From Caenorhabditis remanei (Eukaryota; Nematoda; Chromadorea; Rhabditida; Rhabditidae): 64,000 nucleotides of DNA. A program made the translations under genes and the position numbers. Shown here piece after piece: positions 1 through 64,000 of the stretch (position 1 is its first letter; the number at the start of each line of letters is the position of its first letter). The stretch lies in contig NC_071331.1 of the NCBI RefSeq assembly GCF_010183535.1, forward strand, positions 3,534,001-3,598,000, read 5' to 3'. A model generated the notes under the pieces. That model had not been told where the DNA came from. It made no database searches and saw only the letters and a program-made list of their open reading frames with translations.

Positions 1-83
1 TTTGGACATTCAAGAATACTTGGACGCTAACAACTCCTTGTACAAATGCTTCAAGAGCATGGCTCAGCTGGAGAAAGAGGGAA

Positions 84-3000
84 TTGCAGAGACGAGGGCT
101 CAGCCAAAGTGATGCCAGCAATGAGTTCATCCGGTTCACAATACTGTCACCCACAGAGTTGGATCATCAAGACAAGCTTGTTGCACATCCAGGTGTCTAT
201 GCTCAGAAGAAGAGGATGCCGAAACATCACGTGGCTGTAGCAATCAGTATGAATCCAGAAGACACTTCTGCTCGGCCACGAGGATTGACCATCTATCCGA
301 AAAATCCATCCAGAGGAAAGCCGCAACAGGCGATTTCAATCTACTCGGACTTGTGCGACACAATGGGTTACCCTCTCCTGTTTCCTGATGCACAAGGTGG
401 ATATGCTCTTCATAAGTACCCAAGACGGACTGCAAAAGATCCAAAGCCGTCGTACGAGCAGAACATCAGAAACCACATCGAAGAATTGTTGAGCAACGAA
501 GAGAACCCTGAGGACTACTACAAACTTGGGACCAGAGTTCAATGAGATGTTGGAGAGTTTGAACCAACCATCTACTTCTGCAAGCGGGATGGAAGTTGAT
601 GACTCGGATTTGTAAGTAATATACATATTTCGTAATAGAAGAGCAATCGAATTATTCATCACCTCAAATTCTCACATTTTCTTTATTTCAGAGATGATAT
701 GGATGTCCGGCAAGATCAAGACATTGAGGATGGATTTGATTGGGACGAAGAGGAATACGATCCAGAAAGTGAGTAATGGAGATGAATTATCTGAAAGATT
801 GATTAGGGATAAACATTGTTGAAGTGGGGGGATAAATGATAAGCAGAACCATACAATCATCAAAGTTATTTTTTTCAGTTTGGACAATCAGCAAATACTC
901 GATCAGGGATTGCTGGAAGATGAGCAAGAGTTTCCGGTAGACGACAAAATCGGACAACAGAACAACATCACAATGAAGCAACGAAAAGGAGATATGTATC
1001 CAGTCATCGATCAACACCAAAGAACCATCGACATTCCAATTGTATCCGGAAATCCATTTGGGCCGGACAGTGATTCTGAGGAGGAGTCGCCAATTGACCG
1101 ATACAGAGGTACGGACAACTACGACGATTATGTGCCCCAAGAATTGGACAATGTTGATATGGATAGGGAGAGAGAAGTTAAACTGGAAGAGGATAGACTG
1201 AAGGAGAGAGAGGAATCGGTTCGAGGTTCAAGAGAAGAAGAAGATGAAGGAGAAGAAAGACGAAAATGATGAGCTTGAACTCGACGCAGTAATGTTATGG
1301 CGACGAGCACGACGCAGAACCGCTGGCTCTTGCAAGAAAAAATGATGGAGTCCTTGTTAAGAATGTGGAGTTTCTTTGTAGATTGTAGTATTGACGAAAA
1401 CAAGCAATAAAATCTAACGGTTTATTATTGTATCATTTCAGATCGGACAGAGGCTGAACGTCAGCAGAGCTGAACACGCAAACTTCTTGTTTTCAAGACC
1501 GAGAAGAATTCCGAACAGATATCAAGGAGAATCTCGAACTCTTGGACAATTGGTTGTGATTGACTACGGAGCCCGCATGATTGAAGGAAGGATGAACGCA
1601 TTACTTGTGCATCGAAGTGATTTCATCGGTTCGCGGGCAGAAGCCAAGTTTTCAAGTTTCAAGAACAGATGGGTAAATGAAAAGTTTAATGGCGTTAGGA
1701 GCTGGGACAACTGGCCCACACTCCCTTCGAGTGTTCCAGGAACTGTCAAATACCAACGAGAGTTAGTCATGACGGGAAGTCACACTTGCCAACAAGCTTG
1801 GAAAACCTCATCTGTTCATCACTTACACTGGAAATCCGAAATGGCCAGAAATTCAGAGAGAAACGAAATTGAGAGGAGTCAACTGGACTGACATTCCGAC
1901 ATTCGTTAACACCGTCTTCTGGAACAGGTTCGAAATTTTCATCGAAGAAGAGCTCCTTGACCAAAAAGAAAATCTCCGCTCAAGGAGGAAAGATCGTGAG
2001 AGAAGGTGAAATTTTGGCGTTGTGAGGTGGTTCATATACTCGGTGGAGTTCCAGCAGAGAGGAATGCCCCACGTCCACTTGATTGTCTGTCTGGAAAAAC
2101 CAATCACCACCGCAGCTGAAGTTGATGATATCATTTCGGCGAAGTACCAGAGATGCCAAAACGAAACGATCCAGAATATGAAGAGGTTTGTTTTCTTTAA
2201 CATATTAGTGTAATTTTCACAATTTCTTTACTGAGAATCATCAAAAACAACTAATTATGTTTTTTCCAGAAACTCCGGTACTACAATCTGGTGAAAGATA
2301 TGATGGTCCACTTCCCCTGTGAAAACGATCCAACTGCGTATTGCAGAGAAGGAGCAAAACTTCATTGGAAACAATGTGTGAAATCATTTCCTAAGAAGAT
2401 GTCAGATTTCACCGTGCTGACGGACAACCAATATCCGGACTACAAAAGAACGAATACAAACAAGTTTGTTTTGTACCGGAAAGGGAAAGCACATGTTGCT
2501 GGCAGTGAATATGTGGTGTCTCACAACAAGCCTTCGTTGATGAAACACGAGTGTCACATCAATGTCGAAGTCATCACAACTCTCCACACCCTGAAGTACA
2601 TATTCAAGTACCTCTTCAAAGGTCCTGATCGCATGCTTCTTGAAGTTTGTGAGAATATGGAAAAAGGAAATCCGGACAAGACTGCGATGACTCTTAGAGG
2701 CAACGTCTTTGCTCCAGCTAATCTTCCTGAAGGAAAATTACGTGCCCGGCAAAGACAAGCTGACAAAATGATGGATGCTGCCGGAGTCACCATTCCAAAA
2801 GATAAGCGTCTTTCAATGAATGAATGCACTGCTGTTTTGGATATGGCGGCAATGACGGCTAACGAAGCAGCTTGGAAACTCGCTTCACGACCGATGCATG
2901 GATGTTCCCATATTGTTTTCAAAGGATACGTTCATGAAGAGAACAATGAATTGCTGTATTTCAAACGCGGACTATCTGCGGCTTCTGCAAAGAAATTGCT

Positions 3001-3629
3001 CGAAAAAAAAGTTGCTGGGCAGATGGCTGCTTGGTTTAACGAAAACAAGAATCCAAAGCAGCTCAAAAACGGAATGATGACAACTGATCTGACTCTTCCA
3101 GAAATGTTCCGTTTCCTATATGTTTAGCATGAAGACGCAGAAGTTCATTCTCCGAAAACGTGATCTCTCTGGAAAAATCTTTGGGCGGATCCAAGCACCA
3201 CAGCCAAGAAATCTGGAACTCACCGCAGTCCGTTTACTTGCTCATCATGTTTGTGGACCGACAAGCTGGCAAGACTTACGGACATACAAAAACGTTGTCT
3301 ACCCAACTTGTCTCCAAGCAGCACGGGCTCGACGTCTGATGAATGGAGAGCAGGAATGGAATGATTTATTGACTGAAATTGCTGGTTATGAATCTCCAAT
3401 TGAATCCCGTCGGATGTTTGCAAGTATACTCCTTCACTGTGCTCCAGCCAATCCGAAAGATCTATGGGACAGTCATTGGGAAACCTTGGTTAGTAACAAA
3501 ACGTCTTGGTCGGATTCTCAAAAGAAAGCTCACGCTCTTCGACACATCAACTTCCTTCTGCAACGCCATGGAATGAATCTGGATCAGTTCGAGCTTGAAG
3601 GAGATTACGAAAAGAAGATTTACCTCTAA
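84..3629 (+). pseudogene. Helitron Rep (HUH endonuclease) region, frameshifted
   Basis: This is the replication-initiator half of the Helitron protein, which nicks and joins single-stranded DNA during rolling-circle transposition. The N-terminal part at 84-545 has the typical string YSDLCDTMGYPLLFPD. It continues after a frameshift near 530 to a donor at about 611, then 691-770 and 880-1269. The Rep core spans about 1487-3118: FITYTGNPKWP near 1810 is read in a different frame from the preceding ORF, the two-histidine HUH motif is in GMPHVHLI near 2060, and the catalytic tyrosines are in YIFKYLFKG near 2605. A further Helitron-specific segment occupies 3120-3629. I see frame changes near 530, 1265, 1800, 2000 and 3120 and probable introns at about 612-690, 771-877 and 2190-2269. 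The family is certain; the exact exon model is not. Confidence 0.8.
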
Positions 3630-3680
3630 TCGACCCAGCTGAGGACTTCGACAACCCAGACTTCGTCAACTTATCTCGAA

Positions 3681-5260
3681 ATGAGCATGAAAGTAAAGGA
3701 AGAACGTTTGTTACCGAGACTTGAACACGGAACAGAAGAACTTGTGGACCGAGTATTGGAGATGGATGACGAGACGGAGGTACCCAGAATGGTTTTTGTC
3801 GGCGGAGCTGGAGGAACCGGAAAAACATATTGTTATAATACAATATACCATGTGTTGATGGCACGAGGCAAACAAGTTGGTACAGTCTCTCACTCTGGAA
3901 TTGCAGCCAGTCTTCTACCAAATGGATGCACAGCTCATCGGAAAGTTTTCCATCCCGCTTGAAGTTTGTGATAGGATGAATTGCAGCATTGACCTGATTT
4001 CAGCCGAAGGTGAGTGTTTCGGGAAATTAGAGTGTTTCAGTGAAGGGGGGTGTTTTAGGTTGCCATGTAGTATAATTTTTTTAATTTCAGCCACTGCACT
4101 GAGAGCTTTGAGTGCCGTCATCTGGGATGAAGTTTGTATGTCCGACCGTAGAATAGTGTCGGCAGTCGACAACCTCTTCCAGGAACTCCACGAAAGCACA
4201 CTTCCTTTTGGTGGAGTTTTGTTCATAATGGGTGGAGATTGGAGGCAAATTCTTCCAATTGTTCAAGGTGTTCGAGATCAAGGAGTCATTGAATACACTC
4301 TCAAGAACTGGGGTGATAATTGGACTCAAGTTGAGAAATTCCACCTGACAATCAATCAAAGAGCCATTGATGACCCAGACTATGCCAGACTGATTCTCGA
4401 GATTGGAGATGGATCCAACTATGTACATGAGAAGAGACAGATGGTGTCAATTCCGGACAAACTCATTCTAACCGGAACGGACACGGATCTCGTGGACTGG
4501 GTCTTTCCAGACGTCAACACCTACAAACTGGTGGAATCTTCTGCAGTATTGACTGTGGACAATAGAACGGCTCTCCGAATCAATGAATACATCTTGGACA
4601 AGTTGAACGGAGAAATGAGAGAGTTTGTATCCATTGACACAGCTGATAAGGACAACGCTCTCAACGTGGACCCAGCCATCTTTGCTACGGAGACACCACC
4701 TGGAATGCCACCCCCACCGTCTTCGCTTGAAAGTCGGAGCCCAGATTGTTCTCCTTCGCAATCTGTCTGTGGAAGCCGGACTGTGTAACGGCACAAGATT
4801 GACGATTGTGTCTTTCGGAGAAGACGTAAGTTTTTTGTCACATCTTTTTCGGTTGAACCTATGCATAAATAAACTATTTTATTTCCAGATAATCTACTGC
4901 CACCGGAACACCGACCCGAAAAAGCCAAAGCAGATGGTCTTCTTGCATCGAATCTTGATGAGTCCCTCTGGAAAAGGAGGAAAGTCTTGTGGATTCCGCC
5001 GTCGACAGTTCCCAATTCGTTTGGCGTACGCCTGTACGATCAACAAGAGCCAGGGACAAACGTTGACAAGATGTGGACTGCTTCTGCATTCTCCAGTCTT
5101 CTCACATGGTCAGCTCTATGTTGCAATGTCGAGAGTAAGAAGAAGCGAAGACTTCCGATTGTGGCACTACAAGAGAGGGACTCCCGACGACAACTACATC
5201 CATGGAGGGATTCTTGTGCGAAACGTGGTCTATCGAGAGGTTCTGCAGCTGGGAAATTGA
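3681..5260 (+). pseudogene. Helitron PIF1-like DNA helicase region, frameshifted
   Basis: Superfamily 1B helicase of the Helitron protein, which unwinds the donor strand during transposition. Visible motifs in order: Walker A GGAGGTGKT near 3808, the DE box IWDEV near 4120, GGDWRQILPIV near 4233 (motif III), AYACTINKSQGQTL near 5030, and GQLYVAMSRVRR near 5110 (motif VI). The frame changes near 3945 and near 4705, and short introns with good GT/AG ends appear at about 4010-4089 and 4826-4889. The last coding residues lie near 5257. The helicase motifs themselves are well preserved, so decay looks recent or partial. Some apparent frameshifts could be sequencing errors. Confidence 0.85.
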
Positions 5261-5749
5261 AAATTGTGAGTTCGCGAGTTTCCAAAATTGTCTCAGCTTG
5301 CTGTGAAATTTATAACTATTCTCTCTCTCTCTCTCTTCGGAAGATAATGAACGTGTTTTCAGCGATGCTGGGAGAATCGATACAACAACGGGACATCGGA
5401 TGATTTGGCATTGGATTCTTTGGCACGTTACACTTAGCATTTATTATTGACTGGTTCATGTTTTAATTTTCTTGTTATTTTTTGCTGTTATTTTCTATTG
5501 TTTTTTTATTATTGTTATTATTACTTTGAGATATGAATTGTTGAAACTTTTTTGAAATGTTTGGATATTTGAAAAAAACTTCAAAGAATGTTCAAAGAAT
5601 GTAAATTATTGAAAATAATTTAAACATTTATTTGAACACTCTAACAATTTCCAGATGATATAAAGCAATGTTACGTACAATTTCCAGTAAAATTTAATTT
5701 AAAAAAGGCAATGCAATAATTTGAATGTAAAACTTGCCATGCACCGCGC

Positions 5750-5800
5750 ACGGGGCGAAGCCCCGTCTTGCGGAGCCCGCCGGGAGGCGGGGGACGCTAG
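5750..5800 (+). other. Helitron 3' terminus: hairpins and CTAG
   Basis: Two GC-rich hairpins stand out in AT-rich DNA. The first pairs ACGGGGC (5750-5756) with GCCCCGT (5760-5766). The second pairs CCCGCC (5776-5781) with GGCGGG (5786-5791). Five bases later comes CTAG (5797-5800), the CTRR end of a Helitron, followed by T, as expected for insertion between A and T. The terminal hairpin acts as the transposition stop signal in this family. Confidence 0.85.
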
Positions 5801-5869
5801 TCGATAATAGAAAAGGTTGGAACCTTTAGAAAAAAAAACGATTTTGTACTCTTACGATTTTAGTAGAAA

Positions 5870-6190
5870 ATGACAAACTTTGAAAGTTTGTCACGCCATA
5901 ACTGATTGCCAATTTTTGTAGAGGTTATAGATGAGATTCAATGCTTCATTTTTGTAGTTGACAATTTTTTGTACGACAACTTCCTGAAAAGTTATAGTTC
6001 ATTAAAGTTACTTCTTCACAGAATCGGCTCTCTAGCTATTGGCGGACTATAGCTTTTCAGGAAGAGTTTGTACAAAAAAGTTGTCAACTACAAAAATGAA
6101 GCTCTAGTTTTGATCTGTAACACCTAGAAAAATTGGTATTAAAAGATGATCCGAGGCACAGTGACACACTCTCAAAGTATAAAATAATCA
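5870..6190. repeat. Imperfect inverted repeat, MITE-like
   Basis: The best arms are about 5940-5997 and 6047-6107 (GTAGTTGACAA against TTGTCAACTAC, TTCCTGAAAA against TTTTCAGGAA). Weaker pairing continues outward to CACAGTGACACAC near 6160-6175. No coding content. Probably an old non-autonomous DNA transposon; no target duplication was recognised. Confidence 0.5.
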
Positions 6191-6311
6191 AATTTATTTA
6201 TTTATTTATTTTATATACGCACTCGAGGTACGTGAAAGATGAGTTCAAATGAGTTCGATGTTTATTTCAGATTATGATTCTTCAAACAATTCTAAGAAAC
6301 TTTCATCATAT

Positions 6312-6535
6312 GCTAAAATCGCTCTAAACGGTACAATTCCTGTTTTCCTGGCTTTAGGTGGAAGAGTTTTTCCGCGCGGTCGTGTAGTCCTCTCGGACAA
6401 AAGATTTTTGCTCATTCCCTCGTTTTCTTCGTTTCCTCGCTTTTTTCCAATAAGTTTTCGTGTTTTTTTTTTAAATTTTGCTCTTCCACCAAGGCTCCTT
6501 TTAAGTCAGAAAAATCGTTTTAGAGCGATTTTTAG
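6312..6535. repeat. Small foldback element
   Basis: Terminal inverted repeats GCTAAAATCGCTCTAAA (6312-6328) and TTTAGAGCGATTTTTAGC (6518-6535, one base different), with a second inner pair GGTGGAAGAG / CTCTTCCACC (6359-6368, 6481-6490). The plus-strand open frame across it is low-complexity T-rich sequence and is not a credible gene. Confidence 0.5.
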
Positions 6536-6608
6536 CGCATGCGTCATTTATAAAGGTTTAAGAATTTTTTGAAGTGTCTTAATTTGAAATTAAAAATATA
6601 AATTTTTT

Positions 6609-7918
6609 AGCTCCCCAACTTCCACCTCTCTGAAGTCCACCACTACCGGTACCAGTTCGTCCGATTCTTTATGTTCCAACACTACTGGGACCGCCCTTGT
6701 CTCTGCAAGGACTCTCTCTGCAAGCCGATGGACTTCGAGCCGCGATTCGGATGCTCAAATTGTGCGAAAGATTGGAGACATTTCGAGAAAGGTGATCCGA
6801 TGTGTCTGATCTGTCAGACGTATAAAAATCTGACTGGAGAAATGAGACCTGTGAAGGATACGTACTTTACGAAGGAGGAGAAGGAGTTGATTGTGAGATG
6901 GAATGAGATGCAAATGGAGGCGGGGAAGGTTCTCAAAAGAGAAGAATTCGAGAAGTTTATTGAAGAGGAGAAGGTGAAAAGATGGATGAACCTAGAGATC
7001 AATGAAGAGGAGAAGCTTATGATGAACTTCCAAGATCCCAAAAATGTAGAACGGTACTCGAAATAGCGGCGAAAGGAGAATATTTGGTGTCCAAGTTGAA
7101 GCCATTCGTACTTCCGTTGTTCCCGGCGTGCAAGTGTGACGAGTCGGAGGAAAGCAAACTGATGATTGAGAAAGAGAATCTTATTGTTCCAAGGTAAACT
7201 TTTTTTATAATGAGAAGAAAAAAAATTGGGACATTTCGCAGCCAGGCGTGTCTCGCAGACATGCGCTCCACCACAACCTCAGTTTTTCGTTTTTAGTCAA
7301 AGAATACTTTTTTTGTGATTTTGATAAAGGGGAACACAAGAAATTTTGCCCCGAAAAACAAAGCATGTTTTTTTTTTGAAAAAGTTTATTATCAAAATAA
7401 AAAAGTTCCGACATTTTTTCTTACGACAAAATGCAGACTCAGTACAAAATTACTACTGTGTCTGCATTCTGACGTGAAAAAAAAATGTCGGAACTTTTTA
7501 TTTCGACAATAAAACTGTATTTTGCGTAGCAGTAGCCGTACAAACAAAGTTAAAAGGTTCAGAAAATGACAAAAAACCATTAGATACGCAAAAACCAGTT
7601 TCAATAATTTTCAAAAAAATTGGTGAATCAAGAAAAAGGTTCTTTTTGACATCTCGAACTATTAATTTTCTGAAAAAGTAAAGTTATCACACTGGAAAAA
7701 AAAACTTAAAAACTGAACAAATTAAAGAAATTGAGGCTGCGAAACGTCCCAAAAATTCACCTCAAAAAATATTTCCCTTCATTTTTCCAGATCCAGAATC
7801 CTGTATATGTATTCAAATTCGAGAAGAAGTTCAACCGTGGGTCGATGAGGAGATGTATAAGAAGCGACGAAAGACAACAAACCGAAGAAATCGTAGAAAG
7901 TGACTTTACTGTATTATG
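6609..7918 (+). pseudogene. Unrecognised cysteine-rich gene remnant
   Basis: I do not recognise the product. A 3' splice-like TTTTTTAG precedes 6609. The open frame to 7066 encodes a cysteine-rich stretch (CLCKDSLCKP, then FGCSNCAKDW and MCLICQTY), which could bind zinc, followed by a charged, probably helical tail rich in E and K. A one-base shift near 7055-7065 lets coding-like sequence continue (FVLPLFPACKCDE) to a donor GTAAAC near 7195. A last exon may follow the acceptor near 7790 and stop near 7911, but its phase does not fit cleanly. The intervening DNA holds a palindrome. The frameshift, the missing 5' end and the repeats around it suggest a broken or fragmentary gene rather than a working one. 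Confidence 0.35.
7385..7513. repeat. Near-perfect short palindrome
   Basis: AAAAAGTTCCGACATTTTTT (from about 7401) pairs with AAAAAATGTCGGAACTTTTT (to about 7500), and ATGCAGAC pairs with GTCTGCAT inside. Both sides show ATTATCAAAATA / TATTTCGACAAT-like outer pairing. Probably a MITE inside the intron-like part of the gene remnant. Confidence 0.55.
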
Positions 7919-8086
7919 AGCGATTTTATTATCCCTTTTTTCTGTATTTTAGCTTTAAGAGTTGATTTCTAAATTAAGAGTTTTGAACCTTTTTCTGTTG
8001 AAAACCCCCGATTGTGAATACGTATTACATAAACAGAATCTCTTTTTCATCGAAACCCATTTTTCTACTTCCGTATCACATATGTG

Positions 8087-9200
8087 TAGAAAGTTCATTA
8101 AAGTACTCTGATCTCTCGAATAGAAAATATCATACTTGTCACGGGCCGGGCCGGGCCGGGCCGGGCCGAAATCAGGAAAAATCTCGGCCCGGCCCGCTCG
8201 GCCCGTTTTGAAACATTTTTTCAAAACATTTTGAGTTTTTGAACTTTTTTTGGAAATTTTTTGAAATTTTTTGAAAAAAGTATAGTTTTCGAATAAACAT
8301 TTAAAATTGAATCAAAATGTGAATATGTAATGATAATTTAAGCATTTTTACTGTTTTTTTTTCGAAAAATTTCAAAAAAATTGGTAAAAATGGGTACCCA
8401 TTTTTGAATCCGGGCCGCCGGGCCGGGCCGGGCCAAGAGAAATTTCGGCCCGGCCCGATTATTGACAAGTATGGAAAATATAGCACCAATGTCTCAACCG
8501 AGCCTAAAAATACTAGTGGATTTCTGAAAACAAAAAGGACTCAATGTAAACTGAAGGAAAAAAAGCTGATAATCATATATTGGAACAGTGAGTTTTACGC
8601 AAAATATTGGATATCGGAACTGTTTCAAAATGTGATCAAGTTTCATAGTCAGTGTGTTGAAAGTTTGTCATTACGTACTATTCAGTTACAACATCGTTAA
8701 TAAGGACACTTCGAAGTTTTAAGCAAAAATATTTTGTGGCATATTTTTTTCAAAAAATTTAATTTCTGCACCAAATTCTCAATTACGGAAATCGTAGTGT
8801 GATAGGAATGGAAAAGCTAATGGCACTAACTTTGACGCAAAAAACCATAAACATAATACTAAAGAAACAGTGAAAAAGAAAAAGTCAGAATATCAAAAAC
8901 TTACAGTTTCAATATATTAATTTTACAGCAAATTTGTGTTTTGGTTGCTCCTTCCGTGTCTATGTAAAGAAAAATCCAATTTTTTTTTTCTTTTACAGAA
9001 TACGTGTTCCTTATTCTTATCAACTATTTACTTCCTGCTAACTCATAAAAACTGCAAAAGAAACCGAAGGACAAAAAAGCTTTACAATAACGCCGAGAAA
9101 AAAAAGAATTTGAAAGCCTCCAATGATTTAATATATTTAGCGTTAGCCAGCCCGATCAAGGTGATTTTTCATTTTCCTTTCCCCATCTCTCTCGTCTAAA
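8087..9200 (+). repeat. Left arm of inverted duplication flanking the collagen gene
   Basis: Excluding the 343-bp insertion at 8131-8473, this arm is an imperfect reverse-complement copy of 11100-11890. Shared landmarks: the GTAGAAAGTTCA outer edge, AGCACCAATGTCTCAAC, TCCACTAGTATTT (as its complement), the GGAACTGTTTCAAAATGTG block, CTCATAAAAACTGC, and GATCAAGG near the inner edge. Both arms are noncoding AT-rich DNA; the short open frames in them are not conserved as protein. Past 9200 up to the collagen stop I see only 3'-flank sequence. Confidence 0.65.
8131..8473. mobile_element. hAT-like MITE with GGGCC repeats, 8-bp target duplication
   Basis: Non-autonomous DNA transposon, 343 bp. The terminal inverted repeats are CATACTTGTCA (8131-8141) and TGACAAGTATG (8463-8473), each followed internally by runs of GGGCC or GGCCC. 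The target duplication GAAAATAT lies at 8123-8130 and 8474-8481. The other arm of the surrounding inverted duplication (near 11838-11850) lacks the insert and shows a single AAAATAT at the same place, which independently fixes the boundaries. An 8-bp duplication is the signature of the hAT superfamily; the assignment rests on that alone. Confidence 0.85.
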
Positions 9201-9350
9201 ACTATTTCGAAGCACAGGTTTTTTTCACGTTGGAAATAAGAGAAAAAAAGAAGACAAAAAAATCACTTCATACAAACATTAACCAATGTCATGATAGAGA
9301 AAAAGAGGAAAGACAATTTGAGATTTGAAAAGCAGACTACAAACTACAAT

Positions 9351-10692
9351 TTAGTATCCTGGAGCAGTTCTTGGTGGTGGACAATGATCACAAGCTCCCT
9401 CGGATCCAATGTCTCCATCTTGTCCTGGTTGACCTGGTTGTCCTGGAGCTCCTGGTTGTCCCGGTGCTCCTGCATCTCCTTGTGGTCCTGGTTGTCCTGG
9501 TTGAGAGGCTCCTCCTGATTGTCCTGGCTGTCCTGGTGCACCGGCGGGTCCTGGTGGTCCTGGTGGTCCAGCTGGTCCTGGAGTTCCTGGAACATCGACG
9601 AGTTGTCCTGGAGCTCCTGGTGCTCCTGGGTTTCCGTTGGATCCTGGATTTCCTGATGGTCCTGGTGGTCCAGCTGGTCCTGGTGGTCCTGGACGAGCAG
9701 CTCCGCCTGATTGTCCTGGAGCTCCTGGTGCTCCTGATGGTCCCTTTTGTCCTGGTGCACCGGATGGTCCTGGTGGTCCAGCTGGGCAATCAAAGCAGAA
9801 AGAGTCGGCAGAAGCATGAGAGTCCTCAGCAGCGTCTTGTCCTGGATGTCCTGGAGCTCCTGGGTTTCCATCGTTTCCTGGTGCTCCGTCTTGTCCTGGC
9901 TGTCCTGGTGGTCCAGCTGGTCCAACTCCGCATGAGCAACAGGATCCAGATGATGAAGAAGCTGGGGCTGGTGCTCTGTGAGCAGGTGGAGCAGCGGCGA
10001 AAGAAGATGCTGGTACTTGAGCTTGGGCAATTGGAGCTGGAGCAGCGGTTGGAGCAGCAGTTGGTGTCTGATCCTCCACTTCATTTCCTTCCTCATCCAC
10101 ATAGATAATCTCAACTTCCTCGTCTTCATTCTGACGACGGATCTTCTTCGAACGAGTCACCTCTCCTGTATGGCGCCGTGCGGCACGACGGATACGTCCG
10201 TTGACTCCATGGAGGGTTTGGAACTGGAAAAACACAGCTGATATGATAATGAATCAGGGCGAATTTCAAACAAAAATAAGAAAATTGAAACAGTACCCAA
10301 ATTGTGATTTTCAAAAATAAAACCAAAAAACTCAACTCACATTCTTATACTCATCCCAAAGACCATCAGTTCTATGTTGGCAGAAGTCAACCTCAGATTG
10401 AAGGGAGGATTGCACGTGTTGCATGTAGTTGTACAACATTGGGACAGCCAAGATGGCGGTCAAAGTGGCGACGGTCGAGATTGCGATACCTGAAAAATTG
10501 AAATTCTTGGTTTCACAAATTCAGTGATCTTTGTGAAACCAGGCAAATTGATGTGAAAATCTTAAGTTAAAGACTCGTAACAGAAAGTTTCATGAGTTCC
10601 CTAGAAACGCGCCACGGGCACCCCAGCTTACCTGCAAAGGCAATCTTGCGATAAGACTCGGTCTCGTCGGCCACCTTCTTTGGATCCTCCAT
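9351..10692 (-). CDS. Cuticle collagen (col family), three exons
   Basis: Structural collagen of the nematode cuticle, secreted by the hypodermis and assembled as trimers in the extracellular matrix. Exons: 10692-10632, 10489-10341 and 10223-9351, which join in frame to a 360-residue product; the length is normal for the family. Residues 1-50 contain a basic/acidic start ([10 protein letters not shown]) and a hydrophobic signal-anchor ([18 protein letters not shown]). Around residues 80-100 are RIRRAARR and KKIRR, candidate subtilisin-like cleavage sites. Then come a Pro/Ala-rich linker, a CCSCG cluster, three Gly-X-Y blocks interrupted by a CFDCP cysteine pair and by LVDVPG, and the C-terminal [13 protein letters not shown]. 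The cysteine pattern is that of the nematode cuticular collagens. I cannot name the orthologue from sequence alone. It is the only clearly intact host protein gene here. Confidence 0.95.
10228..10293 (-). ncRNA. Candidate 21U-RNA in collagen intron 2
   Basis: Exact CTGTTTCA on the minus strand (10293-10286), with a YRNT start (CATT) whose T is at 10248, exactly 38 nt beyond the motif. The predicted 21U-RNA is 10248-10228, inside the second collagen intron and in sense orientation. Lone type I piRNAs are known to sit in introns. Confidence 0.4.
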
Positions 10693-10726
10693 CTTCAGGT
10701 TCTCTTAAAAATTTAGGATTATTTGA

Positions 10727-10792
10727 CTGTTTCAAAACAACGTCAAATAATACTTTTCGAAAAATTTACACTCGTGTCTTATCTCAAACATA
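10727..10792 (+). ncRNA. Candidate 21U-RNA upstream of the collagen ATG
   Basis: Exact CTGTTTCA at 10727-10734, and CACT with its T at 10772, spacing 38 nt. The predicted 21U-RNA is 10772-10792, antisense to the collagen 5' region. Confidence 0.4.
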
Positions 10793-10860
10793 GAAAAAAA
10801 AATTTGAATTAAAAAAAGAAAAGGTAAAAACTAATACCTTAACCTCTCACCCCGCTTTCC

Positions 10861-10867
10861 TTTTATA
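10861..10867 (-). promoter_or_regulatory. TATA box of the collagen gene
   Basis: On the minus strand the sequence reads TATAAAAGG, about 170 bases upstream of the collagen ATG. Cuticle collagen genes are strongly, cyclically transcribed and often carry a TATA box. No other open frame lies close enough to use it. Confidence 0.55.
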
Positions 10868-11099
10868 CCAATTAATATTTGGTTCCCATCGTGTAGTAAC
10901 ACGGAAGAATACTTTTCTCAGCTTCTTCTTCTCTTTACAACATTTATTTTCCATTTGGTTATTTCTACTTTTGTTCTCATCAACCAATCTACTTGTTTAG
11001 ATCTTTACCTGTGTAGAAACGAGGGGGTATCGAGAGGGGGGAGGAGAAGAAGACACATGTGTGATACGGAAGTAGAAAAATGGGTTGCGGGGAAAAAAG

Positions 11100-11890
11100 A
11101 AAGGAGAGATGGAAAAGGGAAATGAGAAATCGCCTTGATCGGACTGGCTAACGCTAACTATATTAAATCATTGGATGCTTTCAAATTCTTTTTTTTTCTC
11201 GGCATTATTGTAAAGTTTTTTTGTTCGTCGGCTTCTTTCGCAGTTTTTATGAGTTAGCAGGATGTGAATAGTTGATGGGAATGAGGAACACGTATTCTGT
11301 AAAAGAAAAAAATCTTTTTTGGATTTGCCTTCACATAGACCCGGTAGAAGCGACCAGAACATAAATTCGCTGTAAAATTAATATATTGCAACTGTAATTT
11401 TTTGATATTCTGACTTTTTCTTTTTTCACTGTTTCTTTATTAACAAATTTATGGTTTTTTAGCGTCAAACATAGTTAGTGACGTTTACCTTTTTTTTCTA
11501 TCACACTACGATTTCGATAATTGAGAATTTGATTGCCTCTAAATTAAAATTTATGAAAAAAAATAGGCCGCGAAATATTTATATTTGAAACTTGGGGATA
11601 AAAAATGCGAAGTTATTAACCGAAGCATCCTCATCAACATTGTTGCAAATAAAACGTAAAACTTCCAAAAAATTTGAATTTGACCACATTTTGAAACAGT
11701 TTCGATATCCAATATTTTGCATAAAACTCACTGTTCCAATATTTGGTTATCAATTTCATCAATTTCTTTTCTCCAGTTTACATTGGATCCTTTTGGTTTT
11801 CAGAAATCCACTAGTACTTTTAGGCTCTGTTGAGACATTGGTGCGATATTTTGTATTCAAGATATCAGAGTACTTCAGTGAACTTTCTAG
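11100..11890 (-). repeat. Right arm of inverted duplication flanking the collagen gene
   Basis: Reverse-complement partner of 8087-9200. It lacks the GGGCC MITE and so preserves the empty target site near 11838-11850. A block shared with the left side (ACCCATTTTTCTACTTCCGT) lies at the inner edge here (about 11065-11087, complement) but at the outer edge on the left (about 8055-8074), so the duplication is permuted. The interval 10870-11100 otherwise holds only the collagen 5' flank. Confidence 0.6.
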
Positions 11891-12223
11891 CTAGCAGCGT
11901 AGGAATGTCAATCTTTTCTTTATTCAATCTATTCGCTATACCAAATAATTTCTGGAACAAGACTACTTGAAACCGTCAGTGAATATTTGTAACACATAGT
12001 CCATTATTGTGTTCACAGGTTGCAAAATATTTTTGAATGTTTCATACTTTTTAGAAAAGTTGCACTGGAAAAGGGGTTCAAAAAACCTTCTTTTCTATTC
12101 ATTAAAACAGGATTTTTTTGTGAAAAAATGGATTTTCAAATTCAAAAATTGGAATAATATTTTAAAGATCTTTTTCCGTAATGATAACATTTATTTAAAA
12201 TAGAAAAAACTATATTTCCTTCT
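11891..12223. other. AT-rich intergenic DNA, nothing recognised
   Basis: No conserved protein, RNA gene or inverted repeat could be recognised. A short T/A-rich open frame is present but has no coding character. Confidence 0.6.
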
Positions 12224-12226
12224 TTA

Positions 12227-13168
12227 CTAGGGAATGTTGTGAGTGGGGTATGGAGTTATGGCAAGTGACCTATATCATTGGAAAGCTGAGAACACGTCAT
12301 TTATTTATCTGTTTTCCGTTTTTGCTGCGGATCCTCCCAGTTCGAGAAATTTAGGTCTGAAATTTTGAAGATATTTTCCCCGTGAACTCGCGGTCACAGT
12401 TGATTTTTGGAGATTTTCGGCAGATTCAGTTCACGTGAAGTTTCAAAATATAATAAAAGTGAAAACCTTAAAAAATCAGCGGTCGAATGGTTCAGTGGTA
12501 GAGTTCGGGAATAGTAATCAGAGGGTCTGGGGCTCGATATCCTCAACTCGAATTATTTTTTTATTTTTTGTAAAGCTCATAACTGGCTCCAAGAGCAATC
12601 TGGGTCACTTTTCCATGTTTTCGGGGTTCTCTGATCTTTAGAGCATCTGGTTCAGACCATTTTCAAAATTTTTTTAAAACATTTTTCAAGACTTTATATG
12701 ATCATCTATAGGCAAAAATTTTTAGAATTTTTTTCTGGTCAAAAATGTGAAAGTTGGTTACGTGAGGCTGTTGCTGTGTGTGAAAAAGTGACCCAGATTG
12801 CTCTTGGAGCCAGTTATGAGCTTTACAAAAAATAAAAAAATAATTCGAGTTGAGGATATCGAGCCCCAGACTCTCTGATACTATTCCTGAACTCTAACAC
12901 TGAACCATTCGACCGCTGATTTTTTAAGGTTTTCACTTTTATTATATTTTGAAACTTCACGTGAACTGAATCTGCCGAAAATCTCCAAAAATCAACTGTG
13001 ACCGCGAGTTCACGGGGAAAATATCTTCAAAATTTCAGACCTAAATTTCTCGAACTGGGAGGGTCCGCAGCAAAAACGGAAAACAGATAAATAAACAACG
13101 TGTTCTCAGCTTTCCAATGATATAGGTCACTTGCCATAACTCCATACCCCACTCACAACATTCCCTAG
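12227..13168. mobile_element. Foldback element with TTA target duplication
   Basis: 942-bp element made almost entirely of two 387-bp inverted arms (12227-12613 and 12783-13168) around a 169-bp loop. The termini are CTAGGGAATGTTGTGAG and its complement, flanked on both sides by TTA (12224-12226, 13169-13171). A 3-bp TWA duplication is typical of PIF/Harbinger elements, so a non-autonomous member is likely. The arms differ at only a few positions (for example GAGGGTCTGG against the complement of CCAGACTCTC). No transposase frame is present. Each arm carries a tRNA-like segment. Confidence 0.75.
12479..12543 (+). other. tRNA-like segment with A and B boxes
   Basis: TGGTTCAGTGGTAGAG matches a pol III A box and GGGGCTCGATATCC resembles a B box, spaced as in a tRNA gene. 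The acceptor and anticodon stems do not pair, so this is not a working tRNA. The other arm carries the same segment on the opposite strand with substitutions. It could be a tRNA-derived promoter relic inside the foldback element. Confidence 0.4.
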
Positions 13169-13171
13169 TTA

Positions 13172-13485
13172 GAAAAATACGTGTTCAGCTGTACATTGAG
13201 ACTGCCAAGTTGTAAATTTTGACTGGTTCTGGTTACTATTTCTGATTACTATTTCTGCTATTCTTGAGCGCAAAAAATCGTTTACAGCACACGATTTTTT
13301 GTTCTAAAAATATCAGTGATGGTGCATTCCTGTGAACTGAATTTTTGACATTTACATCACACGAGATTTTTTTAAAATTTTGTGAAGAAACTGGCGGATG
13401 GATAAGAATGAATGACTATGGCACAAAGAAATTTTCTGCTTTTTGTGAAAGAGCTGGTATTTACAGCGTGATTTCTACTATTTTT
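13172..13485. other. AT-rich intergenic DNA, nothing recognised
   Basis: Simple AT-rich sequence between two foldback elements. A repeated TTTACAGCACACGATTTTTTG-like phrase (about 13280-13370) appears twice in related form; nothing else stands out. Confidence 0.5.
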
Positions 13486-14717
13486 CATAATTCTGGATAT
13501 TCAAACCCGGCTCCAATTGATATGATATGATATTTTATTTAACTATTTAAATATACAGAAAATGTCACTGGAGGTCAGGTAAAGTCCCTCACGAGACAAA
13601 ACCTGAGAAAGGAAACCGGGAATAAGAAATTATAAAATAGGTGTTGGGCAAAATGGAGGGAGAATAAAGAAAGAAAAAAAATCAGAATCGTGCAATATTA
13701 TTCACAAGAAGAGACTTGAATTCCGATGGGCAAAGGAAATGAGGGACATTAATAGTGAAGGCATTCCAAATAGGTGTTACAGTTGAGAAAAAATTAGAGC
13801 AATTAGGATTTATACAGATAAGAGACATTGGGCGACGGGAGGAGGAACTTAACCTGACATGGCTCTCAAGACTAGGAAAATATGAGGCGCCGATTATAAG
13901 ATTGTATAAGAGAAGTAGTTGCGCTTTGAGCCTACGGTGAATTGAATATTCGAATGGGCGTGACTCTTTCAAATAAACGGGAAACTGAAAAATACATGAA
14001 TTTTTCTGCTGCATTGTTTGCATCATTTTTATAATGTCCACTTTGTTTCTTCATCAACTTATATATTTCTGTTTCTTCAGCTCCAAAATTATTTTCATCG
14101 TTTTGTTCAGTGATTTTTTTGAAATACTGGGTATTCCAACATTTCATTATTCTAAAAACAAGAACTATAAAAGTCTTACAAAACATCGAGCAAAATTGAG
14201 TATAAGAGCAATACATTATTGAATTTCCGAAACAGTCAAAAGTAAAAATCCAAAGATGTTCAATTCGGTTTTTATCACGGAATGATTAAATTGATTTTAT
14301 CTCTGTATTCCACATGCATAGTCAGTTGTTATGACACACAATTTCGCTACTTGAATTCACATTCTACTTTCATAAATTGCTGTTTTTGCAAAATTTATCA
14401 GTAGAAAGTTGCGATCTTTATTCTATCTAAGGCACTTGGAAAACGAGAAGAGTTCTAAAAGAAGCACTGAAAAAATGGAAGTATCGAAAGTAAACCATGA
14501 AACTGAAACTGTATACTTTTGTAATTTACGAGATTATAAAAGTTGCTAAACTTTTCCCAGAAGAAAAGATACAAAAAGTATTGTTTTGGAGTGCAGCAGT
14601 TCCATACCCAACATAACAGATAAATTTCTTGGACTTTTAACTGACAAAACCTCATATTTAGCTATCGAACCTCCTGCAAGAAAATACTTTCCAATAAACA
14701 TCATGATGAGACAGACA

Positions 14718-14858
14718 TTCACGAACCCTTGCTGGTAAAAACCCCGTATTTTACCACGATTTAAAATTATTTTACTACGGTTTTTCATGCTTTCAACCGC
14801 GAGACCCATCCGAACCAATTACTTGCGCCTTTAACACGCTTCGGCAAGGGTTCGTGAA
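14718..14858. repeat. 141-bp inverted-repeat insert in the palindrome loop
   Basis: Termini TTCACGAACCCTTGC (14718-14732) and its exact complement (14844-14858) enclose a short sequence. It sits where the two large arms stop matching, so it is probably a MITE inserted in the loop or at its edge. Confidence 0.55.
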
Positions 14859-16007
14859 CCGATAATATCTCATTTTTGTGTCACATGAAAAGACTTGCTC
14901 GGTTTTACCAAATGCTTGGGATTTGATTTTGGTAACGGTAGAAAAGTACTAAGGGAATTGAACAAGTAGCTTTTTTATGTTTCGTAATTGTTTTAAGTTT
15001 CAGTGGTTTATAAATCCGAGATCGGATCTTTGTCAACGACAAGAAAATGAAGAATAAGTGAATTGGACTTTTACTCTAAAACTATTGACTTGAAAAAGCA
15101 AAAATTGGAAAAAGTTTTCGCTTTATTCAACCGTACCTTTTGCAATCCTGATATTGACTATTCATCAAACCTGGAATGTCTGTCTCATCATGATGTTTAT
15201 TGGAAAGTATTTTCAGGAGGTTCGATAGCTAAATATGAGGTTTTGTCAGTTAAAAGTCCAAGAAATTTATCTGTTATGTTGGGTATGGAACTGCTGCACT
15301 CCAAAACAATACTTTTTGTATCTTTTCTTCTGGGAAAAGTTTAGCAACTTTTATAATCTCGTAAATTACAAAAGTATACAGTTTCAGTTTCATGGTTTAC
15401 TTTCGATACTTTCATTTTTTCAGTGCTTCTTTTAGAACTCTTCTCGTTTTCCAAGTGCCTTAGATAGAATAAAGATCGCAACTTTCTACTGATAAATTTT
15501 GCAAAAACAGCAATTTATGAAAGTAGAATGTGAATTCAAGTAGCGAAATTGTGTGTCATAACAACTGACTATGCATGTGGAATACAGAGATAAAATCGAT
15601 TTAATCATTCCGTGATAAAAACCGAATTGAACATCTTTGGATTTTTACTTTTGACTGTTTCGGAAATTCAATAATGTATTGCTCTTATACTCAATTTTGC
15701 TCGATGTTTTGTAAGACTTTTATAGTTCTTGTTTTTAGAATAATGAAATGTTGGAATACCCAGTATTTCAAAAAGATCACTGAACAAAACGATGAAAATA
15801 ATTTTGGAGCTGAAGAAACAGAAATATATAAGTTGATGAAGAAACAAAGTGGACATTATAAAAATGATGCAAACAATGCAGCAGAAAAATTCATGTATTT
15901 TTCAGTTTCCCGTTTATTTGAAAGAGTCACGCCCATTCGAATATTCAATTCACCGTACGCTCAAAGCGCAACTACTTCTCTTATACAATCTTATAATCGG
16001 CGCCTCA

Positions 16008-17607
16008 TCTTTACTAATAATATTCAACAGATCCGTTTGTGTATTTGTTTGTTGCCAGCCATAACTCCCTTCGTAGTGGGCCGATTTTTATGAAACCTGG
16101 ATAGATGTATTGGAAATGTGTCTTAGTTGATGCCCGAACTTTTCTTTTTTCAAAAATGTCTGTTTTGACGTCTTCTGGAGACGATGACGATTTCAACGGT
16201 AAAAAGCGTTGAGAAAAGGTGTGTCCCGACAGGGTGGTAGAAAGCTCAAAATATCAACCTGATACTACTGACTCGGTGTTTCTTGACTGCATTCTCGAGA
16301 GCGCCCCGGCCGCGCGTATTCGGTGCAGCGGTCTACGCAGATGACTCTTACGCACGGGGTGGTGAGTTCGTTCCCGCTAGGTCGGAAATGTTTTTTGGTT
16401 TTTTGTTTTGATAGGAACATAGACATCCAGTATATGAAAGTTGTAAATAACGTCGTTACAGTCGAGATTTCATAGATAAAAAGGGTTACGTGGGTATCTG
16501 CACCAGTTTTTTCCACTGTTGACACTGCTACAATTCTGCCATAATGAGTGATTGAGTTCCAACTTTCAAAGTGTTTAAAAATTAAAATTCTGCAAACGCA
16601 GAGTCAGAAACTGACTTAACCATAATACTTCCGTCCGCATCTTCTTGGGGTAGTCAAAAACTCAAAAAGATTACATTTTTTGTCAAAAGGAAAATATGTT
16701 TTGAAGTTTCTGAAAAAAGTTGTAACGTTTTTTGCGTATACCACTATTTATACCACACCCTGTACATAAAGTGCATTTCATTGAAGATCTTTAAGAATTT
16801 TGCCAACTTTTGTGGAGCGCTTTCAGGTATAAATGAGGGTTGGAATCAAAATAGACTGAATAAAAGGGTACTTCAACTTTTGAACTTATGTAGAAGTATG
16901 CAAAATAGTTTTGAAGTATTCCAGAGAAGAGAGGCAGCATCGCCGCCTGAATACTTCAATCAATAAATATTATCTTTCTATCTATCTAATAGTTAATATT
17001 CAGAAAGCAGAACATTTTGGATCAAACCAGACTATGAAGAAGATTTCCGTGTATATGGAAAACATCTTGAAAGGTTTTGGGGAGGGAGGCGATATCGCCG
17101 CCGATCAGTCAAAAACTCAAAAAGATGTTTTAAGCGCATTTTTTGAATATATGAATAGGAAAGTCTCCACATTCCTAAGCTTCAGAAAAATATGTTCAAA
17201 CAGAGAAAAAAATAGTAGAACAAATTCAAGCAAAATGGTCAAGAAGTGATGGTGATTTGTGAATAAGGAACTTTGTCGTAGCTCGGTTACCTTCAAAAAA
17301 GAAACAAATTCTAGAAGTGAAGAAACCGTTCATACTGAATTTCATATTCCACAGGAAAAATGTCATTGAGAAAATTTGTCCAAATATTATCAGAAAAACA
17401 GATTTTTTAATTGTTCTCTACCGGAACGGGCTGCTTAGCTAACAAAAACTACCAACAAGTGAATAAGTTATACGATCCAGAATTAGAGAAGAATTCTGAA
17501 ACCTCTATAGTCTCAACCGTTTGGGAAGCGCCGCAGGCGCTGTAACAACCGGAAAGGTGGTGTAGAAAAGGAGGTTTAGTCGCCGTTAGGCGACGTGAAC
17601 CGACTGG
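16008..17607 (+). mobile_element. Non-autonomous Helitron, complete
   Basis: 1,600 bp starting TCTTTACTAATAATATTC and ending CTGG (17604-17607), inserted exactly between A (16007) and T (17608) with no target duplication. Nine bases before CTGG is a perfect terminal hairpin, GTCGCC (17579-17584) GTTA GGCGAC (17589-17594). The left arm of the surrounding palindrome (13882-13884) preserves the uninterrupted target, which confirms both ends. It encodes no Rep or helicase. A second hairpin, AGCGCCGCAGGCGCT, lies near 17527-17541. The open frame at 16911-17249 has no recognisable family; it could be captured host sequence. Confidence 0.88.
16310..16383 (+). other. tRNA-like segment inside the Helitron
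   Basis: GC-rich island with a D-arm-like GGTGCAGCGGTCTACGC and a B-box/T-arm-like GTGAGTTCGTTCCCGC at tRNA-like spacing. The acceptor stem is not evident, so I do not call a tRNA gene; a degenerate captured tRNA or SINE head is possible. Confidence 0.3.
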
Positions 17608-18794
17608 TATTTTCCTAGTCTTGAGAGCCATGTCAGGTTAAGTTCCTCCTCCCGTCGCCCAATGTCTCTTATCTGTATAAATCCTAATTGCTCTAATTTT
17701 TTCTCAACTGTAACACCTATTTGGAATGCCTTCACTATTAATGTCCCTCATTTCCTTTGCCCATCGGAATTCAAGTCTCTTCTTGTGAATAATATTGCAC
17801 GATTCTGATTTTTTTTCTTTCTTTATTCTCCCTCCATTTTGCCCAACACCTATTTTATAATTTCTTATTCCCGGTTTCCTTTCTCAGGTTTTGTCTCGTG
17901 AGGGACTTTACCTGACCTCCAGTGACATTTTCTGTATATTTAAATAGTTAAATAAAATATCATATCATATCAATTGGAGCCGGGTTTGAATATCCAGAAT
18001 TATGTCAAGTTCATTACATTGGCTGGCTTTATTCACCTCACGTAGTTCTAGAATAATTAAAACCTGTGACATAAAAAGAAACGTGGAGCACACCCGAACA
18101 ACGTTGTACGAAACCTTTGCTTTTCGTTACAACTTTTTTATCTTTTATTATTCGGTTTTTTTTTCAGTTAAAAAAATATGCTGTTGCAGTTGTTAAGAAA
18201 ATAGTGATTCGATTTTGAACATTGTTGAATGTCCTTCTTTCGTTTTAGAACTCTTCTTTAAAATTTTAAATCATAAATTTTTTCTCAAAATTAATTTTAT
18301 AAATTCTTAAAACGTTACTCAGATTAGCAGTTTCTCATAATGATAAAAAAGTTGTTGAGATAGTACGTTCAAAGTTATTCAAAAATACAAAAAGAGTTGT
18401 TCAAAGCAAGAAAAAATGTGTGCCGTTTTTTTAGGTTTTTCATCAATTCTTTATGACACCCTTGTGAAATTTCTTGCCGTTTCAAAACAATTGTTTCAAT
18501 TTTTCCAAAAATATGTTTAATTATTGTATAATGAAGTCATAGATGTCATACAAGTCGTTTGAACACGCAAAAAAAACCGCACTTTTTTTTGTATTTTTAA
18601 CTTTTCCAGGTTTTTTTCTGTTTTGAATCTGCTTCTTATTGTTTGTTTGGCAAAATTGTTCGTTATTTTCTTCTGATTTATTTTTATTTTAAAAACCACT
18701 GGTCCTTCGTTTCCCAGCCGCATTGAAAGTTAGTAATGCTTGTGTTTTCTGGGATTGGTGACTCACTTGACAGTTTTTTCAAAAATTGTTTGCG

Positions 18795-18860
18795 CTGTTT
18801 CACTTTGTTTTCTGCTTCACAAGCTCTAATTAACATTGTTGATAAACTTCGGGATGTTTT
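18795..18860 (+). ncRNA. Candidate 21U-RNA gene
   Basis: Exact CTGTTTCA at 18795-18802; start TGTT with T at 18840, spacing 38 nt. Predicted RNA 18840-18860. An alternative CATT start gives T at 18837. Confidence 0.6.
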
Positions 18861-20667
18861 TTTTGATTCTAAACAATGTTTTATGTGGAAACGATTGCTC
18901 GTATGATTTAAATGACCGATAACTGTCATTCAAGTCAATTCCATTATTATGTAACCCTTGAAACGGGGTAAGTTTTATACTAAAAATATGAATAATCATG
19001 TCAAAAGAAAGCAATCCTATTCCGATTGTAACTTCTTACCGATTAAGTCATTTTTGAATTCTATTTATGGTTCCATACGCATTTAAAAAATGAACGAATA
19101 TACAAGATTTCTGATTGAAACGGAAATTATTCACAATGCAGATTATAAAAAAGGTTTTTGAGTGTAATCTTTGCAAAATCGGTGGATTGAGCTCAAATAT
19201 TACGAAACACAAACCAGGAAAAAATATCTTCAAATTTAATTTGTATCTCTAAAGTCGTTATGAAAACCTGTTTGAAAAATATCATTTTTCTGTTGCTTAT
19301 AAGCTTGATAATTATACGATTAGTGTAGTTTTCCAATTTCTCGATTTAAAATTTTTCGATTTTGAGTATGACATCAACACGACTGTTCCAATTGCTGTGA
19401 GCTCGGAGCATAAGCGTTTTCAACATGAAACAAGGTACCACAAGTGATCAATAAAAAATTCATTTAATCAGTAGCGACAAGTTTTAACACAATGTTGAAA
19501 TGTTAGAGAAACAGTAGAAAAAATGTGTTTCACGAAATTTTTCCTAGTTTTAGAAAGGATATTACAGACCAAACGAAATAATTAGGCAAAAACCTGGATT
19601 TTAGATTTTCTCTAGATAATTTCCGACTGCCAATAGAGTGTGTTCTCTCATTTTCAATTAAACTATGAAACTTATTTGATTTTGAAAAAATGCCGGTTTC
19701 TATAAATGTTCAATTACATTAACCACAAAACTAAAATTGGTTTCATTTTTTTAACTGCAACATTTTTGGGATTCAGTAGATGCCGAATTCGTAGATATGC
19801 AAAACGCCTGTAGGACTGGGATCAGTACAAATACACCAAAGTAGTAGTTTAAAAAGCTATACAAACAGTGAAATCGGTTAAGAGGTTCCTTGTTTTGCAA
19901 CTTATTTCTTTTTCATGCATGGTTTGAAACGTCTCTGACTTGGAAAGCTATTAATTAGATTTGATCTGGTGGAAAACTTAGTTGTTTGATTGATAATTAC
20001 TGAACGTTGTGTAAAATTTCTTCATACAAACTTGAATAGTTAATTTTCAGCAACTTCTGACCAGGCAAGATTGCCGATCCGCTGTGTTTAATGTGTGAGG
20101 TCTCAAAATTAAATTTTATTTCAGCTTCATTGAAATTATTTTTTCATTTTGTGTGAGAAAAAAATTAGTGTGAGAAAATAATTTCTATTCAAACACATTT
20201 TTCCATTTCAGGTCTTTCATTTACCCAGGTATCAAATGAAAAAACATTAATTCACTTTTAAACCTTGGAAATCGCCTTCGAAATCGAGATTTGGAAACCT
20301 ATTGCCAGCGAGTAAGCAATTTGAAAAGGTAATTTCATTTACTGATGGTTATAGTTCCATCTTTTTGTTTTAAATGGTCATGTTGAAATAGTAAATTTAT
20401 GTGATTTTGTTCTCCAATTTTTTAATCGAACTCAAAAAATTTGTTTTAAAATATTTTCAAAACATCATGATTTCATTTACATGTGTTTCCGCTGCATTTT
20501 TGGTTATCCAGAAGTGTTGTTTCAACAGAAAAGTTTTTGAGACGGTACAGGAAGAAAATTTTTTTAAATGAAAGTTGACCCATATAAATGCAGCTCTTTC
20601 ACTTTTGTAAACAGGATCTTCCTTTGTAAAACTTATTTTTGAAACTGCTCTTAAAACAGTAAGAAAT

Positions 20668-20733
20668 GAAACCAACCTTTCGATACAACTATTTTTGAAG
20701 CTTACACAAAACTTTCAAAACCTAGTGAAACAG
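20668..20733 (-). ncRNA. Candidate 21U-RNA gene
   Basis: Exact motif on the minus strand (20733-20726); start TAGT with T at 20688, spacing 38 nt. Predicted RNA 20688-20668. Confidence 0.65.
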
Positions 20734-20973
20734 GATATTTTCCAAAAAAAATCCATAATTTCATGAACCACTATGCGAAATTCATATAATTTTTTGGAAT
20801 TGCAATACTGTTGATGGTCTCCTTCAGAACATTCAAAGAACACTGGTCGAATTGCAAAAAAATAGTTTAGAAGTTATTATTTCGGCGCTATTGTAAGTAC
20901 GCTCTATTGCAAAATTTTTTAGTTGATTTACTGCAAACATAACAAAAACGTTTTCAGCATTTTTGTTGAAATT

Positions 20974-21039
20974 AAGTTTTTAATGGACGTTAGATTATTG
21001 ATCTTGGCAATGTCCATAAACGTGATGTTTTTGAAACAG
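20974..21039 (-). ncRNA. Candidate 21U-RNA gene
   Basis: Exact motif on the minus strand (21039-21032); start TAAT with T at 20994, spacing 38 nt. Predicted RNA 20994-20974. A plus-strand motif begins 50 bases away at 21089, giving a divergent pair. Confidence 0.65.
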
Positions 21040-21088
21040 TGAACAGGCGACATGATTTACCGTCCAAACACCAATTAGATAATGATTA

Positions 21089-21154
21089 CTGTTTCAGAAA
21101 TTTTTTTTCACGTTACAAATTTATATTATCTAGTGAATTGTGGAAACATGTTAT
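21089..21154 (+). ncRNA. Candidate 21U-RNA gene
   Basis: Exact CTGTTTCA at 21089-21096; start TAGT with T at 21134, spacing 38 nt. Predicted RNA 21134-21154. Confidence 0.65.
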
Positions 21155-22559
21155 TAACCATGTTAGTAGCAACATGATGTTACCCTTATTTCCAGAAATC
21201 CTTGAGCATTGTTTTTTTTCGGTTCCGGTTATTTTTCAATTAATCGATTTTCTAGTTAAGAAGATTTTGATGTAATAGTGTTCGGAGGTTTCAATTTTCT
21301 AGTCCAGTTTTGCACTAATCCCTGCAATATTAACGAGTTTGTTGTCAGCGTTCCACAATTTTGTGAGAAATTACAAATTGGCTTGTGTTTAATTTGTTTC
21401 TGGGCGTCACATAACTAATTCCTAGAAAAGCAATTTGATTCAACATGAGTTTTCAAAACAGAAAACTTATGAAACACAATCTGATATGAGTTGATCGCAG
21501 AAACTTCGGATTCTACAAATGGATAAAATATTTCTAAACACTATAGATTCAGTATCGGTGATTCATAGTAAACTTGAAATCAGAATTTATTTATGATGAT
21601 GTTCTGTAACAGAAACGAGTTTATAATAATGCGCCAAAAAATTGTTTGATTTTCGGAACATTTTAAAGTGTTTCTAAATAGCCACGTTTCCAAGGCCTAA
21701 ACCAGATATTAATAAAACCGAGTTTTGTTCTTGGAAGGGTTTCATTCAAAAATTGCAACACTTGCAGTCGTACTGTAGATTCACTCCACCGAAAAGTTGT
21801 TTTTCTTGCAAAAGTATTACAAAATGTCACAAAAGTTAAACACTGTTCACTGTTTTTCAAAAATTTTAACTTGCCACTGATTCAGAGATTTTTGGTTTTA
21901 TTTCGGCTTTGCTTCTCAATGTAAAAAAACTTGCTTACTCTGATGGAATTTTGAATGTGAATTCTTGGCAAGTGATAGTTATAAAAATAGTTTACTTCTG
22001 AATACTTGCAAGAAAAACTAGTCGTTTTGTATAACAAAAGTTGGAATTTATTATCATTCTACCCCGTTTCATTAAATTGATTTGCAATAATGATTGGATT
22101 CGCTTCCAATCCAACCGACCAATGATGGTGTGGCACTCGGAATTTTTCGAAAACAATGATACTCACTAAACTGATGTTCACTAAACAATAATAACACCCA
22201 ACATACAGTCCAAGAAAAAAATTATTTGAAACGTTGATTTTTTTCATAAATCTTTTAATTGCTTGCTACTTATTCAGACGGAAACGCTCTGCTAAGCAGT
22301 GTGACTCGACTTCTTTTTTGTTTTGTTCTTCCAGTTGGTATAGTTGAATAACTGAAAAATTCTGGAAAAGGGCTAGAGGTTACTGTAGAAGTTAACAGAT
22401 CTCGAAAATACAAATTTGGAGTCGTTGTAGGTGAAATAAAGTAAAATTTGAGCTAATTATTATCTGGAGATCGTTTTTAAAATGTATTTTTAGCCTGAAA
22501 CTTAGCGAGTTCTCGAATTTCTTGTTGTTGCTTGGTTTACAAAAAATGCTACTTATTCA

Positions 22560-22627
22560 CTGTTTCAACTTTTTTTCAATAGACTAACAGGCCAGCAATG
22601 CATTACTTCTATTTCATATTCATTGAA
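22560..22627 (+). ncRNA. Candidate 21U-RNA gene
   Basis: Exact motif at 22560-22567; two possible starts, CATT (T 22604, 37 nt) or TACT (T 22607, 40 nt). It is a diverged duplicate of the locus at 28015. Confidence 0.55.
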
Positions 22628-23135
22628 TTACAATGTTTCGAACTGATTGAGTTTTGAGAAGTGTCAAAGAAAACAGAGACTTTCACCATCAAACTATTAC
22701 CGATTAGAATTGAAACCAAAACCTAGACGAGTGGCTATAAAAAATCATTATGTGTTTTAGTAACAGAACAAAAACAGAAACATTTTTGATGCACATTTTT
22801 CGAGTTCACAAAAGATATTTGTAAACTTTTTTAAATAACCTGAAATCGGTCAGCATTTGAAAGAACTCATTTTTACATACCAGAGTTGAAGATTGAGTTT
22901 AGCATAGAGAGCTTGGTGTGAATCAATAGAAATGCATTCATTTTAGATTCCGTAACAGCAGGTTGTAACAAAATCTGAGTTTAAAAGAACAGGTTGTAAC
23001 AGAAAATTAATTTCCTCTCTTGTTTGAATTCCAAACCATGATCGTAAATTATACGTCTTCGCAATAATAAAAATTTGAGTTCCTACTTTTTCGGCGCTTT
23101 GGAAATTTGCTCTATTTTCAGTAACCGTTAGTTGA

Positions 23136-23202
23136 AAGTTTCAAATCGGAATAAGACTATTCCAACAGAAAACTCCCGGATTTCATTACGTTCTAGAAAC
23201 AG
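23136..23202 (-). ncRNA. Candidate 21U-RNA gene, variant motif
   Basis: Minus-strand CTGTTTCT (23202-23195), one base from consensus; start TAGT with T at 23156, spacing 39 nt. Its duplicate at 28729-28722 keeps the same motif and spacing (T 28683). Confidence 0.35.
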
Positions 23203-23355
23203 AAAATTCCAGGAAGCATTCTGATTGTTCAAACTTTTCTTCTGGCTATCAAAACGTGTTCAGTTTTCCACGTATTGTAGCTCGAACTAATGAACACTGC
23301 AAATATTCATCAGAATTTTAACTCCAGTCTGGCCCGTAGAAAAAAGTGGTCAAAA

Positions 23356-23421
23356 ATGACATATGCATCTTCCCTATTATGGTTGCCCATTGTTAAATGT
23401 TAAGAAACGTTTCTGAAACAG
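23356..23421 (-). ncRNA. Candidate 21U-RNA gene
   Basis: Exact motif on the minus strand (23421-23414); start TAAT with T at 23376, spacing 38 nt. Predicted RNA 23376-23356. Confidence 0.65.
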
Positions 23422-23869
23422 AACATTTTCAGACATTATGAATTAAGTGAACAGTTTCAGACATGGAGGAAATACATTCGGTCATTGGAGGTCACTTATT
23501 CCACATCATAAGATTATCCTGACACTCTAATAAAAAAATAATAATTTGATTTTTACTTCTATCAAAAATTTTCAAGCATTTTTCTGTTCCAAATTGTATG
23601 TATTGTCTCGCTTATATAATGAAATCGTTATTTGCCAATTTTTACCACCGTTTTTTATATAGATTTGTTTATTTGCCTTATTTTTTCTTTACTATCCACA
23701 ATTCACGCATTTTAAACAAGCTATTTGATCGATTATTCTTTAAATTCAGTGTTCCAGAAATCTTGAAAACGAGCCAAACTCTGAGTTCCTTTCCGGATTA
23801 AGAGGACAGGGGGTAATATATCACGATGTTTGTTCTGAAACAATTGTTATGTAAAACCGTGATACAAAA

Positions 23870-23938
23870 TATGTTAGTAATATCTCCCAAACACCTCATG
23901 AAAAAGGTTAGTACCATATCACAATGTTATTGAAACAG
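23870..23938 (-). ncRNA. Candidate 21U-RNA gene
   Basis: Exact motif on the minus strand (23938-23931); start TGTT with T at 23890, spacing 41 nt. Only eight bases separate it from the plus-strand motif at 23947. Confidence 0.5.
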
Positions 23939-23946
23939 AAGTATCA

Positions 23947-24012
23947 CTGTTTCAGGTTGATTTCAAGATTCTTAAAAGGTGCTCACTTTAATTAAAACGT
24001 TTTTCCCTATTC
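23947..24012 (+). ncRNA. Candidate 21U-RNA gene
   Basis: Exact motif at 23947-23954; start TAAT with T at 23992, spacing 38 nt. Predicted RNA 23992-24012. Confidence 0.65.
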
Positions 24013-24081
24013 TTTTTAACATGATGGTAGTACGCCAGTTTTGACGGTTGCTTTACAATAAATGTCTAAAATTAGTTTTCT

Positions 24082-24148
24082 CTGTTTCAGATATACATTC
24101 AATCTCAGAGTGTTATGATCCGTGTGCTTTTGAGGTAACTTTTGAAAT
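24082..24148 (+). ncRNA. Candidate 21U-RNA gene
   Basis: Exact motif at 24082-24089; start TGCT with T at 24128, spacing 39 nt. Predicted RNA 24128-24148. Confidence 0.6.
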
Positions 24149-24539
24149 ATCTAGTTCAATGATTATTGTAACTTCTGGGAAGGCAAGGAAAATCTCAATT
24201 ACCTATGAATTTTTAAACAAAACTATGACAAATTGATGCGCTACTATCACAAAAAAATTCATCTCTGTTTTAGTGATGTTGTAATAATAATCTAGCAGAT
24301 ACTGTTTTCAGTGTATAGTTCTTCATAGCCATACGAACTTATATCAAAATAGTGATTCAGCTGAAAAAAGTTTGTTCAATGTATCACGGTTTCAGTAATG
24401 TTAAAATTACTTTCAATCATAAAGCATTTTCAGTTATTAGTTATCGTGAAATCCTTCTCGCCAAGTGTCAGAGCCTGAAGACATAGCTGGGAACGCGATA
24501 TCCAAAGTTTCAAAAATATTGGTTCACTTTTAACCGTTT

Positions 24540-24605
24540 TATGACAATCCGGGACGCGCGGGACGAGGACGCGGGACGTCCCGCCGCGTCCCATTTCAAG
24601 CCCTA
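24540..24605. repeat. GGGACG-rich GC island
   Basis: Short GC-rich patch in AT-rich DNA, with repeated GGGACG and a central GGGACGTCCC palindrome. Probably a fragment of a dispersed repeat like the GGGCC elements at 8131 and 63605. Confidence 0.4.
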
Positions 24606-24667
24606 CGTTAGCTCTCGTTTATCGAATAAGTAATAGAGGTTGAAAAATTCAGACGCTATCGAAACAG
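24601..24667 (-). ncRNA. Candidate 21U-RNA gene, variant motif
   Basis: Minus-strand CTGTTTCG (24667-24660); start CGAT with T at 24621, spacing 39 nt. Confidence 0.35.
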
Positions 24668-25739
24668 TAAATGAACTGTACTAGATTTCATCAAAACAAG
24701 CTGCTATAAACTTCGTTTTTGCTAAAATTTATTTGTTTTCTAATTTGATTCCCGTTTGTTAAACATTTCAAACGAATGGCCACTTATACAATGGACAACA
24801 GTTCTCCAATGCGTGATGTTCTTTTATAAAATTTCAAGCTCGCAAAAACCAGGTGTCTTTATTTCGATAGTAGTATCAGTAATTGCAAGGAGTCGCAGTG
24901 CATAAGTCCCAAATCAACTGGCAGATCGCAATTACATAGCCTATAATAAAAATAGTGAAGCAGTAAATTATTTTGAAATTCTTCTATATTTAGTGCATTT
25001 TGTAAAGATAAAGGTACATTTTGAAATTGTTTACAGCTTGAAATATATATGCGTTTTCCAATCAATCCGAAAAATCTAAATATTGATTAGAATATAAATA
25101 CAGACAAACGAAAAACTGCATTGCACATTTGACAATATGAGCCTCTTGAAGCCGTATCATTTCTCTTTAAAAAAGTTGAAACTCTGAGATTTGGTAGAGC
25201 ACAATTTCTACAATTACAGTTTCAAATATCCATTCTCATAAATGATTCGCTGGTTACAACAGTGAGTGTGTGTCCTGACGTTTACTATTCAAAAATTTTT
25301 TTTTTGTTCTTCAGTTTCATAGATTTTATGATTCCGCTTTTCCTGAAAGATATTAATAATGTGATTTTTTCGAGTAGCCTTCATCGATCTCATTAAAGCG
25401 TCTTAAAGTTAATTCATCAGACAAACATCAAGGAGTCTTGAATTTATCACAGTTTCACTGTCATTGTAAATGTAACGCAACATGTAACACAACTTTGAAC
25501 AAGTGTAATTTTTGAATAAACACTTTATTATCCTACATAAAATACAATGTCGTTGAATTTATGACTTACCTCCGGGAAAAAATGTTATTTTCCTTGATTT
25601 ATTTACCGAAAAAAAACTGTTCTTTTTTCGTTTCGTTGTTCCGGAGAGCCTCATCATGAAACTCTTTGTAAAAGCTACCGGTAAAATGCAAGCATAACTC
25701 GAACCGACCTCATTGAAAAGTTCATTTGCAACTCATTTT

Positions 25740-25808
25740 CTGTTTCAGGTAAAAGATGTGATTGACCTCTAACTAAAGATTTTTCATTGATAGAACTTCC
25801 GCCTAGAA
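25740..25808 (+). ncRNA. Candidate 21U-RNA gene
   Basis: Exact motif at 25740-25747; start CATT with T at 25788, spacing 41 nt. A recent duplicate at 26527-26534 keeps the motif but has no YRNT at 36-43 nt, so that copy may be dead. Confidence 0.45.
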
Positions 25809-28014
25809 GATATCATCTTGAAAACTTTGTTCGCCTACTCCAATTTACTGATGTTTTTTGAGGTTTTTTGCAGCAAAACTATCAGTTTTTAACGAAAAAT
25901 GGAAAATTTAACACAAATTTAATCATTTAAAGGGCTTTTTACAACAAAATATGAATAAAATCTTTTATTCTTATTCCGCTTTCCGCTTTCCGCCTTCCGC
26001 TCAACTCTGAACGGTAAACTCATCAAGTTATGGAACTACAATAATTTTAGACCGCCGTTCGTTTTAGGAAAAAACATGTATTTTACAGAAAATAAAACGT
26101 TATCGAAGAAGTAATTGAGGTGGAAAAATTCAGACGTTATCGAAGCAGTTAATGAATACTACGGGAACAACATGTGAGTGTGCGCCCTGACGTTTACTAT
26201 TCAAAATTTGATTTACATGTTTACAGTTTCATACGGTCTATGATTTCGTTTTACCTGAAAAAAATTAATAATGTGAGGTTCTTAAGACGCCGACTTTCAA
26301 CGACTGAAAGTTAGTTCATCAGACCAACATGGTGGTGTCTTGAATTTATCAGTTTCACAGTCATTGTAAATGTCACACCGCATTATTTGGTAAGAGATTT
26401 GTTTACACAATAGTTGTATTAATCTAGAATATTATTTCGTTATAAAAAATTTCGTCAAAGTGACCGGTAAAATGAAAGTATAAATTTTTAAATTCCATCT
26501 CAAATAGCTCTAATTGATCTCATTTACTGTTTCAGATAAGAGCTCTAACTAAAGATTTTTCATTGACAGAACTCTAGTTGTTTTTCTTGCTACACGCTAA
26601 CGAGATGCATGGAATACAGTTTCCGTGTGTGACGATTAATACACCATACACAAGGTTATCTCTATGTCCATGAAACAAAAAAATGTCAGATGGTTTTCAA
26701 TGTTTCTAAACCAGATTTATTCGATTTTATGGCAACTCCCTGTCCTGACGTTTCTTGATTGAGTATTGAATAGAAATAATATTCAAGCATCACGAAAATT
26801 CTCGTAGAATCACTTTGGTAAAAATGCCTGACGTTCTTTACCGATGTCTAGAATGCATAGTTGATCAATTGAACTGTTTCCAGAGATAATTATTTATATG
26901 TCTTGAAACTGTCTATCCGTTTTTATCCAAACTCTCTTGATATGTCTTCACTGACGTCACATATCGGTCTTTCTCAGCATTTTATTGAAACATTTTTAAA
27001 TAACGAAAAATCACTAGTTATCGTTTTCCGGAAAAAGTTATTCCTGGGTTTCTAACAAAAGATGTGCTCTTTACTCCTCCCCATTCCAGGTGAAACGTAT
27101 TCCAGTTCAAAATATCTTCTTTTCTAAGAAATTTTCTCCGTTTTCACATACTCTGAGTACTTTTCTATTGGAAAACTGTCTGATGTTTTACAAACTGTAA
27201 TTGAATCAAGGTGATATGAAACTGTTAACTTTATAAAACGCACAACGTTCCTGATTTCATTCAACATTCTTGGAGTTTCAGGCCACTTATTAGGCAGTGT
27301 TTTTTTTTTCAGTTCCGGTAATTTTTCAATTAACCTATTTTCTGGTTTTACAAAATTCTGGCGTAATGAAATGTTTGGACGTATTTTCTTATCCAGTTTT
27401 CCACCAACATTCACTGGAAGAATTATGATATTAGTGTAGGCCACAATCTTAATAGAAATTACATATTGGGTTCAGTTTCAAATGTTTTTGAGCCTATTTC
27501 CGGCGTTAAATCAAAACTTTAAAAAAAAGATAGTCATTCAACGAATTTCTACGAAAGCAGTGTGAATCAACATGACTCATGTTTCATGAATTTCCAAAAC
27601 AGTTTTCTGATTCTATTAATGCATAAGATCTTTCAAAACACTATAGATCATTGGAATCAGTATGGGTGATAGTAAACTTGAAATCAGAATCGATGATGAT
27701 GTTCTGTAACAAAAAGAAGTTTTCATGAATAATTCGTTATTCCAGTTGGTATCCGTTTGTAGTTGATCACACACACACTATTCTGATTCCAGTGTGTGAA
27801 ATTCTCAAAAAAAAAAATTCTGGAACAGGAAATCTTCATATACTTTAAGAAACCATAATTAATAAGAATGCTATCAATGTTTTTCAGAATCTTTATTCTA
27901 TCAAATTTTCCTGAAACGATGGAAAAACAGCTAGAGGTTACTGTAGAAGTTAACAAATCTCCAAAGTATGAATTGTAGTCCTTGTTGTTGTTAAGGTTGG
28001 AGTACATTTTTTTA

Positions 28015-28080
28015 CTGTTTCAGCTTTTTTGAATGGACTGACCTCCCAGCAATTACTGGTGGATTCATTTAATAACCACT
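28015..28080 (+). ncRNA. Candidate 21U-RNA gene
   Basis: Exact motif at 28015-28022; start TGGT with T at 28060, spacing 38 nt. Paralogue of 22560; the motif is kept while the predicted RNA has changed. Confidence 0.6.
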
Positions 28081-29051
28081 TTTCGAACTGTTTGAGTTTT
28101 GAGAAGTTTCAAAGAAAACATAAATTTTCAACTTCAAATTTCGCAATTGGAACAAAACCAAGATCTGTGGCTATAAAAAATCATTATGTGTTTCAGTAAC
28201 AGAACAAAAAAAGAAACGTTTTTTTATGCATATTCCACGGTCTACAAGGGTACTTCTAAACTGTTTTTGAATAACCTGAAATCGATCAGCATTTGAGTGA
28301 ACTCATTTTTTTACATGCGTACTAGAGTTGAAGATTTAATTTAACTGAAGTGGTTGAGGTGATTCAATGAAAGTCTTAGTAGGTTGATACAGCAAATGTG
28401 CTCGTTACGTAGAAACCTTCAGAACCAGATTGATTGAAACTGACTAAACAATGCGTAAGAAGTTCTGGAAATAGAGGTAACGAAGAGACAGTGGGTGAGC
28501 GGTGCAGGTTGTAACAAAATCTGTAACAGAAAATTAATTTCTCCTCTTTGAGAATTTCAAACCATGATCGTAAATTATACGTCTTCGCAAAAATAAAAAT
28601 ATAAGTTCCTACTTTTTCTGCGTTTTGGAAAATTTGCTCTATCTTCAGTAACCGTTAGTTGAAAGTGTCAACTTGCAACAAGACTATTCCAGAAAAAAAC
28701 TCCCAGATCTTATTACGTTCTAGAAACAGAAAATTCCAGGAAGCATTCTGATTATTCATATTTTCCCTTTGGCTATCAAAAAGTGTCCAGGTTTACCTCG
28801 AACTAATGAACTCTGGAAATATTCATCAGAGCTTTGACTCATACCTGGCTCGTGAGAAACTTACAAGATTTTGGAAATATCTTCTCGGATTTCTATTAAA
28901 TCTTAAATATAAATAGTACATTTTCAGAAATAGTACATTTTCAGAAATTACAAATTAAGTGCACAGTTTCAGGCTTGGAGTAAATACAATCGGTCACTGG
29001 AGTGTACGTTAATTACCACATCCGAAGTTGGATTTAACACTCAATAAATTA

Positions 29052-29306
29052 CTGTCGAAAAATAAAGTTTCGACAAGGATTTTCAAGAAACATTTCGCGG
29101 GCTGGAACACGCAAGCGCATGAAGTTGTGGGCGGAGCTTGAACTGCAAGCGGTGCGGTTCTTAATTTGGAAAAAACAACTGGAATTAGAACCGCGCCGCT
29201 TAATTAAGCTTGTGGTAAAGCTCCACCCACAACTTCATGCGCTTGCGTGTTTCAGCCCCCGAAATTTTTTTTGAAAATCCTTGTCGAAACTTTATTTTTT
29301 CGACAG
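29052..29306. mobile_element. MITE with TA target duplication
   Basis: 255 bp with long terminal inverted repeats starting CTGTCGAAAAATAAAGTTTC and an inner pair GCAAGCGCATGAAGTTGTGG with its complement. TA flanks both ends (29050-29051, 29307-29308). The TA duplication suggests a Tc1/mariner-type non-autonomous element. Confidence 0.75.
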
Positions 29307-31353
29307 TATTTAAATTAACTTTCGCTCTTTCAGATATCGAGTAATTGTCAAACTGTTTCGTTTCGTATGCATGTTCGTTGGGATAGATAACTTTTCAAAT
29401 ATCAAGTTCACTATTAATTGTAACTTTTGGGAAGCCAATGAAAATTTCAATTACCTTTTTTTAAAGTTTGTTCAATGTATCACTGATTGCAATTATTATA
29501 CAGTAAATTATTTTACTACTTTTGAAGCGTATCAATTTTTCAGTGACGCTGTGTGCATTTTGTAAAGATAAATGAAAATTTTGAAATTGTTAACAGTTTC
29601 AAACACGTTGTTAACTCGCCACGCCAAAGTGACTAGATAATATTTGAAATCTATATATTTGTTCCGATCAATTCAATAGGTAAAAAAAATTTGGCTGAAT
29701 TCAAAACTTATCTCAGCAGAAAAACGAGAAAATGTATTACATATTTAGCAATATGAATCCCGCGAAGCAGTATCGTTTCTCTAGAAAAAAGTTGAAACTC
29801 TGAGAATTGGTAGAGCACAATATCTACAATCACAGTTTCAAATATCCATTTTTATAAATGGTTATTCGTAGTTTTACTCATGTGCTTTATTCAACAAACA
29901 AATACAAATACGTTTTCTTTAGTCTAAATCCAAACAACTTTTCAGAAACTTTCGGTTCACTGGGAACAGCAGTGAGTTTGCCTCCTGACCTCTGCTTTTC
30001 CAAAATTTGATTTGTTTTTCATAAATTGTGTGATTCCGCTTTACCTGAAACAAAATAAATATGATTGCGCCTTGCCTAAGAAAAACTAATTACATATGTT
30101 CCGCCTTTCCATTTAATAATCTTACTAAACAATTTATTTTCTTTTTTTCTATGACCGGGACAATATTTCATCCCCAGGTTCTTAAAAAATCGTTTTTTTT
30201 TAATGTATGATCCCAGCAGAACATGTAACATGTTTCAGATCAAATTACAGTTATGAATCAGGTTTTTTTTTCAGATTTCATATTTCCTGCGTATGCTCTG
30301 AATATGTCTTAAACCTCCCTTTTCCGACACAACACTTAATTTCTTGAAGCGTATGAAGATGTAGAGTTTGTGAAACATGGCAAAAACTGTATGATTACTT
30401 TTTCGGAAAAGTTGGAAATGAATCATGAATTTTGATCAGATATTACTAGTTTTATTTCATTTTTGTTATTCTCGTTTGTAAAAGTTCCAGTTTTGAGCTC
30501 ATTTCTTTTTTCAAAAATTGTCGTCGAATATAGCGCATGCAGACAGAAAAAATTGCGTAGGTCGGCGATCGGTTGGTCGGGTGTCGGTCAAAAATTGGAC
30601 CGAATGGAAGCCTTAATCACAAACGCCAAAGATCAGTGTACTCCACCGGTGAAGAAACCGGCGAAAACCCGGTTTTTTTTCACCGGTGAGAGAAGTAAGG
30701 ATGGGTCTTTAGATACACACAGGGTAGCGTACCATGGGGCTTTTAACACACCACAGGGATGACGTCACTAAAATCACTTTACTTGAGTGTTTTCACGTTA
30801 TTTTATTTGATATTGTTTCGTTTTTGCTTCATTTTAGCAAAACTTTTTTAATTTTTATTTCCCTTTCAAATTATTTCATTTCTTAAAATTAATTTATTTC
30901 ATTTATTTACTTATTTATATTACTAATTTATTTTATTGACTTATTATTTTATTTTTTCGACTATTCATTCATGTATTTATTTAATTACTTGTTTTTGTTT
31001 TGATTCGTTTTATCTATGTATTTTTATCATCATTGGCAAAGTTATTTCTATTAACTTCCTGATATTATCATTTATTCAAATTTGTTCGAATGACCAGATA
31101 TGTGAGATCTGATTTTCGGTATTTTACGCGAGTATGCGCTATGTGAATTCAAGTATGACAATTTTCAATATAGTTTTTTGTTTTGTAAACAATTTAGGTC
31201 TTACTGATATTGTGATGTACTGATGACGTCATACAAAATTGATTGTGTCATGCTAAATATAACTGTTCATATAACAATACGAGAAATGTAGAAATTCGAA
31301 CAGTTACAACTCTAGATATCACTAAAATAGCTTTTTTAACCTCAAGAAACCAT

Positions 31354-31540
31354 TTGTTCGCGTTTTCAAGACATTTTGCGCATAATAGTGATGACTAAAG
31401 GAGGCGGAGCTTGTGAAAACTTGTAGATACCTGTAAAAAAGCAGCGTATTAGACTCAAAACACCATTTTGCCATCGTTTTCAATATATTTTGCGTATAAT
31501 AGTAACAAAAAAGAGGCGGAGCTTGTGAAAACTATAAATA
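31354..31540 (+). promoter_or_regulatory. Direct repeats and TATA box of the small gene, left arm
   Basis: Two diverged copies of a roughly 65-bp unit (about 31354-31421 and 31474-31533) share ATTTTGCG, ATAATAGT and GAGGCGGAGCTTGTGAAAAC. The second copy runs into TATAAATA at 31533-31540, about 120 bases before the ATG. This looks like a promoter with duplicated upstream sites. The mirror copy is near 45460-45646. Confidence 0.5.
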
Positions 31541-31660
31541 ACCCAACATTGAGAAGTATAAGTCATTCTACGTTTCTATTCCTTCCAAAATTGTGTGATT
31601 TTCCTATTTCTGATTTTAAATTTATTCAACTCTGTAACCAAGTTTCGAATACTGCCCACA

Positions 31661-32186
31661 ATGAGTACATCTGGAGAAAACAACGAATCATCCCCCGGAA
31701 ATCAAGCAAGAACATTGGTGGAGTGGATAAAAGAAACATCTGTGGGATTTTTGTCTGAAGAGGTAAGTTCTACTTTTTGATTGAAAATGTTCATTCTTTG
31801 ATTTTCAGGAACTGAAGAAAGAACCAGTCAACGTTCTGAGAAAAACTGTCGACGAAGCTCAAGGATCATTCCGTGGAACAGTCACAACCATCTCATTGTT
31901 CACCGAGTTGTCGAAAGTCATCACTGTCGACCCATTGGGACCTGAAGCGTTTGGAGAATGTGTACACGATCTTATTATAATACATAATCCATTCTCTGGT
32001 CCGAAAATTTATGTCTCTGTTTCCATTGAATCGCCTGAAAGAAATCAACCACTTGGTACTTGTTTCGGAAACCTCAATGCTATCACAGGTGAAACTATTT
32101 CAAACTGCTTGGAAAATAGTGGACAAGACCTTGAACTGAACACACCAAATATTACTATCAAATTGACCTATCTTGTTTCTCCATAA
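31661..32186 (+). CDS. Small protein, duplicate of the Polinton polymerase N-terminal domain (left copy)
   Basis: Exons 31661-31762 and 31809-32186 give a 159-residue protein. From residue 35 on it resembles the start of the neighbouring polymerase: a GT(V)T/E-T core, LSKxxTxDP, a HDPF/HNPF turn, and a C-terminal LELxxPNIxxxITYLxxP. The intron falls at the same place in both genes, after a Glu-Glu pair and before Glu. The matching part of Polinton-type polymerases is a conserved N-terminal region of unclear function. I infer that this gene arose by duplication of the polymerase 5' end. Its role is unknown; a replication cofactor or terminal protein is conceivable but unproven. TATAAATA lies upstream. 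Confidence 0.6.
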
Positions 32187-32639
32187 ACTGTTATAGTTAC
32201 AAATATCGTATAAATAAATATTTTAAACCAGTACGCAACACGACATACTAGAAAGAATACTGTATCTGGTGTTACATTCCCACCATGAGTGTTATAGTGA
32301 GATAAACCATACTCTCAAAAAGATGTGTGTGCTGAAAATGAGATAATTTAAAACAATATTTTATATGATATTTGAACACACCTACAGACGCACAATCTTT
32401 CGATAATTTCAATGACAACCGAGTTTTTGAAGAAATAAGTCTGCGTTCATTTTTTTTTTACTGAATCTTCCTATATGTTGAATTTGCATTGGAACAATTT
32501 TAACAATTATTTGGAAAGTGTTTCTATTTTCCAACAATAAACTGTGGGTTGAATAAGAATGTGCCCTCATGTAAAGCACAAACACACTACTCCTTTTGTA
32601 AGCATCTTTCGCTTTTTGGTTAACAACCTTGTCTTTTGA

Positions 32640-32678
32640 AAATCATACCAGGGATCGAACCTTCTTTGTGAAGGTTCT
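32640..32678 (-). other. Hairpin with a B-box-like sequence
   Basis: GAACCTTC and GAAGGTTC form a perfect 8-bp stem with a 5-base loop, running on the minus strand into GGTTCGATCCC, which matches a pol III B box. No A box or complete tRNA fold is visible. A second copy lies in the right arm near 44322-44360. Confidence 0.35.
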
Positions 32679-33162
32679 CTTTTTTATTTTACTGTTGTTA
32701 TATACCACTCACTTACAAAAATTCTGAATGGGAAAAAAAGACAAAAGTTGTAGACGCAAAAAGTTTGTAGAGTTTTTGCCTGTATAAAGCAGAAACGACA
32801 TTGTTTTGAGCATTTGAACAGAAAAACTAGTGGTTGGTATGTAACCATCATGTTTCTGTATGTTTGCATGTCATGGAGCGTTTTTGAAATAAAGTATGCT
32901 TGAAACATTGAACAAACTCAAAAAACACCGTGAGATACCAAAAAGTTGCTGAGAAGACCAATTTTTCAAAATTACGGGGAAAACTTTAAAAATACGGAAA
33001 AACAGTGAAATTCAGAGTTAGAGTAATGAGTAATGACTCATCGTCATTTTGTGAAAATAATAGAAAAACAAAGAGTTTACGGTGGAACATGTCTGTAACC
33101 GTGAAAATGACCACATTCTTTATTTTAACCAATATTCGTGATGTTCCCGACGCTAAGACCAC

Positions 33163-33170
33163 TATATAAA
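33163..33170 (+). promoter_or_regulatory. TATA box of the left polymerase gene
   Basis: TATATAAA about 100 bases upstream of the ATG at 33269. The mirror copy is at about 43830-43837 on the minus strand. Confidence 0.55.
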
Positions 33171-33268
33171 GCACGGCTAAAAGTTATTATTTCATTCATA
33201 CCTACTTTTTTCCCTTGTATAAGGAACATTTATTTTTTCTCCTTAAACTATTTACTGATATTTCTGTG

Positions 33269-36200
33269 ATGCTCTCCAAGCTGTCATCATCAACTACGAG
33301 GCTACGAGTTGGAGAAGAGGTAAGTTATTTTCACATCAAATTTAATGTAATAATCTATAATTTAGGAACAAATAGGAGGTGCTAGTGTTCGAGTGGTACA
33401 GAAAACCAGTGAAAAAGCCGGTGGACGCTACCATGGCACGGTCGAGACAGTGACACTTGCTCTACAACTATCGAAATCTTTGACAACTGATCCACAATGT
33501 GCAGAAACGTTTGCAGATACCCTGGTACAACTTGTTAAAAAACACGATCCGTTCAAAACACCTCGAACAAGAGTTGGTTTAGTTTTTGAATCTGATGAAA
33601 TTTTCGACGCTGTAGGATTGACTTTTCGTGAGATTAAGAAAGTCAGGGCGAGTGAAATTGTCGAGAGCATGTCACGAATGTCTCAGTCGAGCAGGTCTCC
33701 ACTCGAACTAGATGTCCCGAACATTTCTGTACGAATTACTTATCTGAATCCTCCAGCAGGTAGTGGAAAACGAAAGTTTGACACAGGCAGCGTCATGGAT
33801 CTCACAGCTTTTGAGAAACGACCAAAACATGAAGAAAGTTTGGAAAAGGAGAAAGCAGATAAAAGAACGCGGTCGAACATGATGCCAAATGAAGGTAAAC
33901 CATTCTCAATTAGTTTATAATTTTTAGATTTTTTCAGTTTTGGAAGATTGTCTATTCCATGCACTTCATCAATCGCTTATGTATCACCAATGGAAACAGA
34001 GCAAATCTTTGGAAGATTACAACAAATACCGAAGTTCGATAAGAAAAACTTACAAAAAACCGGGAAAGTGCTCTGATGTCTATGAGGCTGTAAAAGTCAT
34101 GAAAGAGGTAAGTGTTAATTAGTGAAACAGACTAATCAACTTTTCTATTTTCAGGAGGCAGAAATGACAAAATCGAACAATTTTGACTTTATAGATGTTG
34201 ATCACTTACAAAAAACTGTTTTTTCTGGAAAATACCAGATAATTGTGTTTTGTCAAAACTCAACAACACCTTACTATAGAGGTCCATATGTTGGAGAGAA
34301 AAAAAGTCTCGTGCTTTACCTCAGCAATGGTCATTATAACGGTGTGAGAAGTATATGCGCCTTACTAAAAACCAGTTACTATTGTTTTTTGTGCAATAGT
34401 AGAACAGAAAACGCTGTCACGCACTACAGCTGTCCCCTTCTCCATCGTCTGTGTGGTAAGAAGAATTGTCCAGGTGTGAAGGAAGGAGAACAAAAGAAAT
34501 GTGAAAGATGTACTGTTGTGTTTCGATCAATCCAATGCTACGAAAACCACATAGCTAAAGGTAAGAACATGTTTTATGTTGATAATCACAGATTCTTATT
34601 TTTCAGGACCGAATGGAGGTAAAAGTCGATGTGACTACACATCGGTTTGTGAGAAGTGCGATGGCATTTACTATACAAACAAAGGAAAGAACAATCATCA
34701 ATGTGGGGCAAAGTGGTGTTCCAGATGTAATTGTAAAAGAACAACACCTCATAAATGTAATATGCCAAAATCGGTGAAGAATGAAAAGAAGTTGACAAGG
34801 AAACGAGTCTATTTCGATGTTGAGGTAAGTCTAACCAATAATTTTAATGTTCATTGTTTTAATTTTTAGAGCAGAGCCGACGAATCAACTGGACAGCAGC
34901 ATCCCGTTTTGTTCGTGGCTCTCCGTTGCTGCCCAAAGTGCTCATCCAACATACCAAAGTGTCTACAGAGTTTGAAAAGTGAAACATGTGAACATTGTGC
35001 ACCAGATGGTCGTCTAAAAATAATTGAATGCATCACATCAAAGAACCGTCATGTGAATGTTGGATCTCAAATGACAAAATGGTTATTCGCAGATCACCAC
35101 AGAGGAAGAGTTGTTGTGGCACACAATGCTTCAGGGTAATTTGACTATTTTCAACATTTAAAATTCTTGTACATATTTCAGGTACGATGCACAGTTCATT
35201 CTGGAAAACATAATTGCAAGCAACACTGCAAAGCCAAAACTAATTTTGGAAGGAACAAAGCTTGTATTTCTCGAGTATAACGACGTTCGACTTTTGGACT
35301 CCATGAAATTTTTAACAATGAGTCTAGCCTCATTGGGAAAATCATTTGAAGTGGATTCAGTCAAAGGGTAAGCACAAAAAGACTATATAATGTAATAATT
35401 TGTTACTTTTCAGAGATTTTCCGGTTCTCTTCATCAAACCTGAGCACTACGACTATAATGGCAGTGTTCCCGAAGACAAGTGGTACAATCTGGAGAACAA
35501 ATCTTCTTCTGTGAAGAAACAACTTCTGAATTTTCTTGAAAGTGAAAGAAAATCAAACAAAACTTTCAATTTTGTTGATGAGATCATGCGGTATTGCTAC
35601 AATGACGTATATATACTCGCCAAAGCTATGAACATTTTTGAGAAAGAGTTTGAGACTATGACAGATGTATGTCTTTTGGAGGTAAGTTTCTACTTGATGT
35701 ACCATATAATACTTTTTTCTTTCAGGAATCCACGACAGCCGCGTCAGCTGCTGCGTTAGTATTCCGTCGAAGCCATCTCGACCCAGAAAAACCGATAGTT
35801 TTAGATGTAAAACCGTCGATTTCCATCAAGTGCTCCGTAATAAGTCAAAAATATTTGGCATGGTTCAGTAAAAAAGAAAATGTTTCACTGAGCATGTCAA
35901 CAACGTATGGAGAAGAAAAGGTAAATCACTTATGCTTTAGATTTAAAATTAATTTATTTTTTCAGATCGGAAAGTATCGTGTAGATGGTTTTGTTTCACC
36001 ATGCGAAAAGTATCCCGATGGATTGGTGATTGAGTTCTTTGTGAGTAATTTCATACAAGTAACAAAAATACTTATAGTTTTTACAGGGTTGCTATTGGCA
36101 TGCACACAGTTGCAGTTATTCTCAAGAATCCGTGATTGGCGACATGAATGCCAAAGAGATTTGGGTACGTGATGAGGAACGGTTAAGCTATTTGAGACGG

Positions 36201-37240
36201 AAACATCCAGTCAAAGTTGTTTGGGAATGTGAAGTGAATCAGGAACTTGCTGAAAACCATGAAATGCACGACTTTTTCGAAAACTATGAGCCGGTGGTGA
36301 GTTATATTTAGGTTAAAAAAAAAACTAACTAATGTCAGAATTTCAGGATATTCTACAAAGTGAAAAATCGTTAGCCGGGGGAAGAACTGAAGTATTTCAA
36401 CTTCAGGCCAACAACTTCAAAAAGGTTCTACGCTACCTGGATGTTGTCAGGTACTTTTACTTTTAAAATTAATATTATTTTAATATTTACAGTCTTTATC
36501 CAACCGTCATGAAGCACGAAGCATATCCAATCGGAGCCCCAGAGAATGTTTCACGAAGTACTATCAAAACACCAATGACTCTTCCTGAACACATCACATT
36601 TAGAGGTTTTATCAGTTGCAACGTATTACCACCACGACACCTACGACTACCGGTACTACCTATAAAATATGGGGGTAAATTGTTGTTTGGACTTTGTAAA
36701 CGTAAGTTCTATTGAGATTTCAGTTTTAAATCTAATTTTTTTCAGAATGTTGCAAGGAAAACTGTCAAACGGATTGCGTACACAACAACGAAGAGCGATC
36801 ATTCAATGGTACATTCACAACTGTTGAAATTCAAAAGGCGTTAAGCGTAGGATATACCATCACAGAAGTGTATCATGTAAGTTGACGAAAATGTTTCTCA
36901 TTATAATATCATAACTTTCAGGGTATCAAATACGAACATTGGGTGGAAAACAATGCTGATGGAGAAGGAGGCCTATTCACATCATTTATCAACCAGATGA
37001 TGGAAGAAAAAATTGTAAGTTTTAGATTTGAAAAAAGTGTTTCACTAAAATTTTATTTTTCAGTATAGCTCAGGCTGGCCGTCAAATGTCAAAACCGATG
37101 AAGAGAAAAATGCGTTCTGTGATGCTTATTTGGAAAAGGAACACATCCATCTTTCTGACCGTAACCGTTTCAAAAAGAATCCAGGAAAAAGAGCTGTTGC
37201 CAAGTTGATGCTGAATTCATTGACTCATTATCAACGATAA
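33269..37240 (+). CDS. Polinton-type DNA polymerase B, N-terminal and central part (left copy)
   Basis: Protein-primed family B polymerase, partial. My 16-exon model (33269-33319, 33366-33894, 33938-34107, 34155-34560, 34607-34824, 34870-35135, 35182-35367, 35414-35681, 35726-35920, 35966-36040, 36087-36296, 36347-36450, 36493-36701, 36746-36876, 36922-37014, 37064-37240) stays in frame for 1,095 residues. Order: N-terminal Polinton domain; OTU-like Cys in DCLFHAL (about residue 197) and His in SNGHYNGV; cysteine-rich zinc-finger region (about 330-440); exonuclease motifs FDVE (458), NASGYD (547) and YCYNDVYIL; polymerase motif A DVVSLYP (about 893). It stops right after the first half of motif B (NSL, about 1090) with five unrelated residues, so motif C is missing and the protein cannot polymerise by itself. 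The exonuclease could still be intact. Confidence 0.75.
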
Positions 37241-37369
37241 CGACTATTAAAACTGTATTCTGCACTTCTTTTTGTATTTATATCAATCATTTCAATCCTT
37301 TTCCTTTTTGTTTGAACGGAATTGGACAAAAATACGTATAAGACAAAACGAGAGAATTGTGGGGGACCT

Positions 37370-38025
37370 CAGTGTGACAACCACTGGAATGTAATCTGCG
37401 TCTCTCGCACTGGCACACTCTTTTATTTCTCTGCGTCATTTCTGTACAAATGCTATTTCGTCATCTCTCGCGTTGTTCGGGTGCGGTCACTCCTTGTAAT
37501 TGAATTTTGTTTTTGTTTTAGCGCATCCTTAGTACAGCCTTGAAAATTATTGTTCTCAAACACCCATGATATTATACTTTTTGAAATCGGAAAAACGAGG
37601 CAAAATAGATCATGATGGTTCGAAAACAGAATTTGCAAAAAAAAAAAAAGAACTACCCAGACTGGTAATTTCACGGACCGTTTTTTTGCAAATTATGTGA
37701 ATATTTGACGGAAACAGGAGATAAGACCATCATAATCGTTTTTGCCTCGTTTTCCCGATTTCAAAAAGTATAATATCATGGGTGTTTGAGAACAATAATT
37801 TTTGAGGATGCGCTAAGGATGCGCCAATAGTACGGTGAGGATACGCTGAAACAAAAACAAAATTCAATTACAAGGATAGACTGCACACGAAGAAAACGAG
37901 AGACAATGCAAAAGTAAGAGTGCACGCAGAGATGACGAAATATCGTTGTACGGAAATGACGCAGAGAAATAAAAGAGTGTGCAGGTGCGAGAGACGCAGA
38001 GTACATTCCAGTGGTCGTCCCACTG
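37370..38025. mobile_element. Foldback element between the two polymerase halves
   Basis: 656-bp imperfect palindrome with termini CAGTGTGACAACCACTGG and, in complement, CAGTGGGACGACCACTGG. The arms share CTGCGTCTCTCGCAC, TATTTCTCTGCGTCATTTC, TTGTAATTGAATTTTG and CCATGATATTATACTTTTTG. The arms are clearly more diverged than those of the surrounding palindrome. No target duplication was found. It lies about 130 bases beyond the truncated end of the left polymerase gene. Confidence 0.6.
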
Positions 38026-38196
38026 TTTGCTCAAACCGTCACGGTTGTTATCGATTCTTATAGGCCACATTTCTCTCAAATTTTCACAAAAGATACTGTT
38101 GCAAGAAGAATATAATACTCACAGAAAGATCATTCTGACATCAAAACAATGCAATTATATCAACTTCATTATTCAAGTTCCCAATACAAGGTTGTT

Positions 38197-38242
38197 CTAT
38201 ATTGAATCTTTATGTTTTTTTTTTCTATATTGAATCTTTATG
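38197..38242 (+). repeat. Short tandem duplication
   Basis: TATATTGAATCTTTATGTTT occurs twice in a row (about 38198 and 38225), separated by a T run. The rest of 38026-38615 is AT-rich DNA with nothing recognised. Confidence 0.6.
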
Positions 38243-38615
38243 TTTATTCCGGCATGTAAAAATGTCGTTTTTTGATTCCAAGTGATATCGTAGTCAGTAA
38301 TTGAGTTTGAAAAATGAAACTGTATAGTTTACTGTTGCCTGTCACAGTCCTAGAAAACGCAAACTGGAATTTAACTAGCCAAATTGCGAAAAACTCGTAA
38401 ATTAACTTTTTTCCCACCCAAGAGCTAGTTTCAGTTCAAAATTTGTTTTTAAATAGTGTAACATAACACCATAGTTGCCAGATATTAGCGTCATGGAGTT
38501 GTCCTTATCGTTCTTGCTAATTCAAACAATGTGTAATTCAGAAAACTTGTTCCATTTTTCAATCTAGTGAGAGTGTTTTAAAAACTATTAGGTTTATTTC
38601 AAAAGAAAAAACAAA

Positions 38616-41600
38616 TTAGATACCACAATATCCGAAGGGAAGCGTCGATCCATCAGTAAGAAGTCGTCGTTTGTTGAACGTATACTTAAACTCCTTTACA
38701 ATATTTCGACTATACACCCTGTGGTTATTATCCCTGTACATGATGTGTTGAGGTAAATTCAGGGTGGTTCGAGGTATATTTTCAACGACTTCTTCCACCA
38801 TGTGTTTCATAGTTTCGAAGCTTAACCTCTTTTCAACTTTGGCGTTTATCGTGATTCCTTTGGCCTTTCTGACAATCTTCTCTTCATTGTTGGATAGGTC
38901 CTTGTAACAGTACGTTTTAGGACCTAAACTGACAAACTCTGTCATTTTTCCATCCAATTCATCAGTTAGTTGTCCAAGATAAGGACCAATTTCGTGTTCG
39001 AGAGGATCTTGTGTTCCATCTGGCACTGCGTATATTATGGAATCGGTGTCTGAAAATTGAAAATAAGAATATTCAGTGTTTCTTTTTTTCTTACCTGTAT
39101 ATATTATGTTTTCTCCTCCAACTCGTTCCATAAAATCGTAGAGACGGAGACGTGCATATGATGTGGTGAATGAAGCGAGTTGCATTGCACTAGTTTTCAA
39201 GCTCTGCATAGTTTCTGGTTGTTTTCTATATTTCACAACCAGAACGTCATTCACACAACGTACAATCGAAATTATTACGTTTGTGTCATAGACAAGCTTC
39301 CAAAATTCCATCGGGTCTATGATGATTTCCGTGGCATCTCGATCAACATTTTGTGCGAACTTTCCCCACTGAAAAACAAAAATTAGTGTTATGATTACAT
39401 CAAGTAGAAACTTACCTCCAAAAGACATACATCTGTCATAGTCTCAAACTCTTTCTCAAAAATGTTCATAGCTTTGGCGAGTATATATTATCGAGATCTG
39501 TACGAAAGGAAGTCCTGGCCTAAGATCCGACAACTTCGCGACCGCGATATTTCGCCACGAAAATGGACACAGTCCTTCGGCGAGCGAGTGCTACCGTAAT
39601 ATTTTGCGGCAAAAAATTTATTTTTTTTTTACCTAATTTTCAACGATTTTTACCGATTTTCCACGATTTTTACCGATTTTCAACGATTTTTTTTTCGTTT
39701 TTTCTCGTTTATTTGGAAATACTCATGCTTCGGTGTCATATTTTATTATTTTTATAGCTATTTTAACGATTTTTTGCTTTCAGGGTGCTGAACTCTTCAA
39801 CGTCGTCGCCATCGTCATTCATCTCCCGTTTCTATCGCTTCATTTTTATTTTTTGCGGTTAGTTTTATTTTAGAGCGGATATTTTCTTCTCCGCCGAACG
39901 TTTTCGTTGCAGATTGAGTCAACGTCGTCAGTCAACGCCGCGAAGACGCATAATTCAAGCAGATATGGCGTTCGAAAATGGGAAAAGGACAAGAACAGAC
40001 TTTATTCACAACAAAAACCAGAGGGAAAATGGAATTCATCCAAAACATCGTTGTCCCATCTCCTGTTTTGTCATCTTCGTCCACCAGACGTTCGGTTTTT
40101 CTGCGGTTAGTTTTATTGGGGAGCAGGTGATTTCTTCTCCGCCAAACGTTCTTGTTACAGCTTTCGTCGAGTCAACGTCGCGAGGTATCAACGTTCGAAA
40201 GATGCGAATCATCGTGAAAACTCATTTAATTTAAATTTATTTTTACCTTATCTTTAAAAATATGAATAAATTTATTGTGACACTGCACGTTTTGATTAAA
40301 GTGGAACATGTTGTTTTGGGGAAAGTTCTGCCGGTATTTGAACGGTGAAGTGCACCTCTGCTTGCGTAGATCTTTTAACGCTAGAGATGAGTCTGAAAAA
40401 ACTAGAAAAAGATCAACAAGAATGCACAAGATGACTCATTTATTCGAATTTGTTCTAATCGTCTCTTTTGGAAAGGTGTGGATCGAGTTCTGAGGACAAA
40501 TTATACAACCAACATTTTCCCAAAACAACACGTTCATACTTTCAGAGTTGCTTAAATCAGATGCATCGAAATACCACTTTAATCAAAACGTGCAGTGTCA
40601 CAATAAATTTATTCATATTTTTAAAGATAAGGTAAAAATAAATTTAAATTAAATGAGTTTTCACGATGATTCGCATCTTTCGAACGTTGATACCTCGCGA
40701 CGTTGACTCGACGAAAGCTGTAACAAGAACGTTTGGCGGAGAAGAAATCACCTGCTCCCCAATAAAACTAACCGCAGAAAAACCGAACGTCTGGTGGACG
40801 AAGATGACAAAACAGGAGATGGGACAACGATGTTTTGGATGAATTCCATTTTCCCTCTGGTTTTTGTTGTGAATAAAGTCTGTTCTTGTCCTTTTCCCAT
40901 TTTCGAACGCCATATCTGCTTGAATTATGCGTCTTCGCGGCGTTGACTGACGACGTTGACTCAATCTGCAACGAAAACGTTCGGCGGAGAAGAAAATATC
41001 CGCTCTAAAATAAAACTAACCGCAAAAAATAAAAATGAAGCGATAGAAACGGGAGATGAATGACGATGGCGACGACGTTGAAGAGTTCAGCACCCTGAAA
41101 GCAAAAAATCGTTAAAATAGCTATAAAAATAATAAAATATGACACCGAAGCATGAGTATTTCCAAATAAACGAGAAAAAACGAAAAAAAATCGTTGAAAA
41201 TCGGTAAAAATCGTGGAAAATCGGTAAAAATCGTTGAAAATTAGGTAAAAAAAAATAAATTTTTTGCCGCAAAATATTACGGTAGCACTCGCTCGCCGAA
41301 GGACTGTGTCCATTTTCGTGGCGAAATATCGCGGTCGCGAAGTTGTCGGATCTTAGGCCAGGACTTCCTTTCGTACAGATCTCGATAATATACGTCATTG
41401 TAGCAATACCGCATGATCTCATCAACAAAATTGAAAGTTTTGTTTGATTTTCTTTCACTTTCAAGAAAATTCAGAAGTTGTTTCTTCACAGAAGAAGATT
41501 TGTTCTCCAGATTGTACCACTTGTCTTCGGGAACACTGCCATTATAGTCGTAGTGCTCAGGTTTGATGAAGAGAACCGGAAAATCTCTGAAAAGTAACAA

Positions 41601-43731
41601 ATTATTACATTATATAGTCTTTTTGTGCTTACCCTTTGACTGAATCCACTTCAAATGATTTTCCCAATGAGGCTAGACTCATTGTTAAAAATTTCATGGA
41701 GTCCAAAAGTCGAACGTCGTTATACTCGAGAAATACAAGCTTTGTTCCTTCCAAAATTAGTTTTGGCTTTGCAGTGTTGCTTGCAATTATGTTTTCCAGA
41801 ATGAACTGTGCATCGTACCTGAAATATGTACAAGAATTTTAAATGTTGAAAATAGTCAAATTACCCTGAAGCATTGTGTGCCACAACAACTCTTCCTCTG
41901 TGGTGATCTGCGAATAACCATTTTGTCATTTGAGATCCAACATTCACATGACGGTTCTTTGATGTGATGCATTCAATTATTTTTAGACGACCATCTGGTG
42001 CACAATGTTCACATGTTTCACTTTTCAAACTCTGTAGACACTTTGGTATGTTGGATGAGCACTTTGGGCAGCAACGGAGAGCCACGAACAAAACGGGATG
42101 CTGCTGTCCAGTTGATTCGTCGGCTCTGCTCTAAAAATTAAAACAATGAACATTAAAATTATTGGTTAGACTTACCTCAACATCGAAATAGACTCGTTTC
42201 CTTGTCAACTTCTTTTCATTCTTCACCGATTTTGGCATATTACATTTATGAGGTGTTGTTCTTTTACAATTACATCTGGAACACCACTTTGCCCCACATT
42301 GATGATTGTTCTTTCCTTTGTTTGTATAGTAAATGCCATCGCACTTCTCACAAACCGATGTGTAGTCACATCGACTTTTACCTCCATTCGGTCCTGAAAA
42401 ATAAGAATCTGTGATTATCAACATAAAACATGTTCTTACCTTTAGCTATGTGGTTTTCGTAGCATTGGATTGATCGAAACACAACAGTACATCTTTCACA
42501 TTTCTTTTGTTCTCCTTCCTTCACACCTGGACAATTCTTCTTACCACACAGACGATGGAGAAGGGGACAGCTGTAGTGCGTGACAGCGTTTTCTGTTCTA
42601 CTATTGCACAAAAAACAATAGTAACTGGTTTTTAGTAAGGCGCATATACTTCTCACACCGTTATAATGACCATTGCTGAGGTAAAGCACGAGACTTTTTT
42701 TCTCTCCAACATATGGACCTCTATAGTAAGGTGTTGTTGAGTTTTGACAAAACACAATTATCTGGTATTTTCCAGAAAAAACAGTTTTTTGTAAGTGATC
42801 AACATCTATAAAGTCAAAATTGTTCGATTTTGTCATTTCTGCCTCCTGAAAATAGAAAAGTTGATTAGTCTGTTTCACTAATTAACACTTACCTCTTTCA
42901 TGACTTTTACAGCCTCATAGACATCAGAGCACTTTCCCGGTTTTTTGTAAGTTTTTCTTATCGAACTTCGGTATTTGTTGTAATCTTCCAAAGATTTGCT
43001 CTGTTTCCATTGGTGATACATAAGCGATTGATGAAGTGCATGGAATAGACAATCTTCCAAAACTGAAAAAATCTAAAAATTATAAACTAATTGAGAATGG
43101 TTTACCTTCATTTGGCATCATGTTCGACCGCGTTCTTTTATCTGCTTTCTCCTTTTCCAAACTTTCTTCATGTTTTGGTCGTTTCTCAAAAGCTGTGAGA
43201 TCCATGACGCTGCCTGTGTCAAACTTTCGTTTTCCACTACCTGCTGGAGGATTCAGATAAGTAATTCGTACAGAAATGTTCGGGACATCTAGTTCGAGTG
43301 GAGACCTGCTCGACTGAGACATTCGTGACATGCTCTCGACAATTTCACTCGCCCTGACTTTCTTAATCTCACGAAAAGTCAATCCTACAGCGTCGAAAAT
43401 TTCATCAGATTCAAAAACTAAACCAACTCTTGTTCGAGGTGTTTTGAACGGATCGTGTTTTTTAACAAGTTGTACCAGGGTATCTGCAAACGTTTCTGCA
43501 CATTGTGGATCAGTTGTCAAAGACTTCGATAGTTGTAGAGCAAGTGTCACTGTCTCGACCGTGCCATGGTAGCGTTCACCGGCTTTTTCACTGGTTTTCT
43601 GTACCACTCGAACACTAGCACCTCCTATTTGTTCCTAAATTATAGATTATTACATTAAATTTGATGTGAAAATAACTTACCTCTTCTCCAACTCGTAGCC
43701 TCGTAGTTGATGATGACAGCTTGGAGAGCAT
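38616..43731 (-). pseudogene. Polinton-type DNA polymerase B, N- and C-terminal parts (right copy)
   Basis: The 5' exons mirror the left gene: 43731-43681, 43634-43106, 43062-42893, 42845-42440, 42393-42176, 42130-41865, 41818-41633, then exon 8 from 41586, split by a foldback insertion and resuming at 39487-39416. Instead of the central exons it continues into 39368-39095 and 39049-38616. These encode the part absent on the left: a start at WGKF (second half of motif B), motif C YTDTDS across the last intron, and a long C-terminal region ending at the stop at 38616. Motif A is missing. Without the insertion this copy would encode about 933 residues in frame. The insertion makes it a pseudogene unless it is spliced out. 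Confidence 0.75.
39488..41388. mobile_element. Foldback element inserted in the right polymerase copy
   Basis: 1,901 bp made of two arms of about 816 bp (39488-40304, 40574-41388) around a 269-bp spacer. The ends are TTATCGAGATCTGTACG and its complement. The target is known exactly from the left arm: TATATATA there becomes TATATA and TATA around the insert, a TA duplication as made by Tc1/mariner-type elements. No transposase frame is present; identical short open frames on the two strands simply reflect the palindrome. Confidence 0.85.
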
Positions 43732-44813
43732 CACAGAAATATCAGTAAATAGTTCAAGGAGAAAAAATAAATGTTCCTTATACAAGGGAAAAAAGTAGGT
43801 ATGAATGAAATAATAACTTTTAGCCGTGCTTTATATAGTGGTCTTAGCGTCGGGAACATCACGAATATTGGTTAAAATAAAGAATGTGGTCATTTTCACG
43901 GTTACAGACATGTTCCACCGTAAACTCTTTGTTTTTCTATTATTTTCACAAAATGACGATGAGTCATTACTCATTACTCTAACTCTGAATTTCACTGTTT
44001 TTCCGTATTTTTAAAGTTTTCCCCGTAATTTTGAAAAATTGGTCTTCTCAGCAACTTTTTGGTATCTCACGGTGTTTTTTGAGTTTGTTCAATGTTTCAA
44101 GCATACTTTGTTTCAAAAACGCTCCATGACATGCAAACATACAGAAACATAATGGTTACATACCAACCACTAGTTTTTCTGTTCAAATGCTCAAAACAAT
44201 GTCGTTTCTGCTTTATACAGGCAAAAACTCTACAAACTTTTTGCGTCTACAACTTTTGTCTTTTTTTCCCATTCAGAATTTTTGTAAGTGAGTGGTATAT
44301 AACAACAGTAAAATAAAAAAGAGAACCTTCACAAAGAAGGTTCGATCCCTGGTATGATTTTCAAAAGACAAGGTTGTTAACCAAAAAGCGAAAGATGCTT
44401 ACAAAAGGAGTAGTGTGTTTGTGCTTTACATGAGGGCACATTCTTATTCAACCCACAGTTTATTGTTGGAAAATAGAAACACTTTCCAAATAATTGTTAA
44501 AATTGTTCCAATGCAAATTCAACATATAGGAAGATTCAGTAAAAAAAAAATGAACGCAGACTTATTTCTTCAAAAACTCGGTTGTCATTGAAATTATCGA
44601 AAGATTGTGCGTCTGTAGGTGTGTTCAAATATCATATAAAATATTGTTTTAAATTATCTCATTTTCAGCACACACATCTTTTTGAGAGTATGGTTTATCT
44701 CACTATAACACTCATGGTGGGAATGTAACACCAGATACAGTATTCTTTCTAGTATGTCGTGTTGCGTACTGGTTTAAAATATTTATTTATACGATATTTG
44801 TAACTATAACAGT

Positions 44814-45339
44814 TTATGGAGAAACAAGATAGGTCAATTTGATAGTAATATTTGGTGTGTTCAGTTCAAGGTCTTGTCCACTATTTTCCAAGCAGTTTGA
44901 AATAGTTTCACCTGTGATAGCATTGAGGTTTCCGAAACAAGTACCAAGTGGTTGATTTCTTTCAGGCGATTCAATGGAAACAGAGACATAAATTTTCGGA
45001 CCAGAGAATGGATTATGTATTATAATAAGATCGTGTACACATTCTCCAAACGCTTCAGGTCCCAATGGGTCGACAGTGATGACTTTCGACAACTCGGTGA
45101 ACAATGAGATGGTTGTGACTGTTCCACGGAATGATCCTTGAGCTTCGTCGACAGTTTTTCTCAGAACGTTGACTGGTTCTTTCTTCAGTTCCTGAAAATC
45201 AAAGAATGAACATTTTCAATCAAAAAGTAGAACTTACCTCTTCAGACAAAAATCCCACAGATGTTTCTTTTATCCACTCCACCAATGTTCTTGCTTGATT
45301 TCCGGTGGATGATTCGTTGTTTTCTCCAGATGTACTCAT
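44814..45339 (-). CDS. Small protein, duplicate of the polymerase N-terminal domain (right copy)
   Basis: Mirror copy of the gene at 31661-32186, exons 45339-45238 and 45191-44814, 159 residues. It differs from the left copy by one noticed residue (Thr for Pro near the N terminus). The TATA box and upstream direct repeats are also mirrored. Both copies look intact, in contrast to the polymerase genes they neighbour. Confidence 0.6.
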
Positions 45340-46555
45340 TGTGGGCAGTATTCGAAACTTGGTTACAGAGTTGAATAAATTTAAAATCAGAAATAGGAAA
45401 ATCACACAATTTTGGAAGGAATAGAAACGTAGAATGACTTATACTTCTCAATGTTGGGTTATTTATAGTTTTCACAAGCTCCGCCTCTTTTTTTGTTACT
45501 ATTATACGCAAAATATATTGAAAACGATGGCAAAATGGTGTTTTGAGTCTAATACGCTGCTTTTTTACAGGTATCTACAAGTTTTCACAAGCTCCGCCTC
45601 CTTTAGTCATCACTATTATGCGCAAAATGTCTTGAAAACGCGAACAAATGGTTTCTTGAGGTTAAAAAAGCTATTTTAGTGATATCTAGAGTTGTAACTG
45701 TTCGAATTTCTACATTTCTCGTATTGTTATATGAACAGTTATATTTAGCATGACACAATCAATTTTGTATGACGTCATCAGTACATCACAATATCAGTAA
45801 GACCTAAATTGTTTACAAAACAAAAAACTATATTGAAAATTGTCATACTTGAATTCACATAGCGCATACTCGCGTAAAATACCGAAAATCAGATCTCACA
45901 TATCTGGTCATTCGAACAAATTTGAATAAATGATAATATCAGGAAGTTAATAGAAATAACTTTGCCAATGATGATAAAAATACATAGATAAAACGAATCA
46001 AAACAAAAACAAGTAATTAAATAAATACATGAATGAATAGTCGAAAAAATAAAATAATAAGTCAATAAAATAAATTAGTAATATAAATAAGTAAATAAAT
46101 GAAATAAATTAATTTTAAGAAATGAAATAATTTGAAAGGGAAATAAAAATTAAAAAAGTTTTGCTAAAATGAAGCAAAAACGAAACAATATCAAATAAAA
46201 TAACGTGAAAACACTCAAGTAAAGTGATTTTAGTGACGTCATCCCTGTGGTGTGTTAAAAGCCCCATGGTACGCTACCCTGTGTGTATCTAAAGACCCAT
46301 CCTTACTTCTCTCACCGGTGAAAACCGTTATAATCACCGGTGAAGTTTTCCTCGGTTTTATAATAATAAAAACCGGAGTCAAGTTTGCGAAAACCGGTGT
46401 TCACCGAAATTCCCCGGTGTTCAATATTGAAAAACCGGTTTTCCCCGGTTTTCATTTTTCACCGGTGCCCGGTTTTCCCCGGGGAATCCCCGGTGTTCAC
46501 CGGTTTTCACCGGTTTTTTCTGATGATGCAAACACTTCAACGTGAACGAACATGA

Positions 46556-46900
46556 CAGCAACCGGCCATTTTGCAATCGGACGTTTTGCAACCGGACATT
46601 TCGAAACCGGACGTTTCGCAACCGGACATTTCGAAACCGGACGTTTCGCAACCGGCATTTTTTTGTTTCGAAGTGTCATTCGGTTGCGAAACGTCCAGTT
46701 GCGAAACGTCTGGTTGCGAAACGTCCGGTTTCGAAACGTCCGGTTTCAAAATGACCGGTTTCGAAACGTCCGGTTTCAAAATGTCCGGTTGCGAAACGTC
46801 CGGTTTCAAAGTGTCCGGTTTCGAAATGTCCGGTTTTGAAATGTCTGGTTTCGAAATGTCTGGTTACGAAATGTCCAGTTTTGAAATGTCTGGTTGTGTG
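46556..46900. repeat. 15-bp minisatellite that reverses orientation
   Basis: Tandem units of the type CAACCGGACATTTCG / AAACCGGACGTTTCG run in one orientation to about 46655 and in the opposite orientation from about 46680 to 46900. Because 15 is a multiple of 3, several frames stay open and give pentapeptide-repeat open frames on both strands; these are not genes. The flanking 46320-46545 and 46915-47123 carry CACCGGTG, AACCGG and CCCCGG short palindromes of the same hAT-like element. Confidence 0.85.
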
Positions 46901-47795
46901 TTACCAATTTCAAAAAAAACTCCGGCGAAAACCGGTGAAAACCGGGGAAACACCGGTTTTTTCCCCGGTGTTTCTCCGGGGAAAACCCGGTGTTCACCGG
47001 TTTTCTCCGGGTTTTCCCCGGTGAATCACCGGTGAATTTCGGTGAAAACCGGTGAATACTTTCACCGGTTTTTTCATGAAATACCGGTTTTCACTAGTTT
47101 TAAAATCCCGGTGCAGCACACTGCCAAAGATTGAAAAAAAATGGACAGAATTTTCAGTTCAACTAGGCATGTCATTTGATTATGAATGCAGTTAGGAGAC
47201 TATTGAGTTTCCCAAATCACATTGATAAGGAACATATAATGAAACAACAGATAACAGTTTTCTACCAGGATGAGTTTTTGTTGATATACAAATGCGAATT
47301 CATGTTTTTTTCTGAAGCGAGTCTTACCGATACACCAGATTTTTGTACATATGTTTCCCGTTCCGTAGACTCAATTAATGTTTTCAAAATATTCATTTTT
47401 CAGTTGGAGTGGTTTCTGAATTGTCCCAAGGAGAAAGCAGTTGATTTTTTCTAGCAAATCATGTCATCTGTGAGATTTCTCATTTTTCCAAAGACCACAC
47501 AGTTTGAATGAGTGGAACTAAATTTAGTCTTCTATATATCAGTTTGAAATTAATTCTGTTTTGCAAACAGAACATTTTTTAGTTTTTCATTAGAGCTCAC
47601 TCGAGAAAACCTATTTGAACTTTCGACAAGCAAGTCACCTGTTATTCTGTCCTGATGTCTGTTTTAAGAAAAAAATTTTGAAAAAAAATCTACTGTAGCA
47701 GGCAATATGCAATTACGAAAATATTTCATTTGATACAATTCTTTGTGTTTTTACTGATGGTGAACTGAAAAAATAATACAAATTATTATTTGAGT

Positions 47796-47863
47796 TGAAA
47801 ATCAATTATTCTTGCACTAAATACTTCTCTACTCGTTCAAAAAATATAAAGCGATTGAAACAG
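47796..47863 (-). ncRNA. Candidate 21U-RNA gene
   Basis: Exact motif on the minus strand (47863-47856); start TAGT with T at 47816, spacing 40 nt. Confidence 0.5.
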
Positions 47864-48482
47864 TTTCGGTTTTATTTGAAAGGGTTGGTAATTTCAGCTT
47901 TGAAGTTATCACAATATCTGGTTATGAAATTCTGGTTTAAAGTTGCCTTTCCCAGATCATTTTTTCTTTTGGTTTTAAAAAAAAGTTACAGTTTCTCTAG
48001 TTTTATATTATTCTCACATGTTCAGAAAAACCCATTAAGGTTGTAGGCAAGTTATTCGAAAGATATTGACATAAGAAAATAATCTACAATTTCAGAAGTT
48101 GTGTATTTGATTACCTTCTCCAAATGTTTTGCTTGATTTGTGGTATTATGATCCCAAACAAAGTTATTTTGGCTGGAACCTATTCCCAACATTCTTGAAA
48201 TCTTATTATAAGGAAATTGAGTGAAAACAATGAATCACCCTATTTTTGGTATCTATCGTGAAAACTTCCCATAAAATTTTGAGGACTCTTTAGTAGATGA
48301 AAAAAATTATTTTTTCAACTTTATCACAGTTTCACTCCTATTGTGAATATGTTTCATTGAAATTTGTTTTGTTTTTTAGCATGGTATTTGAATTAATGTT
48401 AAAAATCAGCACAGATGCAAAAAATCATAGTTAAAATTAGACTTTTTACGCTTGTTTTTCTACAAAATCTTTTTGGTAGGAT

Positions 48483-48551
48483 TTTGATAGTTATCGCTTC
48501 ACAACAATTCTAGAACAAAACACTTCCATATTTTATCAGATTATGAAACAG
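48483..48551 (-). ncRNA. Candidate 21U-RNA gene
   Basis: Exact motif on the minus strand (48551-48544); start TGTT with T at 48503, spacing 41 nt. Confidence 0.45.
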
Positions 48552-49289
48552 AGAGAGCACTTCAAAAGCCAACTTCAGTTTTCGAATTTTATTTCAGCCA
48601 CTAATTATAAACAAATAAAAATCTAGAAGTTAGTGAGCTTCTACAAAATTCTCTTTTGTTCTTATCTGAACAACAAAACCTATCGATCGAGGCAGTAAAC
48701 CAGCAATAGTGGTGCAATACTTGAGAACATACTGTAACATTAATCTACTTGAAGATATATATTGGTTTTTGAGAATATATTACTGTTTCGGCATTATTTT
48801 GAGTAAGCTTTATTGATAATTTTGATTTAATAAAAACAATTTATGACTGTTTATCACCTTTCGAAAATAAAATGTGTTGTTTTCTAAAGTCGAAGTACGT
48901 TAGACCCCAAATCTGGTTGATGGTGCAAAAAAGATTATTAGACTGGAAAATGTATGGTATGCATTAAAATATTAAGCACACTGAAATTTAGATTTTTTTT
49001 GGAAAATCCGTTTTTAGGTGTTGAACATCATCATCAAACTACGTAGAGTTTCACCAACGTTTAAAACAAAAAACTTTTACAGTTTCTCAATCGGTACATC
49101 TGCCTCTTCAGAGTTTGTTATTGATGATCCTTAATTGTTTTTTTCAACATCTCTTCGAAAACTAAGATGGGATCACAGAAACAATCAGCGAATGAATATC
49201 TGTTCCAAAGTCTTCGATGTTAATTAAAACCTAGTTTTATATTATCTACGGTTTCGCACGCTCTATTAAATATTATCATTCTTACTATT

Positions 49290-49761
49290 AGTCAGAAAGT
49301 TAGACGTGACAACGGTGTCACGCTAGCTTCTGGTAAACAGACAATGAGCGAAAGACAAGAAAATCAATAAACACAAGTTTTCGAGTCAACTACTATTTTA
49401 TTGATCTCAATTTATGCAATTGCCAACAAGACAATTGCTACACAAAAAAGGTTGGGAAATGAATAAAACCTAATCCCTACTAGACAATTAAAACAATAGA
49501 AAAAAGGTGACAAAAACCACCCAAAAAGTAGAAACGGGCGAAACTTGACTGAAACGGGTAAAAATCACCAAACTCTAGGTGACCCCAAGCTCAAGAATGA
49601 TTACAAATCTCTTTTTCTCTTCACTTTCACATGTTCGCGCCGGAGAATAGATACAATGCGCCAGAGCGCAACTGCATCGAGCCCGCGAGTTATGAAGGCA
49701 AGTCTGAAACTTGATAAGACTTTATGGACTTTTTAGAGATAAAACCGGTAGGTACCGGACA
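49290..49761 (-). repeat. 3' LTR
   Basis: 472 bp, on the minus strand starting TGTCCGGTACC and ending CTGACT. No difference from the other LTR was noticed. Confidence 0.9.
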
Positions 49762-50085
49762 TCTCCGGGTCCTTTCGAGTCCCTTCTCCCGTGGCTTTAA
49801 TGAATGACACGGAACACTCGTGAAGATACTAGGAGATACAAAAGGTGGAGCTTTTTGGGTTTAAATGAAAACAAGATAACTAGTTAGCAAAACAACAGAA
49901 GAAGTTAAAGACTTCTCGATAAAGGTAAGGACAGGGGGGTAATCGTCGGTGGAAGGGGGGGATAGAATTTAAGATTATAAAACAAGAACCAGATATAACA
50001 TGAAATGATTGGAGAATGATTAAGGCAATAAAGGTGAATAACAAAAGAATAACAATTTGGAAAATTATCAAGAAAACTATCCGTA
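49762..50085 (-). other. Retrotransposon 3' untranslated region and polypurine tract
   Basis: 324 bp between the polyprotein stop and the 3' LTR. Next to the LTR the minus strand is purine-rich (GGGAGAAGGG, then GAAAGGACCCGGAGA), the expected plus-strand primer. A second G/A-rich patch lies near 49930-49960. Confidence 0.6.
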
Positions 50086-53000
50086 TTAGCGGTTTTGCCG
50101 AAATTTTGAATATGATCCCAATCCGTATGATCCCGATCTGCTTCCTCGACTATTGTGAGCTCGAATGGGCCCAAATCCAGATCCACTTGCTCCTGTAGCT
50201 TCATCAGTTTGATTATTTTCCACTGACTCCAAAGTCTCTAGTTTGAGATGTGGCCAGATAATCTTTTCTTCTTTCACAATGCGCTCCACAACTTCCCAGT
50301 ATTTTAAGCATTTGGACCGGTCTGATACATTCAGCAGCGTCCTATTCAAATTGAACTTCACCGTGAAGTCTGGACCAAGCACGGTGAGTTTTCCCTCCAA
50401 TCTGTACAGTTCTTTTACCAGTTGAGTGAATATCTCTCCTTCGGCGTGATCGAATTGAGTGACGTGGCCAAACACGACGATGACATCGATCTCTTTGGGT
50501 ACAGCATGAATCGATTCCTGCCACGAATCCTTGGCTTGTTCAGATGTGGAGAAAGGGATTACGAATACTGCCACATTCACTTCCTTAGTCTCCAAATTCT
50601 TTCTGATTCGTTCAGCTACAGTGTCTTCATCTTTCAATAGTTTCACATGTTTCAATGCCAAAGCGACCGATTTCAACTCGACTCCGGGAAAGCAGAACAC
50701 CATGGCTGACATGGATTGCAGCAGTTCGGAGCCTAGACACTTTTCCAGAGTCATGGCATACTGCAATTCAAAGGCTTCTCTCCACAATACAATATCCTTC
50801 ACCCAAATATTGAGAGTGGGACATTGACCAAGAATCATCCAAGCCTCCTCTGTTGGTAATTCTGGGAACATTGGTAATCGTTTTTGCACGAGCATCATCA
50901 TATCATCCTTTTTCAAATCCTTGTGTTTCTGCAGAAGTTGAGACGCTCTTGCAAATTGTGTGGGCGAGTGGAACCGCAGATCCTTGTTGTTTGGAAGGAA
51001 GAAGACGCACGGTCTTTGGCATCGGCACCAGAATAGTTCACTGAAAATACATAAGTCATGATTATTGTCTTCAACCATTTTCCCCGAAATTTCTTCTACC
51101 GCTGTATTTCTTAACCGCGCACGTCCCTTTTTAGTTTCAACTGGAGTGTTATCCATTTGAGGAGGTATATTACGCAGATTCTCAAATGGAACTTTCAGTA
51201 ATTCCCGATTACCTCCAGCAACTGGAACAAGCATTGCTGAGTTTTCAGAACATGAGATTACTCTATATGGACCTCTCCATTTGTTTGTCAGTTTTGGGTA
51301 ACGAGCTCCCATCTTCTCAGATGGAATTTCCACAAGTACTCTTGCTCCGGGTTGTGGATACGATTTCTGGGAAATGCGATGTTTTGCGTCAAATAACACT
51401 TTATGCTCTTGCTGTTCCTGCAGAGCATGCTCCTTAACAAAAGCGTATGCTTTATTTAATTCTTGCACTAACAAGTTCTTGTATTCATCCATGTCCACAT
51501 AAGACACACCGCAGGCGTCATCCCCGATTTTTTCAAGTCCGCCTTTCGCGTCTCTGCCATACATTAAAAACATGGGTGAATCTCCCGTAGTTTTGTGGAC
51601 AACTGAGTTGTATGCATATACTGCAAATGGAACTTGGTCGTCCCATTCTGCAGCTACCGCATTCTGCTTCTTTATTGTATGCATTAGTGTTTTATTGAAT
51701 CTTTCTACACATCCATTTGCTCTACTGTTATAGCCTTTAGTGGTGATATGTTTCATCTTCACTAGTTCTGCGAACTTTTGAAAATGTTCGTTACAGAACT
51801 CTTTCCCTTGATCAGTTAATAATACTTCCGGAACTCTTCCTTCTCCAATGGCCCATCTCTCAATGAAAGCCTTCAACACTGTTACACCTTTCTTGTCCGG
51901 AATAGGAACCCCGATTCCGTATTTAGTGAATAAGTCTATGATTGATAGAATGTATCTATTCCCTTGGGTAGATAGCCCAACATCAATAAGGTCACATGCT
52001 ACAATCTGCAATGGATACTCTGTTTTGTATGGATTCAAAGGAGCCACCATTTTTGTATAGTCATTTGTGTAAAGGCACTTTTGACAACTTTTCACGTGAT
52101 TTTCCACTCTAGCTCTCATTCGTAACCAGAAGAACTTCTTATTCAGTTGTCGAAGCATTTTCTCTGTACCGAAATGCCCAGCTAATTCTCCTTCATGAGC
52201 CTCCTTGATTAATGATGGAATGATTTCTTCAGGAACAACTAACCGACTACAGTTTTCATCTTCTGTGTTTCTCAGTGATTTACCTATAATCATATAGTTG
52301 TCAAGCCATATCCCTTTCTTTATTCCAGGGATTTTCACGGACCCTGTTTTCTCTCCATTTTCTAGCCTCCCTATAACCTCGTTCCATCCATCTTCCTTTC
52401 TCAACTTTTCCAGCCATTCACTAGTGTCGAACTTATTCCCTGCTTTTATCATTTTCACTTCCCCAATGATATTTGGCATATCTCCTGTTTCCATGTCATC
52501 TGGATCAATCAGTGGGCATCCTCCCCTACTCAGCGCATCAGCTACCACATTGGCTTTTCCTTTGACATATACAATCTTTGGATTGAACTCAATCAACTCT
52601 ATCGACCATCTCATTAACCTGTCTGCCAACCTAGAACCACGCATGAGTGATATCAATGGTTTGTGGTCTGTAAACACAATTACTTGTGAGCCATAGATGA
52701 TGGTGCGAAATCTTCTCAAAGCGAACATCATAGCTAGTGCTTCTAGATCAGTTATGTGATACCTTGTCTCTGCAGAAGTCAACGATTTAGAAGCGAATGC
52801 AATAGGGTGCTGTTCACCATCATTTGCCTCTTGGGCTAACACGGCTCCCACTCCCTGACGACTTGCATCCGTGTATATTAGATACGGGCGAGCTCCACTG
52901 ATTGCTGTTTCAGGATCAGGTTGTCTTAGCACAGGTGCGGAACATACCGAGCTTTTTAACTGCACAAAAGCATTTTCTTGCTCGGTACCCCAGACCCATG

Positions 53001-56000
53001 CATTTTTCTTTGACGTGAGAAAATTCAACGGATATGCTATCTTTGAGTAACTCATAATGAAGTTTCGATAATATCCTACTAATCCTAGAAAAGATTGCAA
53101 TTGTTTGACGTCTTCTGGTCTAGCAAATTTCTTCATTTTGTCTACTTTGGCCTCTTCTGTTTTTACTCCTTCTGGAGTGATCATATGGCCCAAGTAGTCC
53201 ACCTCTTCCCTTGCTATCCAACATTTGCTGGCTTTCAGCTTCATTCCACTTTTTTCGATTCTTTCTAGAATCGTTTGGACATGGATAGCGTGTTCTTTCA
53301 TGTTCTCACTAGCAATTAGCAAATCATCGACATATACAAAGACACAAGTCCCTAATAAATCTCCAACAACACATTCCATAGCTGCTTGAAAAATAGCAGG
53401 AGATGTGGCTAACCCGAATGGCAAAACATTCCATTCGAATAACTCTGATCCGATGGCAAATGCTGTAATTTCTTTACTTTCCTCTTTCAGAGGAAGTTGC
53501 CAGTACCCTGCAAGAAGATCAAATGTGGTGAAAACCTTCTTTCCTGCAAGTGAAAGAAGCGTTGTTTCAATGTTCGGTAGCGGATGCGCATTGTATTTGA
53601 TAAGCAGATTCACTTTTCTGTAATCAATGCACATTCTCACTGATCCGTCCTTCTTCTTCACTAACACAACCGGACTCGCCCATGGAGATTTACTTTCTCG
53701 TATGACTCTTTGTGACAACATTTTCTGAATCATTTTCCTGATTTCCCCTCTGATCGCCAACGGAATAGGTCGCGCTTTCTGCCTCACTGGCTGAGCTCCC
53801 TCTGTCAACTCAATCTCGCACTCAACAACATTAGTTCTACCCAACTCAGTATCATCCGTAGCAAATATATGTTGATAGTCTTTTATGACCTTCCACACAT
53901 CTTCTTCTTCTTCGGACTTAGCACATGTTTTCTTCAACTGCTCACAAAGAATGTCCCATCTTTCCCCACTATTAACATTTGTCTCGATCAGATTGATGGT
54001 CTCCATATCTTGTTCCAGAAGTTTCGACCTTTCGAAGAATTCTTCCAGCAGTTTCATGTTTTCTTCGTTTTCTTCAATGACGTCAAACCCCTCTACTTCT
54101 CCACTAGCTATGAGTTCACCTTTTTTCAGAAAAATTGTTTTTTTCCCCAAATTACTCATTTGAACCCTCGCTTTTCCAGACTTTCTGATTTGATAAATAG
54201 CTGGTGCAAGACACGAAACCATTGGTGTAATCAGACAAAGACTCTTGTCTTTTCTAATTGTTCCTTCAACTGAAACCTCAACAATTTTCTCACTTCCTGG
54301 CGGTATTTTCACTTGTCTAACCATTCGAATATCTCGCGGTTTCTTTTGAAAACTCATCTGTATGCCTAACAACTCAAATTGATCAATTCCCAAGATTACC
54401 GTATCTCTGTCAATATCAGTGACATAGAACTTTAGATCCCTTGTGCGAGAATGGAGCGATGTTTCCACCTTTACCTGGTATAACAAGTTCATCGGAGTGT
54501 TGTTTGCAGCGTAAACATCGATCTTTTCTGGGTTTTTAAGAATTGCTTCTTTTTCCCATTCTTTCCCTCCATTCTTCTCCACAACTTCTTTCCAAGTGTT
54601 CTCCGAAATGACTGAAATGCAAGCCCCGCTATCAATCACAAAGTTTACTTCCGCTGAGCCAATCCTTCCTTGTTCAATTCGAACTGGTGTACGACTATTC
54701 TTGTTTTGTTTGGATTTTTCCGCTTCCGGCATTTCCAGACACTCCTTTTTATCAAGTGTTTGCACTTTTGCCATATCCCCTTGGCTGTTTAGTTGTTGTG
54801 CACCTTTCTGCGGACAGTTTGGAGCAATATGTCCTTGTTCATTACAGCGGAAACAGACAACAGGATTGCTTTTTCTTGGTGTGCTTGACCCCGGTGCTCT
54901 CGAGCACTTTGGGTCATGACATCCAGTTAATCGACACTCTGAGCACTCACTAAACCCCACCGACTTATTAACCACATTATTACCACCAGCATTGTTTGTC
55001 GGAACAAACTTTCCCTGAGATCTTTCTCTCCAGTTCTGCGACGTTTCATCATTGCCTACAGTTTGCTTATTTCTTGAATATGAAGTGTTTTGGTTTGAGT
55101 AGTTGCTTTGCTGGTTTGAGAAATTTTGATTCGACTGCTGTCGATTCATTTTCTTCTCATTCAGCTTTGCTTTCCCACTTCTCCATTCTTCATCGAAACG
55201 CGTTGCTTCTTCTCGGCACAGCTCGTATTGTTCCATTTCAGGACATTTTCTCAGCTGTGACCCCAGAATTTGCAACGACACATCGAATATAGAGTGTTCT
55301 TTCATTTCATCGAGCAACTTTGTAGTTTTCATAGAGGAAATTTGATGTTCTGGTACGCCTTTGTACCCAACCCGAACTATTTCATCCATTTGCAAACAGA
55401 AACTCTGAATGGATTGTTCTTTCTGTAGCTTTAGCCCTTGAAATTTGCTCTTAGCTCGGCGTGATTCTTCTGGTTCTGACTGACTCAATCGTCTTTTGAT
55501 AGCGTCGAGAATGCGTGAAACCGAATATTTATCTGATTCTGGCAAGCCTTTATATACTGTCAACGCGTTTCCCGCCAGGAATCTTGTTTCTAGAAAGCTT
55601 TTTTGTGCCTCGATGTCAAAGAACCTATATTTCATGTAAAATGCTCTCTCAAAAGTTTCTGCATTGACAGAATTCTTTCCTGCAGAGAATACCGGAGGAT
55701 CAGGCAGCGCTTGCGTCATTCTCCATTGCATATTCATGTTCGGCATTTCATGTCCATCATGGACAATTATGCTTCTTTGAGCATCTTGTTCAACTATTCT
55801 TTGATTCCAATTTCCCCCAGAATCACGCGATTCTTGGCGAGGTATAGTATCAATTATTTCTGACGTGTCTGCATTGTAAAAACGCGCATTTTCTCTTGAC
55901 TCCCCCACTTTTCCGTTTGTCTCACCTTGCCGGTGCATTCCATGTTGTGGCGTTGATGTTGCGAACATGGAGTGCCTTCCTGTAGTCTGAACAATATTGT

Positions 56001-56043
56001 TATTTTTCTCACTAGTCAGTAATGCTTTGACGTTGCTCACCAT
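50086..56043 (-). CDS. Retrotransposon Gag-Pol polyprotein with extra C-terminal domain
   Basis: 1,985-residue polyprotein that makes and integrates the element's DNA copy. Approximate residues: capsid-like region 90-290; zinc knuckle CFRCNEQGHIAPNC (about 394); aspartic protease IDSGA (about 469); reverse transcriptase with YVDD (about 904); RNase H with YTDAS (about 1054) and TDHKP; integrase with the zinc-binding HEGELAGH and CQKC (1284-1320), the catalytic Asp in ACDLID (about 1351), the Asp in LLTDQG (about 1409) and the Glu in CVERFN (about 1447); and a GPY module NKWRGPYRV (about 1590). All catalytic residues are present. About 340 residues follow that I cannot assign; they have no clear membrane segment, so they are not an obvious envelope. 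The start at 56043 overlaps the end of the upstream ORF. Confidence 0.92.
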   Translation of the reverse strand: MVSNVKALLTSEKNNNIVQTTGRHSMFATSTPQHGMHRQGETNGKVGESRENARFYNADTSEIIDTIPRQESRDSGGNWNQRIVEQDAQRSIIVHDGHEMPNMNMQWRMTQALPDPPVFSAGKNSVNAETFERAFYMKYRFFDIEAQKSFLETRFLAGNALTVYKGLPESDKYSVSRILDAIKRRLSQSEPEESRRAKSKFQGLKLQKEQSIQSFCLQMDEIVRVGYKGVPEHQISSMKTTKLLDEMKEHSIFDVSLQILGSQLRKCPEMEQYELCREEATRFDEEWRSGKAKLNEKKMNRQQSNQNFSNQQSNYSNQNTSYSRNKQTVGNDETSQNWRERSQGKFVPTNNAGGNNVVNKSVGFSECSECRLTGCHDPKCSRAPGSSTPRKSNPVVCFRCNEQGHIAPNCPQKGAQQLNSQGDMAKVQTLDKKECLEMPEAEKSKQNKNSRTPVRIEQGRIGSAEVNFVIDSGACISVISENTWKEVVEKNGGKEWEKEAILKNPEKIDVYAANNTPMNLLYQVKVETSLHSRTRDLKFYVTDIDRDTVILGIDQFELLGIQMSFQKKPRDIRMVRQVKIPPGSEKIVEVSVEGTIRKDKSLCLITPMVSCLAPAIYQIRKSGKARVQMSNLGKKTIFLKKGELIASGEVEGFDVIEENEENMKLLEEFFERSKLLEQDMETINLIETNVNSGERWDILCEQLKKTCAKSEEEEDVWKVIKDYQHIFATDDTELGRTNVVECEIELTEGAQPVRQKARPIPLAIRGEIRKMIQKMLSQRVIRESKSPWASPVVLVKKKDGSVRMCIDYRKVNLLIKYNAHPLPNIETTLLSLAGKKVFTTFDLLAGYWQLPLKEESKEITAFAIGSELFEWNVLPFGLATSPAIFQAAMECVVGDLLGTCVFVYVDDLLIASENMKEHAIHVQTILERIEKSGMKLKASKCWIAREEVDYLGHMITPEGVKTEEAKVDKMKKFARPEDVKQLQSFLGLVGYYRNFIMSYSKIAYPLNFLTSKKNAWVWGTEQENAFVQLKSSVCSAPVLRQPDPETAISGARPYLIYTDASRQGVGAVLAQEANDGEQHPIAFASKSLTSAETRYHITDLEALAMMFALRRFRTIIYGSQVIVFTDHKPLISLMRGSRLADRLMRWSIELIEFNPKIVYVKGKANVVADALSRGGCPLIDPDDMETGDMPNIIGEVKMIKAGNKFDTSEWLEKLRKEDGWNEVIGRLENGEKTGSVKIPGIKKGIWLDNYMIIGKSLRNTEDENCSRLVVPEEIIPSLIKEAHEGELAGHFGTEKMLRQLNKKFFWLRMRARVENHVKSCQKCLYTNDYTKMVAPLNPYKTEYPLQIVACDLIDVGLSTQGNRYILSIIDLFTKYGIGVPIPDKKGVTVLKAFIERWAIGEGRVPEVLLTDQGKEFCNEHFQKFAELVKMKHITTKGYNSRANGCVERFNKTLMHTIKKQNAVAAEWDDQVPFAVYAYNSVVHKTTGDSPMFLMYGRDAKGGLEKIGDDACGVSYVDMDEYKNLLVQELNKAYAFVKEHALQEQQEHKVLFDAKHRISQKSYPQPGARVLVEIPSEKMGARYPKLTNKWRGPYRVISCSENSAMLVPVAGGNRELLKVPFENLRNIPPQMDNTPVETKKGRARLRNTAVEEISGKMVEDNNHDLCIFSELFWCRCQRPCVFFLPNNKDLRFHSPTQFARASQLLQKHKDLKKDDMMMLVQKRLPMFPELPTEEAWMILGQCPTLNIWVKDIVLWREAFELQYAMTLEKCLGSELLQSMSAMVFCFPGVELKSVALALKHVKLLKDEDTVAERIRKNLETKEVNVAVFVIPFSTSEQAKDSWQESIHAVPKEIDVIVVFGHVTQFDHAEGEIFTQLVKELYRLEGKLTVLGPDFTVKFNLNRTLLNVSDRSKCLKYWEVVERIVKEEKIIWPHLKLETLESVENNQTDEATGASGSGFGPIRAHNSRGSRSGSYGLGSYSKFRQNR

Positions 56044-56794
56044 AGCGAGTCAGACTATTTGACTGATTATTCGCCGCCACAGTGTCATTCTCCTTTTTCA
56101 ATTTCTCGTTTTTCTCCTCTTCAGCCTTCAGTTTTAGTTGTAACATCACGATTTGTTGTTTTGCTTGGAAGTATTCTTCTTTTGATCGGTCCGATTGCTC
56201 GCGTGCTTTCTGCAATAATTCTTTGTGTGTACTTAGCTCATTTCCCAGCTGCTCTATTTTTCCGAACAGTTCATTCAATGCTTCTTCATTATGAATTTCA
56301 TTTGCTTCTAGCACACTCACCATATTCATTCTTCTTTCATTTTCTTGAATCGATTGACCGGACAGCTCTTCGAGTGGCGTCGGCGGCTGTGGTGGACTTT
56401 TTCTTTCCAATTCGTCCTGCAATGACAAAACAGTTTTATTTAGTTTGACATTCGTATTTTCCCAGAATTCACTTTCTTTCTTTTTCCCACGGAATTGTTC
56501 TTCTACTTCTAGAATTTTACCAATGAGTGGCGACAACAATACTCTACACTGTTTCGTGCTGAATTTTGTCTGGTTTTTGATGTCAGTACAGGTTTCATTG
56601 ATAACTTTTTCAATTTCCGCTAGTCTCACCTCTTGGACTCGTTTGTCTTCGTCTCCTTCATCCATCGGTTCTTCTGCCAACAATTCGTTTTCGCGACGAA
56701 TCCTTTCTTCCTCAGCCAATCGATTCGCTTCTTCTTGCCGAATCCTTCCTTCCTCAGCCACTCGATTCGCCTCTTCTTCTTCGATGTCCGACAT
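56012..56794 (-). CDS. Retrotransposon ORF1, coiled-coil protein
   Basis: 260 residues, strongly charged and rich in Glu, Arg and Lys, with an N-terminal repeat of the type EEANRVAEEGRIR / EEANRLAEEERIR and long heptad-like stretches (120-240), so a coiled coil is likely. It is followed by the polyprotein in the +1 frame with a 32-base overlap, where the stop TAG lies just inside the polyprotein. A structural (Gag-like) role is inferred from position. Translation of the downstream ORF could use frameshifting, reinitiation or splicing; the overlap contains GGTGAGC, which resembles a splice donor. Confidence 0.7.
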   Translation of the reverse strand: MSDIEEEEANRVAEEGRIRQEEANRLAEEERIRRENELLAEEPMDEGDEDKRVQEVRLAEIEKVINETCTDIKNQTKFSTKQCRVLLSPLIGKILEVEEQFRGKKKESEFWENTNVKLNKTVLSLQDELERKSPPQPPTPLEELSGQSIQENERRMNMVSVLEANEIHNEEALNELFGKIEQLGNELSTHKELLQKAREQSDRSKEEYFQAKQQIVMLQLKLKAEEEKNEKLKKENDTVAANNQSNSLTRYGEQRQSITD

Positions 56795-57182
56795 CTTTTC
56801 TCGTCGATGATAGAGTTTACCCTGGAAATTATACTTGATTATTCAATTTCGCAAGGCTATATTGACGAAAAAGAAGTAAATTCACGATGAAATGACGATT
56901 ATTTCAAAGAAATGAAACAGCTTCTCCGAAGAATTCACACACAGTTATTCTCTGCGAACAATTTGAATTTTCCGACAAGAAAATACTTGAATTTTAGAAA
57001 TTCGCAATGTTTTTGCCAAATTCTAATTCAAATATTAGCCTTTTCGAAAAATTTTACTGTTTCAGCACGAAATTTTCACCGAAAATTAATTTCCGACGAA
57101 AAAATCAATAATTTTCCCGGAAAATCGACGTTTCCGTTGAAAATTATGTGCCGAAATCAGTAAAACTGACAAAAATTGAGTG

Positions 57183-57448
57183 TGCTTCCGGGTTCACGTG
57201 TAGCAACACTTAATTTTGTAACAAGAGGCAGAGAAAACTGAATGTGCTTCCGGGTTCACGTGTAGCACACACAATTTCCAACAAGAGACAAATAAAAACT
57301 GACTGTGCTTCCGGGTTCACGTGTAGCAACAGACAATTCTTATACTAGAGGCAACGAAAACTGATTTTTGCTTTCCGGGTTCACGTGTAAGCAAAACAGA
57401 ATTCTTATCACTTTGCTAGACTTTCTTTCCGGGTCCACGTGTAAGAAA
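57183..57448 (-). other. Five hairpins with constant loop in the retrotransposon leader
   Basis: Five units about 60 bases apart, each with the 15-base core TCCGGGTTCACGTGT (one has TCCGGGTCCACGTGT) at 57187, 57249, 57310, 57374 and 57428, as read on the plus strand. The flanks are always complementary but differ: TGCT/AGCA, TGTGCT/AGCACA, TGCT/AGCA, TTTTGCTT/AAGCAAAA and TTTCTT/AAGAAA. Paired changes that keep complementarity argue for a selected structure. The core contains CACGTG, an E-box palindrome. Functions such as packaging, translation control or enhancer activity are conjecture. Confidence 0.8.
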
Positions 57449-57507
57449 TACTAACAAAATGAACAATTCTCTCTTCCGAAGAAGATTTCGGAAACGAGAG
57501 GTCAAAC

Positions 57508-57525
57508 AACGGCGTTCGGCCCCCA
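57508..57525 (-). other. Primer binding site
   Basis: Directly after the 5' LTR the minus strand reads TGGGGGCCGAACGCCG. The TGG start fits the CCA end of a tRNA, and TGGGGGCC is compatible with a tRNA-Pro 3' end; the tRNA identity is from memory and should be checked. Confidence 0.65.
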
Positions 57526-57997
57526 AGTCAGAAAGTTAGACGTGACAACGGTGTCACGCTAGCTTCTGGTAAACAGACAATGAGCGAAAGACAAGAAAAT
57601 CAATAAACACAAGTTTTCGAGTCAACTACTATTTTATTGATCTCAATTTATGCAATTGCCAACAAGACAATTGCTACACAAAAAAGGTTGGGAAATGAAT
57701 AAAACCTAATCCCTACTAGACAATTAAAACAATAGAAAAAAGGTGACAAAAACCACCCAAAAAGTAGAAACGGGCGAAACTTGACTGAAACGGGTAAAAA
57801 TCACCAAACTCTAGGTGACCCCAAGCTCAAGAATGATTACAAATCTCTTTTTCTCTTCACTTTCACATGTTCGCGCCGGAGAATAGATACAATGCGCCAG
57901 AGCGCAACTGCATCGAGCCCGCGAGTTATGAAGGCAAGTCTGAAACTTGATAAGACTTTATGGACTTTTTAGAGATAAAACCGGTAGGTACCGGACA
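57526..57997 (-). repeat. 5' LTR
   Basis: 472 bp, promoter-bearing LTR of the minus-strand element. It appears identical to 49290-49761. Confidence 0.9.
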
Positions 57998-58360
57998 TAT
58001 TCTCAATTTTTTTAACACCCGACAAAATTTTAATTCTGTTCCAAATGGTATGTATTGTTTCGATTTAAGTAGTGAAATTGTTAGGGGACCTATGAATGAA
58101 AAAGACGAATGCAACCATCTATTTTAGTTGGAAATTTCAGCCCTAGTCCTGTTAAATTTGAAATGATTAAAATTGTTGAAATGATTAAAATTGTTTGAAT
58201 TTTTTACATTTTCTACAGTTTCAGTCAGTCGATTTACTTTACGACGTTTATTTGTTTTCAGTGACGGAAGGAATTTGGTGTTTTTTTAAAACTAAACTTT
58301 CTGATTTTCATCATCTATCTCCAAAAACATATTATTTATTGAAGTTTTAGCATGGATCTG

Positions 58361-58428
58361 GTTGTGGGGGCCGAAGTCAAAACGAAAGTTCCCATTACAA
58401 GTATACTAATGAAGAACCCGTGAAACAG
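58361..58428 (-). ncRNA. Candidate 21U-RNA gene
   Basis: Exact motif on the minus strand (58428-58421); start CGTT with T at 58381, spacing 40 nt. Confidence 0.5.
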
Positions 58429-59695
58429 ATTCTCCTTTATTTTCAAACAGACGTCCCCAATGAGAATTTACTATTTCCAGATCAATCACAATCTCTCAGA
58501 TGTCAGTTTCAATGTTTTCTATTTTTTTCTTATTTTAAGAATGAAAATAACCAAATATTTAAAAATTTGAATAATTAGAATAATTAGAATTGAAAGAGTC
58601 AAATGGCTTTTCTTATTTCCTAGTAACAGGTAGTTCATTTTTAAGGTTTGTAATGAGAATGATCTATCAGAACACCGATTAAAATATCGCGCATTCCGAG
58701 AGCTTTGAAGAAGATATCGAAACAGTAACTTATCATCATTTAGGTTATAAGTGTGCTCTGTCAGGATTGTTTTCAATAGTATTATCGGCAGGATCAGGTG
58801 ATAAAAACATCTTTACCGAAAAAATGTGGATTTTTCAGTTTCAGATTTTTTGTGAATTTGCACTCGTGAAAGCGATTTGATATTAATATAGCTTATCCTG
58901 GAAGATTATCAAACACGAGAAGCAATTTTCTGAATTAACTTCAAAAAAGTTGCAATTTTTCAACAAGTTCTCAGTTTTTGATTACTTCCGGACAATGAAA
59001 TTTTCAGATTTTGAAAAATTAGAACATCTCTTGTGCTGTTGCGAAAATATTTTAAAAGAGAAAAAAAAATGTTTTTCAATAGTTTGGTTTAATATCGGCT
59101 GTGTGAACGCGTCTAATTCAATTCGGATCAAGATCATCAAAAAGGAAAAAACTCAAATTTCGATGTCGAAACATAAAATTTTCATTTATTTATTTTTTCA
59201 GTAAAAGCACGTTCAAATCTAGTTAACACTACAGTTAATCTTATTTGCAGTCGGTTGTTTGTGTTGATAGAAGTATGCTTTTTCAATAGAAAGTCAAACA
59301 TAAATATACAGTTTCTCACTTTCTACTTAATATCTGGTTCTTTAAACAGAACGTTTCCAGTTATCATCAATGTGGTCCAACTTTATCATGTAGTCTCAAA
59401 CAGCTTGAATCAAAAAATGGTCAAAAACATAATCAGACGTGAGTTTTCAAATCATTTTCACCCCTAATCAGTGTTTGGCAAAACATCTGTGAATCCTCTC
59501 AAAATGTCGGACATACTACGGGTCGGGTCGGGCTGCTTTCAGAAAAAGGAATGAGGCAAAGTGATGAAATTTTTTAAATCATTTCTCCGTAACAGTCTAT
59601 AAGCATTTTTGCATTGGCACGGTTCAGAATACTTACTAAGTATCACACCTCCTAAATTCTTTAAAGATGATATTGAAACGGTAATATAACTCTCA

Positions 59696-59761
59696 ATGTT
59701 TCAGAAAGATTGTAAATCTGCTCTCTAAATATTTCATCGATTTTGATACACTAAAAATATC
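59696..59761 (+). ncRNA. Candidate 21U-RNA gene, variant motif
   Basis: ATGTTTCA at 59696-59703; start CGAT with T at 59741, spacing 38 nt. Confidence 0.4.
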
Positions 59762-59889
59762 AACATCTACATAATAGTATTGACGAACAATGTAGAATTT
59801 ATCACGTACCCTCTATTAGGCAGCTTTTTTGTTTTAGCGAGAGGAAGTATAAAATGCTTTAAATTCACTTGAATAACGAGGAACTTTTA

Positions 59890-59955
59890 GACACGATGGT
59901 TGTAAACTCATTATAATTTCAGATTGTCCCTCCTGACACATCACTTTTGAAACAG
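59890..59955 (-). ncRNA. Candidate 21U-RNA gene
   Basis: Exact motif on the minus strand (59955-59948); start TAAT with T at 59910, spacing 38 nt. Confidence 0.65.
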
Positions 59956-60150
59956 ATTAGTTTCGGGTTTCACAATGATTTTAATATGGACTGTTCTTCT
60001 TCAACAAACCTGTTAAAATAAAATCACTTTGTACTATGTTTACAAGATTTATCATATTCCCGTATCTGGAAATTTATTTGTTATCCGAGGGTTGTACTTT
60101 ACAGCTACTAGACTAAAATTGTCACATATACCCGGATAATGTTTAAAATT

Positions 60151-60216
60151 TTCACTAGAAACTTTGACAAACCAGTTACGAAAAAAACCAAGAAATTTAA
60201 GGTGCTATCGAAACAG
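60151..60216 (-). ncRNA. Candidate 21U-RNA gene, variant motif
   Basis: Minus-strand CTGTTTCG (60216-60209); start TGGT with T at 60171, spacing 38 nt. Confidence 0.45.
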
Positions 60217-60366
60217 CAATTTTCAAAACATTTCTCTGTAGTATAATAAGTTTGTCCCACTGGCCGGAGTGATAAGTTTTGTACTATGCATGCACAAATA
60301 TTTTTGAACCATTTTTCTTAATTTCATCACATTAGCTTTGGCGTGATAAACATAGCGTACAGATTC

Positions 60367-60434
60367 CTTGATGCCCCGCTTCGATTAACGAAGTATTTTA
60401 ACACATGTTAAAAATTATGGAGTACGTGAAACAG
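60367..60434 (-). ncRNA. Candidate 21U-RNA gene
   Basis: Exact motif on the minus strand (60434-60427); start CGTT with T at 60387, spacing 40 nt. Confidence 0.5.
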
Positions 60435-60800
60435 TCTCATATATTTTGGAAATGATTACTTTCCAGGAGCAGTTTGCTCCATCGGGGAAATTGGAAATGA
60501 AAAAAACAACCGCGTTTTTATGAGAAATTCGATACAAACACAAAATTTTACAATCTTTATTGCATCGGGTTCGGTTCTCTTCCAAGACAAGACCCATCCA
60601 ACAAAACATATAGTTATTTTCCAAACATTTTATGGGTATCAGATAACGTTTTATTTCCCATACTTTCATTATTTCCTAGTAACAGGGTTAATCACAGGTT
60701 TTCAAAATGAGAAAGATGCTCACGCATCCCGGAGGCTTAAAAGATGATATCGATACAGTAACTTTATAAGCTCATAAGTTAGCCCATTAGAATTTTATCA

Positions 60801-60867
60801 CTGTTTCAGAAAAATAGCTTATTTGATCTATATCTAATTGGTTCGATGTATTTGAGTTCATTTGTTA
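60801..60867 (+). ncRNA. Candidate 21U-RNA gene
   Basis: Exact motif at 60801-60808; start CGAT with T at 60847, spacing 39 nt. Confidence 0.6.
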
Positions 60868-61041
60868 CATAGTCCCACCTGATACAGTATGACCCGGATC
60901 CACATACATTTTAGTCTGCACAAAAAGCTACACATCTTCAAGATCAATTGAATAAATCCCCTCTTCTGCAAACAATTATACTAACAATAAAACAGTGACT
61001 CGACTCAAAAAACTGGAAGTTTGAAATATATATATGTATCT

Positions 61042-61107
61042 CTGTTTCACTAATGTTGTGAGTACACTCTATTAAACATTTTTCATTATGTCATGGAACA
61101 GGGGGTA
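61042..61107 (+). ncRNA. Candidate 21U-RNA gene, disrupted by a transposon
   Basis: Exact motif at 61042-61049; start CATT with T at 61087, spacing 38 nt. The predicted RNA (61087-61107) runs seven bases into the hAT-like element that starts at 61101, so that insertion changed its 3' part. Confidence 0.55.
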
Positions 61108-61642
61108 CTCGATTTTAGAACTCGGAAAAATAGAACTGCGACAAAATAAAACTGTAACAATATAGAACAGGAAAAAATAGAACTGTTACAAAGTGGAACA
61201 GTGAAAGTTAGAACTGCTACAAAATAGAACTCCACAAAATAGAACTGAACGAAATGGAACTGCTACAAAATAGAACTGTTACAAAATAGAACTCTACCAC
61301 TGGTTTTGAAAATGCTTATTGGGCTTATCTTATATTATTTTATACAGTTTTTTGTTGACTATTAAATAGACAAAGACTTTATCTTCATAAAATAAGTGTT
61401 TTTAGTCGACTTTTCTCCTCGAAAACTGGTTAAAATTCTTCTAAAAAGTCACGAATGCAAACGCGCTCCAATCGAACTAGAGTTCTATTTTGTAGCAGTT
61501 CTATTTTGTAGCAGTTCCATTGTGTTCAGTTCTATTTCGTCGCAGTTCCATTTTGTTCAGTTTTATTTTTGTCAGTTCTATATTGTTACAGTTTTATTTT
61601 GTTGCAGTTCTATCTTTCCGAGTTCTAAAATCGAGTACCCCC
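61101..61642. mobile_element. hAT-like foldback element with 8-bp target duplication
   Basis: 542 bp. The ends GGGGGTACTCGATTTTAGAA and its complement are flanked by ATGGAACA on both sides (61093-61100, 61643-61650). The arms consist of degenerate tandem units of about 15-16 bases around AAAATAGAACTG, in opposite orientations left and right of a central spacer (about 61294-61480). The 8-bp duplication suggests the hAT superfamily. No transposase. Confidence 0.85.
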
Positions 61643-61724
61643 ATGGAACAATCTGTCATAATTTTTCAATTCACATGCATAACAAAAGTGTAAAGCGTCT
61701 CAATTCGGTGCTAACTGAGTTGCC

Positions 61725-61747
61725 TCCCCCCCCCCCCCCCTCCCCCC
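61725..61747 (+). repeat. Poly-C tract
   Basis: A run of about 16 C, a T, then six more C, in AT-rich DNA. Simple repeat; its length may be unreliable in an assembly. Confidence 0.8.
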
Positions 61748-61950
61748 AATGAAAAATAAGAGAGAGGGCGGAGCCTAATGTGCACTTTAATATCACATCG
61801 GCTCTTGACGTTTCGTGCTTTGTTTTGTTTCCCTTCTTTTTTGCTCTTCAGAAACAAAAAGTACATGTATGATGACATGTCACTACAGTGAAGTATTTAT
61901 CCAAATACATACTTCAGATCATATTGAAACATTGAATAGTTTTATTTTAT

Positions 61951-62017
61951 CTGTTTCAGTTATGTATGTTCAGTTTTGTTTACTTATTTTTATTGCTAAT
62001 CGACGGATAAACCAAAC
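61951..62017 (+). ncRNA. Candidate 21U-RNA gene
   Basis: Exact motif at 61951-61958; start TGCT with T at 61997, spacing 39 nt (alternative TATT, T 61994). Confidence 0.55.
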
Positions 62018-62462
62018 TTGAAATCAGGGCCGACGCGAAACTCGTTAAGAGCACAGTGTTATGAGCTAAAAAATATTCGAAAACGTAGATCTCTGCGATT
62101 TCTATATCCGTGACCTACTACGGGTTGGATGGCAATGTTTTAATGATCCGCGGTTCGGGCTAGAGCTATCTGTATAAAATTCGTAACAAAGTGTAGTTCG
62201 CGGGATAATGAGTGATACGATGACATATTCTCAAAGTCGGACATTTTCGACTGAAGAGATCACACAATATAAAAAGGAATCATTCTAGTGAAAAAATTCT
62301 CCCACCTTATACAATACTTTTGAAACCGAAATTTTCCTTTAGAAAAATTTTCTTTAGAAAAACCCCAAATCCGATTTATGGTTTCAAAAAAGATTATTAG
62401 ATAGGAAGACCTATCATTTAAATCTTGTATATTATAGAATATAGCGCACTGAAATTTAGATA

Positions 62463-62606
62463 CCGTAAAAACTGTAATAGAGGCGCATGCGCTTCCATTT
62501 TTCAACCCTCTTCTGAAAGTGCGCAGGGGCGCCACTACATATTATTCAAACCGCTTTTCAGAGTGCGCCTCTATTAGAGGGCGCTTCTATTACAGTTTTC
62601 ACAGTG
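62463..62606. repeat. Small MITE-like inverted repeat
   Basis: Ends CCGTAAAAACTGTAATAGAG and, in complement, CTGTGAAAACTGTAATAGAA, both followed by GCGC-type sequence, around a short GC-richer centre. Target duplication not clear. Confidence 0.6.
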
Positions 62607-62662
62607 ACCACTGGAGCATTGTTATTTGTCTCTTACTACCTAATTGCAAGATTTTGAAACAG
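62598..62662 (-). ncRNA. Candidate 21U-RNA gene
   Basis: Exact motif on the minus strand (62662-62655); start CAAT with T at 62618, spacing 37 nt. The predicted RNA reaches the edge of the MITE ending near 62606. Confidence 0.45.
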
Positions 62663-63604
62663 AAAACCTTCAATTTTTTAACTGGAAATTTTAAGATTAT
62701 GGCTAACAAACTATAGAACATCTCCCAAAGTTTAGCGCTGGAAATTGAGTGAAAACAATCAATCGTCCTATTTTTTTGTTTGGTAACATCTCATAAAATT
62801 GTGAAAACTCTTCATCAGGCGAAAAACAATTATGTGTCAAATTTTATAATAGTTTCACTTCTATTGTGAGTATAAACAAATAGAAATCAAGAAGTTAGTT
62901 TATTTGTTCTTACCTTAAAAACATGTCATATGACAAACCAAGCTGGTCCTTTTCAAAGTCAGCTATAGTGGTGCAATCCTTGAAAACATACTGAAGCCGA
63001 CTTCAAACATAGTGGTTTTTGGGAATGTATTACTGTTTCGGAATTATTTTGAGTATTCTTTATTGATAATTTTGATTTAATGAAAGCAACTTAGGAATCA
63101 CCTTTCAAATTAAAATGTTTTTTTGTTTAAAAAAAAAGTTTTCTAAAGTCGAAGTACGTTAGACCCATACCCGACTTATGATGCAAAAAATATATTATTA
63201 CACAGGAAGACCTTAAATTTATATTATGCATCCAAATTTTAGCGCAATTTAGATCATTTTGTCTTTTTTGGAGAAGACATTTAGATATATGACTATCATC
63301 ATCAATCTAATCCTAATTTCTCTTTCTAAAGTTTCGTTTTTAAAACGGAAAATTTTACAGTTTCACAATAGGTACATCTTCCTCTTCAGAGTTCGTTATT
63401 GATTATTTCATCCACCATCTGAAACACTTCTTCGTAACATGTAATGGGGTCGCAGGAACTTATCAGCAAATGTCTGTTCCAAAGTCTTCGATGTTAAAAT
63501 CTAGTTTTAAGCTATCCACGGTTTCACACACTCTATTAGAAATTATTATTTTTACTTTCTTCAATAATCTTCACTATTGAGATCAATTTAAAAAAAACAT
63601 TTTC

Positions 63605-63885
63605 TTGAAGATTCCGGGCCGGTCCGGATTTGAATTTTTGAACTTTTTCCACTACAATTTTTTGTCCAAAAATTTATTTTCTGAACATTTTTCATATTTT
63701 TCCTCAAGTATATTTTTCAAAAACCTTCGAAATTTACAAAAAGTTGTTCTTAAGAAATATTTTTCAAAAAAAAAATCGGGAAATTTTCGAAAAAAAATTT
63801 GAATTTTTTTCAGTACTGAACTTCCGGGCCGGGCCGGGCCCTAGAAATTTTAATTCCGGCCCGGCCCAGCCCGTTGCAAGTCTGA
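63605..63885. repeat. GGGCC-type repeat, relative of the 8131 MITE
   Basis: CCGGGCCGG near 63615 and CCGGGCCGGGCCGGGCC / CCGGCCCGGCCCAGCCCG near 63823-63873. The right end in complement reads CAGACTTGCAACGGG, close to the CATACTTGTCACGGG terminus of the 8131 element. The left terminus is degenerate and no 8-bp duplication is evident, so this copy is probably older or truncated. Confidence 0.6.
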
Positions 63886-64000
63886 GTTATTCGTCTGAGA
63901 AAAACATTTTGGAAACGTGGATTTCCTTTTTTGTGAATCCTCTCAACCAAAACGGTTAGTTAATTTTGAAGACTTGAAAATCGGTTGGCTTCCAAATCCC

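Follow-up and report, generated by a model that had tools for sequence, protein, structure and literature searches.

A gene-poor tract of a Caenorhabditis genome, closest to C. remanei, predicted to form part of a type I 21U-RNA (piRNA) cluster

The gene-poor tract and the elements that interrupt it

The window analysed here is a 64-kb stretch of DNA whose protein relatives identify the host as Caenorhabditis, nearest C. remanei. It contains three gene-poor blocks separated by two large insertions (Table 1), and the blocks, which also hold local duplications, seem to be one former tract, probably once a single piece and later split by the two mobile elements. The first block ends in GCCAAAGAT (30625-30633) and the second starts with another copy of it, a candidate 9-bp target-site duplication; TATT, which ends the second block and starts the third, is the corresponding candidate for insertion 2. 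The inverted repeat of insertion 1 (30677-35612 / 41388-46324) is 99.86% identical between its arms, and the element carries fragments of a type B DNA polymerase (Polinton-like), for which a viral-contig scan gave three pattern matches and no relatives. The terminal repeats of insertion 2 (49290-49762 and 57526-57998) are identical over 473 nt, which suggests that this insertion is recent. By a collagen match (91% over 138 aa), C. remanei is the nearest relative.

Table 1. Tract segments, insertions and predicted 21U genes of the window (d, distance in nt from the last A of the core to the YRNT downstream; U, position of the predicted U).
Feature	Core	d	U	Coordinates	Strand	Remarks
piRNA-like tract segment 1				18005..30633	.	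20 bipartite sites, 1.59 per kb in 18005-30600
predicted 21U gene	CTGTTTCA	38	18840	18795..18860	+	
predicted 21U gene	CTGTTTCA	38	20688	20668..20733	-	
predicted 21U gene	CTGTTTCA	38	20994	20974..21039	-	
predicted 21U gene	CTGTTTCA	38	21134	21089..21154	+	
predicted 21U gene	CTGTTTCA	40 (or 37)	22607	22560..22627	+	duplicate of 28015
predicted 21U gene	CTGTTTCA	38	23376	23356..23421	-	
predicted 21U gene	CAGTTTCA	41 (or 37)	23500	23452..23520	+	duplicate of 28964
predicted 21U gene	CTGTTTCA	41	23890	23870..23938	-	
predicted 21U gene	CTGTTTCA	38	23992	23947..24012	+	
predicted 21U gene	CTGTTTCA	39	24128	24082..24148	+	
predicted 21U gene	CAGTTTCA	39	25263	25217..25283	+	duplicate of 29833
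predicted 21U gene	CAGTTTCA	38	25357	25312..25377	+	duplicate of 26224
predicted 21U gene	CTGTTTCA	41	25788	25740..25808	+	duplicate 26527: shorter spacer, without YRNT in range
predicted 21U gene	CAGTTTCA	38	26269	26224..26289	+	
predicted 21U gene	CAGTTTCA	40	26864	26844..26911	-	
predicted 21U gene	CTGTTTCA	38	28060	28015..28080	+	
predicted 21U gene	CAGTTTCA	40	28395	28375..28442	-	
predicted 21U gene	CAGTTTCA	39	29010	28964..29030	+	
predicted 21U gene	CAGTTTCA	40	29641	29594..29661	+	
predicted 21U gene	CAGTTTCA	38	29878	29833..29898	+	
insertion 1, 16.5-kb mobile element				30634..47122	.	CCGG-rich ends, long inverted repeat, interrupts tract
piRNA-like tract segment 2, between insertions				47123..49289	.	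3 bipartite sites in 47100-49285
predicted 21U gene	CTGTTTCA	40	47816	47796..47863	-	
predicted 21U gene	CAGTTTCA	39	48373	48327..48393	+	
predicted 21U gene	CTGTTTCA	41	48503	48483..48551	-	
insertion 2, Ty3/gypsy (Cer-like) LTR retrotransposon				49290..57997	-	interrupts tract
piRNA-like tract segment 3, past LTR element				57998..63600	.	10 bipartite sites, 1.79 per kb in 58000-63600
predicted 21U gene	CAGTTTCA	39	58262	58216..58282	+	
predicted 21U gene	CTGTTTCA	40	58381	58361..58428	-	
predicted 21U gene	CAGTTTCA	38	58881	58836..58901	+	
predicted 21U gene	CTGTTTCA	38	59910	59890..59955	-	
predicted 21U gene	CTGTTTCA	40	60387	60367..60434	-	
predicted 21U gene	CTGTTTCA	39	60847	60801..60867	+	
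predicted 21U gene	CTGTTTCA	38	61087	61042..61107	+	
predicted 21U gene	CTGTTTCA	39	61997	61951..62017	+	
predicted 21U gene	CTGTTTCA	40	62615	62595..62662	-	
predicted 21U gene	CAGTTTCA	38	63403	63358..63423	+	

Two cores and a spaced start signal

Exact copies of the 8-mer CTGTTTCA number 30 in the window, 21 of which fall inside the three blocks, on both strands. Counting from the last A of the 8-mer, a YRNT lies 38-41 nt 3' of 20 of these 21, where other distances predict 6.8, and nine have it at exactly 38 nt (p = 2e-5); over all copies in the window, 12 of 30 have it there (p = 1e-6). The original prediction had reported the same 21 copies and the same nine 38-nt pairs, and the recount bears out both, with a T at all nine positions listed. 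Its statement that 20 of 21 have a YRNT within 37-41 nt is correct as a count (they are the same 20) but weaker than it sounds, because chance alone would place a YRNT in a 5-nt window for 8.1 of 21. The contrast it drew with 8-mers elsewhere was overstated: it named only four, one of them at 52915 instead of the correct 52905, whereas nine exist (10286-, 10727+, 11692-, 42870+ and 56913- were missed), and the claim that these have no YRNT at that distance is false, because 10286, 10727 and 56913 have one at 38 nt and 11692 at 39 nt. One of the three outside copies with the 38-nt spacing is inside the LTR element, and those at 34123 and 42870 sit in opposite arms of one inverted repeat.

Shuffled sequence, earlier named as a check on motif density and the 38-nt spacing, matched the window in neither. 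Over 100 dinucleotide shuffles of the window there were on average 4.9 copies of CTGTTTCA (sd 2.0, max 11) against the real 30, 1.6 in the blocks (max 6) against 21, and 0.47 pairs at 38 nt (max 3) against 12. When distances from 5 to 120 nt were scanned, 38 nt gave those 12 pairs and the remaining distances a mean of 2.4 (max 8). Within tandem-masked blocks, CTGTTTCA is the most over-represented 8-mer, poly-C/G excepted (21 against 2.73 expected under a trinucleotide model), and it ranks first at 38 nt in a masked scan of 45,356 combinations of 8-mer and distance, with a p of 1.3e-5 that is not significant once corrected. Masked scans with shorter words placed TGTTTCA fourth (7-mers) and TGTTTC second (6-mers), neither being first. 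The unmasked 6-mer scan, run without a prior, failed to pick out the spacing: the signal (TGTTTC, p = 3e-5 among 92,916 tests) came eighth, and we take the k-mers ahead of it to come mostly from tandem arrays at 61.1-61.6 kb.

A second over-represented core, CAGTTTCA, which the original prediction did not use, was chosen by abundance and not by spacing; 13 of its 19 copies have a YRNT at 38-41 nt, and this matching spacing adds weight to a type I reading of the predicted genes. Pooling the two as C[T/A]GTTTCA gives a YRNT at 38-41 nt for 33 of 40 cores in the blocks, against means of 12.1 (max 18) and 12.0 (max 17) in control windows downstream and upstream of the same cores; outside the blocks the proportion is 8 of 17, where other windows average 25% (max 59%). 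The 33 bipartite sites, 21 on the plus and 12 on the minus strand, amount to 1.37-1.79 per kb in the blocks, while the rest of the window has 0-0.33 per kb, with none in 30601-47099 (insertion 1). Taking all GTTTC, the excess is 39 pairs (26-54) inside the blocks and 13 (0-27) outside, which points to some 39 loci in the 20 kb of the tract (95% interval 26-54), although some of the listed sites may not be genes.

The motif and its spacing, the start signal, the density, the presence of sites on both strands and the genus all agree with the earlier reading of these sites as type I 21U-RNA genes, and we consider it highly probable that the gene-poor tract belongs to a type I (Ruby-motif) 21U-RNA/piRNA cluster of a Caenorhabditis species, closest to C. 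remanei. That a repeat family copied the pattern, or that it arose by chance in A/T-rich DNA, has next to no likelihood: the blocks do contain local duplications, but the pattern is absent from shuffles and from other distances, and it persists when four duplicate copies (26527, 28015, 42870 and 11692) are dropped, with 11 of 26 CTGTTTCA still at 38 nt (p = 2e-6). Moreover, the 33 predicted 21-mers are all distinct and the flanks of the sites mostly unrelated (median ungapped identity 0.31); no single repeat family, therefore, makes the pattern.

The 8-mers could instead be 3' splice acceptors (TTTCAG) of unrecognised genes, since a G follows nine of the 21 block cores and the block at 58.0-63.6 kb contains eight frames of at least 80 aa, compared with a maximum of seven in 40 shuffles. 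Because of that surplus of frames, a gene remnant in this block is possible. However, 12 of the 21 cores lack the G, a splice site gives no reason to expect a YRNT 38-41 nt away, and none of the 22 open frames of at least 78 aa in the blocks gave a Pfam match above the cut-off, so that we regard this explanation as extremely improbable. Below the cut-off were an Adt-1-like match (E = 3e-4, 21.5 bits vs a cut-off of 31.8, 60418-60675, minus strand) and five others (E 0.036-0.096). In 18005..30633 the longest open frame is 115 aa, the shuffle mean being 117.

Base composition was also compared around the predicted genes. Type I genes are expected to have an A/T-rich spacer and a low-melting valley downstream of the 21U. 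No such valley was found, either with chosen starts (GC step 0.052, p = 0.06, n = 20) or with fixed anchors (0.019, p = 0.30, n = 21), and the spacers are not richer in A/T than background (p = 0.24). The GC content of the 21U bodies is 0.355 versus 0.305 (p = 0.017, n = 20), but p = 0.11 when the 12 with d = 38 are taken.

piRNAs are guards of the germline. By analogy with the C. elegans pathway, the C[T/A]GTTTCA core would be bound by the upstream sequence transcription complex (PRDE-1, SNPC-4, TOFU-4 and TOFU-5), and Pol II would start at the YR, two nt ahead of the T, to give a capped transcript of 25-29 nt; once its cap and two nt were taken off, this would lead to a 21-nt 5'-U piRNA to be loaded on PRG-1.

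Local duplicates and the state of the tract

Six of 13 diverged local duplicate pairs have the core in common (null for other words 10.5%, p = 1e-3), and seven have it in one copy only; the sharing of cores among such old duplicates adds weight to the type I reading. The single CTGTTTCA of the blocks with no YRNT in range, at 26527, is a diverged copy of the site at 25740, and the alignment shows its spacer to be shorter by 11 nt. The missing spacing there, the seven one-sided pairs and the two large insertions would all fit a former piRNA cluster in decay, with motifs that are true relics and most loci silent, for example where insertions altered local chromatin; an excerpt of PMC6436959 reports detectable 21U-RNAs for 74% of C. 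elegans Ruby motifs in regulated chromatin versus <2% in active chromatin. Against decay, nearly every exact core of the blocks has a YRNT in range, core sharing between duplicates exceeds its null and the LTR insertion looks recent, and we judge a decayed cluster improbable, if the most credible of the alternatives.

Returning to a type I cluster as the preferred reading, we tentatively propose, as a possibility that is on balance doubtful, that small local segmental duplications generate new piRNA genes at this locus: the core would be kept, whereas spacer indels would re-set the start to another YRNT and so make the 21-mer new. The large transposons would have contributed few motif pairs, if any, and predicted piRNAs do not match them, so that the cluster would be no transposon trap. 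A trapping role was tried and rejected: none of the 33 predicted 21-mers beat 400 control 21-mers, drawn from other YRNT sites of the blocks, in antisense match to the window's mobile elements (the best score was 5, with a perfect seed, and scores up to 4 occurred in 0 of 33 vs 4% of controls).

Relation to known clusters

As in the type I clusters of C. elegans (chromosome IV), the tract combines the CTGTTTCA core, a spacer in the range of 35-42 nt between core and start given in an excerpt of PMC3597512, a YRNT start and many small loci. Other work puts the C. elegans loci at >15,000 (PMC7917550), two clusters of 2.5 and 3.7 Mb containing >90% of these (PMC6436959), and the density estimated here, about 1.9 per kb, is of the same order. 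The tract may differ from those clusters in its prominent second core, CAGTTTCA, and differs in the two large mobile elements inside it. The clusters of C. briggsae (chromosomes I and IV) share the Ruby motif, the YR start and the use of both strands in the excerpted account of PMC9683057, where loci come from sequenced Piwi-bound RNAs; the loci here are predictions in another species. That same excerpt reports no enrichment of transposons at worm clusters, in contrast to the two found in this tract. Among the literature matches listed, no title described a transposon insertion in a Caenorhabditis type I cluster, although a published case may well exist.

An excerpt of PMC6436959 also has the Ruby motif descend from an snRNA promoter element, and the sites could accordingly be SNAPc-type (snRNA-like) promoters of short RNAs other than piRNAs. 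This we hold to be very unlikely: no Rfam family was found in the window at gathering thresholds, and density and both-strand layout match piRNA clusters.

The type I 21U-RNA class is well described in Caenorhabditis, and 21U-RNAs of C. remanei have already been profiled, as an excerpt of PMC6468775 indicates. Because the class is well known, the value of the finding is confined to annotation and a small evolutionary case. A probable worm piRNA cluster proved recognisable from a single 64-kb window and no RNA data, and the tract offers a readable case of possible cluster change, with local duplication under a shared core, shifting spacers, differing RNA bodies and the intrusion of large transposons that hold few or no motif pairs. 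The excerpt of PMC9683057 does not settle the origin of new piRNA genes in worms; if true, the local-duplication proposal would answer that question at one locus.

Motif abundance and start-signal spacing

By direct scan, the exact 8-mer CTGTTTCA occurs 30 times in the window on both strands, and 21 of these copies fall inside the three gene-poor blocks. The original prediction, which took the blocks for a type I piRNA (21U-RNA) cluster, placed a YRNT start signal 37–41 nt downstream of 20 of the 21 block copies and exactly 38 nt downstream of nine; scanning bore out the first count and recovered all nine T positions. It also gave four copies outside the blocks and denied them a YRNT at that distance, a point that was wrong in detail: there are nine, of which four have one, at 38 nt (10286−, 10727+ and 56913−) or 39 nt (11692−). 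The 10286− copy sits just upstream of a collagen frame on the same strand, and those at 34123 and 42870 fall within the two arms of a single inverted repeat.

CTGTTTCA tops 840 letter permutations of itself in the window (30 copies versus a mean of 2.8). The cluster reading had been staked on shuffled sequence not equalling this density and 38-nt spacing, and dinucleotide shuffles averaged 4.9 copies, against 30 observed, with 0.47 pairs at 38 nt where the window has 12; no other distance from 5 to 120 held more than eight pairs. Among 8-mers in the tandem-masked blocks only C8/G8 was more over-represented, whereas outside the blocks, with one palindrome arm and one LTR omitted, CTGTTTCA ranked 909th of 32,658. 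When 8-mers seen at least eight times in the masked blocks were crossed with distance, CTGTTTCA at 38 nt headed the table (9 of 21), with a p-value of 1.3e-5 that fails correction for the 45,356 tests; a 6-mer by distance scan did not rank the signal first. The spacing signal owes its strength to a motif and distance range set in advance by the literature.

The other version of the core C[T/A]GTTTCA, CAGTTTCA, was picked on abundance alone, not spacing, and is second to CTGTTTCA in the blocks (19 copies versus 2.87 expected). Thirteen of the 19 have a YRNT at 38–41 nt (control mean 5.3, maximum 10; p = 3e-4, somewhat optimistic because three duplicate pairs are included). Pooled, 33 of 40 block cores are so spaced, compared with means of 12.1 (maximum 18) in downstream and 12.0 (maximum 17) in upstream controls. 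Outside the blocks the signal is weak (8 of 17; other windows, mean 25%, maximum 59%). Counting every GTTTC, the pair excess was 39 (26–54) in the blocks and 13 (0–27) in the rest of the window.

Tract architecture and insertions

As read from the sequence, the gaps between blocks are accounted for by two insertions. Bipartite sites (core plus YRNT at 38–41 nt) are sparser or absent outside the tract segments, including the first 18 kb (0.33 per kb).

Features of the tract and its surroundings (densities are bipartite sites per kb)
Feature	Position	Description
Probable Helitron (class inferred)	1–5400	Open frames, one matching a PIF1-like helicase
Inverted arms	8475–9191, 11104–11852	80% identical; collagen frame between them
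Collagen frame	9351–10253	91% over 138 aa to C. remanei CRE_26048
Inverted-end element	13486–18004	Identical 397-nt inverted ends, nested second inverted repeat; ends where the tract starts
Segment 1	18005–30633	Density 1.59
Insertion 1	30634–47122	~16.5 kb; candidate 9-bp target-site duplication, CCGG-rich ends, 4.9-kb inverted repeat; density 0
Segment 2	47123–49289	Density 1.37
Insertion 2	~49290–57998	Ty3/gypsy, Cer-like LTR retrotransposon; 473-nt terminal repeats; TATT on both flanks; density 0.23
Segment 3	57998–63600	Density 1.79
Possible gene remnant	60418–60675	Adt-1-like domain match under cut-off (21.5 bits); overlaps a predicted 21U site
Tandem arrays	61101–61642	16/31-nt arrays as an inverted pair, in segment 3

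GCCAAAGAT flanks insertion 1 at 30625 and 47123, its only exact copies on either strand of the window. This candidate duplication is unlike the target-site duplications of Polintons, which are 5–6 bp long. The arms of the inverted repeat are 99.86% identical, and the insertion carries fragments akin to type B DNA polymerase, one frame matching PF03175 (E = 5e-6; score 26.2 bits, cut-off 25.8) and another having C. remanei CRE_29294 as its nearest match (64%). Insertion 2, for which the nearest protein comes from C. brenneri (55%), is apparently young; its terminal repeats are identical, and it contains an uninterrupted 1987-aa frame.

Duplications and base composition

Direct duplications in segment 1 (21.2–23.5 with 27.3–29.0 kb, 25.1 with 29.7 kb, and 25.3 with 26.2 kb) are old, and 48.2–49.29 kb in segment 2 aligns with 62.7–63.56 kb in segment 3. 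Among 13 duplicate pairs having the core in at least one copy, a small and partly non-independent set, six have it in both, whereas other 8-mers are shared in 10.5% of cases and same-composition words in 10.9% (p = 1e-3); with alignment edges cut, the figure is 5 of 11 (p = 3e-3 to 5e-3). Spacer length differs by 11 nt (25740/26527) and 5 nt (22560/28015) in the two pairs inspected.

Uncorrected for six measures and four site sets, GC is higher in the predicted 21U body (p = 0.017, n = 20; 0.04 with fixed anchors; 0.11 for the 12 sites at a 38-nt distance) and A/T is higher upstream of the core (p = 0.03). Spacer A/T content was not unusual at predicted sites in the blocks, and a low-melting valley downstream of the predicted 21U was not significant at 20 sites. 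The missing valley says little, because clustered Caenorhabditis-type species have a relatively weak pausing signal, according to a passage of Beltran et al. (PMC6436959).

Reading of the tract

The collagen match identifies the host as C. remanei or a closely related species. The core with its spacing, the start signal, the clustering, the genus and the candidate insertion sites can all be read in the DNA itself, and we consider it very likely that the tract belongs to a type I 21U-RNA cluster, here interrupted by two mobile elements. USTC would be recruited at the cores, and the predicted loci would yield capped Pol II precursors that would be trimmed and then loaded onto PRG-1. Because 5′-C cores precede 77% of male and 21% of female 21U-RNAs in C. 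elegans, as stated in one part of PMC3597512, we would guess by analogy that the predicted 21U-RNAs of the tract may be male-biased. The 21U-RNAs of C. remanei have already been profiled, according to a passage in a review (PMC6468775). This kind of cluster is already known, and the locus would be a new member, or possibly one already catalogued.
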